Assembly: GCA_006218025.1 (NCBI GenBank)
Contig: VBWA01000044.1
Location: 1-35,757 of the forward strand
DNA length: 35,757 nt
Direction: 5' to 3'
Source: Rhodocyclaceae bacterium
GTDB lineage: Bacteria; Pseudomonadota; Gammaproteobacteria; Burkholderiales; Rhodocyclaceae
Part shown: positions 1 to 35,757 of the stretch, piece after piece
Layout: each line of letters begins with the position of its first letter
Position numbering within the stretch: position 1 is the stretch's first letter
The notes under the pieces: model-generated
What the model was told of the DNA's origin: nothing
The model's database searches: none
The model's input: the letters and a program-made list of their open reading frames with translations, nothing else
Program-made: the position numbers and the translations under genes

Positions 1-86
1 ACCGGAACATATGTCGTTATATGTGAGGATAGCGAGCACCGCCCAAGCCCCGATCCGGCACGCGCAGTAGATTTATTCATACGCTG
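1..86 (-). other. Intergenic end of window, possible start of a gene running off the edge
   Basis: This is the stretch downstream of ureA. On the minus strand an ATG at position 80 opens a frame that stays open to the window edge (26 codons, starting Met-Asn-Lys-Ser-Thr). It has no ribosome binding site and does not look like the start of urease beta subunit, so I do not call it a gene. A short inverted repeat lies at 7-12 and 19-24 (ACATAT / ATATGT, six-base loop). The remaining urease genes would be expected to the left, but nothing here proves it. Confidence 0.2.
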
Positions 87-389
87 TCAGACGATCGGGT
101 TGTGGACGGTCACCAGCTTGGTGCCGTCGGGAAAGGTGGCCTCGACCTGGATCTCGGGAATCATCTCCGGCACGCCTTCCATGACCTCGTCGCGCTTTAG
201 CAGCGTCGCGCCGTAGCTCATCAACTCAGCCACGGATTGCCCGTCGCGTGCGCCCTCCAGGATCCCGGCGCTGATGAAGGCCACGGCCTCCGGATAGTTG
301 AGCTGGAGCCCGCGTCCCTTGCGGCGTTCGGCCAGCAGCGCGGCGGTGAAGATCAGCAGCTTGTCCTTCTCGCGTGGAGTGAGTTCCAT
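87..389 (-). CDS. ureA: Urease subunit gamma
   Basis: This encodes the 100-residue gamma (smallest structural) subunit of urease, the cytoplasmic nickel enzyme that hydrolyses urea to ammonia and carbamate. The protein starts [12 protein letters not shown] and ends VTVHNPIV, both typical of UreA, and its length matches the family exactly. The open frame extends further upstream, but the ATG at 389 is chosen because a strong AAGGAG ribosome binding site precedes it and homologues start here. It follows ureD with a 10-base gap in the same transcript. The nickel-binding alpha subunit (UreC) is not in the window. Confidence 0.96.
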
Positions 390-399
390 GGGGTCTCCT

Positions 400-1245
400 T
401 CAGGTATTCCAGATGCGCGGCGCGATGGCGTCGCGGCCGACGATTGTCGGACGCAAACATTGCCAGAGTGCGACAAACCATTCGCGCGCGGCTTCCGCCG
501 AATGGCCGAGATAGCGGCCGACAAACAACTGCGGCAAGACGCTGACGCCGCACCGTGCACCCGGTTCGATCGCGGTGACGGCGCGACAGGCGCGCAGGGT
601 TTCCGGCTCGATCTCGCGGCCCGCCGCCAGCACGGTGCTGCAGACGCTGAAGCCGGCGAGGCCGATCGGTGAATCCATGAGGGCCGATCCGCCATCGATC
701 ACGCCGCGCTCGCGCCACAGCAGCCATCCGTCGGCGCGGATGTCCGTGGCGAGCTTCAGGCGTCCACGATCGAGGGTCTCGCCGCTCGCGCGCCGGCCGA
801 AGCAGATCGTTTCCACGCCCGTAAAACGTGCGCCCTGCTCCAGCTCGATCGTGGTTCTCATAGTCGCCTGCGCACCGGAGAACACGATGCTCTCCTGCGG
901 CAGCCATTCCACCGTGGCGCCAGCGCCGACTTTCAGATGCACCTGCTGCGAGGACTGCGCGCCGCCCGATCGATACCACTTGCCGGCCCCCGGCGTGGTC
1001 AGCAGGGCATGGGCCGCCGCATCCGCCTCGATGCGAATGTCGAGCTGGTCGCCGCCGGCAATCCCGGCGGGCGGGTGAAGCACAATGGCATGGCACACTT
1101 CGGGCCCTTCCGGATAGAGCGCCTTCTGCACACGCAGCGGACCGCGATGGTCGCGGCGGACCAGAATCGTCGCGTCGCCGCGGCGGGCGAAGCCGAGCAC
1201 GAGCGAAGCCTGCCAGGGGGCGGAAATTGGTTCGGTGACCTGCAT
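400..1245 (-). CDS. ureD: Urease accessory protein UreD
   Basis: This encodes a 281-residue UreD (UreH) chaperone, which binds apo-urease and, with UreF and UreG, helps deliver nickel to the active site. Family features visible are the N-terminal A-x-L-x-L-G-F-A-R-R stretch, [11 protein letters not shown] near residue 55, [11 protein letters not shown] near residue 80 and [13 protein letters not shown] near residue 110. The start at 1245 is chosen because MQVTEP leads directly into the conserved part, and longer starts would run inside urtE. It begins 7 bases after urtE ends, so translation is probably coupled. One copy of the dispersed 25-base repeat (909-933) encodes the segment KVGAGAT. 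Confidence 0.95.
909..933 (-). repeat. Dispersed 25-base repeat, copy A (inside ureD)
   Basis: This copy carries the exact 16-base core AAAGTCGGCGCTGGCG on the minus strand and differs from the consensus at three of 25 positions, all in the last nine. It is read in frame as Lys-Val-Gly-Ala-Gly-Ala-Thr. UreD homologues often have a similar V-G-A-G stretch here, so this copy is the least certain as a true repeat. Confidence 0.55.
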
Positions 1246-1252
1246 GGCCGAA

Positions 1253-1945
1253 TCATACCGCCAGCAGTTCTCGCACGCCGTCCGCCGCCATGTCCGCGCC
1301 CGCGCCGCGCTTGATGATTTCGCCGCGCTCCATGACCAGGTACTGGTCGGCCAGGCTCTGGGCGAAATCGTAGTACTGCTCGACCAGCAGGATCGCCATG
1401 TTGCCCTCTTGGGCCAGCATGCGGATGGCACGCTCGATGTCCTTGATGATCGAGGGCTGGATGCCCTCGGTCGGCTCGTCGAGGATCAGCAGGCGCGGGC
1501 CGAAGGCCAAGGCACGGCCGATGGCGAGCTGCTGCTGCTGGCCGCCGGAGAGGTCGCCGCCGCGGCGTTTCAACATCTGCTTCAACACCGGGAACATTTC
1601 GAATATGCGCTCCGGGATCGGCGTGCCGGCGGGTCGCGTGGCGAGGCCCATTTGCAGATTTTCGAGCACCGTCAGGCGCGGGAAGATCTCGCGGCCCTGC
1701 GGCACGTAGCCGATGCCGGCTTGCACGCGCTCGTGGGAGGGTGCGCGCGTGAGATCCTTGCCGTCGAAGGAAATGCTGCCGGTCTTGGAAGGCACGAGAC
1801 CCATCAGGCATTTCAGCAGCGTGGTCTTGCCGACTCCGTTTCTGCCGAGCACGGTCGTCACCTTGCCGATCGGCGCCTCGAAACTCACATCGCGCAGGAT
1901 GTGGCTGCCGCTGTAGTACTGGTTGAGTTTGTCGACTTTCAACAT
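1253..1945 (-). CDS. urtE: Urea ABC transporter ATP-binding protein UrtE
   Basis: This 230-residue protein is one of the two ATPases of the UrtABCDE high-affinity urea importer at the inner membrane. It shows Walker A GRNGVGKT (residues 34-41), the signature LSGGQ (132-136) and Walker B LLILDEP (152-158). The usual switch histidine is replaced by the LVEQY form found throughout the LivF/UrtE type, so this is normal for the family. It begins two bases after urtD stops and is followed by ureD after 7 bases. Placement beside urtD and ureD separates it from the closely related amino-acid LivF ATPases. Confidence 0.95.
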   Translation of the reverse strand: MLKVDKLNQYYSGSHILRDVSFEAPIGKVTTVLGRNGVGKTTLLKCLMGLVPSKTGSISFDGKDLTRAPSHERVQAGIGYVPQGREIFPRLTVLENLQMGLATRPAGTPIPERIFEMFPVLKQMLKRRGGDLSGGQQQQLAIGRALAFGPRLLILDEPTEGIQPSIIKDIERAIRMLAQEGNMAILLVEQYYDFAQSLADQYLVMERGEIIKRGAGADMAADGVRELLAV

Positions 1946-1947
1946 GA

Positions 1948-2687
<740 letters not shown>

Positions 2688-2691
<4 letters not shown>

Positions 2692-3809
2692 GCCGCACTC
2701 CCCTGCTTGCGTTTGTCGCGCAGCTTGCGCCACAGGCCGACCACGCCGTCGGGCAGCCACAGCGTGACGCCGACGAACAGCGCGCCGAGAAAGAACAGCC
2801 AGTACTCGGGGAAGGCCACGGTGAAGAAACTCTTCGCCAGGTTCACGATGAAGGCGCCGAGTACCGGGCCAATCAGCGTGGCGCGGCCGCCGACCGCGAC
2901 CCATATCGCGATCTCGATGGAATTCGCCGGCGACATTTCGCCGGGGTTGATGATGCCGACCTGCGGCACGTAGAGCGCACCGGCGATGCCGCACAAAAGC
3001 GCCGACAGGGTCCAGATAAAGAGCTTGTAGTAGAGCGGGTTGTAGCCGATGAACATGACGCGGGATTCGGCGTCGCGGATCGCCGCCAGCACGCGGCCGA
3101 GCTTCGATGTCACCAGGTAGCGGCCGAGCACCAGGGTCGCCAGCAGCATCGCCGCGGTCAGCGCAAACAAGGCGACGCGGGTTTCGGGCGCGGTGATGCT
3201 GTAGCCGAGGATGCGCTTGAAGTCGGTGAAGCCGTTGTTGCCGCCGAAGCCGGTTTCGTTGCGGAAGAAGAACAGCATCGCGGCGAAGACCATGGCCTGG
3301 GTGATGATCGAAAAATACACGCCCTTGATGCGCGAACGGAAGGCAAAGAAGCCGAAGATCAGCGCCACCAGCGCCGGCACGACGAGGACGAGAATGAGCA
3401 CCCAGAGGATGGAATCCGAGCCCGTCCAGTACCAGGGCAAGGCCTTCCAGTCGAGGAAGACCATGAAGTCGGGCAGGTCCGACTGGTAGGAACCGTCGCG
3501 GCCGATCTGTCGCATCAGGTACATGCCGAAGGCGTAGCCGCCGAGGGCGAAGAAGAGGCCGTGGCCGAGCGAAAGAATGCCGGTGTAGCCCCAGATCAGG
3601 TCCATCGCCACGGCGACGATGGCGTAGCACATGATCTTGCCGACCAGGGTGATGACGTAGGCCGAGACATGGAAGGGACTGCCCGCCGGCACCAGCAGGT
3701 GCAAGGCCGGCAGCAGGACCAGCGTGATGGCGGCGGCGATCGCGATGGCGATCCAGCCCCGCTTTGGCGTGGCGCCGAAGAAGCGGACGATGAAGGGGGT
3801 GCGCTTCAT
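2688..3809 (-). CDS. urtC: Urea ABC transporter permease UrtC
   Basis: This 373-residue LivM-type permease is one of two membrane subunits forming the urea channel. It has a basic N-terminus, then many hydrophobic segments, with the family stretches MDLIWGYTGILSLGHGLFFALGG, FFRNETGFGGNNGFTDF and VAVGGRATLIGPVLGA given here in part. Tryptophan-rich loops and the Gly-Gly-Asn-Asn-Gly motif are typical of UrtC rather than LivM. It overlaps both neighbours by four bases (ATGA junctions at 3806-3809 with urtB and at 2688-2691 with urtD). Confidence 0.95.
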
Positions 3810-5308
3810 GATTCGACGAACCTGCCCTTCAACGCAAAGAGGCCCTGCGGACGCTTCTGGATGAACATGATGATGAACACCAGCACGACGATCTTGGCGA
3901 TCACCGCGCCGGCCCAGCTTTCGATGAACTTGGTCACGATGCCCAGCCCCAGCGCCGCCCAGACCGCGCCGGCCAATTGCCCGACGCCGCCCAGCACGAC
4001 GACCATGAAGGAATCGACGATGTAGCCCTGCCCCATGTCGGGGCCGACGTTGGCGATCTGCGACAGGGCGACGCCGCCCAGACCCGCGATGCCGGCGCCG
4101 AGCGCGAAGGCCACGGTGTCGATGCGCCCCGTCGGCACGCCGACGCAGCCGGCCATGGCGCGGTTCTGCGTCACGGCGCGAACGAACATGCCGAGTCGCG
4201 TCCTGTTCATCAGCACCCAGACCAGCATCAGCACGAACAGGGCGAAGCCGACGATGACGATACGATTGAGCGGCAGCACGATGCTGGGCAGTATTTCGAG
4301 TCCGCCTGACATCCAGGAGGGATTCGCGACCTCGACGTTCTGCGCGCCGAAGATCACGCGCGCCGCCTGGATCAGCATCAAGGAGAGGCCCCAGGTGGCG
4401 AGCAGCGTTTCCAGCGCACGGCCGTAGAGCCAGCGGATTACCGTGCGCTCCAGCAGCACGCCGACCGCCGCCGCGGCGAAGAAGGCCACCGGTACGGCAG
4501 CCAGCAGATACCAGTCGAGTTGCGCCGGAAAATGCGTGCGGAACAGGCTCTGTATCACGTAGGTGGCATAGGCGCCGATCATCAGCAGTTCGCCGTGAGC
4601 CATGTTGATCACGCCCATGACGCCGTAGGTGATGGCGAGGCCCAGCGCGGCGAGCAGCAGGATGCTGCCCAGCGAGAGGCCGGAGAAGATGCGGCCAAGG
4701 GTCTCGGCCAGGGTCAGGCGGTCCTTGACCGCGAGATAGGAGCGGAAGGCGGCGCGGCGCACCTCGACATCGGCCTCGTTGGCCGGTTCGCTTTGTGCCT
4801 TGAGCACGGCCTTGGTGTTCGGATCGGCACTGGTCGCCAGCGAGTTCGCTGCCGCCAGGCGAATTTTCGGATCGGCATCCTTGAGCGTCGCCAGCGCATG
4901 GATTTCGACCAGCAACGCGCGGATCTTCGGCTCGCTTTCGCGGTCGCGCGCCTTCGCCAGCATCGGCGCCATCGCGGCCTCGACATTGGTGGCGATTTCC
5001 TTGACCGCCTTGAAGCGCACCGTCACGTCGGGGTCGATGAGTTTCAGCACCGCCAGTGCGCCTTCGAGTTCGCGCCGCACGCGGTTGTTGATCGTGATGT
5101 CCTCGCCCTTGTCATCCTTCAGCGTGCCGTCGGCAAGCTGCTGCAGCACCTCCAACGCCTCGGGCTCGGCGGTAAGCGCAAGCTTCTGGATCGCGGCGAT
5201 CTTGTCGTCGGATTCCTCGGCCGCGAGCTGGCGCACCAAGGCCGGGTCCGGCACCGCGTAGGCGGCGAGACTCAGGCAGCACAGCAGGGTGAAGACGAGT
5301 TTGCGCAT
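3806..5308 (-). CDS. urtB: Urea ABC transporter permease UrtB with N-terminal helical-repeat domain
   Basis: This 500-residue protein is the LivH-type permease partner of UrtC. Residues 1-18 look like a signal peptide (MRKLVFTLLCCLSLAAYA). Residues 20-200 form an Ala/Leu-rich helical region resembling HEAT repeats (IRLAAANSLA, VEVRRAAFRSYLA). The membrane domain follows from about residue 205, with ITYGVMGVINMAHGEL and VVLGGVGQLAGAVWAALG. The long N-terminal domain is usual for proteobacterial UrtB and is probably periplasmic. A structured 89-base gap separates it from urtA upstream. Confidence 0.95.
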   Translation of the reverse strand: MRKLVFTLLCCLSLAAYAVPDPALVRQLAAEESDDKIAAIQKLALTAEPEALEVLQQLADGTLKDDKGEDITINNRVRRELEGALAVLKLIDPDVTVRFKAVKEIATNVEAAMAPMLAKARDRESEPKIRALLVEIHALATLKDADPKIRLAAANSLATSADPNTKAVLKAQSEPANEADVEVRRAAFRSYLAVKDRLTLAETLGRIFSGLSLGSILLLAALGLAITYGVMGVINMAHGELLMIGAYATYVIQSLFRTHFPAQLDWYLLAAVPVAFFAAAAVGVLLERTVIRWLYGRALETLLATWGLSLMLIQAARVIFGAQNVEVANPSWMSGGLEILPSIVLPLNRIVIVGFALFVLMLVWVLMNRTRLGMFVRAVTQNRAMAGCVGVPTGRIDTVAFALGAGIAGLGGVALSQIANVGPDMGQGYIVDSFMVVVLGGVGQLAGAVWAALGLGIVTKFIESWAGAVIAKIVVLVFIIMFIQKRPQGLFALKGRFVES

Positions 5309-5315
5309 TTTCGGG

Positions 5316-5340
5316 AAAGTCGGCGCTGGCGGTACGGCGA
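5316..5340 (+). repeat. Dispersed 25-base repeat, copy B (between urtA and urtB)
   Basis: This intergenic copy has the exact 16-base core and one mismatch to the consensus in 25. Its second half forms the left arm of the hairpin at 5331-5365. Confidence 0.75.
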
Positions 5341-5365
5341 CCCGCGAAAGCGCGGCCGCCGTACC
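5331..5365 (-). other. Stem-loop in the urtA-urtB gap
   Basis: GGTACGGCG (5331-5339) pairs with CGCCGTACC (5357-5365). A second stem, CCGCG (5342-5346) with CGCGG (5351-5355), closes on a four-base loop. No run of T follows on either strand, so a full terminator is unlikely. I infer that it protects the urtA end of the message or partly reduces read-through, which would give more binding protein than permease, as is common after periplasmic binding-protein genes. Confidence 0.6.
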
Positions 5366-5397
5366 GGTTCAGCTACACAGGGAGCAAGGATCGAAGC

Positions 5398-6666
5398 TTA
5401 CTTGCCTTCGGGCTCGTCCTTCTTCTTGTCGTTGCCTGCGATGAAGGGCGACCAGGGCTGGGCCTTGACCGGGCCCTTGGTCTTCCAGACCACGTTGAAC
5501 TGGCCATCGGCCTTGACTTCGCCGATGAACACTGCCCGGTGCAGGTGGTGGTTCTTCTCGTCCATCTTGATGGTGAAGCCCGACGGCGCCTTGAAGGTCT
5601 GGCCGCCCATGGCCGCGATCACCTTGTCGACGTCGGTACTCTTGGCCTTCTCGACCGCCTGTTTCCACATGTGGAGGCCGATATAGGTGGCTTCCATCGG
5701 GTCGTTGGTGACGACTGACTCGGCCTTCGGCAACTTCTGCTTTTTCGCCCAGTCGCGGTACATCTTGATGAAGGCGTCGTTCTGCGGGTTCTTGATCGAC
5801 TGGAAGTAGTTCCAGGCGGCGAGGTGTCCCACAAGCGGTTTCGTATCGACGCCGCGCAGCTCCTCTTCGCCGACCGAGAAAGCCACCACCGGCACGTCGG
5901 TCGCCTTGAGGCCGGCGTTGCCGAGTTCCTTGTAGAAAGGCACGTTGGAATCGCCGTTGATGGTCGACACCACGGCCGTCTTCTTGCCCTCGCCGGCGAA
6001 CTTCTTGATCTTGGCGATGATGGTCTGGTAGTCGGAATGGCCGAAGGGGGTGTACTCCTCCATGATGTCGGCTTCGGCGACGCCCTTCGACTTGAGGAAG
6101 GCGCGCAGGATCTTGTTGGTGGTGCGCGGATAGACGTAGTCGGTGCCGAGCAGCACCCAGCGCTTGGCCGAGCCGCCGTCCTTGCTCATCAGGTATTCGA
6201 CGGCCGGGATCGCCTGCTGGTTGGGCGCAGCGCCGGTGTAGAAGACGTTCTTTTCGAGTTCCTCGCCCTCGTACTGCACGGGATAGAACAGCAGGCCGTT
6301 GAGTTCCTTGAACACGGGGTTCACCGACTTGCGCGAGACCGATGTCCAGCAGCCGAAGACCACCGCGACCTTGTCCTGCGTCAGGAGCTGGCGAGCCTTC
6401 TCGGCGAACAGCGGCCAGTTGGAGGCCGGATCCACCACCACGGCTTCGAGCTGCTTGCCCATGACACCGCCCTTGGCATTGATTTCGGCGATGGTCATCA
6501 GCGCCGTTTCCTTCAGCGCGGTTTCTGAAATGGCCATGGTGCCGGAAAGGGAATGCAGGATGCCGACCTTGATGGTGTCGGCGGCGATGGCGGGAAGCGA
6601 AGCAAAGCCGGAGGCGGCCAGCGCTATTGAAACGGCGGTGGCCTTGATGAAGTTGCGACGAAACAT
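5398..6666 (-). CDS. urtA: Urea ABC transporter substrate-binding protein UrtA
   Basis: This 422-residue protein is the periplasmic urea-binding component. The N-terminus MFRRNFIKATAVSIALAASG resembles a twin-arginine (Tat) leader (RRNFIK), with likely cleavage after PAIAA near residue 29. The mature part shows UrtA features: KVGILHSLSGTMAISE, CWTSVSRKSVNPVF, LLFYPVQYEGEE, DYVYPRTTNKI and DPMEATYIGLHMW. An AAAGGAG ribosome binding site lies 8 bases before the ATG. It is the first gene of the operon, below a sigma-54 promoter. Its 3' end is followed by the stem-loop at 5331-5365. Confidence 0.97.
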   Translation of the reverse strand: MFRRNFIKATAVSIALAASGFASLPAIAADTIKVGILHSLSGTMAISETALKETALMTIAEINAKGGVMGKQLEAVVVDPASNWPLFAEKARQLLTQDKVAVVFGCWTSVSRKSVNPVFKELNGLLFYPVQYEGEELEKNVFYTGAAPNQQAIPAVEYLMSKDGGSAKRWVLLGTDYVYPRTTNKILRAFLKSKGVAEADIMEEYTPFGHSDYQTIIAKIKKFAGEGKKTAVVSTINGDSNVPFYKELGNAGLKATDVPVVAFSVGEEELRGVDTKPLVGHLAAWNYFQSIKNPQNDAFIKMYRDWAKKQKLPKAESVVTNDPMEATYIGLHMWKQAVEKAKSTDVDKVIAAMGGQTFKAPSGFTIKMDEKNHHLHRAVFIGEVKADGQFNVVWKTKGPVKAQPWSPFIAGNDKKKDEPEGK

Positions 6667-6700
6667 GGCAAAACTCCTTTCAATGGATGTGAGCGGACCA

Positions 6701-6720
6701 ACCGTTTAGTCTTAAACGGT
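6701..6720 (-). other. Inverted repeat in the urtA leader
   Basis: ACCGTTTA (6701-6708) and TAAACGGT (6713-6720) form a perfect 8-bp stem with a four-base loop, 35 bases before the urtA start. If transcription starts near 6723, as the sigma-54 site predicts, this hairpin sits at the very 5' end of the message, where it could stabilise the RNA. It could also be an operator. No protein is suggested by the sequence itself. Confidence 0.5.
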
Positions 6721-6733
6721 GCAGTCCTTCCAT

Positions 6734-6749
6734 AGCGAAGGGCGTGCCA
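6734..6749 (-). promoter_or_regulatory. Sigma-54 promoter of the urt-ure operon
   Basis: On the minus strand the 16 bases TGGCACGCCCTTCGCT match the sigma-54 consensus TGGCACG-N4-TTGCW at every fixed position except one (TCGC for TTGC). The invariant GG and GC are at the correct spacing. The predicted start, about 12 bases downstream near 6723, lies 57 bases before the urtA ATG. Sigma-54 control fits nitrogen-regulated urea uptake and needs an enhancer-binding activator such as NtrC. Confidence 0.7.
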
Positions 6750-6850
6750 TGTCATCGGCAAAGCCGCACAAACAGCTGCAATCGGTTGCTGCTGCTGGGA
6801 AAATCCTTGACGCCGCGGCACGCGCAACGGACCGAGGGGAGAAACCGGCG

Positions 6851-6899
6851 CGCACCAAAATGGAGGAACAGCAAAATTCTGCTGCTCTCTCTTGGTGCG
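6851..6899 (-). promoter_or_regulatory. Two candidate NtrC enhancer sites
   Basis: Compared with TGCACC-N5-GGTGCA, the site at 6851-6867 has a near-perfect left half (CGCACC) and a weaker right half (GGAGGA). The site at 6883-6899 has a near-perfect right half (GGTGCG) and a weak left half. Their centres are 32 bp apart, about three helical turns, the spacing known for the paired NtrC sites at glnA in enteric bacteria. They lie roughly 136 and 168 bp upstream of the predicted urtA transcription start. Each site alone is imperfect; position and pairing strengthen the call. Confidence 0.45.
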
Positions 6900-6939
6900 C
6901 CGCCTTGGCCCTTGCGAAAAATCCGCGGAGCCTGGAGGA

Positions 6940-7134
6940 CTATGATTTCTTCTTTCGCGACACAGCGGCGCGGGGCTTCGCCGCGGACTTGGTCCTGGTC
7001 TTGGCCTTGGGGGGTAGCTGCGGGGCTGGCGCTGGCGCAGGCGGCATGTCGCCGATTACGCCCTTGAGCGGACAAATCTTGAAAGCCGGGCATTTCTGGC
7101 AACCGGCGACGATGGCAATCGGGCAAAGCTTCAT
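6940..7134 (-). CDS. Small four-cysteine protein with a lysine-rich tail
   Basis: The predicted protein has 64 residues and begins MKLCPIAIVAGCQKCPAFKICP. Cysteines at 4, 12, 15 and 21 (C-x7-C-x2-C-x5-C) could hold a zinc ion or an iron-sulfur cluster. Residues 29-40 are Ala/Pro-rich and the tail is Lys/Arg-rich (ending SRKKKS). The ATG at 7134 is chosen because AGGAA lies 8 bases upstream and the Cys motif starts at once; an alternative start is at 7161. I believe similar small proteins occur in related bacteria but know no function. It lies upstream of the urtA enhancer region on the same strand. No signal peptide is seen, so it is probably cytoplasmic. Confidence 0.65.
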   Translation of the reverse strand: MKLCPIAIVAGCQKCPAFKICPLKGVIGDMPPAPAPAPQLPPKAKTRTKSAAKPRAAVSRKKKS

Positions 7135-7304
7135 GGGGATTCCTGTTAACAGTGAATTCAATTTTGAAGTATGCGCGCCCGGCCCGTCCGAAAGTAGTCT
7201 GTTGCGCCTAAAGCGAAGCTTCCTCCCGTGGAATCCGTGACAAAATACTTGGACAGTTGCGAGCCCAATTTTTCAGCAGCGAATTTCCGGCAGGTAGCCA
7301 GCGC

Positions 7305-8114
7305 ATGACCCAAAAATCCGAAACTCTCATCGAGATCGACGATCTTCACTTTTCCTACGAAGGTCACAAGGTTCTTGACGGCATCGAGCTGCGCATTCCT
7401 CGCGGCAAGGTGGTGGCTATCCTCGGCGCCAGCGGCTCGGGCAAGAGCACCCTGCTGCGACTGATCGGCGGTCAATTGCGGCCGGATCGCGGGAGCGTCC
7501 GGGTGGACGGCAAGGTCATCCACGAACTGGATCACGCCGGCCTGTACGAGATGCGGCGCAACATGGGCATGATGTTCCAGGCAGGCGGCCTGTTCAGCGA
7601 CATGAGCGTCTATGACAACGTCGCCTTCCCCATGCGCGAACTGACCGACCTGCCCGAGATCGTGATTCGCGACCTGGTTCTGATGAAGCTGCAATCGGTC
7701 GGCCTGCGCGGCACCACCGGCCTGATGCCGAACGCACTCTCGGGCGGCATGTCGCGGCGCGTGGCGCTAGCCAGGGCGATCGCCCTCGATCCGATGCTGA
7801 CCATGTACGACGAGCCGTTTGCCGGCCTCGATCCGATCTCGCTCAACGTGATCGCCGAGCTGATCCGGCGCCTCAATGATGCGCTGGGCGCGACTTCCAT
7901 CATCGTCACCTACGACGTCTCGGAATCCCTGAAAGTCGCGGACTATGCCTTCCTGATCTACAAGGGCGTGGTGGCGGCCGAAGGTACGCCGGAGGAGCTG
8001 CTGGCATCCTCCGATCCCTTCGTGGACCAGTTTCTTCACGCCCGTCCCACGGGGCCGGTTGCCTTCCATATGGAAGGCGCTCCCTATCAGGAAGATCTTC
8101 GGATCAACGCCTAG
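7305..8114 (+). CDS. MlaF-like ABC transporter ATPase (lipid transport type)
   Basis: This 269-residue ATPase most resembles MlaF, which powers phospholipid trafficking between inner and outer membrane with MlaE, D and B. It has Walker A GASGSGKST (about residues 41-49), the typical MlaF stretch MGMMFQAGGLFSDMSVYDNVAFP, the signature LSGGMSRRVALARA and Walker B PMLTMYDEPFAGLDP. At the switch position the sequence is VTYDVSE, with Tyr203 where many ATPases have His. The start at 7305 has AGGTAG upstream. No mlaE or mlaD follows: the gene ends 3 bases from the convergent methionine synthase. It may serve permease subunits encoded elsewhere. Confidence 0.82.
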   Translation: MTQKSETLIEIDDLHFSYEGHKVLDGIELRIPRGKVVAILGASGSGKSTLLRLIGGQLRPDRGSVRVDGKVIHELDHAGLYEMRRNMGMMFQAGGLFSDMSVYDNVAFPMRELTDLPEIVIRDLVLMKLQSVGLRGTTGLMPNALSGGMSRRVALARAIALDPMLTMYDEPFAGLDPISLNVIAELIRRLNDALGATSIIVTYDVSESLKVADYAFLIYKGVVAAEGTPEELLASSDPFVDQFLHARPTGPVAFHMEGAPYQEDLRINA

Positions 8115-8117
8115 TCG

Positions 8118-9152
8118 TCAGGACCAGCCAAGTTCGGCGCGCACGATGGCGGCCCCCGCCGCGAGCGCCTGCAGCTTGCCGCGGGCGACGGCGCGCGGCA
8201 GCGGCACCATGCCGCAGTTGGTGCAGCCGATCAGGCGGTGCGGCTTGACCCACTGCAGCGCGCGGCGCAGCGTGGCTGCGACTTCCTCGGGCGTCTCGAT
8301 CCGGTTGGTGGCGACGTCGATCGCACCGACCATGACCTCCTTGCCGTCGAGCAGGCCGATCAGTTCCATCGGCACGTGCGAGTTCTGGCATTCGAGACTG
8401 ACCTGGTTGATGCGGCTGGCGGCGAGCAGCGGGAAGGTCTGCTCGTACTGCCGCCACTCGGCGCCGAGTCCCTCCTTCCACTTGATGTTGGCCTCGATGC
8501 CGTAACCGTAGCAGATATGCACTGCGGTCTTGCAGGGCAGGTTCGCGGCGGCACGCTCCAGCGTCGTCACGCCCCAGTCGCGGACCTCATCGAAAAACAC
8601 GTTGAAGGCCGGTTCGTCGAACTGCACGATGTCGACGCCGGCCTCGACGAGTTCCCGCGCCTCCTGGTTGAGGATCTCGGCAAAGGCCCAGGCCAGCTTT
8701 TCGCGGCTGCCGCCGTAGTAGGCGTCGAAAAGCGTATCGATCATGGTCATCGGGCCGGGCAGGGTGAACTTGATCGGCTGGCTGGTGAGCAGGCGCAGAC
8801 GCCGCGCGTCCTCGACGAAGACCGGGCGCTTGCGCGACACCGCTCCCACGACCGTCGGCACCTCGGCGTCGTAGCGGTCGCGAATGCGCATGGTCTTGCG
8901 ATTGACGAAATCGACGCCGTCGAGATGCTCGATGAAGGTCGTCACGAAATGCTGGCGCGTCTGCTCGCCGTCGCCGATGACGGTGATGCCGGCGCGCAAC
9001 TGGTCGTCGACGGCGAGCCGCATGGCGTCCATCTTGGCCTGCTCCAGCGTCTCGCCCGAAAGCTGCCAGGGCGCCCACAGTTTTTCGGGTTGGGCCAGCC
9101 AGGCCGGTTTCGGCAGGCTTCCCGCGATGGCGGTGGCAATGGGTTGGGTCAT
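8118..9152 (-). CDS. MesD-type (short MetE-like) methionine synthase
   Basis: This 344-residue protein belongs to the short cobalamin-independent methionine synthases, which contain only the catalytic half of MetE. It makes methionine from homocysteine in the cytoplasm. Its sequence (AGSLPKPAWLAQPEKLW, DGEQTRQHFVTTFIEHL, ALPGPMTMID-like LPGPMTMIDTLF, QFDEPAFNVFFDEV) closely resembles what I know of MesD. Candidate zinc ligands are His and Cys of VHICYGYG, Glu of SLECQNSH and Cys of TNCGM. AAGGAG precedes the ATG at 9152; a longer frame to 9455 lacks family sequence. MesD is known to work with MesX (DUF1852), usually adjacent, but no such gene is in this window. Confidence 0.85.
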   Translation of the reverse strand: MTQPIATAIAGSLPKPAWLAQPEKLWAPWQLSGETLEQAKMDAMRLAVDDQLRAGITVIGDGEQTRQHFVTTFIEHLDGVDFVNRKTMRIRDRYDAEVPTVVGAVSRKRPVFVEDARRLRLLTSQPIKFTLPGPMTMIDTLFDAYYGGSREKLAWAFAEILNQEARELVEAGVDIVQFDEPAFNVFFDEVRDWGVTTLERAAANLPCKTAVHICYGYGIEANIKWKEGLGAEWRQYEQTFPLLAASRINQVSLECQNSHVPMELIGLLDGKEVMVGAIDVATNRIETPEEVAATLRRALQWVKPHRLIGCTNCGMVPLPRAVARGKLQALAAGAAIVRAELGWS

Positions 9153-9178
9153 CTCGCTTGCTCCTTGGGGTTGGCTGC

Positions 9179-9217
9179 GCCGGGCTGCCTGGTTTGTCTG
9201 GCGATTTGCGGCCCGGC
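9179..9217 (-). other. Stem-loop in the methionine synthase leader
   Basis: GCCGGGC (9179-9185) and GCCCGGC (9211-9217) can pair around a 25-base loop in the 141-bp divergent gap upstream of the mesD-like gene. I see no match to a known SAM or cobalamin riboswitch. The gap also holds a -10-like GATAAT on the minus strand near 9222, without a convincing -35 element. Confidence 0.3.
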
Positions 9218-9293
9218 AGCGGATTATCCCCTTAAAATTCCTGGCAGCGCGGGCGCATGCTCGGCCCGTGCCTTCCGCAACAGGAGATGGCAG

Positions 9294-10145
9294 ATGGGCA
9301 AGATCGACCTGAATCACCTTCGCACCTGGATCGGGAAATCCCGCAGCGACGAGGACCTGATTTCGGCCCGCCACGCGCGGCTCATGGCGGCGACGGTGGA
9401 TTACCCTGCCGCCGGGCGCATCTGCGACGGCGAGGCCCTGCCGCCGCTGTGGCACTGGATCTATTTTCTGGACGGCCTGCCGTCACGCGAGCTCGGCCGC
9501 GACGGCCATCCGGCGCGCGGCGGATTTCTGCCGCCGGTGCCGCTGGCCAATCGCATGTGGGCCGGCGGACGCCTGTCATTCCTGGCACCGGTGCGGATCG
9601 GCTCGATCGCGCGCAAGGAATCGAGCATCCTGAACGTCGAACACAAGAGCGGACGCTCGGGCGACCTTGTGTTCGTCACCGTGCTCCACGAACTGAAATC
9701 GCCGCAGGGCGATCTGCTCATCCGCGAGGAACATGACATTGTCTACAAGGATGCAAACGCGCCGGGAAAGTCTGCGGCTGTCGCGCCGCCTGCGATGCCC
9801 GCACAATTCAGCAGGACATACGCGCCAACCACGACCACGCTGTTCAGGTACTCGGCCCTGACCTTCAACGGCCATCGGATTCACTACGACGCAGACTACT
9901 GTCGCGACGTGGAGGCGTATCCGAACCTGGTGATTCACGGCCCGCTCAACGCAACCATGCTGGCGAGCCATGCCGAAGAAGTGAGCGGGCGCCGGCTTCG
10001 CGACTTCAACTACCGTGGCCTGTCGCCTGCCCTGCTCGGTGATTCGATCACGCTCCATGCGAATCTGCTGGGAGATAGCGTCGTCCTGTATGCAACGCGC
10101 AACACGGACACCGTATGCATGCAGGCGGAGGCGATGCTTGGCTGA
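9294..10145 (+). CDS. HTD2/MaoC-like acyl-thioester dehydratase
   Basis: This 283-residue protein has the double hot-dog layout of the HTD2-like hydratases, which include mesaconyl-C4-CoA and itaconyl-CoA hydratases and some 3-hydroxyacyl-ACP dehydratases. The N-terminal half contains LPPLWHWIYFLD and GGFLPPVPLANRMWAGG. The C-terminal half contains the hydratase-2-like segment FRYSALTFNGHRIHYDADYCRDVEAYP, in which Asn-Gly-His and Asp-Ala-Asp are likely catalytic surroundings, then LVIHGPLNATML. AGGAG lies 5-9 bases before the ATG at 9294. It is divergent from the methionine synthase. The exact acyl substrate cannot be told from this window. Confidence 0.8.
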   Translation: MGKIDLNHLRTWIGKSRSDEDLISARHARLMAATVDYPAAGRICDGEALPPLWHWIYFLDGLPSRELGRDGHPARGGFLPPVPLANRMWAGGRLSFLAPVRIGSIARKESSILNVEHKSGRSGDLVFVTVLHELKSPQGDLLIREEHDIVYKDANAPGKSAAVAPPAMPAQFSRTYAPTTTTLFRYSALTFNGHRIHYDADYCRDVEAYPNLVIHGPLNATMLASHAEEVSGRRLRDFNYRGLSPALLGDSITLHANLLGDSVVLYATRNTDTVCMQAEAMLG

Positions 10146-10295
10146 CGGCCGCAAACCTTATCGACGACAGCCGTCCTGGCCAGAAATGTCGGGCGACGAC
10201 CGGGATCGCGATGGAGTTGTCTGTCTTCCCAGAGAATTTATGCCAAAGGTACTAGTGCCGGCACGCTTAAACGCCTATGCTTCGCTTTGCCGCAA

Positions 10296-12578
10296 ATGGC
10301 AAATCCTTCCGGCGTCCAAGATCATAAAGACAGCTTCCGCGCCATGCTCCGTTTGATCAATCCACGCCTGCTCGCCGCGGCGGCTATCGTGTTCCTGCTG
10401 GCCGCGGCTGCGGCAGCCGGCCTGATCTGGCAAGTGCAGCAGCACGATGTTCAGGAAGAACGTGCGCGCGTCACCGGACTGACCAAAGACCAGGCACACG
10501 CCCTCGAAACCAGCCTGGAACGGGCCTTGTCCGCCAGCTACGCCATGGCCGCCCTGGTTCGCCAGGGCAACGGCAGCATCACCAACTTCGATGCCGCGGC
10601 AGGCCAGATGCTGCAGTTCTACCCGGGTGTTTCCCTGCTGGCGCTATCGCCCGGAGGCGTCATTCGGAGCGTGGTGCCGCTGGCCGGTAACGAAAGCGCC
10701 ATCGGCTTCGACCAGTTTCGGGATCCGGCGCAAAGCAGGGAGGCCCTGATCGCCCGCGACACCGGAAAGCTGACCCTGGCCGGACCGCTGAATCTGGTTC
10801 AAGGCGGCACGGGCGTGATCGGGCGCCTGCCCGTGTTCCTCGAAGATGCACAGGGCAAGCCCTGGTTCTGGGGTTTGGCCAACGTCGTCATCCGCATCCC
10901 CGGGTTGCTCGAAAGTGCACGCTTGCCGCATTTGGTCGAGCAGGGTTTCAATTACGAACTCTCGCGCGTTCACCCGGACAGCGGACAAAAGCAAATCATC
11001 GCGGCCTCCTCATCGACGCCCCTGGTTACGCCGGTACAACAGGATCTGAAGCTGGCCTACGGCAACTGGACGCTGAGCGTCGCACCCGTCAAGGGCTGGG
11101 GCGACCGGCTCGGGCTTGGGCTCAAGGTCTTGCTCGGACTGCTCTTCAGCCTGCTGCTCGGCTACATGACGATACTGATCGGAAATCTGCGGTCTCATCA
11201 GGAGGAACTGGAACAGAAAGTCACCGAGCGGACGCAGGCGCTGGCAAAGGCAAACGACGATCTGGCCGGACGCGAGGCCTTGTTCAAGCAGATCCTCGAT
11301 ACCTCCAGCGTGGCGATCTTTGTGGTCGATATGGAAGGACGCATCACGCAAGCCAATCAGCGCATGGCCGAGATGTTCGGATATTCCCGCGATGCGCTGG
11401 TCGGATATGAATACGTCGCCCTGGTACATCCGGCGGAGCGCGAGCTGGGGCGACAGCGGATGCTTGCCTTGCTGAGCAGCGCCGTCCCCACAGTGGATGT
11501 CGATCGGCTCTATTGGCGCGCCGACCAGACCGAATTCTGGGGACACCTGACGGCCAGGCGCTTCTACGACGCCAACGGCGAGGAACGCGGCCTGATCGGC
11601 GTGATCGCCGATATCACGGCGCGCAGGACCATCGAGGAAAAGCTGCTGCTGCAGAACGAACTGCTCACCGCCATCGTCGAAAACTTTCCCGGCGGCATCT
11701 CGATGGTCGACGCTGACCTGCTCATGGTGGCGCACAACGAGCAGTTCAAGAAGTTGCTCGAATTGCCCGATTCGCTGGTCGACAAGCCGGTAGTGCATTT
11801 CGAGGACATCATCCGCTTCAACGCGGAGCGTGGCGAATACGGCCCCGGTGATACCGAGCAGCAGGTCGCCGCGATCGTCGAGCGCGCCCGCAACTTCCAG
11901 CCGCACCAGTTCGAGCGCGTGCGCGCCAACGGAACGGCGCTGGAGATTCGCGGCATGCCCCTGCCCGGCGGCGGCTTCGTCACCATCTACATCGACATCA
12001 CCGAGCGCAAGCAGATGGAAGAGCAGGTGCATCAACTGGCCTTCTACGACGCGCTCACCAAACTGGCGAATCGTCGGCTGCTCAACGACCGCCTGAACCA
12101 GACCATGGCGGCCGGCAAACGCAGTCGTCTATATGGCGCACTGATGTTCCTCGACCTGGACAATTTCAAGCCGCTGAATGACTTGCATGGGCATGAAGTC
12201 GGCGACTTGCTGCTGAGCGAGGTAGCGACTCGGCTGAAACGCTGCGTGCGCGAGATCGACACCGCGGCGCGCTTCGGGGGCGACGAGTTTGTCGTGATGC
12301 TGTGCGATTTGAGTCCGGACAGGCCCGAATCGGCAGCGCAGGCCATGATCGTTGCCAGGAGAATCCAGACCGCCCTGTCTGCCCCTTACCTGCTGACCAG
12401 GCAGGATGGGACGGCAGCGGCTACGGTCGAACATCACTGCACGGCAAGCATCGGCGTGGCCTTGTTCATCGACCATGAAACCAGCCAGGCCGACCTCCTC
12501 AAATGGGCCGATACGGCGATGTATCAGGCCAAGGCGGCAGGGCGCAATTCGATCCGGTTTCATGATTCGAAGGCTTGA
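10296..12578 (+). CDS. Membrane diguanylate cyclase, CHASE-PAS-PAS-GGDEF
   Basis: This protein of about 760 residues is a predicted inner-membrane enzyme making cyclic di-GMP. Hydrophobic segments at about 25-46 and 272-296 flank a periplasmic CHASE-like sensor region (about 60-230; KDQAHALETSLERALSASYA). A short coiled segment leads to PAS 1 (about 325-440) and PAS 2 (about 452-575). The cyclase domain (580-755) has the active motif GGDEF at 661-665 and an intact inhibitory site R652-E-I-D655 five residues before it, so product inhibition is likely. Start choice is weak: ATG at 10344 is an alternative, and neither has a good ribosome binding site. Confidence 0.92.
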   Translation: MANPSGVQDHKDSFRAMLRLINPRLLAAAAIVFLLAAAAAAGLIWQVQQHDVQEERARVTGLTKDQAHALETSLERALSASYAMAALVRQGNGSITNFDAAAGQMLQFYPGVSLLALSPGGVIRSVVPLAGNESAIGFDQFRDPAQSREALIARDTGKLTLAGPLNLVQGGTGVIGRLPVFLEDAQGKPWFWGLANVVIRIPGLLESARLPHLVEQGFNYELSRVHPDSGQKQIIAASSSTPLVTPVQQDLKLAYGNWTLSVAPVKGWGDRLGLGLKVLLGLLFSLLLGYMTILIGNLRSHQEELEQKVTERTQALAKANDDLAGREALFKQILDTSSVAIFVVDMEGRITQANQRMAEMFGYSRDALVGYEYVALVHPAERELGRQRMLALLSSAVPTVDVDRLYWRADQTEFWGHLTARRFYDANGEERGLIGVIADITARRTIEEKLLLQNELLTAIVENFPGGISMVDADLLMVAHNEQFKKLLELPDSLVDKPVVHFEDIIRFNAERGEYGPGDTEQQVAAIVERARNFQPHQFERVRANGTALEIRGMPLPGGGFVTIYIDITERKQMEEQVHQLAFYDALTKLANRRLLNDRLNQTMAAGKRSRLYGALMFLDLDNFKPLNDLHGHEVGDLLLSEVATRLKRCVREIDTAARFGGDEFVVMLCDLSPDRPESAAQAMIVARRIQTALSAPYLLTRQDGTAAATVEHHCTASIGVALFIDHETSQADLLKWADTAMYQAKAAGRNSIRFHDSKA

Positions 12579-12579
12579 G

Positions 12580-12623
12580 TGACCGCCGGGAGGGAAGGTC
12601 CGCCATCCATGGCGGCGCGGTCA
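12580..12623. other. Nested inverted repeats after the GGDEF gene
   Basis: TGACCGC (12580-12586) pairs with GCGGTCA (12617-12623), and inside this CCGCCAT (12600-12606) pairs with ATGGCGG (12609-12615). The structure begins two bases after the stop codon. No T-run follows, so intrinsic termination is uncertain. Confidence 0.45.
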
Positions 12624-12659
12624 GCGGACATTCAAATGTAAGGCAAATCGATAACCATT

Positions 12660-12668
12660 TGCTAATAT
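12660..12668 (+). promoter_or_regulatory. Candidate extended -10 promoter for the SulP gene
   Basis: TGCTAATAT fits the extended -10 pattern TG-N-TATAAT with two mismatches in the hexamer. It lies in an AT-rich patch 29 bases before the ATG. No -35 hexamer is evident, as often seen with extended -10 promoters. The leader would be only about 20 bases. Confidence 0.35.
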
Positions 12669-12696
12669 ACGGGACTCCGCCTCCCGCCTCGTCCCG

Positions 12697-15288
12697 ATGA
12701 TTTCCCGCCGCAATTCCCTGCTTGCCACGTGGCTGCCCTTCCTCAAGTGGTGGCCGCTGGTCAGCCGTGCGACGGTGCGCGACGACCTGATCGCAGGCCT
12801 CACCGGCGCGCTGATCGTGCTGCCCCAGGGCGTCGCCTTCGCCACCATCGCCGGCCTGCCGCCGCAATACGGCCTCTACGCAGCCATGGTGCCGGCCGTG
12901 ATCGCCGCACTGTTCGGATCGAGCTGGCACCTCGTCTCCGGCCCGACCACGGCCATTTCCATCGCAGTCTTTGCCTCGTTGTCGCACCAGGCCGAGCCCG
13001 GCTCGGCGCATTACATCAGCCTGGTGCTGACACTGACCTTCCTCGTCGGCATGTTCCAGCTGGTGCTCGGACTGGCGCGCATGGGCGTACTGGTGAATTT
13101 CATTTCGCACACCGTGGTCATCGGTTTCACCGCCGGCGCCGCCATCCTCATCGCGGCGAGCCAGGTCAGGAGCTTCTTCGGCATCGACATCGCGCGCGGC
13201 ACGCCCTTCTACGAGACCATCCGCCAGCTCTTCGTGCAGTTCGCCGACATCAATCCCTGGGTCACGGCCATCGCCGCGATCACGCTGGTCAGCGGCATCC
13301 TGGCGCGGCGCTACGTGAAAAAGCTGCCCTACATGATCCTGGCAATGATCGTCGGCAGCCTCATCGCCGAGGGCCTCAATCTCTGGCTGGGCGAGGATGT
13401 CACCGGCATCCGGACGGTAGGCGCCTTGCCGGCAACGCTGCCGCCGCTGTCCATGCCCGACTTCTCGCTGGGGTCGCTGCGCGCGACCCTCGGCCCGGCG
13501 CTGGTGATCACCATGCTGGCGCTGACCGAAGCAGTGTCGATCAGCCGCGCCATCGCCGTGCGTTCCGAGCAGCGCATCGACGGCAACCAGGAATTCATCG
13601 GCCAGGGCCTGTCCAACATCGTCGGCGCCTTCTTTTCGGGCTACGCTTCATCCGGCTCGTTCAACCGCAGCGGCGTCAATTACGAGGGCGGCGCGCGCAC
13701 CCCGCTGGCCTCGATATTCGCCTCGATCTTCCTGTTGCTGGTGCTGCTGCTGGTGGCACCTCTCGCCGCCTACCTGCCCACCGCCGCGATGGCCGGCATC
13801 CTCTTTCTGGTGGCCTGGGGACTGGTCGATTTTCATCACATCGAGGCCATTTGGCACACCAGCAAGGCGGAATCGGCGATCCTGGTGGCGACCCTGGTTG
13901 GCACGCTGTTCAACCTCGAAGCCGGCATTTTCATCGGCGTCTTCCTCTCCCTGGTGATGTTCCTGTTCCGCACGTCGCGCCCCGAGATCATCCCCGTGGT
14001 ACCGGCGCCGGAGGAAGGTGCCTACCACTTCGTGCGCGCCCGCGGCCAGCCGGAATGCCCGCAACTGCGCATCGTGCGGGTTAACGGTCCGCTCTACTTC
14101 GGCGCCGCCAACTATGTGCAGCAGACATTGCAGCAGATCGACGAGGACAACCCCTTGCAGAAGTCGGTGCTGATCGCGGCGGCCAGCCTGAGCTACATCG
14201 ACGTCGCCGGCGCCGAGGTGCTGGCCCAGGAGGCGCGGCGCCGGCGACGACTCGGCGGCGGACTGTATTTCTACCGCCTCAACCAGCCGCTGAAGAACTT
14301 CCTCAAGCAGGGCAACTACGTCAAGGACATCGGCGAAGGTGCTTTCTTCCCGGTCATGACCAATGTCACCGGTGCGCTCTACTGGACGCTGGATCCCGAC
14401 GTCTGCCGGACCTGCAAAACGCGCATCTTCAAGGAATGCCATGGCACGCTGTTGCCCGACGGCTTGCGTCGCCAGCGACTGTTGCTGGCCACCGACGGCA
14501 GCGAGTTCTCGCAGGCGCCGACGGCGATCGCCATCGCGCTGGCCAGGAGTTTCGGCGTCACGCTCGACATCATGACCGCCATCGCCGTGCCTGAGGAGCA
14601 CGAGCTGGCGCGCGCGCGTCTCGCCCCCGTGGTGCGCCAGGCGCTGGTGGCCGGCGTCGACAGCGAGGAAATTGTGCGCCGCGGCAAGCAACCGGTACAG
14701 GAAGTGATCGCCGCCGCCGCCGCGGCCGACACCAACATTCTCGTCATCGGCCGGCGGCCGCCCCGCGGCGACCTGAAGGACAAACTGCTCGGCGACGCCG
14801 CGGCTCACGTCATCGGCAGCGCGCCCTGCCATGTCCTCGTCGCCGGCTGGCAGGCCGCGATGTGGCACAAGCGCATCCTGTTCGCCAGCGACGGCAGCGA
14901 CCACAGCGACAGCATCGCCGAAGTCGCCAGCCAGATCGCCAGAATCACCGGCACCCCGGTCACCATCGTCTGCGCCGTCGCCCACGACAGGGATATCGCA
15001 GAAGCCCTGGCAGATGCCGAACACAAGGCCGGACTGATGCGCCTCGACGGTGTGGACTGCGACACGCGCGTCGTCTGCGCCGCACCGGCACAGACCATCA
15101 TCAATGCGGCGCGGGAACTCGACGCCGATCTCGTTGTGGTCGGCCACCACCGCGGCAAGGGCCTCAACCGCGTTATCGCCGGCAGCGTCACCGACCGGGT
15201 CATCGGCACGCTGACCTGCGCCGTGCTGGTGGTCAGGCCGGCCGCCGAAGACCACGAGGTCAAGGCCGCCATCGACAAGCAATCCTGA
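12697..15288 (+). CDS. SulP family anion transporter fused to STAS and two universal stress domains
   Basis: This 863-residue protein joins a SulP permease (about 15-430; LTGALIVLPQGVAFATIAGLPPQYGLYA is split here as the family entry motif at residues 35-60), a STAS domain (about 455-560) and two Usp domains (about 591-715 and 723-850; each begins with a DGS motif, ATDGSEFS and ASDGSDHS). SulP proteins carry sulfate, bicarbonate or dicarboxylates; the substrate here is unknown. The STAS loop reads SYIDVAGAE and lacks the phosphorylatable serine of DSS-type STAS domains. A cysteine cluster, C570-x2-C573-x6-C580, sits between STAS and the first Usp domain. It is probably its own transcription unit, with a strong terminator behind it. 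Confidence 0.93.
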   Translation: MISRRNSLLATWLPFLKWWPLVSRATVRDDLIAGLTGALIVLPQGVAFATIAGLPPQYGLYAAMVPAVIAALFGSSWHLVSGPTTAISIAVFASLSHQAEPGSAHYISLVLTLTFLVGMFQLVLGLARMGVLVNFISHTVVIGFTAGAAILIAASQVRSFFGIDIARGTPFYETIRQLFVQFADINPWVTAIAAITLVSGILARRYVKKLPYMILAMIVGSLIAEGLNLWLGEDVTGIRTVGALPATLPPLSMPDFSLGSLRATLGPALVITMLALTEAVSISRAIAVRSEQRIDGNQEFIGQGLSNIVGAFFSGYASSGSFNRSGVNYEGGARTPLASIFASIFLLLVLLLVAPLAAYLPTAAMAGILFLVAWGLVDFHHIEAIWHTSKAESAILVATLVGTLFNLEAGIFIGVFLSLVMFLFRTSRPEIIPVVPAPEEGAYHFVRARGQPECPQLRIVRVNGPLYFGAANYVQQTLQQIDEDNPLQKSVLIAAASLSYIDVAGAEVLAQEARRRRRLGGGLYFYRLNQPLKNFLKQGNYVKDIGEGAFFPVMTNVTGALYWTLDPDVCRTCKTRIFKECHGTLLPDGLRRQRLLLATDGSEFSQAPTAIAIALARSFGVTLDIMTAIAVPEEHELARARLAPVVRQALVAGVDSEEIVRRGKQPVQEVIAAAAAADTNILVIGRRPPRGDLKDKLLGDAAAHVIGSAPCHVLVAGWQAAMWHKRILFASDGSDHSDSIAEVASQIARITGTPVTIVCAVAHDRDIAEALADAEHKAGLMRLDGVDCDTRVVCAAPAQTIINAARELDADLVVVGHHRGKGLNRVIAGSVTDRVIGTLTCAVLVVRPAAEDHEVKAAIDKQS

Positions 15289-15307
15289 GAGGCTCCCTGG
15301 AACCTTT

Positions 15308-15338
15308 CCGGCGCCCGCCTGCGGCGCCGGGATTTTTT
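15308..15338 (+). terminator. Rho-independent terminator after the SulP gene
   Basis: CCGGCGCC (15308-15315) pairs perfectly with GGCGCCGG (15323-15330) around a seven-base loop, followed by GA and six T residues. It lies 20 bases after the stop codon. This is the clearest intrinsic terminator in the window. Confidence 0.92.
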
Positions 15339-15366
15339 CGCGGCCGGTGCGCCGCGAACTCAGGCG

Positions 15367-15792
15367 TCAGGCGGCCGGCACCGGCATCGCGCGCCGGTCG
15401 AGCAGCGCCATCCAGCCGCGGATCACGCGGTAGAGCACCCACAGCCCGGTGCCGACGATCACCATGAATGCCGCCGGTATGCCGATCAGCGTGACCGCCA
15501 GCAGGCCGGCCACCACCAGCCACAACGCGGCAAACCAGAAGCTGCGCAACTGCCAGCGCCAGTGCGTCGCCAGCCACGTGCCACGGACCTGGTCGCGCGT
15601 GACGTAGTTGATGATCACGGCGATGATCGACGGCCAGCCGAAGACGAAGGCGCCAATGATGCTGGCAGAGCTGATTATTCCGGACGCTGCCGACAGCGCA
15701 TGCAGTCCGTACATCACATGACACCAGGCCCGCGGACCATCCAGTTGGCCGTCCGCTTCATCGCGCGCAGGAATCACTTCGGGTTCGGTCAT
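15367..15792 (-). CDS. Small membrane protein, DUF4870-like
   Basis: This 141-residue protein has about three to four hydrophobic segments and resembles the uncharacterised DUF4870-type membrane proteins. Characteristic stretches are VMYGLHALSAASGIISS, INYVTRDQVRGTWLATHWRWQLRSFW given here as a single conserved loop (residues 75-100), and LYRVIRGWMALLD near the C-terminus. The ATG at 15792 is chosen because AGGAG lies 7 bases upstream, overlapping the ubiD stop codon; longer starts lie inside ubiD. It is the last gene of a ubiD operon. The function is unknown. Confidence 0.85.
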   Translation of the reverse strand: MTEPEVIPARDEADGQLDGPRAWCHVMYGLHALSAASGIISSASIIGAFVFGWPSIIAVIINYVTRDQVRGTWLATHWRWQLRSFWFAALWLVVAGLLAVTLIGIPAAFMVIVGTGLWVLYRVIRGWMALLDRRAMPVPAA

Positions 15793-15800
15793 GGCGGCTC

Positions 15801-17276
15801 CTAGAGTCCCAAATCTTGCCACAGCGCATCGACGCGCTGCTTGACGGCGGGGTCCATGGCGATGGGACGACCCCACTCGCGCGTCGTCTCGCCAGGCCAC
15901 TTGTTGGTCGCATCGATACCCATTTTGCTCCCGAGGCTCGCCACCGGTGAAGCGAAATCGAGGTAATCAATGGGCGTGTTCTCGGCAATCAGGGTGTCGC
16001 GCGCGGCGTCGACACGCGTGGTGAGCGCCCAGATGACCTCGGGCCAGGAACGCACATCGACGTCTTCGTCGGTAACGATGATGAACTTGGTGTACATGAA
16101 TTGGCGCAGGAAGCTCCAGATGCCGAACATCACGCGCTTGGCATGCCCCGGATACTGTTTCCTGATGCTGACCACGGCCAGCCGGTAGGAGCAGCCCTCG
16201 GGCGGCAGGTAGAAATCGACGATCTCGGGAAATTGCTTTTGCAGCAGCGGGACAAACACTTCGTTCAAGGCCAGGCCGAGCATCGCCGGCTCGTCGGGCG
16301 GCTTGCCGGTGTAGGTGGAATGGTAGATCGGGTCGCGGCGCATGGTGATGCGGCCAGTATGGTCGCCAAACGGCCCTTCCGGGGCAGTTTCGTATTTTTG
16401 GCCTTCCGCGGCCGTCTCATTGGGATTGATGAAACCTTCGAGCACGATCTCGCTCGATGCCGGTACCTGCAGGTCCGAGCCGAGGCACTTCACCACTTCC
16501 GTCCTGGCTCCGCGCAGCAGCCCGGCGAACTGATATTCGGACAGCGTGTCGGGAACCGGCGTGACCGCCGCCAGAATCGTCGCCGGATCGGCGCCGATCA
16601 CTACCGCGACCGGGAAGGGCTCGCCGGGATGCGCCGCGCAATGTTCGCGGAAATCCAGCGCACCGCCGCGATGCGCCAGCCAGCGCATGATGACCTTGTT
16701 GGGCGCGATGACCTGCTGGCGGTAGATGCCGAGGTTCTGCCGGGTCTTTTGCGGCCCGCGCGTGACGACCAGACCCCAGGTGATCAGGGGCGCCACGTCG
16801 CCGGGCCAGCAGGTCTGCACCGGCAGGCGCCCCAGATCGACATCGCTGCCTTCCCATACCACGTCCTGACACGGCGCCGAGCTCAACAGCTTGGGCGCCA
16901 TGTTGAGCACCTGCTTGAGCACCGGCAGCTTGTCCCAGGCGTCCTTCAGGCCCCTCGGCGGCTCCGGTTCCTTGAGGTAGGCCAGCAGCGTGCCGACGTC
17001 GCGCAAACGGGTTTTCCAGTCGGCGTCCTCATTGTCTTCGCCTTCGGCGGCGGCGATGCCGAGCGCCACGCGGCGCGGCGTGCCGAACAAATTGACCAGC
17101 ACCGGAATCGAATGGCCCTTCGGCATTTCGAAGAGCAAGGCCGGCCCGCCGGCCCGCAGCACGCGGTCGGCGATCTCGGTCATCTCCAGCCTTGGATCGA
17201 CCTCGACGGCGATGCGCTTGAGTTCGCCCAGCGCTTCGAGTTGGGCAATGAAATCGCGCAGATCGGTATATTTCAT
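15801..17276 (-). CDS. ubiD: 4-hydroxy-3-polyprenylbenzoate decarboxylase UbiD
   Basis: This 491-residue protein is the UbiD decarboxylase of ubiquinone synthesis. It uses prenylated FMN, made by UbiX, to remove the carboxylate from 4-hydroxy-3-polyprenylbenzoate. Visible family features are [22 protein letters not shown] at the N-terminus (first 22 residues), [10 protein letters not shown] near residue 180, EGPFGDHTG near residue 300 and [11 protein letters not shown] near residue 430. Length agrees with E. coli UbiD (497). No ubiX is in the window. The gene is divergent from the hybrid kinase, with a 135-bp gap that carries a copy of the dispersed repeat. Confidence 0.97.
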
Positions 17277-17310
17277 CGGGCAAGTTTAACCGCCCGCGCC
17301 CGATCATGGA

Positions 17311-17335
17311 AAAGTCGGCGCTGGCGACACGGCAC
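17311..17335 (+). repeat. Dispersed 25-base repeat, copy C (ubiD / kinase gap)
   Basis: This intergenic copy has the exact 16-base core and two mismatches at the last two of 25 positions. It lies 34 bases upstream of ubiD and about 75 bases before the kinase start. I see no stem-loop around it. Confidence 0.75.
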
Positions 17336-17411
17336 TACGATACCCCTCTAACTTGTCGGTTTGTCGTCTACAGTAGGGAACCTGTTTGTCTTTCTGCATA
17401 TCCGCACCGCG

Positions 17412-19193
17412 ATGTCCACCGAATTCCTGTCGGAAAAAGAGCAGGCCGTCGTCCAGGCCGAGCAGATCAAGGCGTTCTTCAGCGAGACCAACGACCAGAA
17501 CATCGCCGGCGCGCTGGTGATGAGCCTGCTGGTCTACATGGTGCACGACGGCATCCCGATCTGGACCTGGCTGCCGGCTCTGTGCGCCCTCTATCTGGTC
17601 ACCGTCGTGCGCTGGTGGCTGGTCTGGCAATACCGCCACTCGCCGGGCATCCGCAGCACGGCGCAGTGGGGGCGCACCCAGGACATCACCGGTGCGCTGG
17701 CGGGAATATGCTGGGGATTCGCCAACACCGCCATGCTCATGCATGCGTCGACCGTGTCCCAGTTGGCGATCCTGACAGTGATCACCGTCTCGGCCTCGAG
17801 CAACGCTTCGGAAGGTTTTTCCTACGTACCGCCGTCGCGGGCATACATCCTCGCCTCGATCGCCCCGCCCACGCTCTGGCTGCTGACCGCCGGCGACAGC
17901 TTGCACACCATCCTCGGGATGATGCTGCTGGTGTTCCTGCCGATGACCATCTGGCAGGCGCAAAAGCGCAACCGGGTATTCATCGAGGTCCAGCAACTGC
18001 GTTTCCGCAACGAGGCGCTGGCCAGGGAAGTGACCCTGCAGCGCGACGTGGCGGAACAGGCTTACCGGACCAAGGCGCGTTTCCTCGCCGCCGCCAGCCA
18101 CGACCTGCGCCAGCCGATGCAGGCCTTGTCGATCTTCCACGAACTGCTGCGCAACGAGCCGCACTCCTCGCGTGGTGCCGAGTTGCTCGCCAGCGCCCAG
18201 CAGTCCGCCGCCGCCATGAACATGCTGCTTGGCGCCCTGCTCGACATCTCGAAGCTCGACGCCAACGTCATCAATACCGATTGCCGTCCGTTTCCGGTGC
18301 AGACCCTGCTCGACGAAATGGCGCGTGAGTTCGCGCCGCTGGCCGGGCACAAGGGCCTGCGGCTGCGCGTCATGCCATGCTCGGCGGTCATCCGCAGCGA
18401 TCCGACGCTACTGGGCCGGGTGCTGCGCAACCTGCTGTCCAATGCAATCCGCTATACGCCGTCGGGACGCGTCCTGGTGGGCTGCCGGCGACGCCGGGGG
18501 CAGTTGCACATCGAAGTGTTCGACACCGGCATCGGCATTGCCGAAGACCAGCACAGCGCGATCTTCGCCGAGTTCTATCAGGTCGACAACAAGGCCAGGG
18601 ACCGGCAGCAGGGCATTGGTCTTGGCCTCGCCATCGTCGAGCGTGTAGCGCGCCTGCTCGGGCATCCGCTGACCTTGCGCTCGGCGCCGGAGCGCGGCTC
18701 CTGTTTCGCCGTTTCGGTCCCCTTGGCGGCACCGGGCGACAAACCCGCAGCGACTCCGGTCGAGGCCGAAAGCGCCCCGGCCGCCGAAAACCTCCGCGGA
18801 CGGCGGGTGCTCCTGGTCGACGACGAAGAGGCCATCCGCACCGGCATGGGCGCGCTCCTGCGTGGCTGGGGATGCGAAGTGATCACCGCCGGATCCATCA
18901 CCGACGCGTTGGCCAGCACCCACCACGCCGCGATCGACGCCGTCATCTCGGACATGGGCCTGCCGGGGCCGGGCAACGGCATCGACGCCATCGCCGCCTT
19001 GCGCGAACGCCACGGCGCCAACCTGCCCGCGCTGCTCGTCACCGGCGACACCAGTCAGTTCGCGTTGCAGGCCGCCAAGGACGCGAACCTCATCATGCTG
19101 CACAAGCCCATCCAGCCGGCCCGACTGCGCGCCGCCCTCACCACGAGCCTTGCGAGGAGCGACCGGCAAGGCCGCGTCCTGATCACGACATAA
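17412..19193 (+). CDS. Hybrid sensor histidine kinase / response regulator
   Basis: This protein of about 593 residues has an N-terminal membrane domain of about six hydrophobic segments (residues 30-195), then a kinase core with the phosphoacceptor motif [13 protein letters not shown] (His230). ATP-binding motifs are [19 protein letters not shown] and [11 protein letters not shown]-terminal receiver domain has VLLVDDEE, the phosphoacceptor Asp514 in ISDMGLPG and the conserved Lys in LHKPI. The ligand is unknown, because the membrane domain has no recognised periplasmic sensor. The ATG at 17412 is chosen; a TTG at 17361 is possible. Neither has a clear ribosome binding site. It ends overlapping the convergent ubiA by 11 bases. 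Confidence 0.92.
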
Positions 19194-20070
19194 GCCAGGG
19201 CTGCAGGTTGAGTTCGGCCGCGATGCCCGCGAAGATGGCCGCGCCGAACCAGTTGTTGTGCCGGAAGGCGGCGAAGCAGCCCTCGCGGCTGCGGCTGCGG
19301 ATCAGGCTGTAGTGATATCCGGCGACCGCAGCGGCGGTGACCAGCCCGGCAAAATACATCGGCCCGTACGCCAGCTGCCGGCCAAGGACCGCCAGGATTC
19401 CGAGCGTGGCGGCGTAGCAGAGCATCACGGCCGGCACATCGAAACGGCCGAAGGTGATCGCCGCGGTGCGGATGCCGATCTTGAGGTCATCCTCGCGATC
19501 GACCATGGCGTATTCGGTGTCGTAGGCCAGCGCCCAGAAAATGTTGGCGAGCAGCAGCGTCCAGCCCAGCGGACCGACTTCACCGGTCACCGCGGCGAAC
19601 GCCATCGGAATGCCGAAGCCGAAGGCGACGCCGAGATAGGCCTGCGGCAGGGCGAAGAAGCGCTTGGTGAACGGATAGCTCGCAGCGAGAAAGACCGCGA
19701 TCAACGCCAGCCACCATACCTCGGCAAAAATCGGCAGCACCAGCAGGAAGGCACAGAAAACCAGCACGGCCGCCAGCGTCAGCGCCTCGCGAACGGACAC
19801 CTTGCGCGCCGCCAACGGCCTGTCTTTGGTGCGTTCGACGTGAGGATCGAAATCGCGGTCGGCATAGTCGTTGATGACGCAACCCGCGGAACGCATCAGC
19901 AGCGTGCCCATGGCGAAGATCCAGACCAGCATCCAGTACGGCTGCCCCTCCGTCGCGATCCACAGCGCCCACAGCGTCGGCCACAGCAGCAGCAGCGTGC
20001 CGATCGGCTTGTCCAGCCGCATCAGCTTTTCGTAGAGGGTCAGGCGTTCCTTGAGTTCAGCGAGAGTCAT
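19183..20070 (-). CDS. ubiA: 4-hydroxybenzoate polyprenyltransferase UbiA
   Basis: This 295-residue integral membrane enzyme attaches the polyprenyl tail to 4-hydroxybenzoate in ubiquinone synthesis. The two Asp-rich magnesium/diphosphate motifs are present: NDYADRDFD (near residue 72) and DREDDLKIG (near 195). YLRLDKPIG-type [16 protein letters not shown] near the N-terminus is typical. The start at 20070 gives the normal family start [10 protein letters not shown]; a longer frame reaches into recG. It is separated from recG by 10 bases and is the last gene of the metY-to-ubiA run. Its end overlaps the convergent kinase gene. Confidence 0.96.
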
Positions 20071-20080
20071 GCGACAAATT

Positions 20081-22123
20081 TTACGCCTTGAGCAACTCTT
20101 CGCGACCGCCCAACCAGCGCTGCAGATGCGCGGCGGCGGCCTCCGGCGCGTTGTGCAGCATGTCTTCCGCCACGGCGCGCGCCTGTTCGACCAGCGCCGC
20201 ATCTTCCAGATCGGCGTAGCGCAGCAGCGGCAGGCCGCTTTGCTTCGCCCCGATAAATTCACCGGGGCCGCGCAGGCGCAAGTCCTCGCGCGCGATCTCG
20301 AAACCGTCGGTGCTCTCGAAAATGACTTTCAGCCGCGCCCGGGCAAGTTCGCCCAGCGGCTGGGCGTAGAGCAGGATGCACGCCGACTGGGCCGTGCCGC
20401 GCCCGACGCGGCCGCGCAACTGGTGCAGTTGCGCCAGGCCGAAGCGCTCGGCGTGCTCGATGACCATCAGGCTGGCATTCGGCACGTCGACGCCGACTTC
20501 GATCACCGTGGTGGCCACCAGCAAATGAATCTCGTTCGCCACGAAAGCGCTCATCATGGCGGCCTTTTCGGCAGCCTTGAGGCGGCCATGGACGAGACCG
20601 ATCTTGAGGTCGGGCAGATCGGCCGCGAGGCGGGCGAAGGTCTCCTCCGCCGTCTTGAGTTGCAGGGTCTCGCTTTCTTCTATCAGCGGACAGACCCAGT
20701 AGGCCTGACGCCCGCCGCGGCAGGCCTCATGCACGCGCGCCACAACCTGGTCGCGGCGGGCTTCCGAAACCAGCTTGGTGGTCACCGGGCTGCGGCCGGG
20801 TGGCAGCTCGTCGAGCACCGAAACATCCAGGTCGGCGTAGTAACTCATCGCCAGGGTGCGCGGGATCGGCGTCGCCGACATTGCCAGCTGATGCGCATAG
20901 AGGCCCTTGTCTTTCAGCGCCAGGCGCTGGCGCACGCCGAAGCGGTGCTGCTCGTCGACAATCGCCAGGCCGAGGCGGGCGAACTCGACCTTGTCTTCGA
21001 TCAGGGCATGCGTGCCGACAATAATCGGCGTGTCGCCAGCGCCGACTTTCACGATCGCCGCCTCCTTCTCGCGCTTCTTCAGGCTGCCGGTGAGCCACGC
21101 GACTTCGAGGCCGAGCGGCGCCAGCCACGCCGCCAGCTTGCGGTAATGCTGCTCGGCAAGGATTTCCGTCGGCGCCATCAGCGCCGCCTGATGCCCGGCT
21201 TCGACCGCCTGCAGCATGGCCAGCGCGGCCACCACCGTCTTGCCGCTGCCGACATCGCCCTGCAGCAGGCGCTGCATCGGATGCGGCTGGGCCAGATCGG
21301 AAGCGATCTCCTGCCAGGCACGTTGTTGCGCCTTGGTCAGGCGAAACGGCAGCGAGGCCAGCAGCGACCTGGTCAGCTTCGCCGTTGATTTGAGTCGCGG
21401 TGCGCCGCGGGCGCGGCGGGCGGCATAGGCACGCCGCAGACTGAGTTGCTGCGCCAGCAGTTCGTCGAACTGCACGCGGCGCCAGGCCGGATGGTCGCGG
21501 GCTTCCAGCTCAGCCTGGGTCATTTCCGGCGGCGGCGTATGCAGGCGATGAATTGCGGCGGCGAACTCGGGTAGATGCAGGCGCTCGCGCAGGGCCGGCG
21601 GCAGCGTGTCGGCCAGATCGGCGCGCGTCAGCGCGCGCTCGATCAGGCGGCGCAAGGTAGCCTGGCCGAGACCGGCCGTGGTCGGATAGACCGGCGTCAG
21701 GCATTCCGGCAGGCTTTCGCCGGCCGCGACGACATGGAAACGCGGATGGATGATTTCAGGACCGAGATAGCCCTCGTGCAGCTCGCCGAAAATCCTCAGG
21801 CGCGCACCGGGCTGCAAGACCTTTTGCTGGCTCGGATAGAAATTCAGGAAGCGCAGCAGCAATGCGCCGCTGTCATCCCTTACGCGCGCCAGCAACTGGC
21901 GACGCGGCCGATAGGCGATTTCGCTGTCTACGACCTCGACCTCGAACTGCGCCGCGACACCTGCCCGCGCGTCGACGAGCGCCGTGATGCGGGTTTCATC
22001 CTCGTAACGCAGCGGCAGATGCAGGATGAAATCGGCATCGGTGCGCAGACCGAGCCGAGCCAGGCGGGCCGCAAGAGTATTGGCGCTCGCGGCCTTTTTT
22101 TCAGCCAAGGACGAGCACGGCAT
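20081..22123 (-). CDS. recG: ATP-dependent DNA helicase RecG
   Basis: This 680-residue protein is RecG, which remodels stalled replication forks and branched recombination intermediates. An N-terminal wedge (OB-fold) region (about 1-230; [10 protein letters not shown]) precedes the SF2 helicase core. That core shows [14 protein letters not shown] (Walker A), [18 protein letters not shown] (DEAH-type box), [22 protein letters not shown] and the C-terminal [16 protein letters not shown]. The ATG at 22123 overlaps ridA by 23 bases; a TTG a few codons downstream is possible. A dispersed-repeat copy encodes KVGAGDT between the Walker A region and the DEQH box. Confidence 0.97.
21025..21049 (-). 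repeat. Dispersed 25-base repeat, copy D (inside recG)
   Basis: This copy has the exact 16-base core and one mismatch in 25. It is read as Lys-Val-Gly-Ala-Gly-Asp-Thr just before IIVGTHAL. RecG homologues align across it without a gap, so it did not lengthen the protein. Confidence 0.7.
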
Positions 22124-22481
22124 CGGCCTCGACCAGGGCGCCGCGCGGCAATTCCTTGACGCCCACCGCGGCGCGCGCCGGGAAGGGCTCGCTGACGTAT
22201 TTCGCCATGGTTTCATTCACCTTGGCGAAGTTGGCCAGGTCGGTCAGGTAGATGTTGAACTTCACCGCGTCGTTCAGCGTCGCGCCGGCGGCGGCGGCCA
22301 CGGCCTTGAGGTTCTCGAAGACGCGTACGATCTGTGCCTCGATGCCTTCGACCATCTGCATGCTGACAGGATCGAGCCCGATCTGGCCGGACAGGTAGAC
22401 GGTGTCGCCGACCTGCACGGCCTGCGAGTAGGTGCCGATGGCGGCCGGGGCGGCGGAGGTGGAAATAATCTTGCGGCTCAT
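22101..22481 (-). CDS. ridA: Reactive intermediate deaminase RidA
   Basis: This 126-residue YjgF/YER057c-family protein hydrolyses reactive enamine/imine intermediates such as 2-aminoacrylate in the cytoplasm. The family signature is clear: [25 protein letters not shown] is split over residues 11-35, the catalytic arginine is Arg103 in PARAAVGV and the nearby acidic residue is in [14 protein letters not shown] lies upstream of the ATG at 22481. It starts 13 bases after the SPOR gene and overlaps recG, so it is part of the same operon. Confidence 0.97.
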
Positions 22482-22494
22482 GGTTTTGTCCTGT

Positions 22495-23100
22495 TCACTT
22501 CCTGGTGGTTATCAGCAGGCCATCGTCGAGGCCGAGTTCCTTCAGTTTGGCGCGCGCGGCATCGACTTCCTGTCGCGTCCTGAAGGGGCCGACAGAAACG
22601 CGCGCCTCGATGGTGGCGGGGATGCCGTTTGCCACCAGTTTAGCGCGTAGATCCTCCGCGTTGGCCATGTTGCCGAAGACACCCATCTGCAGCGCGTAGC
22701 GGCGTTCGACGGCCTGCGTGACGGGACGCGATGCCGGAGCGCGGTGCGGCGCCGCCACTATGGGCGCCGGCTGAACCTGCGATGGCCGCGGCGCACTCGG
22801 TGCCGCCGTGCGCTCCGGCACGGCCTTCACTGCAGGCTTCGCCACTTCGGGCTCCGGCTTGGCCTCGATGGCGGGCGCGATCGGCTTCGTCTCCGACTCG
22901 GTGGCTGGCGCCGGCTTGGGCGGCAAGGTAAGCTTGGCGGCCACCGGAGGCGTGGGAGGCGTGTAGATCGCCTCGAACATCGCCAGGCTGCCCAACAGGC
23001 CAACCACCATCAGGGCTGCGATGAGGATGCGATTGACCAGGCGCCGCCTGAGGGACTCTTCAGGCGTGGGCGCGTGATCCAGATTCGATATCTCGTCCAT
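22495..23100 (-). CDS. Membrane-anchored SPOR-domain protein
   Basis: This 201-residue protein has a short cytoplasmic N-terminus, one hydrophobic anchor (residues 23-45), a Pro/Ala/Lys-rich linker (about 50-125) and a C-terminal SPOR domain (about 130-200; [41 protein letters not shown], ending LLITTRK). SPOR domains bind denuded septal peptidoglycan, so a role at the division site in the periplasm is likely. The ATG at 23100 has GAGGA upstream; the frame opens further to 23136. Its start lies inside the end of the DUF2802 gene (41-base overlap). Confidence 0.9.
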
Positions 23101-23644
23101 TGCGATCCTCGCCTTGCTCGTGCCGCTCGAATTCATACGGCTGCGTATTGGCGCAGCCGGCAGTCGCGCCGCGCCGCTGGAGATGCCGCAGCAGGCGGTA
23201 ATTCCGCTGGCCGCCCATTACGCCACCCATTGCGCCGGCGGGCACGCCTTGCGGCGCCAGCGCAATCGCTTCGCCGCAGGCCGGCGTCATACAGCGCGCC
23301 ACCTTCAGCCGCGCGACGTCCTCGGCAACATTGGCCAACACCTCGTTCAGCCGCATGCTTTCGCTGCGCAGACGCTGGAGTTCGCCTTCGATCCTGGCCT
23401 GCGCCAGCATCCGGGCAAGCTCCGGCGACAGCTGCCTTGGCTGCGGCGCCTGCGCTTGCGGTGCGAAATCGGGCTCCCATGCGGAAAATCCGGGCCCGGA
23501 CGCCGGCCGCAGGCTGTCGCGGCGCTTCGCCGCCATCTCGAACAATCGCATCACCGACAGGACCAGATAGACGCCAACCATCGCTGCCAACAGCAGGACG
23601 ACGTCGCGCCAGCCGATGCCGGCCAGGAAGGCAGCGTGCATCAT
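23060..23644 (-). CDS. DUF2802-like membrane-anchored protein, possibly frameshifted near its end
   Basis: This 194-residue protein has an N-terminal hydrophobic anchor (about 8-27), a coiled-coil-prone region (ELARMLAQARIEGELQRLRS) and a DUF2802-like start of the C-terminal helix pair (YGEAI-type CGEAIALAPQGVPAGAM). After that the reading frame continues in sequence unlike the family (MGGVMGGQRNYRLLRHLQ). Another frame of the same strand reads ITACCGISSGAARL, much closer to the expected C-G-I-S-x-x-E-A ending. The ATG at 23644 forms an ATGA overlap with metY; Met at 23641 is an alternative. Function is unknown. Confidence 0.65.
   Translation of the reverse strand: MMHAAFLAGIGWRDVVLLLAAMVGVYLVLSVMRLFEMAAKRRDSLRPASGPGFSAWEPDFAPQAQAPQPRQLSPELARMLAQARIEGELQRLRSESMRLNEVLANVAEDVARLKVARCMTPACGEAIALAPQGVPAGAMGGVMGGQRNYRLLRHLQRRGATAGCANTQPYEFERHEQGEDRNGRDIESGSRAHA
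23210..23233 (-). repeat. Imperfect 12-base tandem duplication in the DUF2802-like gene
   Basis: Two adjacent 12-base units (23210-23221 and 23222-23233) agree at 10 of 12 positions and encode Ala-Met-Gly-Gly and Val-Met-Gly-Gly. They lie just before the point where the likely family frame changes. Confidence 0.6.
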
Positions 23645-24936
23645 GCGGCACGCTCCAGGGCCTGATCGATGTCCCAGAGGATGTCGTCCAGAGTCTCCAA
23701 CCCGACCGACAGGCGCACCATGTCCGGCGTCACGCCGGACGCCTGCTGGTCGGCCGCGGAGAGCTGCCGATGAGTGGTCGATGCCGGATGAATCACCAGC
23801 GTCTTGGCATCGCCGATATTGGCCAGGTGGGAACAGAACTGCAGGGCATCGATGAAGCGTTCGCCTGCCTGCTGGCCTCCCGAGACGCCAAAGCACAGCA
23901 GCGCGCCGGCGCCCGGATGGCGCGGGCTGCCAAGGTAGCGCTGCGCCAGCGCATAGCCGGGGCTGGCTGGCAGGCCCGGATAATTGACCCAGGCCACGCG
24001 CGGATGGCCTTGCAGATGTTGCGCCACAGCCATCGCATTTTCGCAATGCCGCTGCATGCGCAGGGGCAGCGTCTCGATGCCCTGCATCAGCTGCCACGCG
24101 GAAAAAGGCGACAGTGCCGGACCGAAGGTGCGCAGGGTTTCCATGCGCGCCTTCATGGTGAAGCCGAAATCGCCGAAGGTCTCGTAGAACTTGACGCCGT
24201 GATAGCCGCGCGACGGTTCGGTCATGCCGGGGAACTTGCCGTTGCCCCAGTCGAATTTTCCCGATTCGATCACCACGCCGCCCAGCGTGGTGCCGTGGCC
24301 GCCGAGAAACTTGGTCGCCGAGTGCACGATGATGTCGGCGCCATGCCGGAACGGCTGGCAGAGATACGGCGAAGGCACCGTGTTGTCGATGACCAGCGGC
24401 ACGCCGTGGGCATGGGCGACGTCCGCCACGGCCTCGATGTCGAGCACGTTGAGGCGCGGATTGGCCACCGTCTCGGCGAACAGGCATCGGGTGTTTTCCG
24501 ACAATGCCGCGCGGAAATTTTCGGGATCGTCGGAATCGACGAACACGGTCTCGATGCCGAGCTTGCGCAGGCTGACATCGAGCTGGGAGAAGCTGCCGCC
24601 ATACAGGGATCGCGCGGCGACGATGCGATCGCCGGACTCGCACAGGGTCAGCAGCGCCACGATCTGCGCCGCCAGCCCGGTGGCTGCGGCCACTGCAGCG
24701 CGGCCGCCTTCCAGCGCGGCCATGCGCTCCTCGAAGGCGGCGACGGTGGGGTTGCCGATGCGCGAATAGACGTTGCCGAAGGTTTGCAGGTTGAACAGGC
24801 TGGCCGCGTGTTCCGCCGAATCGAAAACGAAGGAACTGGTCTGGTGGATCGGCAAGGCGCGGGCGCCGGTCGCTGCATCGGGCTGGGCGCCGGCATGCAG
24901 GCAGAGGGTTTCGATACCGTAGTGGCGATCCGTCAT
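23641..24936 (-). CDS. metY: O-acetylhomoserine sulfhydrylase (MetY type)
   Basis: This 431-residue PLP enzyme of the Cys/Met metabolism family probably makes homocysteine directly from O-acetylhomoserine and sulfide. MetY features are HAGAQPDAATGARALPIHQT given by residues 14-33, GNVYSRIGNPTVAAFEERMAALE at 54-76 and the PLP lysine Lys209 in HSATKFLGGHG. The long C-terminal part (PHPGAGALLCFGVSGG) separates MetY from MetB/MetC. The start at 24936 is by homology; no good ribosome binding site is seen. It is divergent from ydcF with an 82-bp gap and begins the run down to ubiA. Confidence 0.94.
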   Translation of the reverse strand: MTDRHYGIETLCLHAGAQPDAATGARALPIHQTSSFVFDSAEHAASLFNLQTFGNVYSRIGNPTVAAFEERMAALEGGRAAVAAATGLAAQIVALLTLCESGDRIVAARSLYGGSFSQLDVSLRKLGIETVFVDSDDPENFRAALSENTRCLFAETVANPRLNVLDIEAVADVAHAHGVPLVIDNTVPSPYLCQPFRHGADIIVHSATKFLGGHGTTLGGVVIESGKFDWGNGKFPGMTEPSRGYHGVKFYETFGDFGFTMKARMETLRTFGPALSPFSAWQLMQGIETLPLRMQRHCENAMAVAQHLQGHPRVAWVNYPGLPASPGYALAQRYLGSPRHPGAGALLCFGVSGGQQAGERFIDALQFCSHLANIGDAKTLVIHPASTTHRQLSAADQQASGVTPDMVRLSVGLETLDDILWDIDQALERAA

Positions 24937-25018
24937 GAAATGGTGACCGGGCTGGATTCCGCCGATAATAGCGAGCCCGTCATCCCGCATAAGACGCGAT
25001 CAGCCCCGCCTTTGACCC

Positions 25019-25768
25019 ATGTTTCTGCTGAAGAAGCTCATCGCCGCCCTGATCCTGCCGCCCGCCGGGCCGCTGCTGCTGGCGCTGCTCGGGCTGTGGC
25101 TGACGCGCGCCAAGAGTCGGCGCTGGCAACACGCCGGCCTGTGGCTGGTGACTCTCTCGCTGCTCGGCCTGCTCGTTCTCTCGCTGCCGATCGTCGGCAA
25201 CGCGCTGATGGCACCTCTGGAACCGCATCCGCCGATCACGCCGGCGCAATTGCAGCGGGCGCAGGCAATCGTCGTCCCCGGTGCCGGCTCCTATCGCGCC
25301 GCACCCGAATACGGAGGCGATACGGTCGGCTATTACACGCTGGAGCGCCTGCGCTACGGGGCACGACTGGCGCGCCAATCCCGCCTGCCGCTGCTGGTGA
25401 CCGGCGGCGCCCCGTTCGGCGGCCGGCCCGAGGCCGAGTCGATGCGCGAAGCGCTAGAGAATGATTTCGGCGTGAAGGTGCGCTGGGTCGAAGCCGCCTC
25501 GCGCGACACCGCGGAAAACGCCAGCCTGTCGGCGCCGATGCTGAAGGCGGCCGGCATCACCCGGATTGCCCTGGTCAGCCACGGCTGGCATCTGCCGCGC
25601 GCGATTTCGCTGTTTGAAAAGCAGGGACTGGAGGTCATCGCGGCGCCGACGGCATTCAGCACGACCTCGCCGGCGCTGATCGAAAACCTGCTTCCCGGCG
25701 CCATGGTGCGCAGCCGTCAGGCATTGAGCGAATACCTCGGTCAACTCTATAACCGTCTCAAGGAATAA
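25019..25768 (+). CDS. YdcF/ElyC-like DUF218 membrane protein
   Basis: This 249-residue protein has two N-terminal hydrophobic segments (about 8-28 and 38-60), followed by a DUF218 domain: AIVVPGAGSYRAAPEYGGDTVGYYT at residues 84-108, LLVTGGAPFGGRPEAESM, EAASRDTAENA and VSHGWHLPRAISLFEKQG. This resembles ElyC/YdcF proteins linked to envelope polysaccharide biology. The chemistry of the domain is not settled. Translation of mog begins 2 bases after its stop, so the two are co-expressed. Confidence 0.9.
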   Translation: MFLLKKLIAALILPPAGPLLLALLGLWLTRAKSRRWQHAGLWLVTLSLLGLLVLSLPIVGNALMAPLEPHPPITPAQLQRAQAIVVPGAGSYRAAPEYGGDTVGYYTLERLRYGARLARQSRLPLLVTGGAPFGGRPEAESMREALENDFGVKVRWVEAASRDTAENASLSAPMLKAAGITRIALVSHGWHLPRAISLFEKQGLEVIAAPTAFSTTSPALIENLLPGAMVRSRQALSEYLGQLYNRLKE

Positions 25769-25770
25769 GC

Positions 25771-26358
25771 ATGAACGACGAACTCCTGATCGGCCTCGTC
25801 TCCATCTCCGACCGTGCTTCGAGCGGCGTCTATGAGGACAAGGGCATCCCCGCGCTGCGTGACTGGTTCGACCAGGCGCTCAGTTCGCCCTGGCGCATGG
25901 AAACGCGCTTGATCCCGGACGAGCAGGCAACCATCGAACAGGCCCTGATCGAACTCTGCGACAAGGTCGGCTGCCACCTCGTGCTGACCACCGGCGGCAC
26001 CGGCCCGGCGCCGCGCGACGTGACGCCGGAAGCCACGCTGGCGGTGGCGCACAAGCTCATGCCCGGCTTCGGCGAACAGATGCGGCAGATTTCGCTGGCC
26101 TTCGTGCCGACGGCGATCCTGTCGCGCCAGGTCGGCGTCATCAGGGGCAAGTCGCTGATCCTCAATCTGCCGGGGCAGCCGAAGTCGATCAGGGAAACGC
26201 TCGAAGGCGTCAAGGATGCCGACGGCAAACAGCTTATGCCCGGCATTTTCGCCGCGGTGCCCTACTGCCTCGATCTGATCGGCGGGCCGTATGTGGAGAC
26301 CCGTGAGGCGGTAGTCAAGGCCTTCCGGCCGAAGTCGGCGATCCGGCCGCCACGCTGA
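25771..26358 (+). CDS. mog: Molybdopterin adenylyltransferase
   Basis: This 195-residue MogA-type enzyme activates molybdopterin with ATP to give adenylated molybdopterin before molybdenum insertion. Family motifs are IGLVSISDRASSGVYEDKG, LTTGGTGPAPRDVTPEAT and ILNLPGQPKSIRETLEG. AAGGAA precedes the ATG. It is coupled to ydcF upstream and converges on the PilZ-like gene with a 9-base gap and no terminator visible. No molybdoenzyme gene is in the window. Confidence 0.96.
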   Translation: MNDELLIGLVSISDRASSGVYEDKGIPALRDWFDQALSSPWRMETRLIPDEQATIEQALIELCDKVGCHLVLTTGGTGPAPRDVTPEATLAVAHKLMPGFGEQMRQISLAFVPTAILSRQVGVIRGKSLILNLPGQPKSIRETLEGVKDADGKQLMPGIFAAVPYCLDLIGGPYVETREAVVKAFRPKSAIRPPR

Positions 26359-26367
26359 AACGGACGA

Positions 26368-27858
26368 TCAGCTGAACGACTGCACGAAGAAATTCGCCAC
26401 GACGAAATCGGGACCCGTCATCAGCGTCTCGCGCGGATGCAGGCGCGCTTTCTTGTCGTCGAGGTCAAACACCAGCGCCATCTTGTCTTCGAGTGCATTG
26501 GCCGCCAGGGCCATGCGGGCGTATTCGCCGACTTCGAGGGTATCCAGCAGCAGCGCTTCCGTCTGCAGGCCGCCGGCATCGGCAAATATGGCGCGCGGCG
26601 TCTTCGATATGGTTTCGATCCCCACCGAGCCCTGACTCTGTCCGGTGCGCACGTAGCGGCGCACGATCCCTATCAGCCAGTTTTCGCCGCCCTCCGGCTG
26701 CATGCCGACGAGGACACCGATGCGGATCCAGTCATTGCGTGACACGGGCACTTGCGCGCCGAAGCCGCCCAGGCTGACGTCATCGACCGCCCAGGCGTCG
26801 AGGCCTTCCGTGCCGCTGCTGCGCCCGGAAAGCCGCTGATGCACGCCGGCCAGCCCATTCGCCACTTTCATTCCCGAGTGGATCCGGCGCCGGACGTTGC
26901 TGCGCATCGGTGGCTTGGGCGCCCAGCACATCGCCAGGTGTTCCAGCACCGGAATGACGACGTCGACCTCATATTGCGCCCCGAGATTGATGCCTGGCGG
27001 CACGCGCATTTCGCTGCGAATCTGTTCGATGGTCTTTCCCACCGCTTCCATCGCGCGCGTGCCGTTGAAGAAGCGCAAGGTCGGCGTGACCTCGGGCAAT
27101 TTCGCGAGCCGGGTCGGCGGCAGGGGTTTGGCGGCATCCACCCAATACACGTTCTCGCGCAGGAGTTCCCGAATCAGCGAAAAGTAAGGCAGAAAATAGG
27201 CGATGAAGCGTTCGGCAATTTCGATTTGCAGCGGCTGCAGGTTGTCGAGCGACGAGGCATGGAAGACCAGCACCTTGAGGTATTCCGCCTCGATCGTGCC
27301 CTCCGGACTGCCGGCATAGAGCGAGAAGGGTTTCTGTGCGGCTTTCGCATCGACGGCGGCGAGATAAATGGCGCCTAGCGTCTGCCAGAATTCGGGGCCG
27401 ACCGGTCCATAGCGGAAACGCTTCCACTTGAACTGCGCCGCGAGGGCGTGGATCAGACGGCCGTATAGCAGGGGCAGTTGAGGCCGGATCGCATCGTTCT
27501 CTTTCTCTGCGGCGCGATAACCGTCGAGGCAGCCGAGATAAGCGCTGACCAGCTGCTGCCAATAGCCGTGACCGAGTTGCCACTGCCGCGATTCCAGCAC
27601 ACGGCTGCCGCCGCCCATAACTGGATAGTCGCGCCCTAGACGCCGCGCCTGGGCCAAGGTGGCCTCGTCGAGCTTGAGGATCAGTTCGAGGCGCTGCGCC
27701 AGCTTGAAGCTCTCATCGGCGGCGAGCGATTCCAGCCATGCGTTGGCATCTTCCACCGCGGATTGCGGCTCGCGACTGGCGATCTCGGCAAGAATGCGCT
27801 TGGCTTCGCGCGAATCGGCCAGTGGATGAACGGTCTTGCTGGAAAAGAATCCGAGCAT
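26368..27858 (-). CDS. Conserved hypothetical protein with a PilZ-like C-terminal motif pair
   Basis: This 496-residue protein has no recognised enzyme domain. Residues 1-300 are helical and mostly hydrophilic. Near the C-terminus R319-S-N-V-R323 fits RxxxR and D360-V-S-L-G-G365 fits DxSxxG, the two motifs that bind cyclic di-GMP in PilZ domains. The spacing between them (37 residues) is rather long. The motifs are followed by beta-rich sequence (RIGVLVGMQPEGGENWLIGIVRRYVR), as expected for a PilZ barrel. I infer a possible cyclic-di-GMP receptor, moderately supported. A sigma-70-like promoter lies upstream. The stop is 9 bases from the convergent mog stop. Confidence 0.8.
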   Translation of the reverse strand: MLGFFSSKTVHPLADSREAKRILAEIASREPQSAVEDANAWLESLAADESFKLAQRLELILKLDEATLAQARRLGRDYPVMGGGSRVLESRQWQLGHGYWQQLVSAYLGCLDGYRAAEKENDAIRPQLPLLYGRLIHALAAQFKWKRFRYGPVGPEFWQTLGAIYLAAVDAKAAQKPFSLYAGSPEGTIEAEYLKVLVFHASSLDNLQPLQIEIAERFIAYFLPYFSLIRELLRENVYWVDAAKPLPPTRLAKLPEVTPTLRFFNGTRAMEAVGKTIEQIRSEMRVPPGINLGAQYEVDVVIPVLEHLAMCWAPKPPMRSNVRRRIHSGMKVANGLAGVHQRLSGRSSGTEGLDAWAVDDVSLGGFGAQVPVSRNDWIRIGVLVGMQPEGGENWLIGIVRRYVRTGQSQGSVGIETISKTPRAIFADAGGLQTEALLLDTLEVGEYARMALAANALEDKMALVFDLDDKKARLHPRETLMTGPDFVVANFFVQSFS

Positions 27859-27877
27859 GGAGTATCCGCCTGGGGTC

Positions 27878-27920
27878 AGTACTTTGGTACTAGCATAGCC
27901 GGTCGCGCCGGCGCTGTCAT
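27878..27920 (-). promoter_or_regulatory. Sigma-70-like promoter and overlapping palindrome for the PilZ-like gene
   Basis: On the minus strand ATGACA (27915-27920) matches the -35 box at 5 of 6 positions. After exactly 17 bases, TATGCT (27892-27897) matches the -10 box at 4 of 6. An inverted repeat AGTAC/GTACT (27878-27882, 27887-27891) covers the predicted start point and could be an operator. The leader would be about 27 bases. Confidence 0.5.
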
Positions 27921-28025
27921 TGCTGCACCAGCCACGGTAGCGACTGCAACGCGATGCGGGAGAGCCTCATGGACGAATTCATAACCAGTAAAATGGGGAC
28001 TCAATTATAAGTGCCGCCGCCAACC

Positions 28026-28820
28026 ATGCGTCCCTACCTCGACCTGATGCGCCACGTGCTCGACCACGGCCACGAGAAATCCGACCGTACCGGAACGGGC
28101 ACACGCTCGGTGTTCGGCTGGCAGATGCGATTCGATCTGGCCGCGAGCTTCCCACTGCTGACCACCAAGAAACTGCACCTGCGCTCGATCATCCACGAAC
28201 TGCTGTGGTTCCTGCAGGGCGATACCAACATCCGCTACCTCAAGGACAACGGCGTCTCGATCTGGGACGACTGGGCGGACGCCAACGGCGACCTCGGTCC
28301 GGTGTACGGCCACCAGTGGCGGCACTGGCCGGCGGGCGACGGTAGGGAGATCGACCAGATCACGCAGCTGATCGAGGGCCTGAAGAAAAATCCGGATTCG
28401 CGCCGGCACATCGTTTCGGCCTGGAACCCGGCCGATATCCCGCAGATGAAGCTGCCGCCCTGCCACGCCCTGTTCCAGTTCTACGTGGCGGACGGCAAGC
28501 TCTCCTGCCAGCTCTACCAGCGCAGCGCCGACATTTTCCTCGGCGTGCCTTTCAACATCGCCTCCTACGCGTTATTCACGCTGATGGTGGCGCAGGTCTG
28601 CGACCTCGTCCCCGGCGATTTCGTGTGGACCGGCGGCGACTGTCACCTCTATTCCAACCACCTGGAGCAGACCCGCCTGCAACTCTCCCGCGAGCCGCGC
28701 CAGCGCCCCACCATGGTCTTGAACCCCGCGGTGAAGGACATCTTCGGCTTTCGCTACGAGGACTTCAGCCTGCAAGGCTACGACCCGCATCCGCACATCG
28801 CGGCGCCGGTGGCCGTGTGA
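28026..28820 (+). CDS. thyA: Thymidylate synthase
   Basis: This 264-residue enzyme makes dTMP from dUMP using methylene-tetrahydrofolate in the cytoplasm. It has exactly the E. coli length. Motifs are [17 protein letters not shown], the catalytic cysteine in [20 protein letters not shown] (about residue 146), [18 protein letters not shown] and [14 protein letters not shown]. The ATG at 28026 is preferred over a GTG at 28011 because it gives the family start MRPYLDLM. No clear ribosome binding site is present. The stop codon overlaps the GTG start of glk. Confidence 0.98.
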
Positions 28821-29776
28821 TTCTTGTCGGAGATATAGGCGGCACCAAGACGCTGCTGGGTCTGGCGCAGAACGGAAAGCTCGTTCTCGATCGCCGTGTC
28901 GCCAACGCCGACTTCCAGGATTTCGCCAGCCTGCTGGCGGCTTTCTTCGCCGACACGCAGACCGATCCGGCGCTGATCGCCGGCGGCTGCCTCGCGGTGG
29001 CCGGCCCGATCGCCGATGACGGCGGCTCGGCGACGCTGACGAACCTGCCCTGGAGCATCGATAGTGGCGGCCTCGCGCGCCGCTTTGGCCTGCCCGCCTT
29101 GCGTCTGGCGAACGACTTCGCCGCTGCCGCGCTGGGCGCCGTCGCGGCATCGCCCGCCCAATTGGTCACCCTGCAGCCAGGCGAACCACTGACGACCGCT
29201 CCGTGCCTGGTCATCGGCGCCGGCACCGGGCTCGGCATGGCCATCGTCCTGCCGCAAGGCGACACATGGCGAGTCCTTGCCGGCGAAGGCGGCCATGTTG
29301 CCTTCGCCCCGGCTGATGAGCAGCAGATGGCACTGTGGGCCTTCCTCCATGCCCGGCACGGCCGCGTCACCTGGGAACGGGTAGTTTCGGGGCCGGGACT
29401 CACCGCGATCCAGGAGTTTGCAACCGGAGCCCGCTTGTCCCCGGAGCACATCGCGACGCGCGCACAGGACGACCCGAAGGGCGCCGCGCGGCGCTCGCTG
29501 GATATGTTCCTGGCTGCCTATGGCGCCTTCGCCGGCGACATGGCCCTGGCCTGCCTGCCCCGCGGCGGCGTCTTCCTCGCCGGTGGCATCGCGGCCAAGC
29601 TGCAGCCGGTGCTACCGCAAAGCGGCTTTCTCGCGGCCTTCAATGCCAAAGCCGAGCACGCCGCCATCGCGGCGCGCATGCCGATCCACGTCGTCACCGA
29701 TCCGCTGCTCGGACTTCACGGCGCGCTGGTTCTCGCGCGCGATCAAAGCTTGACGCCGGTCAAACTGCTGTCATAA
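28817..29776 (+). CDS. glk: Glucokinase
   Basis: This 319-residue Glk-type sugar kinase makes glucose 6-phosphate from glucose and ATP in the cytoplasm. Motifs are [14 protein letters not shown] (phosphate 1), [39 protein letters not shown] and [10 protein letters not shown]. The start is GTG at 28817: it gives the family N-terminus and its GTGA overlaps the thyA stop codon by four bases, so translation is likely coupled. A dispersed-repeat copy lies at 28891-28915 in antisense orientation, encoding RRVANADF. Glucose 6-phosphate links it to the glycogen genes on the right. Confidence 0.95.
28891..28915 (-). repeat. Dispersed 25-base repeat, copy E (inside glk, antisense)
   Basis: This copy differs from the consensus at two of 25 positions, one inside the core (GTTGG for GCTGG). 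It lies in reverse orientation relative to glk, so the gene reads the complementary strand as Val-Ala-Asn-Ala-Asp-Phe, which still fits the kinase family. Confidence 0.65.
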
Positions 29777-29827
29777 ATTAGGAGCAGCATGGGCAGGTAG
29801 CATTCTGGCAATCAGGAGGAGGAGCAT

Positions 29828-30250
29828 ATGGCAACCGCAAAGAGCAGCGCAAAAACGTCGCCAGGCAAACGTCCGACACCGGCAGCAGGGTCTGTTGCCG
29901 CCAAGCTCAAGCCGGCAACCAGGGTGGCAGCCAAACCGGAACCGGCAGCGAAGCCGGTTCCCAAGGCAGCCCCCAAGGCGACCCCGAAAACAGCGCCGAA
30001 AGTAGCCCCGAAAGCCGCCCCGAGAGCCGCCCCAAAGGCCGCCCCGAAAGCGACTCCGGCGAAGGCGGCGCCTCGGCGCACCAGGAAACCGGCGAGTGCG
30101 CCGCTCGAACAGCGCAGGAATTACATCGAGATGGCCGCCTATTACATTGCCGAGCGACGCGGCTTTGCTCCGGGCAATCCGCTGGAAGACTGGGTGCAGG
30201 CCGAAGCCGAGATTGACCGCCTGCTGGCGGAAGGGCGCCTGGGCAAGTAA
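29828..30250 (+). CDS. DUF2934 protein with histone-H1-like Ala/Lys/Pro tail
   Basis: This 140-residue protein has residues 1-92 made almost only of Ala, Lys, Pro and Thr, with tandem units of the type APKA/TPKT (about residues 45-75). This resembles histone-H1-like DNA-compacting tails. Residues 93-138 match DUF2934 (RRNYIEMAAYYIAERRG, NPLEDWVQAEAEIDRLL), a short helical domain of unknown role. A very strong AGGAGGAGG ribosome binding site precedes the ATG, suggesting high expression. It may be read with glk (51-base gap). It could bind DNA or RNA through charge, but this is inference. Confidence 0.85.
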   Translation: MATAKSSAKTSPGKRPTPAAGSVAAKLKPATRVAAKPEPAAKPVPKAAPKATPKTAPKVAPKAAPRAAPKAAPKATPAKAAPRRTRKPASAPLEQRRNYIEMAAYYIAERRGFAPGNPLEDWVQAEAEIDRLLAEGRLGK

Positions 30251-30263
30251 AGGATCGCCCGAG

Positions 30264-30278
30264 GCCGGTCAGACCGGC
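30264..30278. repeat. 15-base palindrome at the glgB 3' end
   Basis: GCCGGTC (30264-30270) and GACCGGC (30272-30278) flank a single base. It lies in the 18-bp convergent gap and covers the last codons of glgB. No T-run follows, so it is at most a weak bidirectional stop signal. Confidence 0.4.
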
Positions 30279-32422
30279 AGCAACACCAGCGCCGCCAGGG
30301 GCGGCAGGGTCAAGGTGAGCGAGGCGGGAAAGCCCATCCAGGTTTGAGCCGCGGCGGAGACGCGGCCGTTGTTGCCCATGTCGCTGCCGCCGTAGTGTGC
30401 CGAGTCGGTGTTGATCCGCTCGACGTAGTCCTGGACCAGCGGTACGCCGAGGCGATAGTTGTGGCGCGGCACGGGAGTGAAGTTCAGTACCACCACCGCG
30501 AGGCGGCCATCGCGGGATCTGCGCAGCCAGCTCACCACGGATTGATCGGCGTCATGGCAGTCGATCCACTGAAAACCTGCAGAGGAGAAGTCCAGTTCAT
30601 GCAATGCAGGTTCGCCCAGGTAAAGCTGGTTGAGCTCGCGCGTCAGACTCTGTACGCCGGCGTGCAAGGGATATTGCAGCAAATGCCACGGCAGTTCCTC
30701 GCCCGCCCGCCATTCCCACGACTGCCCGATCTCCGCACCCATGAACTGCAGCTTCTTGCCGGGTGCCGTCATCTGGTAGGCCAGCAACAGGCGCAGGTTG
30801 GCAAAGCGCTGCCACTCGTCGCCCGGCATTTTCCCCAGCAGGGAACTCTTGCCGTGCACCACTTCGTCGTGCGACAGGGGCAGCACGAAGTTTTCGGTGT
30901 AGGCATAGAGTTGGCCGAAGGTCAGCCGCTCGTGGTGATAGCGCCGATGCACCGGATCCTGCTGCATGTATTCCAGCGTGTCGTTCATCCAGCCCATGTT
31001 CCATTTCATCGAGAAACCCAGGCCGCCGAGCCAGGTCGGCCGCGACACCATCGGCCAGGCGGTGGACTCTTCGGCAATGGTCAGCGCGCCGGGAAAATCG
31101 GCATGCACCATTTCGTTCATCTCGCGCAGGAAGGCAATCGCTTCGAGATTCTCGCGCCCGCCATGGATGTTCGGCGTCCACTCGCCGGCCTTGCGCGAAT
31201 AGTCGAGATAGATCATCGAGGCCACGGCGTCGACGCGCAAGCCATCGATATGGAATTCGGACAGCCAATAGTAGGCCGAGGACAGCAGAAAGCTCCTGAC
31301 TTCGTTGCGCCCGTAGTTGAAGACATGCGTACCCCAGTCGGGATGCATTTTCTGCTTCGGATCACTGTGTTCGTAGAGCGCCGTACCGTCGAAATGGGCC
31401 AGCGCCCAGTCATCGGCGGGAAAGTGGCCGGGGACCCAGTCGAGGAGGACGCCAATGCCCGCCTGATGCAGGTTGTCGATCAGGAAGCGCAAGTCGTCCG
31501 CGCTGCCGAAGCGCGAACTCGGCGCGAAGAAACCTGTGCATTGATAGCCCCAGGACTCGTCGAGCGGATGTTCCATCAGCGGCATGAATTCGACGTGCGT
31601 GTAGCCCATCTCGGCAAGATAGGGCACCAGGCGCGCGGCCAGCTCGCGGTAGCTGTAGAAGCGCCCGTCGGGATGGCGCATCCAGCTGCCCAGATGCATC
31701 TCGTAGGTACTCATCGGCGCCGACAACCAGTCCCGCGCCTCTCTCGCCTGCATCCAGCCGCTGTCGTTCCAGACATGCGCCGGGACGGGCGTCACGCAGC
31801 AGGCCGTGGCCGGACGCCGCTCGAAGCCGTGCGCATAGGGGTCGGTCTTGAGCCGCAGCGCGCCACTGCCGCGCACGCGCAGTTCGAAGCGATACAGCGC
31901 TCCGGCGGCAAGCCCTGGGATGAACAGTTCCCAGACGCCGGAGGCGCCCAGGGTCGCCATCGGATGTACGCGGCCATCCCAGCCATTGAAAACACCCACC
32001 ACCGAAACCCGCTCGGCATTCGGCGCCCAGACGCGAAAGCAGACGCCTGCCACGCCATCGCGGATTTCCGGCAGCGCGCCGAGGGTGCGCCACGCCTGGC
32101 GCAAGCGTCCGGCGTTGAACAGGTAGAGGTCATCGGCCGGCGGCTGCGGCGGAAAAGCGTAGGGATCGTATTGCGTCACCCCATCGACATTCAACCGCCA
32201 CGGCCGCGGCGGCGGGGACGTGCCCTGCCACTCGAAGAGCGCCGTACCGCTACGGCGTTTCAGCGGCGCCCATTCGCCATTCGCCAGTTCCAGCGCGACC
32301 GCTTTCGCGTGCGGGCGGAACACCCGCAGACGCCAGCCCGCGCCGGCGGCATGGAGACCCAGCACGGAAAACGGATCATGTTCTCGCGCTTCGAGCAGCG
32401 CGGCGCAGGCGGAGTCGGGCAT
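30269..32422 (-). CDS. glgB: 1,4-alpha-glucan branching enzyme
   Basis: This 717-residue GH13 enzyme introduces alpha-1,6 branches into glycogen. Two N-terminal CBM48-like regions ([35 protein letters not shown]) precede the catalytic barrel. Barrel motifs are [18 protein letters not shown], the nucleophile Asp in [18 protein letters not shown], the acid Glu in [11 protein letters not shown] and [15 protein letters not shown]. Length is near E. coli GlgB (728). The ATG at 32422 is chosen because upstream sequence is not family-like; no ribosome binding site is evident. It is divergent from glgC. Confidence 0.97.
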
Positions 32423-32547
32423 GGGTATATATTTGGAGGGTTTCTTTGCTATCGTGCGGATTGTAGCCGCAACGGGGAAATCATCATGCAATCCATTGTA
32501 GAACAAGGCGGCAGCTTTCAGCAGCCAGGCACCACGGGAGCAAGTCC
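32423..32547. promoter_or_regulatory. Divergent glgB / glgC control region
   Basis: This 125-bp gap must hold both promoters. It contains a TATATATTT patch next to glgB and a direct repeat ATTGTAG (near 32459 and 32496, read as TACAAT on the minus strand, a good -10 form). I could not pair either with a well-placed -35 box. GGGAG 9 bases before the glgC ATG is its ribosome binding site. Confidence 0.4.
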
Positions 32548-33807
32548 ATGCAGCTAAGCGAACTTACGCGCAGCACCTTCGCCATCGTACTGGCCGGCGG
32601 GCGCGGCAGCCGCCTGATGCAGCTGACCGACTGGCGCTCGAAACCGGCGGTGCCTTTCGGCGGGAAATTCCGCATCATCGACTTCACCCTGTCGAATTGC
32701 GTCAATTCCGGCATCCGCAAGATCGGCGTCGCCACGCAGTACAAGGCGCAGAGCCTGATCCAGCACTTGCAGCGCGGCTGGAGTTTTCTCGACGGCCGCT
32801 TTCACGAGTTCATCGACATCCTGCCGGCGCAGCAACAGGTCAGCGAGAACTGGTACCAGGGGACGGCCGATGCCGTATTCCAGAATCTCGACCTGATTCG
32901 GCGCAGCCGGCCCAAATACGTGCTGGTACTTTCCGGTGATCACGTCTACAAAATGGACTATCGCCGCATGCTGTCGGAACATGTGCAGCGGCAAGCCGAT
33001 CTCAGCGTGGCCTGCATCGATGTGCCATTGGCGGAGGCGAGCGGCTTCGGCGTCATGCACATCGACGACAACCAGCACGTTGCGGCCTTCGTCGAGAAGC
33101 CGGCCAATCCGCCGCCGATGCCAGGCCGCCCCGACCGTGCGCTGGCCAGCATGGGCGTGTATATCTTCAATGCCGACTTCCTCTATGAGCAACTGATCCG
33201 CGTGCACGACGATCCGCGCTCGTCCCACGACTTCGGCAAGGATGTGATTCCGCATTGCGTCGAGCGCTATCGCGTGTTTGCCCACAACTTCGCCAACTCC
33301 TGCGTCGGCATGGACAGCACCGGGATTCCCTACTGGCGCGATGCCGGCACCATCGATGCCTACTGGGAGGCCAACATGGAACTGACCAAGGTCACCCCGG
33401 AACTCAATCTTTATGATGATGACTGGCCGATCTGGACCCACCAGGAGCAGTTGCCGCCGGCCAAATTCGTTTTCGACGATGAAGGCAGGCGCGGCATGGC
33501 GGTCGATTCCCTGATCTCGGGCGGCGACATCATCAGCGGCGCCGTCGTGCGCAAGACGCTGCTGTTCTCCCGCGTGCACATCCACAGCTACGCGGAGATC
33601 GAGGAGTCGGTGATCCTGCCCGATGTACACATCGGCCGCCATGCAAAGCTGCGCAGGGTGGTCATGGACAAGCACTGCCGGGTTCCCGAAGGCATGCTGA
33701 TCGGTTACGATAGCGCCGCCGACCGCCAGCGCTTCCATGTCACCGAGAACGGCATCACCCTCGTGACGCCGGAGATGCTCGGCCAGCAGGCGCATTACAT
33801 AAGATGA
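32548..33807 (+). CDS. glgC: Glucose-1-phosphate adenylyltransferase
   Basis: This 419-residue enzyme makes ADP-glucose from ATP and glucose 1-phosphate, the committed step of glycogen synthesis. Motifs are [26 protein letters not shown] (nucleotide-binding, residues 14-39), the [11 protein letters not shown] segment, [12 protein letters not shown] and FVEKP. The C-terminal third has the left-handed beta-helix pattern ([28 protein letters not shown], given by residues 329-356). GGGAG precedes the ATG. It is divergent from glgB and is followed, after a structured gap, by the GH57 gene. A glycogen synthase gene is not in the window. Confidence 0.97.
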
Positions 33808-33827
33808 CTTTCAAATTGAAAGTCATC
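33803..33827 (+). other. 25-base perfect palindrome over the glgC stop codon
   Basis: GATGACTTTCAA (33803-33814) and TTGAAAGTCATC (33816-33827) are perfect complements around one base. The TGA stop (33805-33807) is inside the left arm. It may act as a terminator-like hairpin or RNA-stability element, although there is no T-run after it. Confidence 0.7.
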
Positions 33828-33840
33828 AAGGCCAATATAA

Positions 33841-33874
33841 CCCCCCACCCCCATCCCCCGCCCCGGGGCGGGGG
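33841..33874. other. C-tract (minus-strand G-quadruplex motif) fused to a 20-base GC palindrome
   Basis: Runs of 6, 5, 5 and 4 C (33841-33864) are separated by one, two and one bases. The minus strand therefore has four G-runs of at least four with very short loops, a strong G-quadruplex pattern. CCCCCGCCCC (33855-33864) and GGGGCGGGGG (33865-33874) form a perfect palindrome sharing the last two runs. The rest of the gap to 33946 shows nothing else I can name. Confidence 0.65.
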
Positions 33875-33946
33875 CCAGGTTTTGCTCGCTGCGCTCGATC
33901 ATATGGACAACTCCCCCATTCACCCGGTTTTGGTCTCACCCCGAGC

Positions 33947-35668
33947 ATGAAAACCCTCGATCTCGTTTTTCTCTGGCACATGCACCAGCCGGACTATCGC
34001 GACCATGGCGCGACGAAAGTCGGCGCTGGCGATACGGCGACGGGGGAATTCGTCCTGCCCTGGGTCTACCTGCACGCGATGAAGGATTACGTCGACATGG
34101 CCGCGCACCTGGAACGCCATCCGCTGATGCGCTGCGTGGTGAATTTCGTGCCGGTGCTGCTCGAACAGATCGAGGACTACGCGCAGCAATTCGCCAGCGG
34201 CGAGTTCCGCGACCCGCTGCTGCGCATGCTCGCCACGCCCGACCTGGGTCGCATCAGCGAAGCGGACCGGCGCCTGCTGCTGACTACCTGCTTCCGCAGC
34301 AACCACACCACCATGCTGGCGCCCTTCCCCCACTACAAGCGCCTGCACGACATCTACCTGCTGCTCAGCCACGAGACCGAAACAGCCTACAGCTATCTCT
34401 CCGGGGCCTACTTCTCCGACCTCGTGACCTGGTACCACCTGGCCTGGACCGGCGAAACCGAGCGCCGCCGCAATCCGCTGCTGGTCAGGCTGATGAGCCA
34501 GGGCGAGGCCTATGACGCGGATGACAGGCTGCAACTGCTGGCCAGCATCGGCGAGTTGATCACCGGCCTGATTCCGCGCTGGCGAGCGCTGGCCGCACGC
34601 GGCCAGGTCGAGCTCTCGACGACACCGCAAACGCATCCGCTGGCTCCGCTCATGCTCGACTTCCGTGTCGCTCGCGAAAGCCTGCCCGACGCGGCGCTGC
34701 CCTTCTCCGCCGCCTACCCCGGCGGACGCAGCCGCGTGATCAGCCAGATCGAGGCCGCGCGAGCCAGCCACGCCGGACGTTTCGGCGCACCGCCGGCCGG
34801 CATGTGGCCCGCCGAAGGCGCGATCTCCGAGGACTTCGTCAAGTATCTGGCCGCGGCCGGCTGCGGCTGGATCGCCAGCGGCGAAGGCGTGCTGAAGAAC
34901 AGCCTCGCCACGAGCCACATTACGGACCCGCATGCGGCCTACCACCCCTGGCGGCTGGAAAGGGCACCGGGATTGACGCTGTACTTCCGCGACGAGCGGC
35001 TGTCCGACCTGATCGGCTTCGACTACGCAAAGTGGCACGGCCGCGACGCCGCACAACACCTCGTGCTCCAGCTGGAGGCCATTCTCGACGCGGCTGCCGA
35101 GAACGAGACGCCGGTGGTCAGCATCATTCTCGACGGCGAAAATGCGTGGGAGCACTATCCCTACAACGGCTACTATTTTTTCGACGACCTCTACGGCCTG
35201 CTGGCCGAGCACCCGCGCATCCGCACCCGAACCTACGCCGAACTGCTGGCGCAGGAACAGCCCCCCGTCGCCCGCGTGCTGCCGCACCTGACGGCTGGCA
35301 GCTGGGTCTATGGCACGCTGTCCACCTGGATCGGCGATGAGGCGAAAAACCGCGCCTGGGATTTGTTGTGCGAGGCCAAGCAGAGTTGCGACCGGGTCCT
35401 TTCCAGCGGGCGGCTCGATGCCGCCCAGGTCGCCGCGGTCGAGACGCAACTGGCGATCTGCGAAAGCTCCGACTGGTTCTGGTGGTTCGGCGACTACAAC
35501 CCGTCGGCCGCCGTCGCCAGCTTCGACAACCTGTACCGGCGCAACCTGGCGCGGCTCTACCGCTTGCTGCAAGTGGAACCGCCGCCCCAGCTCGACATCC
35601 CCATTTGCGCCGGATCCTCCACCGCGGCAGGCGGCTCGATGCGCCGCGCCACCGTAACGCCCAACTAA
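33947..35668 (+). CDS. GH57 family glucan-active enzyme
   Basis: This 573-residue GH57-type protein starts LVFLWHMHQPDYRD, the family entry motif. The likely nucleophile is Glu290 in GMWPAEGAISEDFV and the likely acid Asp396 in ILDGENAWEHYPYNGYYFFD. GH57 enzymes act on alpha-glucans as amylases, glucanotransferases or branching enzymes; which one cannot be told here. The glycogen neighbourhood supports a role in glycogen turnover. There is no signal peptide, so it is probably cytoplasmic. No ribosome binding site is evident at the ATG. Residues 20-32 (HGATKVGAGDTAT) coincide with a dispersed-repeat copy and look like an insertion compared with the family pattern YRD-x-x-GEF. Confidence 0.93.
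   Translation: MKTLDLVFLWHMHQPDYRDHGATKVGAGDTATGEFVLPWVYLHAMKDYVDMAAHLERHPLMRCVVNFVPVLLEQIEDYAQQFASGEFRDPLLRMLATPDLGRISEADRRLLLTTCFRSNHTTMLAPFPHYKRLHDIYLLLSHETETAYSYLSGAYFSDLVTWYHLAWTGETERRRNPLLVRLMSQGEAYDADDRLQLLASIGELITGLIPRWRALAARGQVELSTTPQTHPLAPLMLDFRVARESLPDAALPFSAAYPGGRSRVISQIEAARASHAGRFGAPPAGMWPAEGAISEDFVKYLAAAGCGWIASGEGVLKNSLATSHITDPHAAYHPWRLERAPGLTLYFRDERLSDLIGFDYAKWHGRDAAQHLVLQLEAILDAAAENETPVVSIILDGENAWEHYPYNGYYFFDDLYGLLAEHPRIRTRTYAELLAQEQPPVARVLPHLTAGSWVYGTLSTWIGDEAKNRAWDLLCEAKQSCDRVLSSGRLDAAQVAAVETQLAICESSDWFWWFGDYNPSAAVASFDNLYRRNLARLYRLLQVEPPPQLDIPICAGSSTAAGGSMRRATVTPN
34016..34040 (+). repeat. Dispersed 25-base repeat, copy F (inside the GH57 gene)
   Basis: This copy fits the consensus at all 25 positions and continues as the exact 27 bases that encode Lys-Val-Gly-Ala-Gly-Asp-Thr-Ala-Thr. 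Being nine codons long, it keeps the reading frame. Confidence 0.8.
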
Positions 35669-35691
35669 CGCTCATGGCAGCAATACCCATC

Positions 35692-35756
35692 CGCCGATGA
35701 TGAAACACGCGAAAACGAAGTTTCAGTGGAGGCTAACGCCGGCATCATCGGCGTTA
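35692..35756. other. Nested inverted repeats at the right edge
   Basis: CGCCGATGATG (35692-35702) pairs with CATCATCGGCG (35743-35753), and TAACGCC (35734-35740) can instead pair with GGCGTTA (35750-35756). The structure lies 23 bases after the GH57 stop and may be a terminator or a mutually exclusive hairpin pair. The 89 bases after the stop contain no gene I can support. Confidence 0.4.
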
Positions 35757-35757
35757 A

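What the first reader, a model, noticed from the sequence alone, without database searches (positions are those of the whole stretch)
909..34040. A 25-base dispersed repeat that occurs both between genes and inside genes
The core AAAGTCGGCGCTGGCG followed by AYACGGCGA occurs six times in 36 kb: 909-933 (-), 5316-5340 (+), 17311-17335 (+), 21025-21049 (-), 28891-28915 (-) and 34016-34040 (+). Mismatches to the consensus are 3, 1, 2, 1, 2 and 0 of 25. Five copies share the 16-base core exactly. A random 16-mer is not expected twice in a window this size. Three of four genic copies are read in the same frame (K-V-G-A-G-D/A-T), always with GCT for Ala, an uncommon choice in this GC-rich sequence. 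Possible roles are a small mobile repeat tolerated in coding sequence (as with Rickettsia palindromic elements), a DNA-uptake-like or chromosome-organising signal, or a gene-conversion tract. Spacing of roughly 4-12 kb suggests a genome-wide family.
Basis: partly seen in the sequence, partly recalled or inferred. Interest (0 to 1): 0.78.

Follow-up and report, generated by a model that had tools for sequence, protein, structure and literature searches.

The report
Genome-wide 25-base self-DNA tag
A 25-base DNA word is scattered hundreds of times through this bacterium and its relatives, spelled differently in different genera, and looks most like a tag by which cells could recognise and take up DNA of their own kind, something so far reported for only two other bacterial families.

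Summary
The repeat is real: 6 copies in the window (0 in 100 shuffles) and 526 in the 4.44 Mb genome (≤3 mismatches; backward control 0). It has sharp ends, no shared flanks, both orientations, no leading/lagging bias (60:62) and an even spread in a complete relative; it is enriched in spacers and scarce in low-GC stretches. All 31 genomes of the genus (probably Sulfuritalea) carry it, 17-526 copies. Related genera keep AAAGTC…ACGGC and change the centre (GGCGCT, GACGCT, AGTCNC). At recG the word arose by substitution: VGAG in 14 of 20 rows of the motif clade, ISSG, IASG and the like elsewhere. Constraint is on DNA: rare codon GCT in 25 of 41 VGAG, 6 of 57 controls.

Best reading: a DNA uptake sequence like Neisseria DUS or Haemophilus USS, but unrelated in sequence and longer. 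Against: no receptor found; ComEA above cut-off in 1 of 29 genomes of motif genera (a search that misses genes); no DprA above cut-off in this genome; motif-loss genomes keep comEC and dprA. Uptake is untested. A mobile repeat is disfavoured.

The parts
909..933 (-). copy 1, inside ureD (K-V-G-A-G-A-T-V), 3 mismatches
   Evidence: UreD by Pfam; same place, no indel inside the copy, in the 3 genomes aligned there, G025, G022, G027
5316..5340 (+). copy 2, intergenic between a permease gene (3806-5308) and a substrate-binding protein gene (5398-6666), 1 mismatch
   Evidence: similar copies in G025 and G027, none in G022 or G012
5330..5366 (-). hairpin that uses the last 11 bases of copy 2 as part of one arm
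   Evidence: -33.6 kcal/mol, z -3.07, 1 of 200 shuffles as good; arms change together in G027 (alignment, judged by eye)
17311..17335 (+). copy 3, intergenic between ubiD (15801-17276) and a histidine kinase gene, 2 mismatches
   Evidence: similar copies in G002, G018, G017, not in G010, G012 or G025
21025..21049 (-). copy 4, inside recG (K-V-G-A-G-D-T-P), 1 mismatch
   Evidence: 30-genome comparison
25113..25137 (+). weaker seventh copy, inside a DUF218 gene, 4 mismatches
   Evidence: aligned without gap to 9 other genomes, which match the motif to varying degree
28891..28915 (-). copy 5, antisense inside a glucokinase gene, 2 mismatches
   Evidence: aligned without gap to 9 other genomes (the G016 row is blank)
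34016..34040 (+). copy 6, perfect, inside a GH57 glycosidase gene, in a hypervariable loop
   Evidence: the loop varies in length; L159 (G016), L163 (G021), L162, L164, L169, L173, L174 lack the segment

Best explanation
The 25-mer (about RRAGTCGGCGCYGGCGRNACGGCGA) is a DNA uptake sequence. Cells of this clade would capture free DNA through type IV pili with a receptor that prefers the motif, import it through ComEC and recombine it. Fragments with a better match are imported more often, so recombination keeps copying good matches into the chromosome; hundreds of copies build up by point substitution wherever proteins or spacers tolerate them. The receptor's preference drifts by lineage, giving dialects with constant outer blocks (AAAGTC, ACGGC) and a lineage-specific centre. 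Shown: copy number, sharp ends, substitution at recG and a few other sites, DNA-level constraint, dialects, clade restriction, losses. Inferred: uptake, receptor, recombination drive.
For: 526 copies against 0 control; 31 of 31 genus genomes. The core is the top-scoring over-represented 12-mer in an 800 kb sample of G002 (AGTCGGCGCTGG, 89 observed, 1.7 expected). Motif information 30.7 bits against 13.1 bits needed to mark its 179 sites; copies peak at 2-3 mismatches and fall to about background by 7: a word copied far beyond what locating sites needs. No shared flanks. Leading 60, lagging 62; mean 3.13, variance 2.93 per 20 kb. Genic 78 of 123 against 83.6% coding, p 6e-8; 7 sites in the six stretches under 60% GC against 18.75 expected, p 0.0016, cut-off chosen after seeing the data. 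Substitution at recG. GCT in 25 of 41 VGAG against 6 of 57 controls, p 1.5e-7. Dialects; one aconitase-B-like gene with both dialects in the same register in two genera. Full inverted pairs between genes: 2 in the G002 sample, 1 in own loci, 0 in 80 named loci. Published traits of uptake sequences match: hundreds to thousands of copies, dialects that follow phylogeny, inverted pairs (PMC12616744 introduction; PMC3630211 section 6 and passages), point-mutation origin (PMC1939737 passages).
Against: No receptor: the ComP_DUS family passes its cut-off in 91 of 101 genomes, with and without the motif, and the 30 loci examined hold pilin genes, more than one in 23 of 30, with main pilins of pI about 5 to 8.5 in both kinds of genome. 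ComEA (TIGR00426) passes its cut-off in 4 of 34 genomes, only one of a motif-bearing genus (G133); most other matches lie in frames of 620-1257 aa, probably Tex; the search finds no match of either kind in G002 and eight others, so absence is unsure. DprA passes its cut-off in 28 of 30 but not in the own genome nor G141. Genomes that lost the motif (G016, G221, G309) keep comEC and dprA. Copies are sparser and the motif longer than DUS. Hairpin tails at only 5 of 39 intergenic copies, though random positions give 26 of 2000. At GH57 the segment is wholly absent in several genomes. G039, of a motif-bearing genus, has VGAG without GCT excess (1 of 13), as its dialect predicts. Uptake was not tested.
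Confidence: 0.6

Rival explanations
1. Binding site of an intracellular DNA-binding protein with a chromosome-wide role (nucleoid structure, segregation, repair) whose specificity drifts by lineage.
For: Both strands, even spread, DNA-level constraint and lineage-specific spelling would also fit a binding site. No uptake receptor was found.
Against: No strand bias and no ori/ter focus in G002; information 30.7 bits far exceeds the 13.1 needed to mark the sites; density in low-GC stretches about a third of that elsewhere. None of these excludes it.
Confidence: 0.22
2. Small mobile repeat that inserts into genes and spacers.
For: Hundreds of copies, in genes and between them; the GH57 loop lacks the segment in several genomes; 11 of 40 clusters have only pairs with length differences.
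Against: recG and four single-pair loci show gapless replacement; only the GH57 cluster of 40 has a clean empty site; no longer shared unit in the flanks; copies follow lineage dialects. Target duplications were not searched for systematically.
Confidence: 0.08
3. Transcription terminator or other RNA-level element.
For: Copy 2 forms part of a strong hairpin; three full inverted pairs seen; inverted tails at 5 of 39 intergenic copies against 26 of 2000 random positions.
Against: 34 of 39 intergenic copies lack an inverted tail; 78 of 123 copies lie in genes.
Confidence: 0.05
4. Ordinary conserved protein sequence plus codon bias.
For: Three genic copies of the window share the K-V-G-A-G reading.
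Against: Copies occur in all six frame classes and in spacers; 0 copies at up to 5 mismatches in 200 kb samples of each of G034, G055 and G047; VGAG uses a rare codon in G002.
Confidence: 0.01

Closest known systems
DNA uptake sequence (DUS) of Neisseriaceae, read by ComP
   Same: genome-wide excess, dialects by clade, in genes and spacers, inverted pairs, some bases constant across dialects (PMC3630211 section 6 and passages)
   Different: different sequence; 25 rather than about 12 bases; hundreds rather than about 900-6000 copies; few inverted pairs; receptor unknown; the outer blocks, not a central CTG, are constant
Uptake signal sequence (USS) of Pasteurellaceae
   Same: long discontinuous motif with a core and further blocks, two types by subclade (PMC12616744 introduction)
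   Different: USS has a 9-base core plus two AT-rich tracts; here the second block is GC-rich; different class of bacteria. AAAGTC resembles the USS start AAGTGCGGT only superficially
REP elements and Rickettsia palindromic elements (features recalled)
   Same: dispersed short repeats, some in genes
   Different: no palindrome in the 25-mer, no longer flanking unit, substitution origin at recG
Chi, KOPS, matS, HIP1 (features recalled)
   Same: short dispersed chromosomal words
   Different: no strand bias, no ter focus, not a palindrome

Membership tests
DNA uptake sequence (DUS/USS class) | hundreds to thousands of copies over chance | tested here: met
   526 against 0; 89 against 1.7 for the core 12-mer
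DNA uptake sequence (DUS/USS class) | dialects that follow phylogeny | tested here: met
   a RecG tree of 30 rows splits the 20 rows of the GGCGCT-type genera from the other 10 with support 100/99; within those 20, G052 has a less settled spelling (7 sites)
DNA uptake sequence (DUS/USS class) | arises by point mutation, not insertion | tested here: met
   gapless at recG and in 27 of 40 clusters; exception GH57 loop; 11 clusters with length differences only are uninformative
DNA uptake sequence (DUS/USS class) | frequent inverted pairs between genes | tested here: inconclusive
   present but few: 2 full pairs in 800 kb of G002, 1 in own loci, 0 in 80 named loci
DNA uptake sequence (DUS/USS class) | scarce in acquired DNA | tested here: inconclusive
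   low-GC stretches 7 against 18.75 expected; viral contigs chosen for holding one copy have 6.2 extra copies per 100 kb against 12.1 in host loci chosen alike
DNA uptake sequence (DUS/USS class) | competence machinery present | tested here: inconclusive
   ComEC 44 of 45; DprA 28 of 30, not G000; ComEA above cut-off 4 of 34, not G000
DNA uptake sequence (DUS/USS class) | motif raises uptake or transformation; a receptor binds it | not testable with these tools
   needs experiment
Neisseriaceae DUS | 12-mer with constant CTG core, read by ComP | tested here: not met
   motif differs; ComP_DUS family matches do not track the motif
Pasteurellaceae USS | AAGTGCGGT or ACAAGCGGT core with AT-rich tracts | tested here: not met
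   profiles
mobile repeat (REP/RPE type) | empty sites without the element in orthologs | tested here: not met
   clean empty site in 1 of 40 clusters
KOPS/Chi type | leading-strand bias | tested here: not met
   60:62

The most novel reading that the evidence does not exclude
A third, independently evolved system of sequence-marked DNA uptake, in Rhodocyclaceae, with a 25-base bipartite tag: constant outer blocks shared across genera and a central hexamer that serves as the lineage's password, rewritten in place in conserved genes when the password changes.
Probability: 0.45. Interest if true: 0.86.

Novelty: new variant of a known kind. Interest (0 to 1): 0.78.

Why it matters
[quoted passage not shown] A third family, seen here mostly as metagenome genomes, with at least three spellings and several apparent losses, would give an independent test of how uptake specificity starts, changes and decays, and a genomic marker for who exchanges DNA with whom. 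Even if the role is another, a 25-base word carrying about 17 bits more than its sites need asks for explanation.

Tried and rejected
ComP_DUS, ComEC, DprA and ComEA families as discriminators between motif-bearing and motif-free genomes: none separates them. PF12836 as a ComEA probe: most strong matches lie in frames of 620-1097 aa, probably Tex. Four ComEA proteins against all DNA then held found only those long-frame proteins; only about a fifth of G002 was held. A new dialect in the loss genome G016: none seen in 105.6 kb. AAAGTCATGACC in G047, first taken for a dialect (note), occurs as inverted pairs and is a hairpin repeat. The one-strand listing of G002 is an artefact of the listing: fetched DNA shows both strands.

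Dialect-swap test: one search gave a long, noisy and cut list; I then kept the 10 pairs (9 sites) with E below 1e-20. In one pair the other genus has the GGCGCT-type word at 5 mismatches; in nine it has no match (9 to 17 mismatches).

Limits of the counts. Ortholog clusters: 480 of 874 pairs were kept (flank ends within 12 bases); the pool is dominated by GH57 and recG, and some clusters may be overlapping loci of near-identical records. In the tree the label n0 of G025 is a placeholder, since G025 was not drawn; it has 115 copies. Gene calls in G002 are my own codon-score ORFs, not annotation; leading and lagging were assigned by two blocks of stretches read off the GC skew, leaving out the first stretch. 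One search stopped with an error after G047 (zero matches); G055 was not reached. Genus totals were added by hand from its rows.

Recalled, from no call: features of Chi, KOPS, matS, HIP1, REP and Rickettsia elements; the idea that binding-site information normally matches what is needed to locate sites; the names Tex, aconitase B, FimT, PilW and PilV for proteins seen only as sequence.
Full report
Observation. The six sites are present at the stated coordinates, strands and mismatch counts; 100 shuffles gave none. A seventh, weaker copy lies at 25113. In the assembly that holds the window there are 526 copies at up to 3 mismatches, 272 forward and 254 reverse, and none of the backward control. 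The finding is a sample of a genome-wide family.

Host. The window lies in a 4.44 Mb genome of 141 contigs. Exact matches in the named collection come mostly from records titled Sulfuritalea, Rhodocyclales or Rhodocyclaceae among the 80 printed, so the genus is probably Sulfuritalea or close to it; no call names it. All 31 genomes of the genus searched, the own included, carry the 25-mer, 17 to 526 copies, with no control match.

Shape. Aligned copies are conserved over about 26 positions and at background outside. A profile refined on 800 kb of a complete relative, G002, finds 179 sites with 8 in a simulated control of the same size, and 30.7 bits of information, against 13.1 bits that would suffice to mark so many sites. 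Copies peak at 2-3 mismatches; from about 7 on, counts are close to those of motif-free relatives per kilobase. The core is the top-scoring over-represented 12-mer there (89 against 1.7).

Distribution. In 40 evenly spaced 20 kb stretches of G002 (125 sites at up to 4 mismatches) copies are even (mean 3.13, variance 2.93) and unbiased between leading and lagging strands (60:62, first stretch left out; p 0.93). Of 123 that lie wholly in or outside my predicted genes, 78 are genic, fewer than the 83.6% coding share predicts (p 6e-8). The six stretches with GC below 60%, a cut-off chosen afterwards, hold 7 against 18.75 expected (p 0.0016). Genic copies occur in all six frame classes, most often as K-V-G-A-G on the coding strand (33 of 78).

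Origin by substitution and constraint on DNA. At the recG site (30 genomes) 14 of the 20 rows of the GGCGCT-type genera read V-G-A-G; the other six read VDAG (G114, its own dialect), VSAS and VSAF (G048, G148), IGAG (G016), IASG (G025) and LARG (G309). The other ten rows, including six of the genus with the AGTC dialect, read ISSG, VACG, LQSG, IASG, LESG and the like. The alignment has no gap there except one residue in G047. G016, which has nearly lost the motif (17 copies), has ATA GGT GCC GGC: residues near the motif reading remain while the DNA word has eroded. In G002, V-G-A-G tetrapeptides use the rare codon GCT in 25 of 41 cases, against 6 of 57 for A/L/I-G-A-G (p 1.5e-7). Elsewhere the figures are small: motif-bearing G048 3 of 4 and G052 1 of 2; motif-free G034 0 of 5, G047 0 of 6, G055 1 of 4; loss genome G016 0 of 4; G039, with the other dialect, 1 of 13. 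Of 40 ortholog clusters, 27 are gapless only, 2 mixed, 11 have only pairs with length differences (one or two pairs each), and a clean empty site occurs in one, the GH57 loop. That loop varies widely in length and content, so the copy at 34016 may have come with an insertion.

Dialects. With only the outer blocks AAAGTC and ACGGC[AG] and an inner GC fixed and the rest free, 395 genomes of the family show the excess in the own genus (23 genomes, 8-279), g8 (1, 555), g10 (16; 15 with 15-262, G221 with 3), g19 (19; 16 with 84-466, G386 19, G321 7, G309 0), g78 (1, 406), g86 (4, 90-362), g104 (9, 74-255), g23 (58 and 1), g85 (17). Weak counts occur in g106 (0-17) and in g81, g95 and g96 (6-9); the remaining genera have 0-4 and backward controls 0-3. 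Outside the family, 386 genomes have 0-5, except one with 10. The free middle reads GGCGCY in G002, GGCGCT with a final A (ACGGCA) in G048, AGTCNC in G039, and AG with a mixed rest in G052 (7 sites only). G114 spells mostly GACG[CA]T in the places listed, also at its recG site. An aconitase-B-like gene carries the AGTCGC form in G039 and a GGCGCC form, 5 mismatches from the GGCGCT motif, in G002 in the same register (E 2.8e-66). It is 1 of 10 confident pairs; in the other nine the second genus has no motif (9-17 mismatches), so this is suggestive only. In a RecG tree the 20 rows of GGCGCT-type genera are split from the other ten at 100/99; g10 lies among motif-free genera. Whether g10 keeps an old dialect or gained one anew is open.

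Machinery. ComEC is found in 44 of 45 chosen genomes, the loss genomes G016, G221 and G309 included; the miss is G374, 81% complete. DprA passes its cut-off in 28 of 30, but not in the own genome or G141. TIGR00426 (ComEA) passes its cut-off in 4 of 34, of which only G133 is of a motif-bearing genus (1 of 29); G000 has only a long-frame match. The same search finds no match of any kind in G002 and eight others, so it loses genes. ComP_DUS matches occur almost everywhere (over cut-off in 91 of 101; 43 of 45) and in the 30 loci examined are pilin genes, with a second pilin gene in 23, in both kinds of genome. So parts of the pilus and import machinery are present, a receptor is not identified, and two competence genes are unproven for this genome.

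Comparison. DUS and USS share the copy excess, clade-wise dialects, inverted pairs and point-mutation origin (PMC3630211 section 6 and passages; PMC12616744 passages and introduction; PMC1939737 passages; PMC7371117 passages on DUS gaps as a sign of islands). The motif is neither: sequence, length and constant blocks differ. Searches for the core strings and for Sulfuritalea with uptake sequence found no paper. Searches pairing uptake sequences or natural transformation with Rhodocyclales-type names, and for novel uptake sequences, gave no report of it among the rows listed (listings only, 20, 12, 10 and 15 rows). The library holds open-licence papers only.

Verdict. The word behaves as a driven, DNA-level, lineage-spelled tag; an uptake sequence is the best account (0.6), a chromosome-wide protein site the main rival (0.22). 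Function is untested.

Noticed in passing
window 33841-33899: A second dispersed repeat: this stretch upstream of the GH57 gene matches many other places, about 78-94% identical, in many genus genomes of the (capped) list.
   Followed up: no
window 33803-33827: Near-perfect palindrome GATGACTTTCAAATTGAAAGTCATC at the end of ORF 32548-33807 (seen by eye).
   Followed up: no
G000 (own genome): No DprA above cut-off, although 28 of 30 genomes examined have one; may be a contig gap.
   Followed up: no
L017 462-1022 on the reverse strand (G000 C120 end): Three copies of the motif within about 560 bases.
   Followed up: no
L276 (G034): REP-like repeat beginning TGTGGGAGCGGC, followed by GGCCTCGCCGCGAT in most copies printed; 37 hits of the 12-mer in 200 kb, many close together in L276.
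   Followed up: no
L267-L272 (G047): Hairpin repeat with AAAGTCATGACC arms in inverted pairs.
   Followed up: partly
L249, L250 (G048): Tandem units of about 23-24 bases with GGGCACAAGACC.
   Followed up: no
G483 (another family of the order): Ten bipartite matches of both dialects; transfer or contamination.
   Followed up: no
L367-L442 (IMG/VR contigs): 76 stretches of viral contigs hold an exact 24-base match, some with two.
   Followed up: partly
window 3806-5308: Branched-chain-type permease with N-terminal HEAT-like repeats, below Pfam cut-off.
   Followed up: no
G309, G221: Motif-loss genomes have longer RecG branches (0.46 and 0.19) than their sisters and small genomes, about 2.3-2.4 Mb.
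   Followed up: no
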